A stretch of DNA of 35,479 nucleotides from assembly GCA_005223075.1 (NCBI GenBank), contig NJBO01000019.1, positions 1 through 35,479 of the forward strand, given 5' to 3'. Positions 1 through 35,479 of the stretch are shown in pieces; the stretch's first letter is position 1; the number at the start of each line of letters is the position of its first letter. The translations under genes were made by a program, and so were the position numbers. The notes under the pieces were generated by a model. It was not told the DNA's origin. It saw nothing but the letters and a program-made list of their open reading frames with translations, and did not search any database. The stretch is from a candidate division TA06 bacterium B3_TA06. Lineage in GTDB: Bacteria; Hydrothermota; Tepidihabitantia; B3-TA06.

Positions 1-127
1 CCTTACGTGAACGTAGCCGGAGCCACGGAGTTGGTTGACGCAACAGGGAGAGTAATCGAAGACGCAATCTCCGACGACAAGGTCTACATCTCCAACCTAC
101 CCACAGGCACCTACTTCGCAAGGAACG
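1..127 (+). repeat. 127-bp exact direct repeat (copy 1)
   Basis: Bases 1-127 are identical to 1376-1502. The match ends at 128/1503. Because the window starts at base 1 the repeat may extend further to the left. It encodes the C-terminal domain of two neighbouring genes, whereas the third gene (2158-2322) has the same domain with many silent differences. Confidence 0.9.
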
Positions 128-165
128 AAGATAGGACGATAGTAAAGATCGTCAAGGTGCAGTAA
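1..165 (+). CDS. 3' end of secreted protein with C-terminal sorting domain (partial)
   Basis: Only the last 54 codons are in the window; the frame is open from base 1 and stops with TAA at 163-165. The encoded end (PYVNVAGATELVD..., then ISNLPTGTYFARN and a Lys/Val-rich finish) has the pattern of a short type IX-like C-terminal sorting domain: a GRVI turn, an LPTGTY turn and a basic terminal strand. It is nearly the same as the ends of the genes at 869 and 1651, so this is a third member of a tandem family. The upstream body cannot be seen. Family membership is clear; the secretion route is inferred. Confidence 0.8.
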   Translation, partial: PYVNVAGATELVDATGRVIEDAISDDKVYISNLPTGTYFARNEDRTIVKIVKVQ

Positions 166-261
166 GCTAACGGCTCACGGCTGTCAGCTGACAGCGGTCA
201 GCGGTACCCCTCCGGGTTCTTCAACCGCCCGGCACTGAGGGTTCTTACGGAGTTCGAACCT

Positions 262-807
262 TTGCAGCTTATTGGCGCTGAGCCTATAGGTTACCGCAGT
301 TTCCAGTTCCTGTGGTACTGCGCAGATTCAAGGACCGCGCGTCCCCTTTTTTCTTATGCTCAAAACGCATTCACTTTAAGCGTTACGGAAACCGGGGTGC
401 TCGAAGGCACGCTCTTTGGCCAACTATCTCAATCCGGCACAACCCCTTTGGATGCTGAAAAATGGTATCTTATCCAAATCAATACCCTGATGATTGGAGG
501 ATGGAACCCTATGGCCTTCCCTGATCCTGCTTACGAATACTGGCTTACGATGAAAGTCTATCTTGGGGGAAGGCTGGAGTTGAGCATAGTGCCTGACGAA
601 CCTTTCGGTCCTTCAATGCAAACAACTATGCCTGGGGTTAGCAGTTTGGTTTTCTTTAGTGGCATAGAAAATGATGGTTTTGATGAGATAAGGCATCTTG
701 ATAGAGAGCTTTACGAATCTGAGATAGCCGATTATGCGGCGTTTCTGAAGAACGGCAGGGTTTATGGCAAGTCGAAAGGCGAGTTGGGCGAGATTGGATG
801 GGAATGA
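262..807 (+). pseudogene. LamG/concanavalin-like lectin fragment lacking a normal start
   Basis: A 181-residue reading frame with beta-rich text (FTLSVTETGVLEG, KWYLIQIN, YWLTMKVYLGGRLEL) and the ending DEIRHLDRELYESEIADY. The spacing and ending resemble LamG-type concanavalin A-like domains, which typically close with a DEvriyn..L...EI pattern. There is no signal peptide, no Shine-Dalgarno sequence and no promoter. The only early start is a TTG at 262, and the frame is open back to the stop at 163-165 of the preceding gene. It looks like the 3' remnant of a larger secreted protein, joined next to a sorting-domain gene by recombination. An expressed short protein cannot be excluded. Confidence 0.5.
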
Positions 808-816
808 AAAAAGGAC

Positions 817-844
817 TTGACAAAGTTGGATTCGAGGTGATAAT
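817..844 (+). promoter_or_regulatory. Promoter of gene 869
   Basis: TTGACA (817-822), 16-bp spacer, GATAAT (839-844). The gene start at 869 follows with an AAAGGAGG ribosome site. Confidence 0.7.
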
Positions 845-868
845 AGGAGTATAAAAGGAGGAAGTATT

Positions 869-1540
869 ATGAAGAAGCTTTTACCTGTGCCCGTTTTTTG
901 GGTATTGGCGGCCATTGCACTGCTTGTGGCCGCCCCCCTTTCCGCCGCGCCCGTGCTGGTTGAGGTATATTGGGAAGGTTGGATTACGACCCTCCCTGAT
1001 AAAGTTGATACGGTTACAGTGTTGGAACTCTCATTCTCTGTGGACAGTTCATGCTACGTGTTATTTACGGGGGGAGTGGTATCACGTTCGGCAAAAATAT
1101 TTCTACAAGCGGATGGCACCAACCTGTTTCCCGAAACATCACTAAGTGGATATGATGCCTGTGGAATCCATCTTAATTATACCTACCCCCTTGCGCCCGG
1201 AAATCACAATACTTACCTTCAACTAACTAATTTTAAGCTTAACTGGCTAGCTGATTGTTACGAGGCCTATCTACAGGCGCTCATCTTTTTGCCGGATGAA
1301 CCGGGTGCCGTTGCAGAGCAGCCGGTGAGCGACGCCGAGCCAGGGGTTACTACGCCGAGCCTGATAAGCAGAGGCCCTTACGTGAACGTAGCCGGAGCCA
1401 CGGAGTTGGTTGACGCAACAGGGAGAGTAATCGAAGACGCAATCTCCGACGACAAGGTCTACATCTCCAACCTACCCACAGGCACCTACTTCGCAAGGAA
1501 CGGAGATAGGACAGTTGTAAAGATAGTAAAAGTACAGTAA
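869..1540 (+). CDS. Small secreted protein with C-terminal sorting domain
   Basis: A 223-residue protein with a clear signal peptide (about residues 1-27, MKKLLPVPVFWVLAA..., ending LSAAPVL). The middle part (about 28-150) is an unrecognised beta-rich domain containing a WEGWI segment and ELSFSVDSS. A short linker leads to the last 60 residues, a sorting-domain-like module with the pattern ATELVDATGRVI, ISNLPTGTY and a K/V-rich end. The start is fixed by AAAGGAGG about 6 nt upstream of ATG. It is a paralogue of 1651-2322: the N-terminal parts are moderately similar and the C-terminal domains are nearly identical. It has its own promoter at 817. The likely role is a small surface or extracellular protein; the molecular function is unknown. 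Confidence 0.85.
   Translation: MKKLLPVPVFWVLAAIALLVAAPLSAAPVLVEVYWEGWITTLPDKVDTVTVLELSFSVDSSCYVLFTGGVVSRSAKIFLQADGTNLFPETSLSGYDACGIHLNYTYPLAPGNHNTYLQLTNFKLNWLADCYEAYLQALIFLPDEPGAVAEQPVSDAEPGVTTPSLISRGPYVNVAGATELVDATGRVIEDAISDDKVYISNLPTGTYFARNGDRTVVKIVKVQ
1376..1502 (+). repeat. 127-bp exact direct repeat (copy 2)
   Basis: Identical to bases 1-127. It encodes most of the C-terminal domain of gene 869. Perfect identity, set against clearly diverged N-terminal halves, points to recent duplication or gene conversion. Confidence 0.9.
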
Positions 1541-1590
1541 GCTGACGGCTCACGGCTGACCGCTGTCGGCTGTGAGCGGTGAGCGAGCCG
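1541..1590 (+). repeat. Imperfect stem-loop of GCTGAC/CGGCTCACGG units
   Basis: Directly after the stop codon, a G/C-rich stretch built of related units (CTCACGGCTGAC, then CTGTCGGCTGTGAG) folds into an imperfect hairpin with G-U pairs. A related stretch (CGGCTCACGGCTGTCAGC) follows the first family member at 171-205. There is no T-run, so the terminator role is uncertain. Confidence 0.5.
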
Positions 1591-1591
1591 T

Positions 1592-1619
1592 TTGACATCC
1601 CTTAAAGATTCTCTATACT
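1592..1619 (+). promoter_or_regulatory. Promoter of gene 1651
   Basis: TTGACA (1592-1597), 16-bp spacer, TATACT (1614-1619). The gene at 1651 has an AAGGAGG site before its ATG. Confidence 0.75.
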
Positions 1620-1650
1620 AAATCACCAAATAACATCAAGGAGGTCCAAG

Positions 1651-2322
1651 ATGAAGAAAGTTTTGTTGTCAGCGATGCTGCTTCTTATGTTAGCAGGTGT
1701 CCTGAGTGCGGCTCCTGTCCTGTTTGAAGCCTATCAAGAGGGTTGGATTTCTATCCCCATGGATAAAGAAGATACTCTAAGTGTAGTTGAGGTGTCGTTT
1801 TCCGTTGACTCCGCTTGCCATGTTATGCTTACTGCAGGTGGACAGGCTAAGATAGCGAGTCTATGGTTGGAGATGGATGAGAACCGTTTGCCACCTCAGA
1901 CAAACGTCCAAACTGATGGTTTCGGCGGGCCAGTATCGTTTACTATGGTTTATAGCTATCTGCTTGATCCTGGGGAGCACGCCGTCTCTCTGCGACTTGC
2001 TCATCATTATATCGCCCACAATTATACTGCTACTTGCAGAGATGCCTACCTTCAGGCCCTCATCTTCCTGCCGGATACCAGCACCAACGCCGTTGCGGAA
2101 CCGCCGATGAGTGATAACGAGCCAAGAGGCAACACGCCGAGCCTAATCAGTTCAGGACCATACGTGAATGTGGCAGGAGCAACCGAGCTTGTGGATGCTT
2201 CTGGGCGGGTGATCGAGGGCGCAATCTCAGACGACCGCGTTTACATCTCCAACCTACCCACCGGCACTTACTTCGCAAGGAACGGTGAGCACACGGTGGT
2301 GAAGATAGTAAAAGTGGAATAA
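1651..2322 (+). CDS. Small secreted protein with C-terminal sorting domain
   Basis: A 223-residue paralogue of gene 869, of exactly equal length. The signal peptide is about residues 1-20 (MKKVLLSAMLLLMLAGVLSA). The body shares the WEGWI/EGWIS and SFSVDS segments and YLQALIFLPD with its neighbour, and the last 60 residues carry the same sorting-domain pattern (GRVIEGAI, NLPTGTYFARNG). Here the domain DNA has many silent substitutions relative to the other two copies. ATG is preceded by AAGGAGG. The gene has its own promoter at 1592 and a stem-loop terminator at 2387. The function of the N-terminal domain is not recognised. Confidence 0.85.
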   Translation: MKKVLLSAMLLLMLAGVLSAAPVLFEAYQEGWISIPMDKEDTLSVVEVSFSVDSACHVMLTAGGQAKIASLWLEMDENRLPPQTNVQTDGFGGPVSFTMVYSYLLDPGEHAVSLRLAHHYIAHNYTATCRDAYLQALIFLPDTSTNAVAEPPMSDNEPRGNTPSLISSGPYVNVAGATELVDASGRVIEGAISDDRVYISNLPTGTYFARNGEHTVVKIVKVE

Positions 2323-2324
2323 CG

Positions 2325-2408
2325 CTTGCCCTCTTCGGGGCAAGATTGCAAAAGTCAAATTTCAAATTTTAAAATGCAAATTGAAGGGCCGCCGTGGGCG
2401 GCCTATTT
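2325..2408 (+). terminator. Two stem-loops after gene 1651
   Basis: CTTGCCC/GGGCAAG (2325-2331, 2338-2344), then GGCCGCC-gtg-GGCGGCC (2387-2403) followed by TATTTTAAT. The second looks like the intrinsic terminator. Between them lies an AT-rich stretch. Confidence 0.6.
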
Positions 2409-2410
2409 TA

Positions 2411-2437
2411 ATCTGCGAAATCTGTGTAATCTGCGGA
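2411..2437. repeat. 9-bp tandem repeat, three units
   Basis: ATCTGCGAA, ATCTGTGTA, ATCTGCGGA, lying between the convergent genes 1651 and hutH. Confidence 0.6.
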
Positions 2438-2442
2438 TTTAG

Positions 2443-3963
2443 TTAGTCCAGCGGTCCAACCACCTTCTCCACCGCCTCGAGGATCTCGGCGGAGCGGACA
2501 ACCTCGGCCATCCTGGTGTTGTCGTCATATAATGGCCTGTCCTCGTCCAGATGCTCCACGTACTTTCGGACAACGTCATATGCCGCCTTGGAAGCAGGAG
2601 ATGGCTCGGCGTCGCGGAAGTCGAACGCCTGCGCCGCTGCGATCAGTTCGATCCCCAGAACACCGTAGGCGTTATCCAGAATCTGGCGGGTCTTGATGGC
2701 GGTAGTCATGCCCATGGATACGAAGTCCTCCTGGTCTGCAGCGGCTGGGATAGAGCCGTTGGCCGCGGGATGTGAAAGCACCCGCTGCTCGTTCACCAGC
2801 TGACACGCGGTGTACTGGGAAAGCATGAGCCCTGAGAACATGCCGCCGCCCTTGGTCAGGAATCCGGGCAGACCGGCCGAGAGTGCGGGGTTCATGAGCC
2901 TGTTCAGGCGGCGCTCGGAAAGCACCGAGACCGTGGAGATTGCCAATCCCAACGCCTCCAGGCCGAAGGCGATGGGTGTGCCCTGGAAGTTTGCACCGGT
3001 CACCACTTCCTTGTCGTCGGGGAAGAACAGTGGATTGTCCCCAACGCCGTTGAGCTCGATCTCGGTCATCTCGCGTGCGAAGCGCCACGAGTCACGCGCC
3101 GCACCCGCCACCTGAGGGGTGGAACGCAGGCTGTAGGCGTCCTGCACCCGCTTGCCGGGCCGCTCCAGGAGCTTTGAGCCTTCCATGATCAGACGGATAT
3201 TCGCCGCACAGGTTACCGCACCCGGGAATCCGCGCGCGGTATGAAGCCGCTCATCCAGGCAACTGGTGTTGATGTTGAGGGCCTCCATGGTCATGGCCGC
3301 GGCCACATCGTGCATCTTGAGCCAGCGCATGGTCTCAGGGATCATGAGGCAGCCGTAGCCGTTGATCACGTTTGAGCCGTTGATGGTCGCCAGGCCGTCG
3401 CGGGCCTCGTATTGAATAATCGGTATGCCTGCGCGCTTCATCGCTTCGGCTCCCGGAAGTCTCTCACCTTTGTAGAACGCCTCGCCCTCACCCATCAGCA
3501 CCAGGGCCATCTGACCCATGGGTGATAAATCACCCGAGGCGCCAACCGAACCGCGCTTGCACATCACCGGATGCACGCCACGATTGAGCATGGCAACCAA
3601 CGTTTCAACGATCACCGCTCTGCAGCCGGAGAGACCGTTGCACAATACGTTGATGCGGGTGGCGATGGATGCGCGCACCACGTCCTCGGGTAAAGGCTCG
3701 CCGATCCCTGCCGCGTGTGAATAGATCAGATATCTCTGGTATTGCTGGGTCTGCTGGGGTGTGAGTACCACCTCTGAAAACTCGCCTATGCCTGTGGTGA
3801 CCCCATACATTATCTCGCGGGCAGCGATCTTCTCCTCGCACATAGCGCGGCAGCGTTTGACACGCTTCCATGCCTCGGGCGCGACTTCAACCTTTTCACC
3901 CTCGCGCGCGATGCGCTCGATGTGTTCAACGGTCAAGTTCTTACCGGTGAATAAAACAGCCAT
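2443..3963 (-). CDS. hutH: Histidine ammonia-lyase (HAL-type aromatic amino acid lyase)
   Basis: This MIO enzyme should deaminate L-histidine to urocanate and ammonia in the cytoplasm. With the start at 3963 (ATG with AAAGGAG just upstream) it has 506 residues, and its key positions match Pseudomonas HutH numbering: Tyr53 (YGVTTGIG), His83 in YSHAAGIGEP, the MIO-forming Ala142-Ser143-Gly144 in GSVGASGDLSP, and Asn195. Glu412 lies in the QED motif that marks histidine-type enzymes. The usual HVSM after QED is FVSM here, a small deviation. The frame extends to 4023 but that extension lacks a ribosome site. No hutU, hutI or hutG is nearby, so the gene is alone. The family is certain; substrate specificity is inferred from motifs. 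Confidence 0.93.
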   Translation of the reverse strand: MAVLFTGKNLTVEHIERIAREGEKVEVAPEAWKRVKRCRAMCEEKIAAREIMYGVTTGIGEFSEVVLTPQQTQQYQRYLIYSHAAGIGEPLPEDVVRASIATRINVLCNGLSGCRAVIVETLVAMLNRGVHPVMCKRGSVGASGDLSPMGQMALVLMGEGEAFYKGERLPGAEAMKRAGIPIIQYEARDGLATINGSNVINGYGCLMIPETMRWLKMHDVAAAMTMEALNINTSCLDERLHTARGFPGAVTCAANIRLIMEGSKLLERPGKRVQDAYSLRSTPQVAGAARDSWRFAREMTEIELNGVGDNPLFFPDDKEVVTGANFQGTPIAFGLEALGLAISTVSVLSERRLNRLMNPALSAGLPGFLTKGGGMFSGLMLSQYTACQLVNEQRVLSHPAANGSIPAAADQEDFVSMGMTTAIKTRQILDNAYGVLGIELIAAAQAFDFRDAEPSPASKAAYDVVRKYVEHLDEDRPLYDDNTRMAEVVRSAEILEAVEKVVGPLD

Positions 3964-3995
3964 AGCGCTCCTTTCGCAGGGGTTCAATTTTGGAG

Positions 3996-4023
3996 AGCTT
4001 ATCCGAAAGGAATGGGATGTCAA
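3996..4023 (-). promoter_or_regulatory. Promoter of hutH
   Basis: On the minus strand, TTGACA (4018-4023), 16-bp spacer, TAAGCT (3996-4001), about 30 nt before the ATG at 3963. Confidence 0.6.
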
Positions 4024-4031
4024 CCGTGATA

Positions 4032-4060
4032 TGCTCCTTTTCGCCAGGGGTGGAAGGATC
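4032..4060. repeat. Degenerate 29-bp palindromic repeat (CTCCTTTT...GATC family)
   Basis: TGCTCCTTTTCGCC, then a short loop, then GGAAGGATC. It resembles the copies at 19792 and 30693 but the stem is weakened. Confidence 0.35.
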
Positions 4061-4066
4061 GCAGGG

Positions 4067-4108
4067 AAATCACCCCCTCCTTAATCCTCCTCTGTCAAGG
4101 GGAAGGCG
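4067..4108. repeat. C/G-rich repeat related to the 9390-9925 island
   Basis: A stretch CACCCCCTCCTTAATCC followed by CTGTCAAGGGGAAGG. It aligns with the reverse complement of about 9584-9620 (CCCTCCCCTTTAATCCCCTC, CGTCAAGGGAGGGG). Confidence 0.45.
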
Positions 4109-4136
4109 AACCTAAAGCTAACCATAATAAGTAAAC

Positions 4137-4164
4137 TTGACAAATCATCAAAATCCAGTATGGT
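4137..4164 (+). promoter_or_regulatory. Promoter of gene 4317
   Basis: TTGACA (4137-4142), 16-bp spacer, TATGGT (4159-4164). The predicted start site near 4171 leaves an untranslated leader of about 146 nt. Confidence 0.7.
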
Positions 4165-4169
4165 TTAGT

Positions 4170-4316
4170 TGTCAGGGGCTGAGAGGTCGAAGGAGGCTCT
4201 GCGGTTGGCTAATCCCCGCAGGGGAACCCTGAAATCTGCCCGTGGCAGGAGGAGACGCAACAGCGAACAAAACCCGGCTAAAAACCAATCGGCCGATTAC
4301 GGCCAAGGAGGAGAAA
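4170..4316 (+). promoter_or_regulatory. Long structured 5' leader, riboswitch candidate
   Basis: Between the promoter and the ATG at 4317 lie about 146 nt with several hairpins: TGCGG/CCGCA (4200-4220), CAGGG-gaa-CCCTG just after it, CTGCC-cgt-GGCAG (about 4236-4248), and the 12-nt palindrome AATCGGCCGATT shortly before AAGGAGG. Single-stranded text includes GACGCAACAGCGAAC and CCGGCTAAA. This recalls the GACGCAAAGC...CCGGCCTAAA core of the c-di-GMP-I riboswitch, and also GGGAA...TGAAA...CGCAAC of cobalamin riboswitches, but neither full consensus is met. A regulatory RNA is plausible; its class is undecided. Confidence 0.35.
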
Positions 4317-5360
4317 ATGGGACGTAAAGGTCTCTTTGCAGTGCTGGCTGTGCTTATAGTGGTAACAGGCGTGTATGCATCGGTCACGGCGAGTGCCGCC
4401 GTAAAGATACACAACAATACCCAAAGAGAGGCGACCGATCTGCACTTTACCGTCTATCAGAAGGAGGGCTGGGTCTGGATCGAAGACTGGACGATCACTC
4501 AGGACGGCTTCCCTGACCAGAATGAAACCCCCTGGGATCATGGAAAGGGCGACGGCAAGACCCATGCAATAGACGTCGAATGCTCTGGAGCGAGGATACC
4601 TCACTGCACCTGGGTGACGATCACTGCGAAGTTTACCCTTAATAAATGGAACACAGTCCGGTTTGAGAACTTCCGTTGGACCTTTGAGGAACAAGACTCC
4701 ACGGATGCAGATGCGCCCAACCACGGATTTGCAGTGGGTTACAGAGATCCTGAGGGCAACGCTACCTACTGGTTCTACAACGACGATTCCGTTCAGGCCA
4801 TAACGGTAAAGAACTTCCAGTACGTGCGGCACCCTACCTATATCCCTCCGGATTCTCTCTTCGATTGGGAGGGATGGGTCGGTCCTACCCTAGTCCCCTT
4901 TACTGTGCCGCCAAAAGACTCGTTCGCTATCAAGCTTGTAGTGCCTGAGACCATCCAAGTAGAGATGCAAGAAGGTGGTTTTGTATTCTTTGACCTCGAT
5001 CTCTATCTCTACGAAGGCGAGTGGCTTGTGGCCGAGGAGACAGAGGTTCACGAGATTCAAGATACCATAGTAGGGGTTATCGAGGGCCACGGATCGCTTG
5101 AGCCTGTGAGGCTGCTTGAGGTAACTTCTGCTCCTTCAGGCCTCTTCGAGATTCGCTACCAGTTGCCCCAGGCTTCCAAGGTTAATCTGAGCGTCTATTC
5201 GGTCACCGGCGAGCGGTTTATCACCCTGGTTGATGAGCAAAAGCCAGCCGGAACCTACACCGTTCGCTGGGACGGCGGCGATGCTCCAGCCGGTCTCTAC
5301 TTCTGCCGCCTCTCAGCCGCCGGCATCCACGCAGCCGAGAAGATGATACGCATCAAGTAG
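4317..5360 (+). CDS. Secreted protein with FlgD-like C-terminal sorting domain
   Basis: A 347-residue protein. The start at 4317 follows AAGGAGGAGAAA, and the longer frame from 4242 would bury the signal peptide. Residues 1-27 are a signal peptide (MGRKGLFAVLAVLIVV..., cleaved after TASA). The body is rich in Trp, Tyr and Asp (KEGWVWIEDWTI, NFRWTFEEQDS), beta-like and not assignable to a known family. The last 80 residues form a FlgD-Ig/type IX-like domain: FEIRYQLPQASKVNLSVYS, VTGERF, GTYTVRWDG, APAGLYFCRL and a basic KMIRIK end. It stands alone behind its own promoter and long leader. A surface or extracellular role is inferred. Confidence 0.85.
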   Translation: MGRKGLFAVLAVLIVVTGVYASVTASAAVKIHNNTQREATDLHFTVYQKEGWVWIEDWTITQDGFPDQNETPWDHGKGDGKTHAIDVECSGARIPHCTWVTITAKFTLNKWNTVRFENFRWTFEEQDSTDADAPNHGFAVGYRDPEGNATYWFYNDDSVQAITVKNFQYVRHPTYIPPDSLFDWEGWVGPTLVPFTVPPKDSFAIKLVVPETIQVEMQEGGFVFFDLDLYLYEGEWLVAEETEVHEIQDTIVGVIEGHGSLEPVRLLEVTSAPSGLFEIRYQLPQASKVNLSVYSVTGERFITLVDEQKPAGTYTVRWDGGDAPAGLYFCRLSAAGIHAAEKMIRIK

Positions 5361-5373
5361 GAACTATCACGAG

Positions 5374-5577
5374 CTAGAGCGAAGAACAGAGGCGGCCACT
5401 TAGCTTCTTTCGAGTTGCAGAGGGGGCGTTGCCTATGCAGCCTTCGTCCCGACAGGCTGGGGCATGCCTACTGGATCGGCAAAGACGATGCCGGACGGGC
5501 GCAACACAACCCACTATCACGCTTAGCACGACGAGAACAAAAAGTCGCGTTAGGATTTTAGTGAGACTATCCTGCAT
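5374..5577 (-). CDS. Short lipoprotein-like frame, possibly truncated
   Basis: A 67-codon frame starting 5 nt after the stop of the broken gene 5583-6992, on the same strand. Residues 1-24 look like a lipoprotein signal peptide with lipobox IVGC (RLFVLVVLSVIVGC). The remaining 43 residues are rich in Cys, Arg and Ser and do not look like a folded protein, which suggests a frameshifted or truncated remnant. A GAGGAG site lies about 13 nt upstream. Expression is doubtful. Confidence 0.3.
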   Translation of the reverse strand: MQDSLTKILTRLFVLVVLSVIVGCVAPVRHRLCRSSRHAPACRDEGCIGNAPSATRKKLSGRLCSSL

Positions 5578-5582
5578 GATTA

Positions 5583-6992
5583 TCAGAAACTCCTCTTTAT
5601 AATGGGGAGTTTAACTTGGGGGTCGGTGCGGGAATTCCACTCACAGGCAATGCTTTCCTTACATATTTCGTCCCAGGTGCGATGATAGCCCATGTCCTCG
5701 GATTCGACTTCCATAAGATCGGCATGCTTGATACTTATGTCGTAGCCGATGAGTGCACCCAAAGTCGGCAAAACAGAGGCAATTGAAATCACTGCGTAAG
5801 TGCCTTTTTTGGGACCCCGGATCATGGATGAGAGGTCAGCGTCACCCCGCCACGGATTAGCCCCGACCGCTATCCGGTAACCCTCGACAAGGAAAAGGTT
5901 AGCTACTTGTCCGAGAAACGTTCCAATCAGGGTGTAATTCCAGCTGCCACCAGGATTGAACATTCTGCCACCCGCCATGGTTCCAATGTACGATCCTACC
6001 GGAGACCATATGTAGCAGCCAATAGCCAGAGGTATTATCTCCCAGGATGCAGGATTGTCGTACATCATCATAGCCCCAAACAGGCCAAATGGTATGCCTA
6101 TTCCGGGACCTAGCAGAAATGCGGTAGTCGCCTGAGCGGTTCGCAAGCTTCCACCGGTCACACAGCATCCTCCCAGGCAGAAACGAGTGGTGTCAATCAC
6201 CCCCCAAAGACAGCCTCCCCTTATGGGAACAGGTTTTATTGTGGCATCAATAAGAACGGCTGTATCTTTCTGTACTCTGGAATCGAAGGCCAGGGTTAGC
6301 CCTGCCGATACCCCCCAGCGGGGAAGTGCAACCTCACCCTCAGGATAGCTCCAGCTTCCCCAAAATCCACCTTCTGGAAGCTCAGTAGGAGTGAGGAAAA
6401 TTCTACCAGTTTTAAGCAACCCGATGAAGTTAAGCGTGAGACGATTGTTGAGATTCATGATAGGATAGGAGATGCCTGCATGACCTTGCCACCCTATACC
6501 GTTAGCAGATGCCAACGCTGTATTGAAATAGTCTTCGGCATTGGTAGCAGAGTAATTTAAAAAAATTCCCTCAAGATCGTAGCGTCCCCACACGCCTTCT
6601 GCCCCAAGAAAGATATCACCCTTGCCTGTTCTGAATCTAAGCAATTTACCAATCTCGGCTCCGCCGGAAAACTCGTAAGATTTCCATTCGCAGAACTGCC
6701 ATGACGGCTCCCAATCGTGAACAGAAAAGGGGGCGTTGCCATCGAACATATAAGATAGGGCAAGTCCTCCCACTAGCCTAGTTTCCCAACCGCTGGCAAA
6801 CCTGATCCCGCATTTCCCCGAAATTCTGTTGTTGAAATAATAGCCTGAGTAAGGAAATAAAAGAACCTGCGGCTCACCCAGCAATAAATCTTTTCCCATA
6901 AGCGTTGGCTCGTACTACAGCTGCGCCTGAAATGCCATCCCTTCGCCTTTTGCTCCGCCAAGGAGCAGCAACGTGATCAAGAAACTTCCCAT
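5583..6992 (-). pseudogene. Outer-membrane-type protein interrupted by an in-frame amber codon
   Basis: Translation from the ATG at 6990-6992, which has a strong AAAGGAGG site and a promoter behind it, gives 25 residues of signal-peptide character (MGSFLITLLLLGGAKGEGM...), then TAG at 6915-6917. The same frame then continues without break for 443 residues to TGA at 5583-5585. The body has alternating aromatic and glycine text typical of envelope beta structures (LFPYSGYYFNN, LVGGLALSYMF, GAEGVWGRYDLEG) and hydrophobic stretches in the second half (IPFGLFGAMMMY, VGSYIGTMAGG). A second start at 6897-6899 would make a 438-residue protein without export signal. TAG ends several other genes here, so recoding is unlikely; a nonsense mutation or sequencing error is likelier. 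Function unknown. Confidence 0.7.
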
Positions 6993-7011
6993 GTCTTACC
7001 TCCTTTGAAGA

Positions 7012-7039
7012 AGGTTAAGCGATATTAAGTTCTTGTCAA
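7012..7039 (-). promoter_or_regulatory. Promoter of gene 6992
   Basis: On the minus strand, TTGACA (7034-7039), 16-bp spacer, TAACCT (7012-7017). It is divergent from the promoter at 7051. Confidence 0.55.
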
Positions 7040-7050
7040 GAGGTTCGGAC

Positions 7051-7078
7051 TTGACAAGGGGTCTCATACCCTTAGGAT
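7051..7078 (+). promoter_or_regulatory. Promoter of the yidD-like operon, leaderless
   Basis: TTGACA (7051-7056), 16-bp spacer, TAGGAT (7073-7078). The ATG at 7085 begins 7 nt after the -10, so transcription should start at or next to the start codon. Confidence 0.75.
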
Positions 7079-7084
7079 AGCAGG

Positions 7085-7495
7085 ATGAGACGGGTTTTCG
7101 TAATCTTATTCATCCTTGGGATTTGCGCCGGGCTTGCCGCCCGTCCTGCCAACCCTCTTTCGGTTGGGGCCGATCTTGCCCTGCATGTGTATCAGAAACT
7201 CATCTCACCACTTCAGGGCGGGCATATATGCAACTTCTTGCCCACGTGTTCTGCTTTCAGCAGGCAGTCTTATCGACTCTACGGTCCCCTCTGGGGGACG
7301 CTCATGACCTTTGATCGGCTCGAGCGCTGCAACCCCGGGGCTTGGCGGCATCTTCATACATACTATGCGGAGTTGAGGTCAGAAAGGTTATCCGACCCGC
7401 CCTCAAACCATTACCTTCCTGCCAGACTAAAAAGGCAAAAGAAGAAAGCAGATACCTCATCTGTAGTTATAACCGAGGAGGGGGAGGGTGATTAG
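7085..7495 (+). CDS. yidD: YidD-like protein with N-terminal signal/anchor
   Basis: A 136-residue protein. Residues 35-85 carry the YidD (DUF37) signature: YQKLISP, a Cys at 49, LPTCS with Cys55, a Tyr/Gly segment (YRLYGPLWGTL) and RLERCNP with Cys82. YidD proteins assist membrane protein insertion near YidC. Unlike the usual short form, this one begins with a hydrophobic signal or anchor (MRRVFVILFILGICAGLAA) and ends in a basic Lys/Arg-rich tail, suggesting the conserved part may lie outside the inner membrane. It is not next to rnpA, rpmH or yidC. It overlaps the next gene by 8 nt and heads an operon of three genes. The start has no ribosome site and appears leaderless. Confidence 0.85.
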   Translation: MRRVFVILFILGICAGLAARPANPLSVGADLALHVYQKLISPLQGGHICNFLPTCSAFSRQSYRLYGPLWGTLMTFDRLERCNPGAWRHLHTYYAELRSERLSDPPSNHYLPARLKRQKKKADTSSVVITEEGEGD

Positions 7496-8312
7496 CCTGC
7501 TCGTATCCCTTCTCTTTGCCCAGGCACCTATTGACTTCGCCGACTATCTTTACTCCACCGGCGATTGGAGCCGCGCCGCCCTTGAGTATGAGCGAATCGG
7601 CTTCCTTGAGCTAACCGACAGTTCATGGGCATCTTACGCCCTTCTGCGGGCGGGAGAGGCGCTCCTTAAGGCAGACGAACCGCAGCGCGCCGCAAGCCTC
7701 TACTCCTTTGGAATAGACAACCTTTCTGATGATCGAGAACGTTTCACCTACGGTCTCTTGCGTGCCGAGTTTGCGCAGGATCACTTCGATCGGGTAAACG
7801 AGCTGGCATCATCACTTGAGGGCACGGATTTTGCATACCACTCAACCCTATATCGATCCTTTGCTCTGGTGTTTTCAGGTGATACGGCCTCGGCCACTCG
7901 TTACCTCTCTGTGCTTGATGGCAACGGCCTGCGGGATTCAACCATCGCGCTTATCAACACCCCTTTTAAGCATCGTAGTCCGTTTTTATCCGCAGGACTC
8001 TCGACCATCCTGCCCGGCGCGGGTCAGGCATACTGCGGCCGTTTGGGCGACGCATGGCAGTCGTTCTCGGTTACCGCCCTTTTTGGAGGGGCCGCCGCTT
8101 ACTACTTCCTCCTCTCGCCGGACACATCGGCAGCCAACACCGTAAAGGGTGCGGTCACCGCATCGCTTGGCGGGCTCTTCTGGCTCGCAAACATCTACGG
8201 AGCGGCCAACGCAGCACTCGACTACAACGACGATGCTGGACGCAAGCGTCAAGAGCAATTGCGCAATCTTCTTAACCGCTTCGATCTGGAACCAGAGCTG
8301 AAGCGTCCGTGA
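7488..8312 (+). CDS. TPR-containing membrane protein with PGAGQ motif
   Basis: A 274-residue protein starting with GTG at 7488, preceded by GGAGGGGGAG and overlapping the yidD-like gene. A short export signal (MISLLVSLLFAQA) is followed by helical repeats of TPR type (YLYSTGDWSRAALEYERI, LLRAGEALLKADEPQRAASLY). The C-terminal part carries LSTILPGAGQAYCGRLGDA, then two hydrophobic segments (FGGAAAYYFLLS and GGLFWLANIYGAA). The P-G-x-G-Q-x-Y-x-G-R pattern is common in small membrane domains of envelope proteins. It is paralogous to the next gene. The role is unknown; tight coupling to yidD suggests envelope assembly. Confidence 0.75.
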   Translation: MISLLVSLLFAQAPIDFADYLYSTGDWSRAALEYERIGFLELTDSSWASYALLRAGEALLKADEPQRAASLYSFGIDNLSDDRERFTYGLLRAEFAQDHFDRVNELASSLEGTDFAYHSTLYRSFALVFSGDTASATRYLSVLDGNGLRDSTIALINTPFKHRSPFLSAGLSTILPGAGQAYCGRLGDAWQSFSVTALFGGAAAYYFLLSPDTSAANTVKGAVTASLGGLFWLANIYGAANAALDYNDDAGRKRQEQLRNLLNRFDLEPELKRP

Positions 8313-9175
8313 ACGCCCTCCTCGCCCTCCTCCCATTTTTTGCGACCACGCATGAGCCGGATCTTACGAATATAGAACGACTTGCCGACAGCCTCTACGC
8401 TTACGGCTCCTTCGACGCGGCAGCGCTGGAATATAAACGGTTATTATACTTTTCACCCCACGCCGTTGCTTCGCAACGCCGCGGGGACCCCGAATCTTTT
8501 GAGATCATAGACACTCACTTTGTGAATATAAAGCTGGCTCTTGCTTTATATCGAAATAATGAAAAGAACGAGGCCGACGCCATCCTCTACTCGCTCGAAG
8601 GCCCGATGGTGCGGATGGTTCGAGCGGTTCTCCTGATCGAGGAAGGCAACCCCTACCTTGCAGCAAGGGCGGTGGATTCGGCAACCTGTGCGGTATTCGG
8701 CGCATCAGCCTACCGTCTTCGCGGCTGGGCGTATCTTGAGGCAAAGGAGTTTACCAGATCGGCATCCGAGTTCCGCAAGGCGGGCGAGGATTCTCTTGCA
8801 ATGCTGGTGGAGGATCTGAAAAATCTCAGGCTCAAGAATCCCAGGACCGCCCGACTCCTATCCATACTTCCCGGTCTGGGCGAGGCCTACGCGGGAAGGC
8901 CCTTATTTGGTCTCTGGGCTCTTGCGGTCAACGCGGGGGATACGTACCTTATAATCAACGCCATCCTCAAGCAGCGCTATGTGGACGCCTTGCTGGTCTA
9001 CACATTTCTCTGGCAGCGCTTCTATGCAGGCTCGATGGCCAACGCCGACCGCTTCGCAAGGGATTGGAACGAAAGAACTTATAAGAAAACCCTCGACCCC
9101 ATCCGCGAGCGTTACGGTGAGCGCGAGGCGCTAAGACTCGATCTTGCGGCGCTTAAAAATCTGCAAACCCCTTAG
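8309..9175 (+). CDS. TPR-containing membrane protein carrying an in-frame palindromic element
   Basis: A 288-residue protein, GTG start at 8309 overlapping the previous stop as GTGA. It has TPR-like helices (SLYAYGSFDAAALEYKRL, YLEAKEFTRSASEFRKAGED) and then LSILPGLGEAYAGRPLFGL with a membrane segment, matching the preceding protein in plan. Codons 49-62 (SPHAVASQRRGDPE) are encoded by a 42-bp palindromic repeat inserted exactly in frame between the first TPR helix pair and the following text. Without these residues the protein would align better with its neighbour. Last gene of the yidD operon; function unknown. Confidence 0.75.
   Translation: MNALLALLPFFATTHEPDLTNIERLADSLYAYGSFDAAALEYKRLLYFSPHAVASQRRGDPESFEIIDTHFVNIKLALALYRNNEKNEADAILYSLEGPMVRMVRAVLLIEEGNPYLAARAVDSATCAVFGASAYRLRGWAYLEAKEFTRSASEFRKAGEDSLAMLVEDLKNLRLKNPRTARLLSILPGLGEAYAGRPLFGLWALAVNAGDTYLIINAILKQRYVDALLVYTFLWQRFYAGSMANADRFARDWNERTYKKTLDPIRERYGEREALRLDLAALKNLQTP
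8453..8494 (+). repeat. 42-bp palindromic element, in-frame copy A
   Basis: Begins TCACCCCACG, has the stem-loop CGTTGCTTCGCAACG at its centre and ends CGGGGACCCCGAA. It occupies 14 whole codons of gene 8309. Other copies: 11601-11642, 19095-19136, 22541-22582, and a longer one at 19921-19983. Confidence 0.85.
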
Positions 9176-9220
9176 AATTTAAATCCGCCCCGGTCAGATT
9201 TGAGTGCCGTTCGGCACAAA

Positions 9221-9320
9221 AAAAGCTGGTCAAAAGCTACCCAAAAGCTGGACAAAAGATGGTCAAAAGATGGACAAAAGTGGGTCATTTGAGGGTGATT
9301 TCTGGTGATTTTGGGTGAAT
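9221..9320 (+). repeat. 11-bp tandem repeat with phased A-tracts
   Basis: Six units of 11 bp beginning AAAAG (AAAAGCTGGTC, AAAAGCTACCC, AAAAGCTGGAC, AAAAGATGGTC, AAAAGATGGAC, AAAAGTGGGTC), then three or four degenerate units of 10-11 bp beginning ATTT and ending GGTG. A-tracts repeated about once per helical turn should bend the DNA. Confidence 0.8.
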
Positions 9321-9389
9321 TTTGCACTTTGAACCGAAGGATTGCGTTTGCTGAATAATTTGAATTAATTTGATAGCTACCACTTTCCC

Positions 9390-9925
9390 CGCCCCCTTAC
9401 CCCCTCCACCGAGGAGGGGGAACATTGCATTTGCAAAGCCCTTGGGTTATCCCCCTCCCTTTTGTTCCCTGCCCGACACTAGACGGTAGTGCAGGCGGGG
9501 GCACTTGTCTCGCCGTCCGAGACGCTGTCCCGCAAGGGGAGGGATATTGGTTGATGCAGGCGCTTGTTGCACTCCAAACCGTACCCCTCCCTTGACGGGA
9601 GGGGATTAAAGGGGAGGGTGAACACCCCCACCCTACCCTCCCCCGTCGAGGGGGAGGTGATCAAAGGAATCCCCCTTTGTTCCCCCTTTATAAGGGGAGT
9701 GGCCCCAGATCGGGGGGATTACCGCTTTCCCCTCCCTCCGGCACTTCGTGCCGACCCCCTCCACCAGGGAGGGGGAATTATGGTTGGTGTGCCCCCTGCA
9801 TCCACCTCTTCCTTGACGGCGTAGGCACTACCGTCTAGTGGGGAGGATTGAGGTGGGGGTGATTTTATATGCTTTACACCCTCCCCCTACCAGCTTGGGG
9901 CTGTCCCGTCAAGGGAGGGGTATTC
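9390..9925. repeat. Gene-free island of C/G-rich stem-loops
   Basis: No credible gene. At least five hairpins of the plan CCCCTCCC-loop-GGGAGGGG occur: 9400-9420, 9584-9604, 9637-9657, about 9685-9699, and 9730-9775, which has an inner CGGCAC-ttc-GTGCCG. A 16-bp sequence CACTAGACGGTAGTGC at 9477-9492 returns inverted at 9825-9840, bracketing about 330 bp like short terminal inverted repeats. Frames here are only by-products of the repeats. Confidence 0.7.
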
Positions 9926-9970
9926 TTTCCCAGAGATGTACTTCACCTAATATCAAGCGGAAGCTTTACC

Positions 9971-10131
9971 GTCGTTGCGAGCGACCGGAGCGAGCGAAGC
10001 TCCGAAGGGCGAACGAAGGGAGCAATCTCAAAGCACAGTCCTGAAATTGCCATCCGCTTTCCTCACAGATACATCTTACTGCCATGAGATTGCTTCGTCG
10101 TAACGCTTCTAGCGTTACTCCTCGCAACGAC
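9971..10131. repeat. 161-bp MITE-like inverted-repeat element
   Basis: The ends are GTCGTTGCGAG (9971-9981) and its inverse CTCGCAACGAC (10121-10131). A second inverted pair lies inside: AGCAATCTCA (10021-10030) and TGAGATTGCT (10085-10094). A perfect TAACGCT-tct-AGCGTTA hairpin sits at 10101-10117. There is no coding capacity. It resembles non-autonomous palindromic elements. Confidence 0.65.
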
Positions 10132-10141
10132 AGTTAAAGGA

Positions 10142-11470
10142 CTATTGCCCTTCCTGCCTCTGCTCGGCCAGATTGCGTTTGGCACGTGCAATGTTTTGGT
10201 CGGCCTTTTCGATTTCAAGCTTTGCCCCAATCTTTACAAAAATCTCACGCGCACGCTGAAGATAGTCAAGAGCTTGTTTGTGGTCTCCCAAGTCGCCGTA
10301 GACGTTCCCGATGTTGCCGAGGTCTGCGGCCTGACCTTCGAGTCTGCCTATCTTCTCGTCTATCTCGAGCGCCTTCTCGTGATACTCAAGCGCCTTGCGA
10401 GGCTCGCCTAAGGTGCGGTAGACAATCCCGATGTTGCCGAGTTGATTGGCTTGCACTTCAGGGTTTCCTATCCTCTTTGCTATCTCTAACGACTTCTGAT
10501 AATACCCAAGCGCCTTGCGCGGCTCGCCAAGGGTTTGGTAGACAAGCCCGATGTTGCCGAGGATACTGGCCTGAGTTTTTAAATTGTCTACCTGTTCCGC
10601 TATCTTCAGCGCCTTCTCGTGATACCCAAGCGCCTTGTGCGGCTCGTCTAAATCATCGTAAACATTCCCGATGTTCCCGAGGTCTTGAGCCTGACCTTCA
10701 AGTCTGCCAATCTTCTCATCTATCTTTAGCGCCCGCTCATGATACTCAAGCGCCTTCTGAGGCTCGCCCAAGGTTTGGTAGACGATCCCGATGTTGCCGA
10801 GGTCTTTAGCTTTCCCTTCGAGATCGCCGATCTTTTCGTGTACCTTCAAAATCTGCTCGTAATACTCAAGCGCCTTCTTTGGTTCGCCTAAGGTGCGGTA
10901 GACAAGCCCGATGTTGCCGAGGTCTTGAGCCTGGCCTTCGAGGCTGCCTATCCTCTCGTCTATCTCGAGAGCCTTCTGGTGATACTCAAGCGCCTTGTGC
11001 GGCTCGCCAAGGGTTTGGTAGACAAGGCCGATGTTGCCGAGGGCGGCGGCAAGGGGTTCGTCAAGTTTGGCTTGCTTTGCGATTTCAATCATCTCAAGGA
11101 AGGTCTTTTCCGCATCGCGTGTTGCCCCCATAGTTTTTTGGCTTAAACCAATCAAGTTGAGTATGGCGCAGCGCTCGCTGGCGTCGGTAGCTTGGCCGAG
11201 CAGGAGTTTGAATTTCATTATGGCGGTTTCGTGCTTATATTTTTTTCGCGCCTTGAGTGCTTCATTAAGAAGAATATTCTTTTCTCTTGGAAGCAGTTTA
11301 GTAAGTCCGTTGAGATAAGGTGATGGTTCACCCGGCGCTTTTTTCGTTAATAGCCGCCTGTTCCGTATCCACTTGCGGAGAGCGAATACTTTATCTAAGA
11401 TAAACCATGTAGCCGTTATCAAAGTCAGTGCGGACGCAACAATAGCTACAGTGGTCCAGAAAGGACTCAC
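10142..11470 (-). CDS. Membrane-anchored TPR-array protein
   Basis: About 442 residues. One membrane helix near the N-terminus (VAIVASALTLITATWFIL) is followed by basic residues, which suggests a cytoplasmic repeat domain. From about residue 140 there are seven near-identical 40-residue TPR units (pattern LGNIGLVYQTLGEP.KALEYH.KALEIDEKIG.LEGQAQD), preceded by one diverged unit, of the kinesin-light-chain/TPR_12 type. The units are also close at DNA level (120-bp period). Such arrays bind protein partners. The start is uncertain: GTG at 11468-11470 with GGGAG upstream is preferred; the frame extends to a TTG at 11480-11482. No partner gene is adjacent. Confidence 0.85.
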   Translation of the reverse strand: MSPFWTTVAIVASALTLITATWFILDKVFALRKWIRNRRLLTKKAPGEPSPYLNGLTKLLPREKNILLNEALKARKKYKHETAIMKFKLLLGQATDASERCAILNLIGLSQKTMGATRDAEKTFLEMIEIAKQAKLDEPLAAALGNIGLVYQTLGEPHKALEYHQKALEIDERIGSLEGQAQDLGNIGLVYRTLGEPKKALEYYEQILKVHEKIGDLEGKAKDLGNIGIVYQTLGEPQKALEYHERALKIDEKIGRLEGQAQDLGNIGNVYDDLDEPHKALGYHEKALKIAEQVDNLKTQASILGNIGLVYQTLGEPRKALGYYQKSLEIAKRIGNPEVQANQLGNIGIVYRTLGEPRKALEYHEKALEIDEKIGRLEGQAADLGNIGNVYGDLGDHKQALDYLQRAREIFVKIGAKLEIEKADQNIARAKRNLAEQRQEGQ

Positions 11471-11494
11471 AACCACTCCCAAAACATGGTTTAA

Positions 11495-11522
11495 ATCATA
11501 CCTTTTAACGGTAGCTTGTCAA
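11495..11522 (-). promoter_or_regulatory. Promoter of the TPR gene
   Basis: On the minus strand, TTGACA (11517-11522), 16-bp spacer, TATGAT (11495-11500). An ATG 7 nt downstream (11485-11487) opens a 6-codon frame whose TGA overlaps the GTG proposed for the TPR gene. Confidence 0.7.
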
Positions 11523-11537
11523 GGATACAAGCCCATT

Positions 11538-11558
11538 GAGCGGGCTAAGAGCCCGCTC
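11538..11558. repeat. Perfect 9-bp stem-loop
   Basis: GAGCGGGCT-aag-AGCCCGCTC, between the TPR gene promoter and the 42-bp element. No T-run. Confidence 0.55.
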
Positions 11559-11600
11559 TACACTTGCCCAGAAAAACTCGATAGTTTTGTTGGAGTGCTC

Positions 11601-11642
11601 TTCGGGGTCCCCGCGAAATTGTGAAGCAATTTCGTGGGGTGA
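11601..11642 (-). repeat. 42-bp palindromic element, copy B
   Basis: Reverse orientation. On the minus strand it reads TCACCCCACGAAATTG, loop, CAATTTCGCGGGGACCCCGAA. Intergenic, ending 6 bp before the rnfC -35 box. Confidence 0.85.
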
Positions 11643-11648
11643 GCAAAG

Positions 11649-11676
11649 TTGACAAAATATCCCGTAGGGCTATAAT
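11649..11676 (+). promoter_or_regulatory. Promoter of rnfCDG
   Basis: TTGACA (11649-11654), 16-bp spacer, TATAAT (11671-11676). A leader of about 40 nt follows, with AAGGAGC before the ATG at 11724. Confidence 0.85.
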
Positions 11677-11723
11677 CACCGGACTTTTATCGCGTCGCGC
11701 AAGCTAGCAAGGAGCAGCCGATC

Positions 11724-13070
11724 ATGATTACCTTTCGCGGTGGAATCCACCCGCCTGAGTTCAAAGAGTTAGCCGAAGAAAAACCAATCGAGACCATGCC
11801 GCCGCCCAAGCAGGTGGTTATACCACTCTCCCAGCACACCGGAGCGCCTGCAAAGCCTGTGGTGGCTGTAGGGGACGAGGTCAAAGCAGGCACCCTTATC
11901 GCCGAACCGGTGGGGATGATCTCTGCTGCAGTTCACTCATCTATAGCCGGAAAGGTGAAGGGTATCGAGCACTGGGTGCATCCGGTGTTGCCTGTGCCGA
12001 CAAAGGCTGTAATCATCGAGGCGGGCGAGACCGATGAGCTTGACCCTGCAATCAAACCTAGAACCCAGGCCCAGATCGAGAAGCTTTCGCCTGAGGAGAT
12101 ACGCGAGATAGTCCGCGATGCAGGCATTGTGGGACTTGGAGGTGCGGCATTCCCCACGTCGGTCAAGATCACCCCGCCCGAGGACGCAGCAATCGACACC
12201 CTCATCATCAACGGTGCGGAGTGCGAGCCGTTTCTGACAGCCGACGACCGGCTGATGCGTGAGAAGCCGGAGGGGATCATCAATGGAGCAAGGATTCTTG
12301 CCAAGGTGCTTGGACTTGAGGGAGCCTGTATCGCCATCGAGCACAACAAGCCGGAGGCTATCCGCATCGTGTCCGAGGCCGCGTCAAAGGTCTGGCCTGC
12401 GGCAGAGGTCTTAACTGTAAGAACCAAGTACCCGCAGGGCGCGGAGAAGCAGCTTATATCCGCGATCCTGGGGCGCGAGGTTCCAGCCGGCGGGCTGCCC
12501 TTCATGGTCGGCGTGGTTGTCCAGAACGCGGGCACGGCCTTTGCGGTTTATGAGGCGGTGGCAAAGCGCAAGCCTCTGTATGAGCGCGTGGTTACGGTCA
12601 CCGGACCGGGGATCGCTGAACCTAAGAATCTCCTTGTTCGCATCGGCACACTCGCGGCGGACGTGATCTCTCACTGCGGCGGGCTGCGGCCTGATGCAAC
12701 AAAGTTCATCTCAGGCGGGCCGATGATGGGCATCGCTCAGTCCAGCCTCGAGGTTCCCATTATTAAGGGAACATCAGGCATGCTCTTTTTGGATGGCTCC
12801 AGGAGTCTTTTTAAGGTCTCCGAAGAGGTCAACTGCCTGCGCTGCGGCCACTGCGTGGGCATCTGCCCGATGAAGCTTGTGCCTGCCGAGATTGCCCGGA
12901 TGGCAGAGTACGAAAAGCTGGAAGAGGCCGAGCGCTGGGGGATAGCGGACTGCATGGAGTGCGGTTCATGTGCATTCGTTTGCCCGTCCGGACGCCGACT
13001 GGTGCAGTGGATCAAGTACGGCAAGACACTTATCTTCGCCGAACGCAGCCGCAAAAAGGAGCGCAAATGA
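11724..13070 (+). CDS. rnfC: Rnf electron transport complex subunit C
   Basis: A 448-residue protein. RnfC takes part in electron transfer between reduced ferredoxin and NAD in the ion-pumping Rnf complex at the inner membrane. Visible features are the N-terminal FRGGIHPPE segment, the NADH/FMN-binding region with GLGGAAFPTSVK and INGAECEPFLTADDRL, the KYPQGAEKQL and GGLPFMVGVVVQN segments of the Rossmann/SLBB part, and two 4Fe-4S motifs: Cys371/374/377/381 (CLRCGHCVGICP) and Cys410/413/416/420 (CMECGSCAFVCP). The two clusters separate it from NqrA. First gene of a three-gene operon with its own strong promoter; 72 bp separate it from rnfD. Confidence 0.96.
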   Translation: MITFRGGIHPPEFKELAEEKPIETMPPPKQVVIPLSQHTGAPAKPVVAVGDEVKAGTLIAEPVGMISAAVHSSIAGKVKGIEHWVHPVLPVPTKAVIIEAGETDELDPAIKPRTQAQIEKLSPEEIREIVRDAGIVGLGGAAFPTSVKITPPEDAAIDTLIINGAECEPFLTADDRLMREKPEGIINGARILAKVLGLEGACIAIEHNKPEAIRIVSEAASKVWPAAEVLTVRTKYPQGAEKQLISAILGREVPAGGLPFMVGVVVQNAGTAFAVYEAVAKRKPLYERVVTVTGPGIAEPKNLLVRIGTLAADVISHCGGLRPDATKFISGGPMMGIAQSSLEVPIIKGTSGMLFLDGSRSLFKVSEEVNCLRCGHCVGICPMKLVPAEIARMAEYEKLEEAERWGIADCMECGSCAFVCPSGRRLVQWIKYGKTLIFAERSRKKERK

Positions 13071-13142
13071 CCCGCCCCGTAACACACCAGCCTCCTTCCC
13101 TACCCCCTATCGAGATTCTTGCGGGATCCGAAAGGAGACTAG

Positions 13143-14195
13143 ATGAATTCTGAGGTCAAGGATACTCGAAAGTTTCTGGTCACCCCTTCCCCGCATCTCA
13201 AGGCGCCGTTCAACGTAAAGATGGTCATGTACATCGTGGTTATTGCCCTGCTGCCGGCTCTTGGCGGCGCTATCCACTTCTTCGGATTCTACTCCCTCTG
13301 GCTGGTTTTGGTCTCTGTCGCCACCGCGGTGCTTGCCGAGTTCCTTGCAAACCTTGCATTCAAGCGGCCGCTTGAAACGTGTCTTGACGGCTCGGCAATA
13401 ATTACCGGGATGCTTTTGGCCTATAACCTGCCGCCTACCGCGCCCTTGTGGATGCCTGTGGTGGGCTCGGCGTTCGCGATCATTATCGTGAAAGCCTTGT
13501 TCGGCGGCCTGGGTCACAACTTCCTTAACCCTGCCCTTGCCGGCCGCGCGTTCCTCATGGCGTCCTGGCCTGGCAAGATGACCTCGGGCTGGATATTGAG
13601 GGAGGGATTAGGGACTACCTCCGGCATCCAGGTAGACGTCTTCTCAGGGGCCACTCCGCTGGGAGTTGTCCAGAAGCTCAAAGACATCAGCGATTCCGCC
13701 CTCGCCGAAACCACCAAGTCGGCACTCAACGACCCCTCGATGCTCAAGAGCCTTTTCTTCGGAAACGTGGGCGGGGTGCTTGGCGAGACCTCGGTGCTCT
13801 TACTCCTTATCCCGGCGATAATACTGATTGCTATCCGGGTAATAGACTGGCGCATCCCGCTTGCCTACCTCGGCACCGTGGCTTTGGGGACGCTCATCGC
13901 ATGGCTGTTTAAGGCGACTCCGGTCACACCTATCTTTCATCTTTTATCCGGCGGGCTCATGCTTGGCGCCCTGTTCATGGCAACGGATTACGCCACCACA
14001 CCTGTGACTCCTTTGGGGCTTTGGATATTCGGCATAGGGTGCGGGGTATTGACAGTGCTCATCCGATTGTGGGGAGGCTATCCTGAGGGGGTAAGCTACT
14101 CGATCCTTTTAATGAACGTTGTAACACCCTTTATCGACCGCTACACCAGGCCGCGCATCCTTGGTGAGAGTGCGGCAAAGAAGGAGCGAAAATGA
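13143..14195 (+). CDS. rnfD: Rnf electron transport complex subunit D
   Basis: A 350-residue multi-spanning membrane protein. It starts with the typical LVTPSPHLKAP and has hydrophobic helices throughout (MYIVVIALLPALGG, LWLVLVSVATAVLAEF, VLLLLIPAIILIAI). RnfD carries covalently bound FMN on a Thr in an SGAT motif, here FSGATPLG with Thr171. GGLGHNFLNPALAGRAF is also characteristic. ATG at 13143 follows AAAGGAG. Its stop overlaps the start of rnfG (ATGA). The predicted role is electron transfer across the membrane within the Rnf complex. Confidence 0.95.
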   Translation: MNSEVKDTRKFLVTPSPHLKAPFNVKMVMYIVVIALLPALGGAIHFFGFYSLWLVLVSVATAVLAEFLANLAFKRPLETCLDGSAIITGMLLAYNLPPTAPLWMPVVGSAFAIIIVKALFGGLGHNFLNPALAGRAFLMASWPGKMTSGWILREGLGTTSGIQVDVFSGATPLGVVQKLKDISDSALAETTKSALNDPSMLKSLFFGNVGGVLGETSVLLLLIPAIILIAIRVIDWRIPLAYLGTVALGTLIAWLFKATPVTPIFHLLSGGLMLGALFMATDYATTPVTPLGLWIFGIGCGVLTVLIRLWGGYPEGVSYSILLMNVVTPFIDRYTRPRILGESAAKKERK

Positions 14196-15097
14196 GGCTT
14201 GAGGTCAAGATGGTTCTTGTACTTATGGGGGTGGCGCTTGGCTCCGCCGGTCTGTTGGGATTGGTGTTCGGTGTTACCGCGCCGGTGATCGTAGCCCAGA
14301 AGGAAGCCGCCCGCCAGGATGCTCTGGCCATGCTTTTACCAGAGGCTGAACGTTTCGAGCCTGACACCTTGATATCCGACGGCGACACCAGCATCATCTA
14401 TCACGCCTACGATGAGAAGGAGACAAAGGTGGGCATCGTCTTTACCGTTGCGCCTAAGGGCTACGCCGGGCCGATAGAGACCATGGTCGGTCTGCATGTG
14501 GACTCAACTGTATCCGCCATCCGCATCGCCTCTGCGGCTGAAGGTCTCAAGGAAACACCTGGCCTTGGCGCTCGCGTGCTGGAGGATACGTTCCGCAACC
14601 AGTTCAAGGGCCTTAAACATGACGATCTCTATCTTGCCAAGGAGGGCGGCAAGATAGATGCGATAACAGCGGCAACCGTTTCCTCCAACGCGATTACCTC
14701 AGGGGTTCGCCAAGGCGTGGAGCGCTACATCTGCTACCTCGTGGAAGGAGCGGTGGGGGAAGCAGAGCCCTCGCCTTCGGTCACCGATTCCCTGCCTGGC
14801 AAAACCTCCAAAAAATCTGAACTTACCGAACGAATCTTGACTGCATCCGGCTACGTGGGAGAGTTCAAGGTAATCGTAAGGCTTGATGAGAAGGGCAAGA
14901 TCGCCGAGATCGAGATACCCAAGGAGGATTTTGAGGAAACCTTCGGGATCGGCTCGCTCTGCCGCGAGAAAGAGTTCCTTGAGCGGTTTGTAGGCCTTGC
15001 AAGCGCTGCGGAGGTCAAAGCAGTAGACGCCGTCTCCGGCGCAACCGTTACCTCCGAGGCTGTCAAAGACGCAGTGGCAAAGGTCTTCGCTCCTTAA
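14192..15097 (+). CDS. rnfG: Rnf complex subunit G with a second FMN-binding domain
   Basis: A 301-residue protein, about half as long again as a typical RnfG. Residues 1-30 form the membrane anchor (MVLVLMGVALGSAGLLGLV). The first FMN-binding domain (about 60-190) ends with TAATVSS at 159-165, where the usual SGAT/TGAT has Ala for Gly. A linker (about 195-215, Pro/Ser/Lys-rich) leads to a second FMN-binding-like domain with the canonical SGATVT at 282-287, Thr285 or Thr287 being the likely flavin site. It is either a duplication or a fusion with a small FMN-binding domain protein. Last gene of the operon; rnfE, rnfA and rnfB do not follow. Confidence 0.9.
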   Translation: MRLEVKMVLVLMGVALGSAGLLGLVFGVTAPVIVAQKEAARQDALAMLLPEAERFEPDTLISDGDTSIIYHAYDEKETKVGIVFTVAPKGYAGPIETMVGLHVDSTVSAIRIASAAEGLKETPGLGARVLEDTFRNQFKGLKHDDLYLAKEGGKIDAITAATVSSNAITSGVRQGVERYICYLVEGAVGEAEPSPSVTDSLPGKTSKKSELTERILTASGYVGEFKVIVRLDEKGKIAEIEIPKEDFEETFGIGSLCREKEFLERFVGLASAAEVKAVDAVSGATVTSEAVKDAVAKVFAP

Positions 15098-15232
15098 TCT
15101 GGATCAAACACAACCTGTCTCAGAGATCAGCCTGAACTTCATTGTAAGTGGTTGCGATCTTAAAGCAAGAGAAAATTCGCCACCACCAGCCCGCAGGCTG
15201 CAAGAACCCCTAATATCGCAAGTCAGTGACGA

Positions 15233-16243
15233 TCACTTGCTTCCCGGACCCCAGTCAGGATCGGCATAAACCTTTGCATCGGTAAGTCTTCCCACCTCGC
15301 TTCCTGTTATAACAGTTCCTGCCTCTTCCTTGAATTCCCAGACGTAAAGATCGGCGTGACGGGGTGCAGTGCCCAGGAGAAGGGTGTCACCTGTTGGAGA
15401 AGCGGTTATGTAGGAGTAACTTTTAAACCAGTCCTTGGAGATAGGGATGATCTGAACCTCCGGCTGAGTCTCATCGTAGCGTATGACGTAGACGGTTCCA
15501 ATCTTGCCTTCGCTTTCTTTAACCGCAAAGATCCATCTTCCGTCGTGCGACCAGCAGAGATCGATCCAGCTCCCTATGGGGAGGGGGTCTTTAAGGGAAC
15601 CGGTAAGAAGCCGGTAGTCACTTCCATCCCTGTTCACAAGGCCTATATCCGCGCGCGGCACTGGTATCGGGCCAGCTGGCGTATCCTTTTCATACGTGCC
15701 CAGATTTATAAACGCGATAACCTCGCCATCCGGGGAAAAGGCAGGCGCCATAGCCTTGGTGAAGAGGATGCTATCCACCGCCTCGCTTTCGGTCTTCCTG
15801 TCGGTAAAGAGTGTAGAGATTTTCTCTTCATCGGCCTTCAAGATGGATATACGGCTGGATGTGGTAAATACCAACTCCGGTGCGGTGGGTGAGCCGTCAA
15901 GCCATTGAGGGGCTGGGACCTCATAGTGGGTCAGCTCATTCCCGCTGCGATCCGTTATATATAAGTAGGGAGGATAGTCCGGCTTTTGGCGACTCAGGAA
16001 CGCAATCTTCTCGCTCGCTCCGATAAGGGTGGGAGACCATATTCCCTGCATGCTGTCTTCAAGTGGGGTAATGGATGCTACGAGCTCACCCGTATCGTCG
16101 AGCACGTAGATTACCGAGACGGTGTCCGTCGTGAGGATATAGGAGGCTCTGTCGCCCCAATCGACCTCGTCCCTGCCGCAGAAGACCCCGGCCAGCAGCA
16201 GAAAGGCAAACACACATGCAACCATCCAACCTTTCTTAAACAT
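15233..16243 (-). CDS. Exported TolB/PD40-type beta-propeller protein
   Basis: The ATG at 16243 is preceded by AAGGAGG; the longer frame to 16291 has no ribosome site. The product has 336 residues: a signal peptide (MFKKGWMVACVFAFLLLAG, with a Cys nearby but a poor lipobox), then propeller blades recognisable by PAFSPDGEVIAFI, LCWSHDGRWIFAV, ITASPTGDTLLLG and a closing DPDWGPG. These are the SPDG-type strands of WD40-like/TolB propellers. It probably sits in the periplasm or outer membrane as a binding protein. It is divergent from the protease gene at 16344, with promoters back to back. Specific function unknown. Confidence 0.8.
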   Translation of the reverse strand: MFKKGWMVACVFAFLLLAGVFCGRDEVDWGDRASYILTTDTVSVIYVLDDTGELVASITPLEDSMQGIWSPTLIGASEKIAFLSRQKPDYPPYLYITDRSGNELTHYEVPAPQWLDGSPTAPELVFTTSSRISILKADEEKISTLFTDRKTESEAVDSILFTKAMAPAFSPDGEVIAFINLGTYEKDTPAGPIPVPRADIGLVNRDGSDYRLLTGSLKDPLPIGSWIDLCWSHDGRWIFAVKESEGKIGTVYVIRYDETQPEVQIIPISKDWFKSYSYITASPTGDTLLLGTAPRHADLYVWEFKEEAGTVITGSEVGRLTDAKVYADPDWGPGSK

Positions 16244-16263
16244 CGAAACCTCCTTGATTGGAT

Positions 16264-16291
16264 AGTCTAGGTGAACCGCAAGGGATGTCAA
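16264..16291 (-). promoter_or_regulatory. Promoter of the propeller gene
   Basis: On the minus strand, TTGACA (16286-16291), 16-bp spacer, TAGACT (16264-16269). Confidence 0.7.
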
Positions 16292-16294
16292 TAG

Positions 16295-16322
16295 TTGACA
16301 CGGGGCAAAGTTTGGTTATCTT
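16295..16322 (+). promoter_or_regulatory. Promoter of the protease gene
   Basis: TTGACA (16295-16300), 16-bp spacer, TATCTT (16317-16322). Its -35 is only 3 bp from the -35 of the divergent promoter, forming the palindrome TGTCAA-tag-TTGACA. Confidence 0.7.
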
Positions 16323-16343
16323 TAGGTAAATTTAAGGAGGCTT

Positions 16344-18191
16344 ATGCGTTTTTCAAGTTTTGTTAAGTTTGTTAGCGTGGGAGCTTTCCTGTGGGCTGTT
16401 TGTGCCCTAGCCCAGACCTATAGGGTGGATCAGATACTTTCAAAACACATGAAGGCGATGGGCGGCTCTGCGGTAATCTCTCATCTGGCCTCAGTGGTGC
16501 GCGAGGCGCGCGTGGAGGCCGGTGGACTGAAAGGCACATCCACCACCTGGATACTTCCGCCGAACCGGACCCGCAACCGCATAAAGATGGGGGTGCTCGA
16601 TCAGACCTCGTGTTTTGACGGGGAGTATCAGTGGACGATAGACGCCAACGGTGTGCTTTCGATCGGGGATGAGGAGGCTCGTAAAGCCGGACTTACCGAG
16701 GCACTCATTGACGGCCTGAGCTACATGTTCCCCGACTCGACCCTGAGGGTGCGCTACCTTGGCCGCGAGGGTGAGTTGGGCCGCAGCTTCCTCGTGCTCC
16801 AGATGCTGCCGCAAGACGGGGTTCCTGCAAAGCTCTGGATAGACGAGCAGACCTGGCTTCTGGCCAAAACCGAACTTACCTCAGGCGGACTCACCACTAT
16901 CCGGGAATACTCAGACTACTCTGAGGTCGAAGGGCTTATGGTTCCGCACCGCATTCGCATGCAGATCCCCCAGATGCAGCAGGGGTTCGATTTTTTTGTT
17001 CACACCGTGAAGGTCAACGGGTATGTTGACGAGCGGCTTTTCTTGCGCAAGGAGCGGCCTGTCCACGGCTACGTTATAGCCGCAGGCAAGAAGACAGCCC
17101 CGATCGGCTTTGAGTTCTTAAACGACCACATCTACCTCAAGGGCTTTATAAATGGAGAAGGTCCCTTTGATTTCCTTCTGGACTCGGGTGCCGGTGCTTC
17201 AGTGATCGATGAGGGTCTTGCAAAAAGGCTTCACCTTGCACCGGCCGGTGAGTTCAAAGCAACCGGCGTGTGGGGCTTTGCCGGCATGTCGTTGGTGCAG
17301 GTTGACTCGATAAACCTCGAAGGGCTTGGGCTTTACGGTCAGGTCATCGTGGCGATGGGCCCCTCTGAACTCCTGACACGATACGCAGGTCTGCCCGTTG
17401 CTCTGATCCTCGGCTACGATTGTCTTTCCCGGTTCGCAACCGAGATCCGCTTCTCCGACGCTACCGTGACCTTCCACGAGGCTGAAGGATTCGCCGCACC
17501 TGCGGGCTACAGCTTCCTTTCCTGTTCATTCGGCTCCCGTGTTCCTGTTTTGCAAGCAAGCGTTGAGGATGTAAGGGGTCGGTTCATACTTGATACCGGT
17601 TCAGGATCGTCTATCGATTGCTCTGAACCTTTTATCAAACGCACGGGCCTCAAAAAGGGACGCAGACTCTTCGAATCGGAACTCCACGGTTTCGGCGGCC
17701 CGGTTAAAATCCTGGTGGGCCGGGTCAAACACGTCTCAATAGGCCCTTATTTGATGGAAGATGCTTTGGTTGGCTTTGCCGAGGATGCCCGGTCAGGGGT
17801 GCTTTCCTCCGAGGAATACGACGGCATCATAGGCAACGAGGTGCTGCGTCGCTTCGACCTCATCTTTGACTACGCAGGCGAGCGTGTGGCCATAAAGCCC
17901 AACCCCTCGTTTGAAGAGCCCTTCCGCACCGCAAAGAGCGGGATGATACTTGAGCTCTCCGAGGACGGTCGGATAATCGTCACCCGCAGCGTTCCTTACA
18001 CACCCGCTGATGAGGCCCAGATAGAGCCTGGCTCGGAGCTCCTGGAGGTTGATGGATTCAAGGCGCGCGAGCTTGGCCTTGGCGGTATCCGCGAGATAAT
18101 GCGTGGCCCAGACGGCACCGAGGTCCAGATCAAGCTGCTTTATAATAACGAAGTTCGGGCAGCGACCCTTAAGCTGCGAACCTACTACTGA
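16344..18191 (+). CDS. Exported double retropepsin-like aspartyl protease with PDZ domain
   Basis: A 615-residue protein. A signal peptide (about 1-24, ending ALAQ) is followed by a LolA/outer-membrane-lipoprotein-sorting-like domain (about 25-220: ILSKHMKAMGG, SVVREARVEAGG, WILPPNRTRNRIK). Then come two retropepsin-type domains with catalytic Asp280 (LLDSGAGASVID) and Asp417 (LDTGSGSSID), each followed later by an ILGYD- or IIGNE-type strand. Two half-domains in one chain can form a complete active site. A PDZ domain ends the protein (about 540-610: GMILELSEDGR, VPYTPADEAQIEPGSELLEVDG). It acts outside the cytoplasm, probably in envelope protein processing; substrates unknown. Start fixed by AAGGAGG. 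Confidence 0.85.
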   Translation: MRFSSFVKFVSVGAFLWAVCALAQTYRVDQILSKHMKAMGGSAVISHLASVVREARVEAGGLKGTSTTWILPPNRTRNRIKMGVLDQTSCFDGEYQWTIDANGVLSIGDEEARKAGLTEALIDGLSYMFPDSTLRVRYLGREGELGRSFLVLQMLPQDGVPAKLWIDEQTWLLAKTELTSGGLTTIREYSDYSEVEGLMVPHRIRMQIPQMQQGFDFFVHTVKVNGYVDERLFLRKERPVHGYVIAAGKKTAPIGFEFLNDHIYLKGFINGEGPFDFLLDSGAGASVIDEGLAKRLHLAPAGEFKATGVWGFAGMSLVQVDSINLEGLGLYGQVIVAMGPSELLTRYAGLPVALILGYDCLSRFATEIRFSDATVTFHEAEGFAAPAGYSFLSCSFGSRVPVLQASVEDVRGRFILDTGSGSSIDCSEPFIKRTGLKKGRRLFESELHGFGGPVKILVGRVKHVSIGPYLMEDALVGFAEDARSGVLSSEEYDGIIGNEVLRRFDLIFDYAGERVAIKPNPSFEEPFRTAKSGMILELSEDGRIIVTRSVPYTPADEAQIEPGSELLEVDGFKARELGLGGIREIMRGPDGTEVQIKLLYNNEVRAATLKLRTYY

Positions 18192-18241
18192 TGAAAGTTG
18201 AAAGTAAGGAGGTCATGAAAATCCTCCCGATGCACTGAGGA

Positions 18242-18270
18242 TTGACATAGGCCCTTAATCCGCCTAGAAT
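18242..18270 (+). promoter_or_regulatory. Promoter of the chaN-like gene, leaderless
   Basis: TTGACA (18242-18247), 17-bp spacer, TAGAAT (18265-18270). The GTG at 18276 starts 6 nt after the -10. No Shine-Dalgarno sequence can fit in between. Confidence 0.75.
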
Positions 18271-18275
18271 AATTC

Positions 18276-19145
18276 GTGATCGTTCTGCTGTCGCTTTTAT
18301 TCCTGCAGCCCTCTTTGCCTGAGGACATAACCATCATCTCCGCAACTGGAGATACCCTGTTCTTTAACGAGCTTGCCGATGCGCTCATGGACTACAACGT
18401 AATCTTCGTTGGCGAGCGGCACGACGCAAAAGCCGCACATGAAGCGGAGCTTGCAATCCTTACCGCCCTTGCCGGGAGAGACTCAAACCTGGTGCTTGCA
18501 CTTGAGATGTTTGAAGCCGACGTAGAAGAGGTGTTGTACGCCTACCTGGTCGGAGACATCTCCGAGGATTCCTTCCTTGCGGCCTCCCGTCCCTGGCCCA
18601 ACTACCAGACAGACTACCGGCCACTCGTGGAGTTTGCCAAGGGGAATAAGATTTCTGTCGTTGCCGCCAACGTTCCGCGCCGCGCTGCAGCGGCGGTGGC
18701 GCAGGCAGGAGAGGTCTCACATGAAGTCATGGGAGTAGACAGCGTCTTTATGCCTGACACTTTTCATCTGGACTCCGAGGAATACTACGAGCGTTTTTCC
18801 GCCACCATGCAGGCGATGCCTCACGGCGGCCCCATGGGGAAGATGAACGTTGACGCTCTCTACAAGGCACAGGTTCTCAAGGACGCGGTAATGGCCGCCT
18901 CACTTGAGCCCTGGCTCGATCACCGCATACTCTTCTTCTGCGGACGCTTCCATGCAGATCACCATCTGGGTATCCCCTATCAGTTACACAAGAATCATCC
19001 TGACTTCAAGATAGCGGTGGTTGCCTTGGCCCCGGCGTCCGAGAAGCTTTCTCTTAAGGATCGCTCCGGGATAGCGGACTTCCTGTGGATATACTCACCC
19101 CAGCCGTCTGCAAAGCAGCCGGCCGGGGACCCCGAAAAGAACTGA
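18276..19145 (+). CDS. ChaN-like haem-binding/uptake family protein
   Basis: A 289-residue protein of the ChaN/DUF399 family, whose characterised member (Campylobacter ChaN) is a haem-binding lipoprotein. Family motifs: VIFVGERHDAKAAHEAE (about 45-61), LALEMFEAD, RPWPNYQTDYRPLVEFAK and FFCGRFHADHHLGIPY (about 226-241) with the conserved His residues. A short hydrophobic N-terminus (MIVLLSLLFLQPSLP) may serve for export, but there is no lipobox. GTG start at 18276, apparently leaderless. The last 16 residues contain 14 (SPQPSAKQPAGDPE) encoded by a 42-bp palindromic element, so the natural C-terminus was altered by a repeat insertion. Haem function is inferred from the family. Confidence 0.85.
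   Translation: MIVLLSLLFLQPSLPEDITIISATGDTLFFNELADALMDYNVIFVGERHDAKAAHEAELAILTALAGRDSNLVLALEMFEADVEEVLYAYLVGDISEDSFLAASRPWPNYQTDYRPLVEFAKGNKISVVAANVPRRAAAAVAQAGEVSHEVMGVDSVFMPDTFHLDSEEYYERFSATMQAMPHGGPMGKMNVDALYKAQVLKDAVMAASLEPWLDHRILFFCGRFHADHHLGIPYQLHKNHPDFKIAVVALAPASEKLSLKDRSGIADFLWIYSPQPSAKQPAGDPEKN
19095..19136 (+). repeat. 42-bp palindromic element, in-frame copy C
   Basis: TCACCCCAGCCG, loop, CGGCCGGGGACCCCGAA, exactly 42 bp. It is codons 274-287 of the chaN-like gene, in the same frame (SP...GDPE) as copy A. The gene ends two codons later. Confidence 0.85.
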
Positions 19146-19273
19146 TCGATCACCTGGAAGCTGCCCCTCCCGCGGATCCTGTGATCTCTTTACCCCCTCG
19201 AGGTAAAAGATTTGACAGATCAGCGAGCTTGTCTGTTCAAAAGTCTGTTCCAACCCGAAAGCTTGTAATTTGC

Positions 19274-19304
19274 GATCTTTCGTTGCTGTGCAACGAAAGG
19301 AGCA
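19274..19304 (-). repeat. 31-bp palindromic repeat (CTCCTTT...GATC family)
   Basis: GATCTTTCGTTGCTGTGCAA followed by CGAAAGGAGCA: a perfect stem CTTTCGTTGC/GCAACGAAAG. Near-twin of 19884-19914. Confidence 0.75.
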
Positions 19305-19313
19305 TCGTTCCCA

Positions 19314-19341
19314 TTGACACATCTAAGGTAAGGAGTATTAT
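19314..19341 (+). promoter_or_regulatory. Promoter of the CBS gene, probably leaderless
   Basis: TTGACA (19314-19319), 16-bp spacer, TATTAT (19336-19341); an overlapping TATAAT lies at 19339-19344. The ATG at 19348 is 3-6 nt downstream. The AGGAG at 19331 is too far away (about 12 nt) and inside the promoter. Confidence 0.65.
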
Positions 19342-19347
19342 AATTAC

Positions 19348-19830
19348 ATGCTGAGAGTCAAGGACTGCATGGACAAAGACCCAAAGGTGATAGCGCCCCA
19401 GGCCAGTCTGCGTGAAGCTATCGAGCTGATGCTTGCCGAGCGTGTTGACGGTCTGGCGGTGGTAGACGAGGATCGTCATTCGCTTGGTCTTATCACTTTG
19501 GGCTATCTGCTGCGTGGGTTCATGCCTGCCCACCTCAGCCACTGCCCGGAGAGGATGCTGGAGGAGCTGGAAGCGGTTAACATCCAGGCGTTCTTCGGTC
19601 CGACAAGTGGACTCTTCCTGGTGGCAGACTTCTTTAAGGACGACGTTAAGCCGGTATCGCCAGAAGATTCCCTGATGCTGGCCGCGGCCGAGATGCACCG
19701 TCAGGAGCTTTTTATGCTGCCGGTGGTCGAGGAGAACAAGCTGGCAGGCATGATCTCCCGACGCGACGTCATGCAGGCATTCTTTGACAGATCCTCCTTT
19801 TCTCCTTCGGAGAAAAGATCAGAAGAATAG
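19348..19830 (+). CDS. CBS-pair protein
   Basis: A 160-residue protein made of two CBS domains. Domain 1 is about 1-60 (VKDCMDKDPKVIAPQASLREAIELMLAE read in pieces, then GLAVVDED and GLITLGYLL). Domain 2 is about 95-147 (VKPVSPEDSLMLAAAEMHRQ, MLPVVEENKLAGMISRRDVM). An insert of about 30 residues with FFGPTSGLFLVADFF joins them. CBS pairs bind adenosine nucleotides and act as energy or ligand sensors; no catalytic domain is present, so it should act on a partner. The last 12 residues (about SSFSPSEKRSEE) are encoded by a 29-bp palindromic repeat. Confidence 0.9.
   Translation: MLRVKDCMDKDPKVIAPQASLREAIELMLAERVDGLAVVDEDRHSLGLITLGYLLRGFMPAHLSHCPERMLEELEAVNIQAFFGPTSGLFLVADFFKDDVKPVSPEDSLMLAAAEMHRQELFMLPVVEENKLAGMISRRDVMQAFFDRSSFSPSEKRSEE
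19792..19820 (+). repeat. 29-bp palindromic repeat inside the CBS gene end
   Basis: TCCTCC-TTTTCTCC-ttc-GGAGAAAA-GATC. Same plan as 30693-30721, and the inverse orientation of 19274 and 19884. It supplies part of the C-terminal tail. Confidence 0.7.
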
Positions 19831-19883
19831 ATCTCTAAGCCTGCCTCTCCATATCACTTGAGCATAAGTAGTCGGGATTTTGT

Positions 19884-19914
19884 GATCTTTTGTTGCTAGG
19901 CAACAAAAGGAGCA
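19884..19914 (-). repeat. 31-bp palindromic repeat (CTCCTTT...GATC family)
   Basis: GATCTTTTGTTGCTAGGCAA followed by CAAAAGGAGCA; stem CTTTTGTTGC/GCAACAAAAG (with a short loop). Twin of 19274-19304 and adjacent to the 42-bp-family copy at 19921. Confidence 0.75.
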
Positions 19915-19920
19915 TTTAAT

Positions 19921-19983
19921 CTCGGGGTCCCCCCGGCGTCACCTGTCCTGCCGTCCAGGATGTGAAGCAACGACGTGGGGTGA
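19921..19983 (-). repeat. Long (63-bp) member of the 42-bp element family, copy D
   Basis: On the minus strand it starts TCACCCCACGTCGTTGCTTC and ends GGGGGGACCCCGAG, with a 21-bp longer interior. It begins directly after the TAG of the HD gene (19984-19986), in that gene's reading frame. Confidence 0.75.
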
Positions 19984-20919
19984 CTAGTCTTCCCGGGGCA
20001 GGATGCGGACCGAGTCCTTCGCAATCTTCTCTACCGCATCGCTCACCTCCTCCTCACTCACTATCCCGTCGTTTAAGAGCTCCTGCAGCCGCTTCTCGTT
20101 CACCATGGTGACCTTATCCCAGAATCCCAGCCTTTCCAGCAAGGGCTTCAGCTTCGCCTGATTGATCTTGAAATGCGTGTTTATTTGCAGCCGTGCCGAT
20201 CCCTTGGTGGTGAGTATCTTATGTTCACCGCGTCGGTTCATCTCCTCTAATATCTGTTTCTTTACCTGCTCCATCTGTTTTTCAATCTCTGCACGGTCCG
20301 CGCGCAGATCAAGGTAGCGGCTGATAGCAGGCTCAAGGTCCTCAGAAAGGGCCTCGAATTCCTGCTCCGCAGGCGGTTCTAGAGGCTCGTAGCCGGAGAA
20401 GTAAAGATAAACAGCTGTCCGGGAGGCTATGAAGTCGGCGATGTGCAGGCTCCACTCCAATGGTTTCTTGGGCATGCGTAAGGGCTGCGGTCCCCAAAGC
20501 CCCTGATGGCACTCAATGGCGTTCATGATCTCGTCAAAGTAAGGGGTCTCTGATGCCAGATCCTTCAGCTGATGGCGGACGATCAGAGGGTGATCGGCTT
20601 CAGTTCGATCCTCATCCACCAGTCCGTTCTTGAATGAGTCGTGCAGGATCGTTGCAGCACGTAATACGTCAAGCTTTGCCCCGTCTATCTTGAATACCTT
20701 GGCGATCTCTGTGGCGAGATAGACTGCTCGCCTGGTATGCAGGACAAGACCGCCCTCGCCCAGGGTATCCAGAGGATGGAAGCGACCCGAGGCGGAGGCC
20801 GGCACGTGCCAGAAGTAGGAGGGCACCCGCTCAAGCGCCTTGGTCACAAACAGACGAATCGAGGGGTCCTGGATCTGTGCCAGCTCCTCGTCGAGATTAA
20901 ATTGCCGCTCTGCGTTCAT
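19984..20919 (-). CDS. HD-domain protein, putative phosphohydrolase
   Basis: A 311-residue cytoplasmic protein. The HD metal-binding pattern is present: His61 (LVLHTRRA), His93-Asp94 (ILHDSFKNG), His110 (EADHPLIVRH) and His138 (IECHQG). About residues 195-230 form a charged coiled coil (DRAEIEKQMEQVKKQIL), followed by an unassigned C-terminal region (LKPLLERLGFWDKV, EKRLQELLNDG). HD enzymes hydrolyse phosphate esters such as nucleotides; the substrate here is unknown. The ATG at 20919 lies 7 nt after a good -10 with no ribosome site, so the mRNA is probably leaderless. A 42-bp-family repeat abuts the stop codon. Confidence 0.75.
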   Translation of the reverse strand: MNAERQFNLDEELAQIQDPSIRLFVTKALERVPSYFWHVPASASGRFHPLDTLGEGGLVLHTRRAVYLATEIAKVFKIDGAKLDVLRAATILHDSFKNGLVDEDRTEADHPLIVRHQLKDLASETPYFDEIMNAIECHQGLWGPQPLRMPKKPLEWSLHIADFIASRTAVYLYFSGYEPLEPPAEQEFEALSEDLEPAISRYLDLRADRAEIEKQMEQVKKQILEEMNRRGEHKILTTKGSARLQINTHFKINQAKLKPLLERLGFWDKVTMVNEKRLQELLNDGIVSEEEVSDAVEKIAKDSVRILPRED

Positions 20920-20926
20920 AAGCTTA

Positions 20927-20954
20927 ATGTTAGGGAGGATTGGGCGTTTGTCAA
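20927..20954 (-). promoter_or_regulatory. Promoter of the HD gene, leaderless
   Basis: On the minus strand, TTGACA (20949-20954), 16-bp spacer, TAACAT (20927-20932), 7 nt, ATG. Confidence 0.65.
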
Positions 20955-20978
20955 ACCCTTGCTTCTTGTATTCAAAGA

Positions 20979-21003
20979 AAACGTGGGGCTTGACTCCACG
21001 TTT
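20979..21003 (-). terminator. Terminator of the lipoprotein gene pair
   Basis: Stem AAACGTGG (20979-20986) with CCACGTTT (20996-21003). On the minus strand the stem is followed by a T-rich tract (TTCTTTG). Confidence 0.65.
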
Positions 21004-21018
21004 AAAACTGGGATAGAT

Positions 21019-21759
21019 TTACTCCTCGATGCCGGGCCCTTTGATGAGTCTGGTTTCGCCTTCAAAAGTATAGATTGTTGTATCTTCTACTGCTGGGATT
21101 TTCATCATCATCCAAAGGGTAGTCATCACGACTCCTTCATCCCAAGCCCAGTATTGGAAGTTCTCGTATTCGTCGAAGTCCTCTACCCATTCAGGCATGA
21201 CTTCGATCTTAAGACAGTCAGTATAACCATTGGCTTCTACATCATCTTCTATGACGTTGTAATATGTTCTATGAGTATCGGCCGAATCCGCTACGGTATA
21301 AATCTCCCAGGCATCGCCTAGTTCAGGTATCGATGGGAATACAGTTCCAGTCTCCGAATCACTTATCTCATCGTAGATGTAGGCGGAATCTTGACCTACG
21401 TGCGAATAGGAAAACGCTGGCGGGCCTTCGCTAGAGATGGTTCTGATCTCCCAAACCGGCAGTGGATTGGAGCCAGTTAATTCAGTTTCCCGTATTACCT
21501 CTGATACGTAAGTAAAAGTATCCGTCCAGGAAGTATCTTCCATGGGAAAATCATCTGGATAGTCGATCTCATCGTTTGTTATTGTCTCGTAGTTCCATGT
21601 CTTGCCTTCTTCATAGGGAAAGTAGGGAGACGAACCCGCGCCCATGGGTTCAAGGATTTTACTTTCTCCTGTGTTCCTTATTCCTCCAAACTCATCCTGG
21701 CAGGCGATGAATCCTACCGCAAGGATGAGTGCGACTGCAATCAAGAGTGCTTTTTTCAT
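21019..21759 (-). CDS. Putative lipoprotein with PYxxGxxWxY motif
   Basis: A 246-residue protein. The signal peptide MKKALLIAVALILAVGFIAC ends in a lipobox-like IAC. The mature part contains YFPYEEGKTWNYETI near its start, a pattern shared with the next gene upstream (YFPYTENSEWVYDLL) and, more weakly, with the protein at 22627. Charged beta strands rich in Asp, Glu and Tyr follow. ATG is preceded by AAGGAGG. It lies 35 bp after the stop of the 21795-22454 gene and shares its transcript, which ends at a terminator at 20979-21003. No known function. Confidence 0.75.
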   Translation of the reverse strand: MKKALLIAVALILAVGFIACQDEFGGIRNTGESKILEPMGAGSSPYFPYEEGKTWNYETITNDEIDYPDDFPMEDTSWTDTFTYVSEVIRETELTGSNPLPVWEIRTISSEGPPAFSYSHVGQDSAYIYDEISDSETGTVFPSIPELGDAWEIYTVADSADTHRTYYNVIEDDVEANGYTDCLKIEVMPEWVEDFDEYENFQYWAWDEGVVMTTLWMMMKIPAVEDTTIYTFEGETRLIKGPGIEE

Positions 21760-21794
21760 AACTTGTCCTCCTTAACTTATGTATGTTTATGGCC

Positions 21795-22454
21795 CTAGTT
21801 GTAGGATTCCCTAATCGAGAATTCTAAAATGTATTCGTCCTTTTCTGTGCCGTATTCATCGACTCCCTTGAAATATGTGTAAACCATACCTACGTCACGG
21901 GCCCAGTATTCGGTAAGCTCATAATCACTCCAGTAATCGTCCATACTACATTCGATCTTCAAACACTTCCTGTAATCAAGGATTTTCTCATCATCGGCTA
22001 CGACTTCATACTTCATATACGCATACCACAAGAGATTGAAACCTTCCCATTGGTCTCCAACTTCCGGAATCGATGGTCCAACCAGGAGAGCAGTATCGTC
22101 AGTGTAATCTAGATAAAAGTATACAGAATCCGGCTCTATTCTGATAAAGAACACTGAGGTGTCCACATCTCGGTATCCATCCGTGTCCTCATAATCCAAA
22201 ATCTGATAGACTTCACAGAACTTACTCTCTTTGTATTCGATTTCGCTGATCACCTTCTTGGTCATAGTTCCACTAAGGGTATCGTATTCGTTGTCTTCAG
22301 GATACTCCGTGTCAGTGTAGGAGTACGTGGCCAATAAATCATATACCCACTCGCTGTTTTCGGTGTAAGGGAAGTAAGTGTATTCATCTATCCTGTTGCA
22401 GCCTAACCCCAGGATTAGGGTAGAGGTAATCACAGCTGGCAAGATTTTTTTCAT
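21795..22454 (-). CDS. Putative lipoprotein, paralogue of 21019-21759
   Basis: A 219-residue protein with a lipoprotein signal (MKKILPAVITSTLILGLGC, lipobox LGLGC). The mature part opens with YTYFPYTENSEWVYDL and is acidic and rich in Tyr, similar in plan and size to the downstream gene: an SIPEVGDQWE segment here corresponds to SIPELGDAWE there. Own promoter at 22480 and AGGAGG before ATG. First gene of a two-gene operon. Probably anchored in the outer or inner membrane; function unknown. Confidence 0.75.
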   Translation of the reverse strand: MKKILPAVITSTLILGLGCNRIDEYTYFPYTENSEWVYDLLATYSYTDTEYPEDNEYDTLSGTMTKKVISEIEYKESKFCEVYQILDYEDTDGYRDVDTSVFFIRIEPDSVYFYLDYTDDTALLVGPSIPEVGDQWEGFNLLWYAYMKYEVVADDEKILDYRKCLKIECSMDDYWSDYELTEYWARDVGMVYTYFKGVDEYGTEKDEYILEFSIRESYN

Positions 22455-22479
22455 ACCTTATCCTCCTCGGTTTGGGTAT

Positions 22480-22507
22480 AGTATGCATTCAAATGAGAAT
22501 TTGTCAA
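22480..22507 (-). promoter_or_regulatory. Promoter of the lipoprotein pair
   Basis: On the minus strand, TTGACA (22502-22507), 16-bp spacer, CATACT (22480-22485). Confidence 0.6.
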
Positions 22508-22540
22508 CCGGTGAGGATGTTATGAGAATCGTTTGATTTC

Positions 22541-22582
22541 TTCAGGGTCCCCACAGATTTGTTTTGCAAATCTGTGGGGCAC
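22541..22582 (-). repeat. 42-bp palindromic element, copy E
   Basis: On the minus strand it ends GTGGGGACCCTGAA and contains the stem CCCCACAGATTTG/CAAATCTGTGGGG. Intergenic, just downstream of the terminator of gene 22627. One base of the GGGGACCCCGAA end is changed. Confidence 0.75.
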
Positions 22583-22586
22583 AAAA

Positions 22587-22610
22587 AACGCGGGGCTTGC
22601 GCCCCGCGTT
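22587..22610 (-). terminator. Terminator of gene 22627-23277
   Basis: Stem AACGCGGGGC / GCCCCGCGTT with a 4-nt loop. On the minus strand a T-run follows (TTTTGTG). Confidence 0.85.
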
Positions 22611-22626
22611 ACAATCTTTGGGATAA

Positions 22627-23277
22627 TTACTTGGTGAAGTCGATCAATACGGTGGTAGCATCAATCGTTGAATAGAGGGAACCTTCAACGACCGTTTCGG
22701 TTGCGTACCAGCCTTTGATCTTACCAAAATCCTTATCCCACCAATCGTTGGCGCCGAGATAGGTCATACCTTCAATCTCAGGATATGTAACCTTGATCTT
22801 GGCTGCACCTTTGTAGGTTTCTTCACCGATGGTGACATCCTCGGTGCCATCGTCCGCGAAAGTGATATTATTGGCCGTGTCGAAAGGCATGGTCCAGCTG
22901 TCGAGAGCATACGGTATGGAATAATAGGGTTCGGTGTCCGCTTTGGTGTTGTAGAAGTCTACTTCGTCGTTATCCTTGTCGAAGGCCATATAGCTGTAGA
23001 AGGTATCGGTTTTGAACTCCCATACAACGGTGCCGTCGTCGAGTTCGGTTTCGCCCACACATTCGGTGGTGTAGTCGGTGACTGTGGTATCATCCGTTAC
23101 GGTCCAGACATCCTCAACAGCATCGTATGTTGAGTCGTGCTTAATAGTGGTGGTTTCATACGTAGAGGTGGCGCCTTCCTTTACGCGGAAGTAATCAACG
23201 CCTGGTTTGAAGAGGTCGCAGCCCGCAAAGCCCATCACGAGCGCTACAGCCATCACGGCTAACAAAGCTTTCTTCAT
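22627..23277 (-). CDS. Putative lipoprotein
   Basis: A 216-residue protein with signal peptide and lipobox (MKKALLAVMAVALVMGFAGC). The mature part begins DLFKPGVDYFRVKEGATSTY, so a Y-F...EG...Y pattern resembles the two lipoproteins downstream, and continues with Thr- and Asp-rich beta strands (DTTVTDYTTECVGETEL). Own promoter, AAGGAGG and intrinsic terminator: a single-gene unit. A distant member of the same lipoprotein family is plausible; no function is recognised. Confidence 0.75.
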   Translation of the reverse strand: MKKALLAVMAVALVMGFAGCDLFKPGVDYFRVKEGATSTYETTTIKHDSTYDAVEDVWTVTDDTTVTDYTTECVGETELDDGTVVWEFKTDTFYSYMAFDKDNDEVDFYNTKADTEPYYSIPYALDSWTMPFDTANNITFADDGTEDVTIGEETYKGAAKIKVTYPEIEGMTYLGANDWWDKDFGKIKGWYATETVVEGSLYSTIDATTVLIDFTK

Positions 23278-23309
23278 TCGTAGCCTCCTTTAGCTTTGAT
23301 AATGCAGAA

Positions 23310-23337
23310 AGTTTATTGATTATCCGGACTTTGTCAA
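23310..23337 (-). promoter_or_regulatory. Promoter of gene 22627-23277
   Basis: On the minus strand, TTGACA (23332-23337), 16-bp spacer, TAAACT (23310-23315). Confidence 0.65.
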
Positions 23338-23424
23338 CCCCCCCCCCGCATTGCCTCATCAAAAATCAACTCGAAATTGGGATCGTTGCCTCACGTGAAA
23401 ATCTACTCCAACTGAATTATAAAC

Positions 23425-23454
23425 AAAAACGCGGGGCCTGCGCCCCGCGTTTTT
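23425..23454 (-). terminator. Terminator of gene 23468-23833
   Basis: A 13-bp perfect stem AAAAACGCGGGGC / GCCCCGCGTTTTT with loop of 4 nt. Nearly the same hairpin core as at 22587. Confidence 0.85.
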
Positions 23455-23467
23455 GACATCTGATCCG

Positions 23468-23833
23468 TTACTCCTCGGGGAGGGTATCGGGAACTACGAT
23501 ATGGAGGGTGTCCTCTGATTCCAGCTCGTTCTCGCCGAGGACGGCTTTAGCGGTGATATAAACACCTTCGGTATCCACAGCCTCAGCTTTCCACGAGGTG
23601 CTGTACACGCCTTCAGTGCCTTCAGTTACCTCTACATCGATTCCGGAGAACACTACTTTGTCAACCTCTGCCGGGTCGGTAGTTGCCTTTATCTCGAGTG
23701 AATCCCCGAAAGCAACTTCCTGATCACCAGTAGGGCTCAGTGTAACCGAAACGATTTCGTCCTTTTCGCACTTCAGTGCGGCAAAACCCAGTACCAGTAA
23801 GACAGCCATTGCGGCTAGCAGTGCTTTTTTCAT
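23468..23833 (-). CDS. Small exported Ig-like domain protein
   Basis: A 121-residue protein starting at the ATG 23833 (a GTG just before it is less well spaced from AAGGAGG). The signal peptide MKKALLAAMAVLLVLGFAAL is followed by KCEKDE, so a Cys is near the cleavage site without a good lipobox. The remaining ~95 residues (VTLSPTGDQEVAFGDSLEIK, YSTSWKAEAVDTEGVY, ITAKAV) resemble a single bacterial Ig-like (BIG-type) fold. Single-gene unit with promoter and terminator. Function unknown. Confidence 0.7.
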   Translation of the reverse strand: MKKALLAAMAVLLVLGFAALKCEKDEIVSVTLSPTGDQEVAFGDSLEIKATTDPAEVDKVVFSGIDVEVTEGTEGVYSTSWKAEAVDTEGVYITAKAVLGENELESEDTLHIVVPDTLPEE

Positions 23834-23864
23834 CACGTAACCTCCTTAGGATTTAAAGCATTAA

Positions 23865-23892
23865 AGTTTATTGACTATTTGGGGGTTGTCAA
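23865..23892 (-). promoter_or_regulatory. Promoter of gene 23468-23833
   Basis: On the minus strand, TTGACA (23887-23892), 16-bp spacer, TAAACT (23865-23870). Very similar to the promoter at 23310. Confidence 0.65.
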
Positions 23893-23947
23893 GCCCTCAG
23901 AGAGTTCGTCAATATTATAGTTTTAGGTCGAAAGAAGGGTTTTATCC

Positions 23948-23976
23948 TTGACATCCTCGCCTGAGACGGGTAGGAT
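23948..23976 (+). promoter_or_regulatory. Promoter of a small RNA
   Basis: TTGACA (23948-23953), 17-bp spacer, TAGGAT (23971-23976). No gene begins behind it; the next gene has its own promoter at 24188. Confidence 0.65.
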
Positions 23977-23982
23977 GCATCC

Positions 23983-24180
23983 AGCGATATGCAGGAGGAC
24001 GGATCAAGTGAAGACGGCTACTCCATTGAGTAGAAGGTGGAACCACCGCTGTAGACCGATGGGAAAGAACGTAAGTTGCCGCTAGGAGATAAGGAAATCC
24101 TATTTTCTAAGGACGGGAGATTATTAAGGCCCCGCACTTATGTCTTTGCGTGGACCCCGAATAAACACCCCACGTGGCTG
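23983..24180 (+). ncRNA. Candidate independent structured small RNA
   Basis: About 200 nt with no credible reading frame on either strand, preceded by a near-consensus promoter and followed by a separate promoter. Hairpins: GGTGG-aa-CCACC (about 24040) enclosed by CGGCTAC / GTAG-a-CCG, and TAGGA...TCCTA (about 24083-24103). The motif GGACGG occurs near both ends (about 23998 and 24112). The 3' part (24149-24178) contains broken ends of the 42-bp repeat (GGACCCCGAA, then CACCCCACG). No match to RNase P, tmRNA, SRP or 6S RNA signatures that I can recognise. The 3' end is a guess. Confidence 0.4.
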
Positions 24181-24187
24181 GCAAGAC

Positions 24188-24215
24188 TTGACAGGCTCTT
24201 TCTGATGATTAGGAT
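24188..24215 (+). promoter_or_regulatory. Promoter of gene 24237
   Basis: TTGACA (24188-24193), 16-bp spacer, TAGGAT (24210-24215). AAGGAGG precedes the ATG at 24237. Confidence 0.7.
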
Positions 24216-24236
24216 AGGAGACAACAAGGAGGTCTG

Positions 24237-24974
24237 ATGAAGATCGTAAAAAGAGTTCTACCTGTCCTTTTGATCGCCCTGGCCCTGGCGGGCTGCGATC
24301 TCTTGAAGAAAGCGCTCACCAAGGGTATAGCGCATACCGCCTCACGCATCAACTCCATCCAGGCCGTTGGCGCGTCCAAGGAGTTTGCGTTTGTTGACAT
24401 CGAGTACGTATTTACCGGAACCGGCGTAGCGGACGAGCGGGCGGTGTTCAGCCGAGAGGGCTCGGATGCTCGGGATACGGTGGAGATTGAGCTCCAAGGG
24501 ACCATCTACACCGATGTGGACACCCTCACTCCGAATACCCGCTATACCTATACCCTGTGGCTGCTTGACGGCGAAGATCTGGAAGAGTACGACGAGGTGA
24601 CGGTCAAGACCCTGCCCGTGATCGAGATTGTTACTCCCGCTGATAATCTTACCGCTGATGCCGTTGAGTTAACGTGGAAGAAACTTACTTACGAAGGAGA
24701 AGATTACCTCACTTATGAAGTGGCCATTTACGACGGAGAGGGGATAGACCTTGCCGATCTAGATCTTGAAGCGCTGCTTGAGCTCACCGATCCGGTGGAA
24801 GACCCCACTGAGGTTGTCCTAGATGCCTCTGATACCGAGGGCTCCCACACCTTTGGTGTTTCCCCGCCAGCACTCGCCAAGGCCTACGTGGTTAAGGTCA
24901 CCACCAAGCGAGGGATCGGCGACAAACTCTCCAACAAATCAACCGCGATAAAGCCCTTCTTGTGGCTAGAGTAA
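24237..24974 (+). CDS. Lipoprotein with fibronectin type III-like domains
   Basis: A 245-residue protein with lipoprotein signal and lipobox (VLLIALALAGC). The mature part has two beta-sandwich-like sections. The first (about 40-130) contains LTPNTRYTYTLWLLDGED, the typical end of a fibronectin type III domain, and the second (about 130-245) opens VIEIVTPADNLTADAVELTW and holds YEVAIYDG and KAYVVKVTTKRG. Probably a surface-exposed binding or scaffold lipoprotein. Single-gene unit with its own promoter, AAGGAGG and a terminator shared with the convergent yfhO-like gene. Confidence 0.75.
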   Translation: MKIVKRVLPVLLIALALAGCDLLKKALTKGIAHTASRINSIQAVGASKEFAFVDIEYVFTGTGVADERAVFSREGSDARDTVEIELQGTIYTDVDTLTPNTRYTYTLWLLDGEDLEEYDEVTVKTLPVIEIVTPADNLTADAVELTWKKLTYEGEDYLTYEVAIYDGEGIDLADLDLEALLELTDPVEDPTEVVLDASDTEGSHTFGVSPPALAKAYVVKVTTKRGIGDKLSNKSTAIKPFLWLE

Positions 24975-25002
24975 TACTTTAATCGAACTATCTTACAGAA
25001 CT

Positions 25003-25023
25003 ACGCCCCCTCCGAGGGGGCGT
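25003..25023. terminator. Convergent stem-loop between 24974 and 25036
   Basis: ACGCCCCC-tccga-GGGGGCGT, followed on the + strand by TGGTTTA. It can serve the genes from both sides. Confidence 0.7.
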
Positions 25024-25035
25024 TGGTTTAACATC

Positions 25036-27609
25036 TCAGGGTTCTTTTCGCTTCTTGCGATTAGCAACCAGTGAGAGGACTACCGCTAGTCCTACCAATC
25101 CCAGGGCCGCAAAGGTGATCCATACGCCTGCAGTCTGGTAAGGGGAGCGGAACCGGAAGACAACCTGGTGTTGGCCGGGCTCTAACGTGACCGCACGCAG
25201 GGTGTAGTCCGCGCGGTAGACCTTCTGCTCGACCCCGTCCACCCACGCCCTGTAATATGGATACCAGTTCTCCGAGAGCACAAGCACCGAATGGCGTTTA
25301 ACGTCGGCGGCGATCTCGATCACGTTCGGTTCATACCTCGTGATTTGCACCTGGCCCGGTGAGGTTGTATCTGAGGAGGGTCGCCAGCCTTCGGGTTTCT
25401 CTTCAAGTATCACGGTTTTAAGTGGATCGAAATTCACTCGTTTCATCCGAGTCAGGATAGCTTCGTTCTCGCCGATCACCTCAACGTCGGTAGCGAGCCA
25501 TGCTCTGGAGTGCTGTCCGTAATTGCGGTAGATTGCGTAGCGCTGTCCTGCATAGACCGGACGGAAGGAGCTGCGTGTGGTGTCAATCCACGGGGCAAGT
25601 TCTGCGTGCAGCGCCATTATGGTCTGCTGGTCCTTGGGGCTGTAGGCTGCAAGTTGGCTGGTATCGGGGAGTCGTAGCGCAATAAGATAGCCTACATCCA
25701 GCATGGTCAAAAACGCTGGGTAGCGCAGGTTGCGCGGATTGCGGAACATGATTGTGCGAGGCTCGCCGGGAACGTCTATGAACTCCTGATATCGCCCGAG
25801 CTGGTTTCCGTGATATCCGCCCACCGACTGGATGTGATAGAGCATGAGGTAGTCGTCGTTGCGATAGAGATCCTGGCCGCGGAACTGTAAAGGGAATACG
25901 CGAAAGACGCCTTTTTCTCTTTTAAGGAACGATACCACCTCGTCCGGGGCGTAGAACTCGCCTGCGGAGACGGGGTTGCCTGTCTGATCCCTTACCACGT
26001 TGACGAAGTGGCGGTCAACCAGCCACAGATCAATAAACACAACAGCAGCAAGGATTACTCCCCACAGCCATCGGAGTTTGCGCAGCTTCCTCCAGAGAAG
26101 GATGACAGCAAGTCCCAAGCCGGTAAAGAGTAAGCCCAGCCAGAATCCGCCGGCGGCGTTAGGGAGGTTGTCACGCATTTTAGAAAGCAAAGCACCTGCT
26201 CGCGCACCGCCCTGTGCCTTGATAAGGCCTCCTTTTGCAAGCGATGCCACGAAGTTGCCGAAGCCCTGCGGGGCAAGAGAGGACCACAACCCGAAGATCA
26301 ATAAAAGCCCGGCCACTACTATGAAGACAATGGTAGCTGTATCCGCCCTTCTCTTTTTGTCTTTGGGTAACTTAAGCGGCCTCTCTAAAGCGGCCTCGAG
26401 ACCAAGCGCGGCCAAAACCACCGCCGAGAACGAGACGGTAAAGAAGATCATCGCCGGTGCGCGGAAGCTCGATAGCATCGGGAAGATGGTGTATGGGATG
26501 CGGTAGAAGGGTGTGTTTCCGCCAAGCGCCATCAGTATGGCGAAGATTGAAAAACCGGTAAAGAACTTCGTCTCCCTGCGTCTCCATGCAAGGATTATCC
26601 CAATGATGGCCAGCGCCAGGATGATGATCCCGAAATACTCGGAGTGCTGCTTGAACGCGTTGGCCCCCCAGTAGTTTCCCAGGATCCCGGAGAAGCGTGG
26701 ATTAAAAAGATCAAAAAGCTCGGCTCGGGGCAATGACCACGAGGTGTTCCACTCCCAGCCGCGTCCGCCGGCTCCACGCGGGGAGAGACCCAGGTAGCTG
26801 AGCGCGGGAAGGAACTGGATTGCAGAGATGGCAAAACCCAGAGCAAGAGAGCCGAAGGACAGCCCCGCACTCTTAGCGGCAAACCCCCAACGCTTCCTTT
26901 TGAAGCCCAGAACGAAGAAGCGGAAGATGATATAGAAGGCCATCATCATCAAAAGGTAGTAGGTCATCTGGACGTGTGGCGAGAGCAGCGCCAGGCCTAT
27001 CACCAGACCCAGCAAAGCAAAATACATCAACCTCCGTTTTGTCTGTGGATTAAAAGCCTTCTGTATCATAAAGAGTCCTGCGGGCAGGAACGATGCGACT
27101 ATCACCTTTCCGTCGTGCCCTGCATCCACCAAAGAAACGATAACGCAGGTGAACATGTAAGCCACCGCCCCCACAAGCGCCACCGGTTTTTTGCAATCGA
27201 GGGTCCGCAAGAATCCGTAGGTGAAGATGCCGGCAACGATGATCTGCAAGACAAACACAAGCGCCATCACCGTGCCAACCGGCAGGATCGTCCGCAGCAG
27301 TGCGGTTATATAGAACGCATCTCCGTGGAACGCGTCGATGTAGGGCAGGCCTCCGAAGATGTAGGGGTTCCATAAAGGAAACTGGCCTGTTGCCCTTAAG
27401 CTCTCCTGGACAAAGCTCTTGAACATGTAGCCTGATATGAGCTGGTCTGAGCCGTGTATCAGATGTCCTCTTGCCAGGGTGTTGGCGAAGAGCAAAAACA
27501 CAAGGATGCTTAATCCCAGAAGTATCCATCCCCAGCCTATCTCGATCCTGGCAGGGGTTGTTTTTTTAGCTTCCGGCCTTGCCGGTTTGCGAGACTTTTT
27601 TGCTGCCAT
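25036..27609 (-). CDS. YfhO-family polytopic membrane protein
   Basis: An 857-residue protein. The start at 27609 (ATG, GGAGG just upstream) overlaps the previous gene by 44 nt. A basic N-terminus (AAKKSRKPARPEAKK) is followed by about a dozen membrane helices in two blocks and a C-terminal periplasmic domain (YYRAWVDGVEQKVYRADYTL, LEPGQHQVVFRFRSPY) with a last helix. LFANTLARGHLIHGSDQL, QFPLWNPYIFGGLP and SENWYPYYRAWVDG are characteristic of YfhO (PF09586), GT-C-like proteins linked to glycosylation of lipoteichoic acids or glycans with lipid-linked sugars. Last gene of the GT2-GT4-UPF0104-YfhO operon, so a role in envelope glycan decoration is inferred. Confidence 0.88.
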   Translation of the reverse strand: MAAKKSRKPARPEAKKTTPARIEIGWGWILLGLSILVFLLFANTLARGHLIHGSDQLISGYMFKSFVQESLRATGQFPLWNPYIFGGLPYIDAFHGDAFYITALLRTILPVGTVMALVFVLQIIVAGIFTYGFLRTLDCKKPVALVGAVAYMFTCVIVSLVDAGHDGKVIVASFLPAGLFMIQKAFNPQTKRRLMYFALLGLVIGLALLSPHVQMTYYLLMMMAFYIIFRFFVLGFKRKRWGFAAKSAGLSFGSLALGFAISAIQFLPALSYLGLSPRGAGGRGWEWNTSWSLPRAELFDLFNPRFSGILGNYWGANAFKQHSEYFGIIILALAIIGIILAWRRRETKFFTGFSIFAILMALGGNTPFYRIPYTIFPMLSSFRAPAMIFFTVSFSAVVLAALGLEAALERPLKLPKDKKRRADTATIVFIVVAGLLLIFGLWSSLAPQGFGNFVASLAKGGLIKAQGGARAGALLSKMRDNLPNAAGGFWLGLLFTGLGLAVILLWRKLRKLRWLWGVILAAVVFIDLWLVDRHFVNVVRDQTGNPVSAGEFYAPDEVVSFLKREKGVFRVFPLQFRGQDLYRNDDYLMLYHIQSVGGYHGNQLGRYQEFIDVPGEPRTIMFRNPRNLRYPAFLTMLDVGYLIALRLPDTSQLAAYSPKDQQTIMALHAELAPWIDTTRSSFRPVYAGQRYAIYRNYGQHSRAWLATDVEVIGENEAILTRMKRVNFDPLKTVILEEKPEGWRPSSDTTSPGQVQITRYEPNVIEIAADVKRHSVLVLSENWYPYYRAWVDGVEQKVYRADYTLRAVTLEPGQHQVVFRFRSPYQTAGVWITFAALGLVGLAVVLSLVANRKKRKEP

Positions 27610-28567
27610 TGCGCCTCCGCACAAAGATAACGGAAATTAGAACAAAAGTCAACTCTGCTGCCGTAAACCAAAGCCTCTGGCCGAAAGAGAGGGCAACCGC
27701 TACACCTGATCCTACTAGACTTGAAAGGAAAAGAGCGAGCAATCCCTCGCGCACACCCAATCCGCCGGGAACGAATATCGCCAGAAGTCCAACTATGTAT
27801 GCCGCGGCAAAACCACCGGTTACTACCACCCAGTCGCTCAGGGGCAATGGATTCACCGATGCAAGAAATAGATAGAACGCGGTGCCGTAGAGAAGCCAGC
27901 TCACTAGATATAGAAGAAAAAATCCCAGAAGTCCGGGATAGGAGAGCTCAAAGCGTATAGGCTCTCTTTTGAGAAGCCTAAGGATCCAATTGGTTATCCG
28001 CTCGATGATGCGGGGATGAAGCAGTCCAAGAATCACGGCAATCGGTAAGAGCAGCCACCACAAGGAGATGGAGCGAATCCCCAACCTTGCAAGCAGCGGG
28101 GCGAGCATGCGCTCCTGCTCCACAAAAAGTGCTGCAAAAGTTAAGAGGATTCCTGAGAGCACCGCAAGTATCTGAGCGAGTACTGCGGCCCACACCCCGG
28201 CCTCGGCGCGCACACCCTCCTTCCGTCCAAGATATACCATTCCCGCAACCTGCCAAACCTTGCCGGGCAGGTAGCGGCCCAGTGAGGACAGCGAGAATAT
28301 CCTGAATGCTGAACCAAGGGATATGCGAGCACCCAGTCTTATAAGCAGCCAGCGCCAGAGAACGATCATGAAAAGAAGGGTTCCGGCGAGCAGCGCAAAC
28401 GATGCTATAAGAAGCCAGGGGTTAAAGTGCCATGGGAAGTCGGCTACCTCGTGCCAGTTGCGGACGACCGTCCTTACAAGAAAGAACCCGATTGCGCCTA
28501 TGGCCAGTATCTGGATGATCCAACGAATAATTTTTTTGAGGATTTTGGGGCTATCGGTTTTCTTCAT
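27566..28567 (-). CDS. UPF0104/LPG-synthase-TM family membrane protein
   Basis: A 333-residue protein with about eight membrane helices, starting MKKTDSPKILKKII. Family marks: WRWLLIRLGARISLGSAFRI, SSLGRYLPGKVWQ, GRKEGVRAEAG and FVPGGLGVREGLLA. PF03706 proteins include the membrane part of lysyl-phosphatidylglycerol synthase and flippase-like proteins often coded beside glycosyltransferases. There is no catalytic C-terminal domain. It overlaps the GT4 gene by 4 nt (ATGA) and the YfhO gene by 44 nt. Likely lipid or lipid-sugar handling in the same pathway. Confidence 0.88.
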   Translation of the reverse strand: MKKTDSPKILKKIIRWIIQILAIGAIGFFLVRTVVRNWHEVADFPWHFNPWLLIASFALLAGTLLFMIVLWRWLLIRLGARISLGSAFRIFSLSSLGRYLPGKVWQVAGMVYLGRKEGVRAEAGVWAAVLAQILAVLSGILLTFAALFVEQERMLAPLLARLGIRSISLWWLLLPIAVILGLLHPRIIERITNWILRLLKREPIRFELSYPGLLGFFLLYLVSWLLYGTAFYLFLASVNPLPLSDWVVVTGGFAAAYIVGLLAIFVPGGLGVREGLLALFLSSLVGSGVAVALSFGQRLWFTAAELTFVLISVIFVRRRNGSKKVSQTGKAGS

Positions 28568-29727
28568 CCGAGGATTCTTTTATATATGTTGAGGAGCCGG
28601 AGTGCTGCAGGGGCGGCAAGGAAGCGCTCCCTGGCTTTCATCTGTCCTCTTTTGGCCATCAACAGGGTCTTTCTTTCGTTATTATATAGCTCCTTGATCG
28701 CCTGTGCCAGGGCGTGCGGATCGTCCGGGGGGACAAGAACCCCGGTCTCCCCGGGTTGAATGATCTCGCGCTGCCCCCCTGAATCGGCACCGATCACCGC
28801 AATGCCGGCTAACTGGGCTTCAACCAGGACCACCCCAAAACCCTCTTCCACCGAGGGCAGAACCATCACCCCAGCTTCCCGGAGAATCCCTGCTAACTCG
28901 TGATGTGGTTTACGTCCAAGGAACTCGACCTTGCGGGCCATCCCCTCCTCTTTTGCCAACCCCTCCAGCCTGGCTCTCTCAGGACCGTCCCCTACCAGAG
29001 TAAGGTCAAGGTCTATTTTTCCTCTTGCAAGGATCCCCAAAGATCTCACTAACACGTCGAAACGTTTCTGCCGAGCAAGGTTTCCGATGCCGATTATCCT
29101 TCGAGTCAGCTTCTTCCTCGCCGAAGTAAGGAACATATCCGAGGCGGGCATGGGGAGCACAATGCTAGGAATTCCCCTTCCAACCAATCCCGAAACCCTA
29201 TCCCTCAGATAAGATGAGACGGGCAGGATGAGCCGAACCCTTTTAAGCACCCAGCGGGCGAGCAATGACCCAAAAGGCAGTCCCTTAAGCACTCTAACGT
29301 CTGTGCCGTGAACACTCAAAAGAAGGGGAACTCTCGATGTGGCAAGGGCCGGGCGGGCCGCAACCCCTGCAGGAAGCAGCCAGTGCGCGTGCACGAGATC
29401 TATCTTCTCTTCCTCTACTATTCTTCTTGTTTCTCTCGCAAAGGCCTTAAGGAATGATGCAAGGAGCCTTAAGGACTTCACATGCTTGAGTGCGGCAAGC
29501 ATCCTGCCCTCGTAGGCCAGGGTCTCATCCTTATCCGGTGCGTAGCGGAAGCGGCATATCTTTACCCCGTGACGTTTTTCTCGCTCGGCCAAGCCTGCGG
29601 CGTGAGGGCAGAGAACGTAAGGTTCAACCTCATCCTTCGCAAGCGCCCCTATAAGTTCCTCGATGAACGCACCCGAGGGGTCTGCGGCAAATCTCGGATA
29701 GTTGTGGGTAAGATAGAGAACCCGCAT
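28564..29727 (-). CDS. Glycosyltransferase family 4
   Basis: A 387-residue cytoplasmic or membrane-associated enzyme with GT-B fold. The N-terminal acceptor domain has YLTHNYPRFAADPSGAF (Gly-rich acceptor loop) and LVHAHWLLPAG. The C-terminal sugar-nucleotide domain has GIGNLARQKRFDVLVRSL, LVGDGPERARLE, FLGRKPHHEL and the E-x7-E motif in EEGFGVVLVEAQLAG. Sugar specificity cannot be read. It sits 8 nt after the GT2 gene and overlaps the flippase-like gene, so it belongs to the glycosylation operon. Confidence 0.93.
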   Translation of the reverse strand: MRVLYLTHNYPRFAADPSGAFIEELIGALAKDEVEPYVLCPHAAGLAEREKRHGVKICRFRYAPDKDETLAYEGRMLAALKHVKSLRLLASFLKAFARETRRIVEEEKIDLVHAHWLLPAGVAARPALATSRVPLLLSVHGTDVRVLKGLPFGSLLARWVLKRVRLILPVSSYLRDRVSGLVGRGIPSIVLPMPASDMFLTSARKKLTRRIIGIGNLARQKRFDVLVRSLGILARGKIDLDLTLVGDGPERARLEGLAKEEGMARKVEFLGRKPHHELAGILREAGVMVLPSVEEGFGVVLVEAQLAGIAVIGADSGGQREIIQPGETGVLVPPDDPHALAQAIKELYNNERKTLLMAKRGQMKARERFLAAPAALRLLNIYKRILG

Positions 29728-29735
29728 GGGGTGGG

Positions 29736-30650
29736 TCAGCGTCGCCGGCGCTTGGAAAACTCAATCTCTGCACGCAGCTGAGCAACCTGCTCGGCGAGGA
29801 AGCCGGCCATCAAAAGCAGCAGGCCCGCAACGATAAGAAGGATCACCAGGTAAAGAAGCGGCCGGAAACCAAGACCAGCGAAGATGCGCAGCCCGATTGC
29901 AACCAGCCCGGCGATTATGCCGAGACCTATGCTTGCGCCACCGAGTGTCCCAAACAAAAGCATCGGCTTGCGGGAGTAGCGCAAAAGGAAAGATACCGAG
30001 ATAAGATCGAGCACCCCCAGAGGGACGCGCCAGAACCCGAACTTCGAGCGGCCGTGCATCCGAGGCCTGAGGGTAACGTCTACCTCCTCGATCCTCCAGC
30101 CGTCCTTGGCGGCAAGCACCACAAGGTAGCGGTGCCAGTCCTTGCGCAGGGATATATCCTCAACAACCTCGCGGCGGAACGCCTTCACCGAGTTCAAATC
30201 CCTTACATTGATCCGGAATAACAGCCTTGAGAGTGTGTTGTAGACCCCTGAGACAAAACGCTTCTTATAACGTCCAATCTTATGACCGGTGACCAGTTCA
30301 GCCCTTCCCTCAAGGATCGGCTCAACCAGTTTGGGGATGTCGGTTATCAAAAACTGTAAGTCTGCTGGGAAGAAGACAAAAACCTCGCCCTTTGCTTCTT
30401 CAAATCCAGTCTCGAGTGCGCGGGTGACGCCGAAGTTCGCACGGTGCTTGAACACTCGCAGGAACGGGTGCTTTCGAGCAAGCCCCTTTGCCGCGGTATA
30501 TGTTCCGTCGGTGCTGCCGTCGTCTATCAAAAGGACCTCGAAGCCGAAGTTCGCTTTCTCGGAAAGCTCTGCGAACCCACTCACAAGGAGCGGGATATTT
30601 TCTTCTTCGTTGCATGCGGGCACGATAACCGAAACTTTAGGCCTCTTCAC
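29736..30650 (-). CDS. Membrane-bound glycosyltransferase family 2 (DPM1/GtrB-like)
   Basis: A 304-residue protein, GTG start at 30650. The GT-A domain (1-225) has VSVIVPACNEEENIP, LLIDDGSTDGT, RANFGVTRALETGF and FGVTRA-type acceptor text; two membrane helices (about 230-290) follow, with a coiled basic tail. This layout fits polyprenyl-phosphate sugar synthases, which load a sugar onto a lipid carrier. One oddity: the second acidic motif, normally DADLQ, reads PADLQ, so the first Asp is replaced. HGRSKFG matches the family. First gene of the operon; no ribosome site and start 6 nt from the -10, so probably leaderless. Confidence 0.9.
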   Translation of the reverse strand: MKRPKVSVIVPACNEEENIPLLVSGFAELSEKANFGFEVLLIDDGSTDGTYTAAKGLARKHPFLRVFKHRANFGVTRALETGFEEAKGEVFVFFPADLQFLITDIPKLVEPILEGRAELVTGHKIGRYKKRFVSGVYNTLSRLLFRINVRDLNSVKAFRREVVEDISLRKDWHRYLVVLAAKDGWRIEEVDVTLRPRMHGRSKFGFWRVPLGVLDLISVSFLLRYSRKPMLLFGTLGGASIGLGIIAGLVAIGLRIFAGLGFRPLLYLVILLIVAGLLLLMAGFLAEQVAQLRAEIEFSKRRRR

Positions 30651-30656
30651 AGTAAA

Positions 30657-30684
30657 AGTCTACCTTACAGAACAGGAAAGTCAA
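30657..30684 (-). promoter_or_regulatory. Promoter of the glycosylation operon, leaderless
   Basis: On the minus strand, TTGACT (30679-30684), 16-bp spacer, TAGACT (30657-30662), 6 nt, GTG at 30648-30650. Confidence 0.65.
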
Positions 30685-30692
30685 GCCGTCTA

Positions 30693-30721
30693 TCCTCCTT
30701 TTCGCCTTCGGCAAAAGGATC
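30693..30721 (+). repeat. 29-bp palindromic repeat (CTCCTTTT...GATC family)
   Basis: TCCTCC-TTTTCGCC-ttc-GGCAAAAG-GATC. Same plan and orientation as 19792-19820. It lies just upstream of the operon promoter. Confidence 0.7.
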
Positions 30722-30983
30722 ACAACCCCGCACAATCTCATAATTGATTGGGATGTTAAGTTCTCAGGCGTGATGCAGGAGTTAAGGTTTTCTGTAACCC
30801 AGATTCACTAAATGGACATCCGGGCGGGGGACTTGGCGGCCTCTGTTTTTGCAAATCGCGCATATACGTGGAATGTAACAGAAAGGGCAGGTGGCACACA
30901 ACTTGCTATATCTCGATAAGGATAACAGGTTCTTTGGACAACCTGAACGGGGTATGTGTTGTTCTGGATTCCCGCTGGGGGTC
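30722..30983. other. Intergenic stretch without a convincing gene
   Basis: No supported gene. An inverted repeat CAGGTT-8 nt-AACCTG lies at 30926-30945, about 40 bp before the -35 of gene 31134. On the minus strand a frame ending at 30782 has a cysteine cluster (LCATCPFC, then ICAICKNRG), perhaps the remnant of a zinc-ribbon protein, without a recognisable start. Confidence 0.4.
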
Positions 30984-31011
30984 TTGACAAGCACGGAAAA
31001 AACCCTATACT
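30984..31011 (+). promoter_or_regulatory. Promoter of gene 31134
   Basis: TTGACA (30984-30989), 16-bp spacer, TATACT (31006-31011). A leader of about 115 nt follows. It holds two ribosome-site-like sequences, AAAAGGAGG at about 31039-31047 and CAAGGAGG before the ATG. Confidence 0.75.
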
Positions 31012-31133
31012 TCAGAACAAGGAAACGACTAAACTGTGAAAAGGAGGTGAAACGTAAATAGACCAAGCAAAGGGCGACAATTAGAGGAAAAAACCCTTGT
31101 GTATAAAACAACCTTTTCAAGGAGGAACAAACA

Positions 31134-34034
31134 ATGAGTAAAAAGCTTTTTGCGGTAGCGCTAATCCTCAGCTTTGCGGCGGTGGCCTTTGCAGCTAATG
31201 CAGATACATACGTCGTTGGTGGGGATAAGGTGCTCCGCTCTTCTGATGCGAGGGAGACAACGCCCGTAGAGGGCGGCAGCGTGAGCTGGGTCTCTCCCCC
31301 GAAGGCGATCCCCAACGGTTGGTACTGGATGTATGACAACACCGAGCCAGGCCCTCCGTTTGGCGCACCAGCTATCCCTGGGTTGCCTTGGTTTGAGGAC
31401 ATTACTGCTAGCGGCTCCAAGATTGCTCCATACAACGACGACCCCTACAAGTACACCATGCCTGACTCCTTCTGGTACTACGACAACTGGTATACGAATG
31501 AGAAACCCAACTACCTCTACATCTCCCCTGACGGCTGGGTCAGCTTCGATCCGGCCGCGAAGGACGGCTCCCCCACTCCTCCGTCGGTCAACCCGCCCTT
31601 CCCGGTTTCCGATGCCCCCAACGCGATTATTGCACCGCTCTGGCAGGATATGAACCCGACCCAGGGCGGCGATCCTGACAACCGTGTGTACTATAGGTAT
31701 ACTGCGATGCCCAATGAGCTGATCGTCCAGTGGTACGATACCGAGGGTAATGACAACACCAACACCTACGACTTCGAGCTTAAGCTTAATCTGGGCGGTC
31801 AGATGTTGCTCATGACCGAGGGCGCGTGCGGCATAGTATTTTCCTTCCACTTCATCCACTTCCTGTACAACACCTCGAGTGATGGCTGGACAGCTGACAA
31901 CGGCAAGACCGGTATCGAGGACTATACCGGTGAGCACGGCATATACTACCAGGGTACCATTGCCAATGGCCGCAGGATCCGTGCGGGTTACAAGCGCATC
32001 TTCAAGTACGACGTGAAGGTGACTCGGTTCCTTTCACCGGGCGAGACGGTCCTTCGCTGGACTGAGATCGAGCCGAAGGTAGAGGTTAGTAACGTCGGCG
32101 CGGAAACCGAGCACTTCTCGGTTACCATAGACATCTATGACCTAACCAATGACGAGCGGGTCTACAACCACACCGTGTCCGGTTTCGACCTTCTGCCTGG
32201 CGAGTACGACACCCTTGTTGGGCCGTGCTGGACACCTGGCGAGATGACCGTGCCTGATACTCACAGTTACCTTAAGGTTGCCTACACCATGCTCGGTCGC
32301 GACAGCTGCAGGCATAACGATACCCTAGCTGAGGTCGCCATAGTTCACTGCGATGGGTGGATGAGCATCTACAACTGGAACTACGCCGACTTTCCCAACG
32401 CTATTGCCTTCCGCGTCTTGCGCTGTGCCACCTCCTACGACACGGACAAGGGCACGTACGTGCTGGGTGGACGCGTCTGGCTGGGCTGGTGGGATGACGA
32501 ATGGCCGATGTACAGCGATGTTCCGCCGCGTATTGAGGTCTGGGCAGCCGAGAACGGCTGCGGCGGCGTTGAAGACGGCTCCTACGCTCTGGGCGGTGGA
32601 AACTACCCCAATCCTGCCGAGGCGCGTAAGTGGCACAGTATTATCTTCGACGATCCCATCTGGGTTCCCACAGCCGATCCTGGCAACTTCTGGATAGCTG
32701 CCGCCAACTCTACCGAGCCCGGAGCGCCTGTGTTCATGGGCTGGCTCCCTTACTGGGGTATGTCTCCCGAGGCGGATCCCTCTGCCTGCTACAACATGGG
32801 CTACCACCCAAGCCGGTCCGCTGCCTGGGAAGGTGAGTCCGGTGGTCCCTCCTTGAACTTCTACTGGGGCGGCTGGCCCTACCAGCCCTACCACACGCAT
32901 CCTATAGAGCCACTCGTGCACCTTGGTTTCCGGCCTCTGCCTGCACCTCCCTGCTACTACGATGATCCGCATGACCTGACCTGCTACCGCATGGAAGATC
33001 CATCAGGTGACTACGTCGAGGCCGACGTTGCTATCACTCCGAAGCTCGCGATTGCCAACATCGGCAAACAGGCGGAGCCTGATGCAGGCTTCTTCGATGT
33101 CCAGTTCATCGTCGTTGACGAGCAGACCTCTGACACCGCCTTTAACGAGATCTCCCTGATGGGCGGGCCCTTTGAGCCGGGGGACACCATGTTCGGGACC
33201 ACCACGCCGTGGATGCCTGAAGGCCTCTGCAATGATAGTCTTCCCTTCGTCTACTACGAGCTGATCGGTCTGGTGCGCCTGGGTGAGGTTGGTCCTGATC
33301 TCACCGACCACTGCCCGTACAACGACACCGTTCGTCGCAACGTGACCTGCCTCTTGTCGCACGACGTCGGCGTGATCGATATGACCTGGCCTGAGCCTCC
33401 GGACAGCCTTGACTGGTACCACGAGGGCAGCGATATCACGGTTACGGCTACGGTTGAGAACTTCGGGTTCAACGCGGAGCACGACGTCGAGGTACGCCTT
33501 GAGGTTCGCGACCTTGACGACAACAACGTGGAGCTCTGGCACGCCCTGAAGTCGATCGTCTTCCTCGACTGGCGCGGCAACGCCCCTGGCAACCCATACA
33601 CCATTGACGTCATCTTCCCGACCTACGTCGTGGAAACCGAGAATCATTACCAGGCTCTCGAGTGCCGCACCGAGCTGATTGACGACGACTGCCCCGAGGA
33701 CGACTTCGAGATTCGCAACATCAACTCCCCTGTCGGTATCGCAGAGACGCCTGCGGGTCTGCCGTTCGCTCTTGAGGCGATCACCCCGAATCCGTTCGTC
33801 GGCTCCACCACGATCTCCTTCGCGGTGCCTGCCACCGTCAACGTCAGCCTGAAGGTCTACGACATCACCGGTAAGCTCGTTACCACGCTCGTTAGCGGCA
33901 ACCAGACCCCTGGTCGCCACGCAGTGACGTGGAACGGCACCGACGATCTCGGACGCAGTGTTGCGCAGGGCATCTACCTGGTCCGTATGGATGCCAAGGA
34001 CTTCAGTGCTACCAAGAAGGTGGTACTCTACTAG
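31134..34034 (+). CDS. Large secreted surface protein with FlgD-like C-terminal sorting domain
   Basis: A 966-residue protein. Signal peptide 1-21 (MSKKLFAVALILSFAAVAFA). The N-terminal section (about 80-300) has aromatic text like nidogen-type surface proteins (NYLYISPDGWVSFDP, NAIIAPLWQDMNP, ELIVQWYD). A CARDB/Ig-like section follows (VEVSNVGAETEHFSVTIDIY), then one with several Cys (HDLTCYRMEDPSGDYVEAD, DVGVIDMTWPEPPD, TVTATVENFGFNAEHDVEVR) and a FlgD-Ig/type IX-like sorting domain (SLKVYDITGKLVTTLVSG, GRHAVTWNGTDD, AQGIYLVRMDA, KKVVLY). Strong promoter, strong ribosome site, perfect terminator and very uniform C/G-ending codons suggest high expression. An abundant cell-surface protein is inferred. 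Confidence 0.88.
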   Translation: MSKKLFAVALILSFAAVAFAANADTYVVGGDKVLRSSDARETTPVEGGSVSWVSPPKAIPNGWYWMYDNTEPGPPFGAPAIPGLPWFEDITASGSKIAPYNDDPYKYTMPDSFWYYDNWYTNEKPNYLYISPDGWVSFDPAAKDGSPTPPSVNPPFPVSDAPNAIIAPLWQDMNPTQGGDPDNRVYYRYTAMPNELIVQWYDTEGNDNTNTYDFELKLNLGGQMLLMTEGACGIVFSFHFIHFLYNTSSDGWTADNGKTGIEDYTGEHGIYYQGTIANGRRIRAGYKRIFKYDVKVTRFLSPGETVLRWTEIEPKVEVSNVGAETEHFSVTIDIYDLTNDERVYNHTVSGFDLLPGEYDTLVGPCWTPGEMTVPDTHSYLKVAYTMLGRDSCRHNDTLAEVAIVHCDGWMSIYNWNYADFPNAIAFRVLRCATSYDTDKGTYVLGGRVWLGWWDDEWPMYSDVPPRIEVWAAENGCGGVEDGSYALGGGNYPNPAEARKWHSIIFDDPIWVPTADPGNFWIAAANSTEPGAPVFMGWLPYWGMSPEADPSACYNMGYHPSRSAAWEGESGGPSLNFYWGGWPYQPYHTHPIEPLVHLGFRPLPAPPCYYDDPHDLTCYRMEDPSGDYVEADVAITPKLAIANIGKQAEPDAGFFDVQFIVVDEQTSDTAFNEISLMGGPFEPGDTMFGTTTPWMPEGLCNDSLPFVYYELIGLVRLGEVGPDLTDHCPYNDTVRRNVTCLLSHDVGVIDMTWPEPPDSLDWYHEGSDITVTATVENFGFNAEHDVEVRLEVRDLDDNNVELWHALKSIVFLDWRGNAPGNPYTIDVIFPTYVVETENHYQALECRTELIDDDCPEDDFEIRNINSPVGIAETPAGLPFALEAITPNPFVGSTTISFAVPATVNVSLKVYDITGKLVTTLVSGNQTPGRHAVTWNGTDDLGRSVAQGIYLVRMDAKDFSATKKVVLY

Positions 34035-34057
34035 GTCGAATTGAAAGATTAACCCCT

Positions 34058-34086
34058 GAGGGGAGCCGCTGGCTCCCCTCTTTTTT
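34058..34086 (+). terminator. Intrinsic terminator of gene 31134
   Basis: A 10-bp perfect stem GAGGGGAGCC-gct-GGCTCCCCTC followed by six T. Confidence 0.95.
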
Positions 34087-34113
34087 ATTCGCCCAAGCCG
34101 AAACACACTTCTG

Positions 34114-34143
34114 TTTGGGGACCCCGGCCAATTGGTCCCCAAA
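34114..34143. repeat. 10-bp inverted repeat with GGGGACC arms
   Basis: TTTGGGGACC, 10-nt loop, GGTCCCCAAA. It shares the GGGGACCCCG word with the 42-bp element but has a different plan. Confidence 0.5.
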
Positions 34144-34203
34144 GTTCTCCGCAATTAACTTTTTGTATAATTCCGATGCTGCCCCGATAGAAGCGGCTCA
34201 GGG

Positions 34204-34224
34204 AAGCGTTGAGGGGTAACGCTT
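34204..34224. promoter_or_regulatory. Candidate activator/operator palindrome
   Basis: AAGCGTT-gaggggt-AACGCTT, perfect 7-bp arms, ending 16 bp upstream of the sigma-54 -24 element. Confidence 0.4.
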
Positions 34225-34239
34225 TATATCCATACAGCC

Positions 34240-34255
34240 TGGCACGAAAATTGCT
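34240..34255 (+). promoter_or_regulatory. Sigma-54 (-24/-12) promoter of gene 34298
   Basis: TGGCAC (34240-34245), 5-nt spacer, TTGCT (34251-34255) matches the RpoN consensus TGGCAC-N5-TTGCW at every position. No TTGACA/TATAAT pair is seen here. Transcription should start near 34267, 31 nt before the ATG. Confidence 0.8.
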
Positions 34256-34297
34256 TAATATCTTAATGTAGGTTTCATAAGACTAAAGGAGGTGAGT

Positions 34298-35389
34298 ATG
34301 AAAACCTTTCTTTGTGTTTTAGTGGGGGTGATGCTTTTCGGGAGCGTAGGTTACGGGGCACACGATCTGACCTGCTACGAGATGATAGAGCCTGCTGGCG
34401 ATTACGTCGAGGCGGACTCTGCAATAACCCCCAAGCTGGGGATAGCCAACCTTGGCAATCAGGGTGAGCTTAATTTCCCCGTTGAGTTAATTGTAACTAC
34501 TGATCATTACCCAGCTGAGACTGTCTTCGTTGACACCACGATTGTTGATTACATAGGGCCTTACCCGGACTCTATGGAGGTGGAACTGCCAGAATGGACG
34601 CCTGAGGGCAAGTGCGATGAGATGTACTCCTTTGTCGTTGACTACGAACTTGTTGGCATCGTGGGTTTGGACACAGACGAAGACTTGACTAACGACACCA
34701 TCCGTCACAACGTAACCTGCCTGTTCTCACACGACGTCGGCGTGATCAATATGGAGTGGCCTGAGCCGCCTGACCGTTACGGCGAGGGCAGCAAGATCAC
34801 GGTCACCGCCACGGTTGAGAACTTCGGCTTCCACGCGGAGCACGACGTCCATGTACGTCTGGAGATTCGTGACGCCGACTCCAACGACGTTGAGCTATGG
34901 CACGCACTCAAGAACATAAAGTTCCTGGACTGGCGCGGCAACGAGTCTGGCAACCCACACACCATTGACGTTTGCTTCCCGACCTACGACGTGCTCACCG
35001 AGCACCGCTTCTCGATAAGTTGCTGCACTGAGCTTGAGCGCGACGCGTGTCCTGAGAACGATTGCAAGGTAAGGTATCCACCCGCAATAGTTGAAGGAGC
35101 CGAGGCTTTTCCTGAGTGTTTTGCCCTTGAGATATCCGGGTGGACGATCTCAGACGGTTGCCATGTGAAGTTTGCCGTGCCTCACTCGAGTTTGGTGAGA
35201 GTGGAGATCTTCGACGTGAACGGACGCTGGGTTTGCTCTCTTGAAAACGACATCTTCGAGCCAGGATACTACGCGAGGACGTGGAACGGCTGCGATGCGG
35301 CGGGCCGCAAGATGGCGGCAGGCATCTACCTAATCAGAATGGAGGCAGATGAGTTCAAGGCGGTGCGTAAGGTCGTTATTATCAATTAG
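34298..35389 (+). CDS. Secreted protein, paralogue of the C-terminal part of gene 31134
   Basis: A 363-residue protein. Start at 34298 after AAAGGAGGTGAG (a GTG two codons earlier overlaps the ribosome site). Signal peptide 1-19 (MKTFLCVLVGVMLFGSVGYG). The mature protein begins at once with HDLTCYEMIEPAGDYVEAD and is collinear with about residues 615-966 of the 31134 product: SHDVGVINMEWPEPPD, TVTATVENFGFHAEHDV and FLDWRGNESGNP correspond segment by segment. It ends in a FlgD-like sorting domain (VRVEIFDVNGRWVCSL, GYYARTWNGCD, AAGIYLIRMEAD, KVVIIN) that has gained Cys residues. Its sigma-54 promoter differs from that of its neighbour, so it should be conditionally expressed. Confidence 0.88.
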   Translation: MKTFLCVLVGVMLFGSVGYGAHDLTCYEMIEPAGDYVEADSAITPKLGIANLGNQGELNFPVELIVTTDHYPAETVFVDTTIVDYIGPYPDSMEVELPEWTPEGKCDEMYSFVVDYELVGIVGLDTDEDLTNDTIRHNVTCLFSHDVGVINMEWPEPPDRYGEGSKITVTATVENFGFHAEHDVHVRLEIRDADSNDVELWHALKNIKFLDWRGNESGNPHTIDVCFPTYDVLTEHRFSISCCTELERDACPENDCKVRYPPAIVEGAEAFPECFALEISGWTISDGCHVKFAVPHSSLVRVEIFDVNGRWVCSLENDIFEPGYYARTWNGCDAAGRKMAAGIYLIRMEADEFKAVRKVVIIN

Positions 35390-35405
35390 ATAGAGGAGAA
35401 AGGAC

Positions 35406-35422
35406 GGTTAAGCTTCTTAACC
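35406..35422 (+). terminator. Stem-loop after gene 34298
   Basis: GGTTAAG-ctt-CTTAACC, perfect 7-bp stem without a long T-run. Weak terminator candidate. The last 57 bases of the window show no gene. Confidence 0.4.
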
Positions 35423-35479
35423 TGTTCATGTGCCTCTACCGTAGGGATGACGAGGAGTGGTTGTAGCAGGCCGTTGGGG

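Follow-up and report, generated by a model that had tools for sequence, protein, structure and literature searches.

The 35,479-nucleotide stretch of DNA analysed here (the window), from a candidate division TA06 bacterium, carries several copies of a short hairpin-forming repeat that, on balance, probably belongs to a non-autonomous, REP-like family of mobile palindromes, lost and perhaps re-inserted through ACCCC repeats. The earlier note on this sequence had proposed a small non-autonomous palindromic family, a proposal supported in outline by copy number, stem covariation and empty sites in relatives. No description of the family was found in the literature searched, which was open-access only.

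The repeated unit and its copies in the window

Comparison of cores between sites indicates that the copied unit is 37 bp long, an A followed by a 36-nt core (CCCC...GGGGACCCC), and is laid out as ACCCC, a variable 23-nt stem-loop, GGGG and ACCCC. Where near-identical cores occur at different sites, identity drops to background just outside ACCCC...ACCCC, and the outer TC and GAA appear to be site preferences only, external to the copied unit. The element had previously been described as fixed at 42 bp with common ends. All coordinates given for four 42-bp copies and a 63-bp variant were correct on re-inspection and the four 42-bp hairpins are real, but the piece that is copied is shorter, and the conserved ends, which in the consensus of 103 copies reduce to YACCCC / GGGGACCCCGAA, are slightly degraded in one copy (see below). 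The 5-bp flanking repeat is invariably ACCCC in a comparison of the flanks; in a classical MITE of a DDE transposon one would expect a variable target-site duplication, together with terminal inverted repeats shared with a known IS.

Two of the window copies lie within genes and encode in-frame peptides. The copy at 8453-8494 (+; 37-bp unit ACCCC-stem-GGGG-ACCCC at 8455..8491) is located within ORF 8309-9175 where, together with TC and GAA, it supplies 14 in-frame codons (SPHAVASQRRGDPE, residues 49-62); G001, G004 and G002 lack the copy, and their orthologous proteins have 10 residues fewer at this site. The copy at 19095-19136 (+; unit 19097..19133) forms the C-terminus of the ChaN-like ORF 18276-19145, which ends in FLWIYSPQPSAKQPAGDPEKN before the stop. 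In G001, G003 and G004 a different stem occupies the same place (ending IYTPHDVTE), while G002 has none (ending IYQ).

The remaining copies are intergenic. Between the divergent genes 10142-11482(-) and 11724-13070(+) lies the copy at 11601-11642 (-; unit 11604..11640), whose core is the same as those of copies at G000:C16 and G001:C7; at this locus G003 keeps the copy and G001 is left with just CACCCCA-CGAAGAG, a 30-bp deletion through CGAA. The copy at 22541-22582 (-; 37-nt unit 22544..22580), between ORFs 21795-22454(-) and 22627-23277(-), has a perfect 13-bp stem and GCCCC...ACCCT ends; its initial GCCCC and terminal CCCT mark it as slightly decayed. The 63-bp variant at 19921-19983 (-; unit 19924..19981) reads GGGGT...GGGGT on the forward strand, carries an insertion within the hairpin and directly follows the stop codon of ORF 19984-20919(-); the same variant is found in G001 and G004; G003 instead has an ordinary copy of 42 bp whose stem is different. 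Finally, positions 24149-24178, formerly taken for broken ends, read CGTGG-ACCCCGAATAAACACCCC-ACGTGG. The central ACCCCGAATAAACACCCC (24154..24171, +) is a spacer of the type seen in intact arrays, and the feature is instead the remnant of a tandem pair, a spacer between two units whose outer hairpin arms are both truncated.

Abundance, stem pairing and placement

The genome of the window, G000, holds about 150 copies. A pattern search returned 169 matches (85+84), compared with 14 (3+11) when the pattern was reversed, and a tighter-gap pattern 150 against 6 in the reversed control; all 150 candidates scored with a covariance model passed, far above the dozens of copies with covarying stems that the earlier note had looked for. 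The host belongs to WOR-3/Stahlbacteria, a group without cultured members, and the repeat is present in 8/8 genomes of its family and essentially absent from 53 other genomes of its class. Carriers other than the host include G004 (about 126-145 copies), G061, G062 and the gut Clostridia G064 (170), with further Clostridia G070 (53), G065 (19) and G069 (15). Judged from sequence, the same architecture appears beyond WOR-3, in gut Clostridia and a small number of other phyla. Within the host genome, sequences were analysed stretch by stretch. Seven pattern matches in viral contigs approximate the number estimated to occur by chance. One 134-kb record of the viral set is full of a cousin element.

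Hairpin structure is conserved far beyond chance. Among 84 distinct copies of the host genome, 79% of variable stem positions form Watson-Crick pairs, compared with 38% (maximum 43%) for shuffled partners, and a covariation score of 0.588 was obtained for 30 copies, compared with 0.178 for shuffled partners and at most 0.11 when partners are slid. The 13-14 bp stems thus do keep their pairing as had been claimed, but this is not by itself proof of selection for RNA structure: compensatory change is also produced by arm-to-arm copying or by whole-stem exchange between copies, and the latter is seen. The two strands are not equivalent. Pairing is better in the strand TTCGGGGT-hairpin-GGGGTGA, where the conserved A·C mismatch becomes a G·T pair; A.C mismatches outnumber G.T mismatches 26:9 in G000 (p=0.006) and 53:13 in Clostridia G064 (p=7e-7), and for three window copies folding as the TTCGGGGT strand is more stable by 2-6 kcal/mol. 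No bias of element strand relative to GC skew was detected, in a weak test given a skew near zero. Copies in the host genome are placed without gene-orientation bias (29 same, 25 opposite) and the hairpin lacks a T-run after it, both of which speak more for a DNA element that favours one strand than for an RNA element.

The copies are depleted from genes: 101 are intergenic, 8 lie inside genes, 5 partially so and 4 at gene edges, whereas intergenic DNA accounts for about 20% of the sequence. Same-strand copies inside genes are all in frame 0. An RPE-like coding element was rejected as a description, given the minor fraction within genes. It is also highly improbable that the repeat is a host regulatory RNA or DNA site (a terminator, mRNA stabiliser or protein-binding site) kept by selection. 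Such a role would fit the strong structural conservation and an enrichment between convergent genes in gut Clostridia G064, where 36/81 copies have this location against about 23 expected by length and few lie between divergent genes. In WOR-3, however, placement tracks intergenic length without bias in gene type or orientation, and sister species can differ at a given locus in whether the element is present and in the sequence of its stem. Neither strand has a T-run downstream of the hairpin (one precedes it on one strand, equivalent to an A-run after it on the other), and no Rfam family matched at gathering score; the absence of a T-run and of placement bias in WOR-3 led us to discard an intrinsic terminator or regulator.

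Empty sites, exchanged stems and arrays

Orthologous sites lacking the element, which the earlier note had proposed to seek, were found in relatives. At four loci (S1, S3, S4 and S5) the unoccupied relative retains exactly one ACCCC. A further locus, S2 (G001:C32:18612 vs G000:C2), lies in a region that is duplicated in G000 and, being ambiguous for that reason, was omitted from this count. The direction of change, gain or loss, is indicated at S3 alone and weakly there; S3 is occupied in G000 and reduced to a single ACCCC in both G001 and G003. At several other orthologous loci the flanks are conserved and the stem is exchanged.

These observations can be accommodated in a mechanism whose working form would be a single-stranded DNA hairpin of the TTCGGGGT-hairpin-GGGGTGA strand, formed at replication. 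Loss of a unit would join the two ACCCC repeats, and a further copy may later settle in the residual ACCCC-GAA site, which would account for the exchanged stems. Cutting and joining could come from a trans-acting enzyme distinct from the resident RAYT or from the replication machinery itself. ACCCC cannot be the sole rule, as in some comparisons, mostly of dispersed repeats, about 45 bp is gained or lost with no ACCCC remaining, contradicting an 'ACCCC only' target. Nor is ACCCCGAA in excess as a footprint (in 0.70 Mb, 39 solo occurrences compared with 41 for the reversed control).

A serious rival, if in our judgement an unlikely one, is that the family is old and no longer transposes, its present variation arising passively through slippage deletion at ACCCC, 45-bp tandem duplication, arm-to-arm correction and gene conversion of cores. 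Precise deletions at ACCCC, like deletions at microhomologies (window copy 11601 in G001; L091 vs L277), are typical of hairpins with short flanking repeats. Tandem units lie 45 bp apart in a single, head-to-tail orientation, and their common spacers suggest that they were duplicated in place and not inserted again and again. A compensatory replacement of A-T by C-G, seen once (G000:C3:144735), fits arm correction, adjacent copies in G001:C33 are identical where G000 differs, and stem swaps could be gene conversion, a route of REP evolution already raised as a question in the title of a 1988 paper by Higgins. On the other hand, passive change leaves the origin of 100-150 dispersed sites within one genome family unexplained, would need two losses instead of one gain at S3, and has to accommodate the in-gene copy at 8453, missing from G001, G004 and G002; conversion across conserved ends of 5-9 bp would also be unusual. 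We retain a mobile, REP-like family as the preferred reading.

Transposases and comparison with known palindromes

REPs are thought to need a RAYT, and profile searches found four PF01797 genes in G000. Mobilisation in trans by such a resident Y1/RAYT protein, through IS200/IS605-like peel-and-paste, is nonetheless improbable. Excision of IS200/IS605 elements precisely restores a short target, and the hairpin size, strand asymmetry and short-target restoration on loss seen here fit this chemistry. REPs also resemble IS200/IS605 subterminal hairpins (PMC6006769). However, other palindromes, mostly of a GTAG-tagged type (GTAGGGGCCGACCTTTAGGTCGGCCC), flank the RAYT genes that were inspected in G000 and G001, and the element was not found at the borders of these genes, which bears out the earlier statement that no transposase is linked to it. 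No Y1 match was obtained in G004 or in Clostridia G064, G070, G065 and G069, all carriers of the element. Among relatives that possess Y1 genes, most are without the element. Genomic association of the element with HUH/Y1 transposases was negative, and the 103-copy consensus has no GT[AG]G tetranucleotide at the hairpin's 5' foot. The PF01797 search, the Y1 gene flanks and a Y1 search in 16 other carriers rule out RAYT as a simple mobiliser, and within these same searches no enzyme was found for the element.

The host genome thus contains two palindrome families, a genuine GTAG REP family that flanks RAYTs and the present one, which does not. That one architecture occurs in distant phyla, among them a gut Clostridia genome holding 170 copies without any Y1 gene, suggests that the current picture lacks a general mechanism. 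It is conceivable, if rather doubtful, that the element represents a new class of hairpin cassettes, leaving and re-entering at reusable ACCCC docking sites through a non-Y1 activity and present in WOR-3, gut Clostridia and some further phyla; cassette swapping at fixed sites, if true, would explain changing stems with constant flanks. As the exact unit, its footprints and stem exchanges are visible in sister species, the spread of orphan palindromes is directly testable.

Although REP-like, the family is neither a GTAG nor a CGTC REP, since the resident RAYTs are flanked by a different, GTAG-tagged palindrome and several element-rich genomes lack Y1. It shares with the RAYT-associated, GTAG-tagged REPs known as REPtrons its size, intergenic dispersal, high copy number, paired stem variation and imperfect hairpin with G-T pairs, but has no GTAG/GTGG foot on either strand and is bounded by ACCCC direct repeats. 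In-frame insertion within genes recalls Rickettsia palindromic elements, although only a minority of copies are of that kind here (8 inside genes and 5 partly so, compared with 101 intergenic) and RPEs are usually about three times as long. The tandem units of the present family run head to tail, an arrangement rarely seen in REP dimers (PMC3733652). CGTC-tagged REPs, which include Rickettsia RPE-4/6 and Neisseria dRS3, are likewise short palindromes without a dedicated transposase and patchy over phyla (PMC3733652). They have a CGTC (or TGTC/CCTC) end, an 8-9 bp stem and a 4-5 nt loop (PMC3733652), a combination not seen in the present element, which has no CGTC end, a 13-14 bp stem, another loop and head-to-tail rather than head-head arrangement. 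The ends of IS200/IS605 elements are similar in having short subterminal hairpins and one active strand (PMC6006769); they differ in that here no transposase was found, a single hairpin replaces two ends and GGGG lies on the wrong side for a 5' guide. Yeast mitochondrial GC clusters are also GC-rich palindromes of about 42 bp, mobile, shuffled and merged by a mechanism that is unknown (PMC4478555), but they inhabit a different genome, have a putative AG target duplication in place of ACCCC and show no evidence of common descent with the family described here.

Size, anatomy and host range of the hairpin family

The four 42-bp hairpins of the window (8453-8494, 11601-11642, 19095-19136 and 22541-22582) and the 63-bp variant at 19921-19983 lie where the earlier note had placed them, and its reading of them as a real, unusual repeat family proved essentially correct. 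Across the 2.41-Mb genome of the window (G000), the pattern CCCC-N16-40-GGGGACCC has 169 matches, as against 14 for the reversed pattern, and GGGGACCCCGAA has 48 as against 0. A covariance-model search of the kind the note had called for, here based on 30 copies, matched 150 of 150 scored candidates in this genome and returned 134-147 matches in the close relatives G001, G003 and G004 and 115, 72, 59 and 18 in the relatives G005, G006, G007 and G002 respectively; four further genomes from the order or class gave 0. A pattern scan of 61 relatives likewise confined the element to one family. Named records place that family within candidate division WOR-3 / Candidatus Stahlbacteria, since Y1 matches fall at identical coordinates in G001, G003, G002 and G007 and in the genomes of loci L100, L087, L132 and L088 (G073, G074, G072 and G075) respectively.

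Over 103 copies the consensus reads TTTTY-ACCCC-A-C..GC-TNC-GC..G-Y-GGGG-ACCCC-GAA. Watson-Crick pairing at the nine variable stem positions reaches 79%, versus 38% after shuffling (84 copies, G000 alone), and the covariation score is 0.588 versus 0.178 (30 copies). Stem position 5-27 holds A·C, which is G·T on the opposite strand, in 58 of the 84 copies, and the remaining mismatches are biased toward the same strand (26:9, p=0.006), a bias also seen in the gut Clostridia genome G064 (53:13, p=7e-7). The TTCGGGGT strand folds clearly better in three of the four window copies. On this strand the triloop, TNC in 68 of 84 copies, becomes GNA with a C-G closing pair; DNA mini-hairpins of unusual stability have the consensus d(C-GNA-G). 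We infer that the TTCGGGGT strand is the one that works, probably as DNA.

A strict pattern applied to about 85,000 species genomes found 57 stretches, against an estimated one or so expected by chance. Most are from WOR-3/Stahlbacteria, and the others include gut Clostridia, Oscillospiraceae and one assembly each of Frankiaceae, Acidimicrobiaceae, Cloacimonadota and Thermoflexus. Copies in G064 number 170 over 1.7 Mb and agree with those of WOR-3 in length, spacing, A·C position and TNC loop; among 398 Bacillota genomes, G064 alone has more than two matches. The distribution across phyla is patchy, and may reflect common descent, transfer or convergence. A cousin hairpin (CACCCCANCGACGTGGACCTGTCGNTGGGGACCCCG), with ends as in the ACCCC element and a different loop, occurs 35 times in 80 kb of the 134-kb viral contig IMGVR_UViG_3300035696_000011 (loci L242 and L244-L247), many copies lying within predicted genes. 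Two of them fall inside a 596-aa DNA methyltransferase ORF (L242:10137-11927), whose best family match covers only 225 profile positions, so that the ORF seems to hold a long internal insertion.

The copied unit and its turnover

Near-identical core pairs at non-orthologous places (44 pairs in WOR-3, 239 in G064) have A plus a 36-nt core in common, with background similarity directly beyond. This defines a copied piece of 37 bp, ACCCC...GGGGACCCC, that has a 5-bp direct repeat at its two ends; the outer TTTTY and GAA are site preferences. Arrays, in WOR-3 and Clostridia alike, consist of units 45 bp apart in a single orientation, with spacers of 9 bp, occasionally 7, 8 or 10; window positions 24149-24178 are such a spacer. 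Since array units have common spacers and often different stems, units were apparently duplicated and their stems exchanged afterwards.

Empty orthologous sites, which the earlier note had expected of a mobile family, were found at four loci, where one genome has the element and another just one ACCCC. Identity is about 93% between G000 and G001, and likewise between G003 and G004, with 15% difference between the two pairs. Site S1 holds two units in G000 (C1:211719 and 211764, as contig and position) and one in G001 (C67:7184), and is empty in G003 (CTATA-ACCCC-GAATAAACATCC) and G004 (CT-ACCCC-GGATAAACATCC). S3 is occupied in G000 (C1:224923) and empty in G001 (AATC-ACCCC-GAGACATG) and G003 (AAAC-ACCCC-GAGACATG); S4 is occupied in G000 (C2:140666) and empty in G003 (CTTT-ACCCC-GTGTGTCG); S5 is occupied in G001 (C2:10778) and empty in locus L116, from the same assembly as G003 (TATC-ACCCC-TATACGG). 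Parsimony favours a gain in G000 at S3, while S1, S4 and S5 are not polarised. Loss can be imprecise: a deletion that runs through CGAA has left only CACCCCACGAAGAG of the G001 counterpart of window copy 11601. In some comparisons, chiefly of dispersed repeats, about 45 bp is found in one sequence and missing from the other with no leftover ACCCC. 

A strict comparison of G000 with G001 gave 5 identical sites, 3 nearly identical, 3 stem-changed (among them G000:C1:272391, with an indel and five differences) and 9 with the element absent or degenerate, several of these nine falling in paralogous repeats. Flanks align and ends are kept around strongly different stems between sisters at G000:C3:55893, G000:C7:91959, window copies 19095 and 19921 (the latter against G003) and S1. 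Such exchange could come about either by emptying and re-occupation of the site or by core conversion. One element, G000:C3:144735, shows a compensatory A-T to C-G change relative to G001:C5 (reverse), as expected if one palindrome arm is corrected from the other. The most likely reading is a non-autonomous DNA hairpin element with ACCCC repeats at its boundaries, and its main rival is passive slippage combined with conversion.

Genomic setting and relation to REP systems

Among 118 copies in a first four-genome set, with genes called by a simple dicodon model, 101 are intergenic, 8 inside genes and 5 partly inside, in sequence that is 80% coding; no preference for orientation or gap type was found in this set. 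In-gene copies on the same strand have one common frame, most reading SPH...RGDPE or near it. Window copy 8453 encodes, in frame, residues 49-62 of a protein that is 10 residues longer than its orthologues. Copy 19095 takes the place of the C-terminus in a ChaN-like protein, the ends of which differ in G001, G003 and G004 and are free of the element in G002.

The window also holds dispersed repeats 60-120 bp long between genes, at about 9194-9316, 9582-9660, 9721-9778 and 9962-10034, which match many places in relatives. Such regions commonly contain the 11-bp tandem repeat TTTTGWCCANC, in many cases next to the hairpin element. The 42-bp element also often has as its neighbour a third hairpin, ATGCTCCTTTT-loop-AAAAGATCGCA, which is likewise dispersed (for example at G000:C2:134800, at G001:C5:104400 and in L070, downstream of the Y1 gene).

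The window genome has four genes with the Y1 transposase domain (PF01797). The RAYT-like genes examined in G000 and G001 (L069, L070, L071 and L073, on G000:C16, C2 and C3 and G001:C32) are flanked by another, mostly GTAG-tagged palindrome of the GTAGGGGCCGACCTTTAGGTCGGCCC type, further copies of which are scattered through both genomes; together these form a canonical REPtron, a RAYT gene with its REPs, in WOR-3. The ACCCC element is absent from the borders of these RAYT-like genes, and thus a canonical REPtron and an orphan element coexist. Two further loci, L079 (G005:C47) and L080 (G006:C7), have a Y1 domain in frame within a restriction/methyltransferase-like gene, bordered by in-frame DKGFKPLV-type repeats. 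A search of the Y1 genes and their flanks found no enzyme for the ACCCC element, Y1 matches are absent from the carriers G004, G063, G064, G065, G067, G068, G069 and G070, and no Y1 gene was found on the viral contig. By the tests of the two described REP superfamilies, the GTAG-tagged (RAYT-associated) and the CGTC-tagged, the element belongs to neither, yet it resembles REPs in being a dispersed, single-strand-favouring hairpin.
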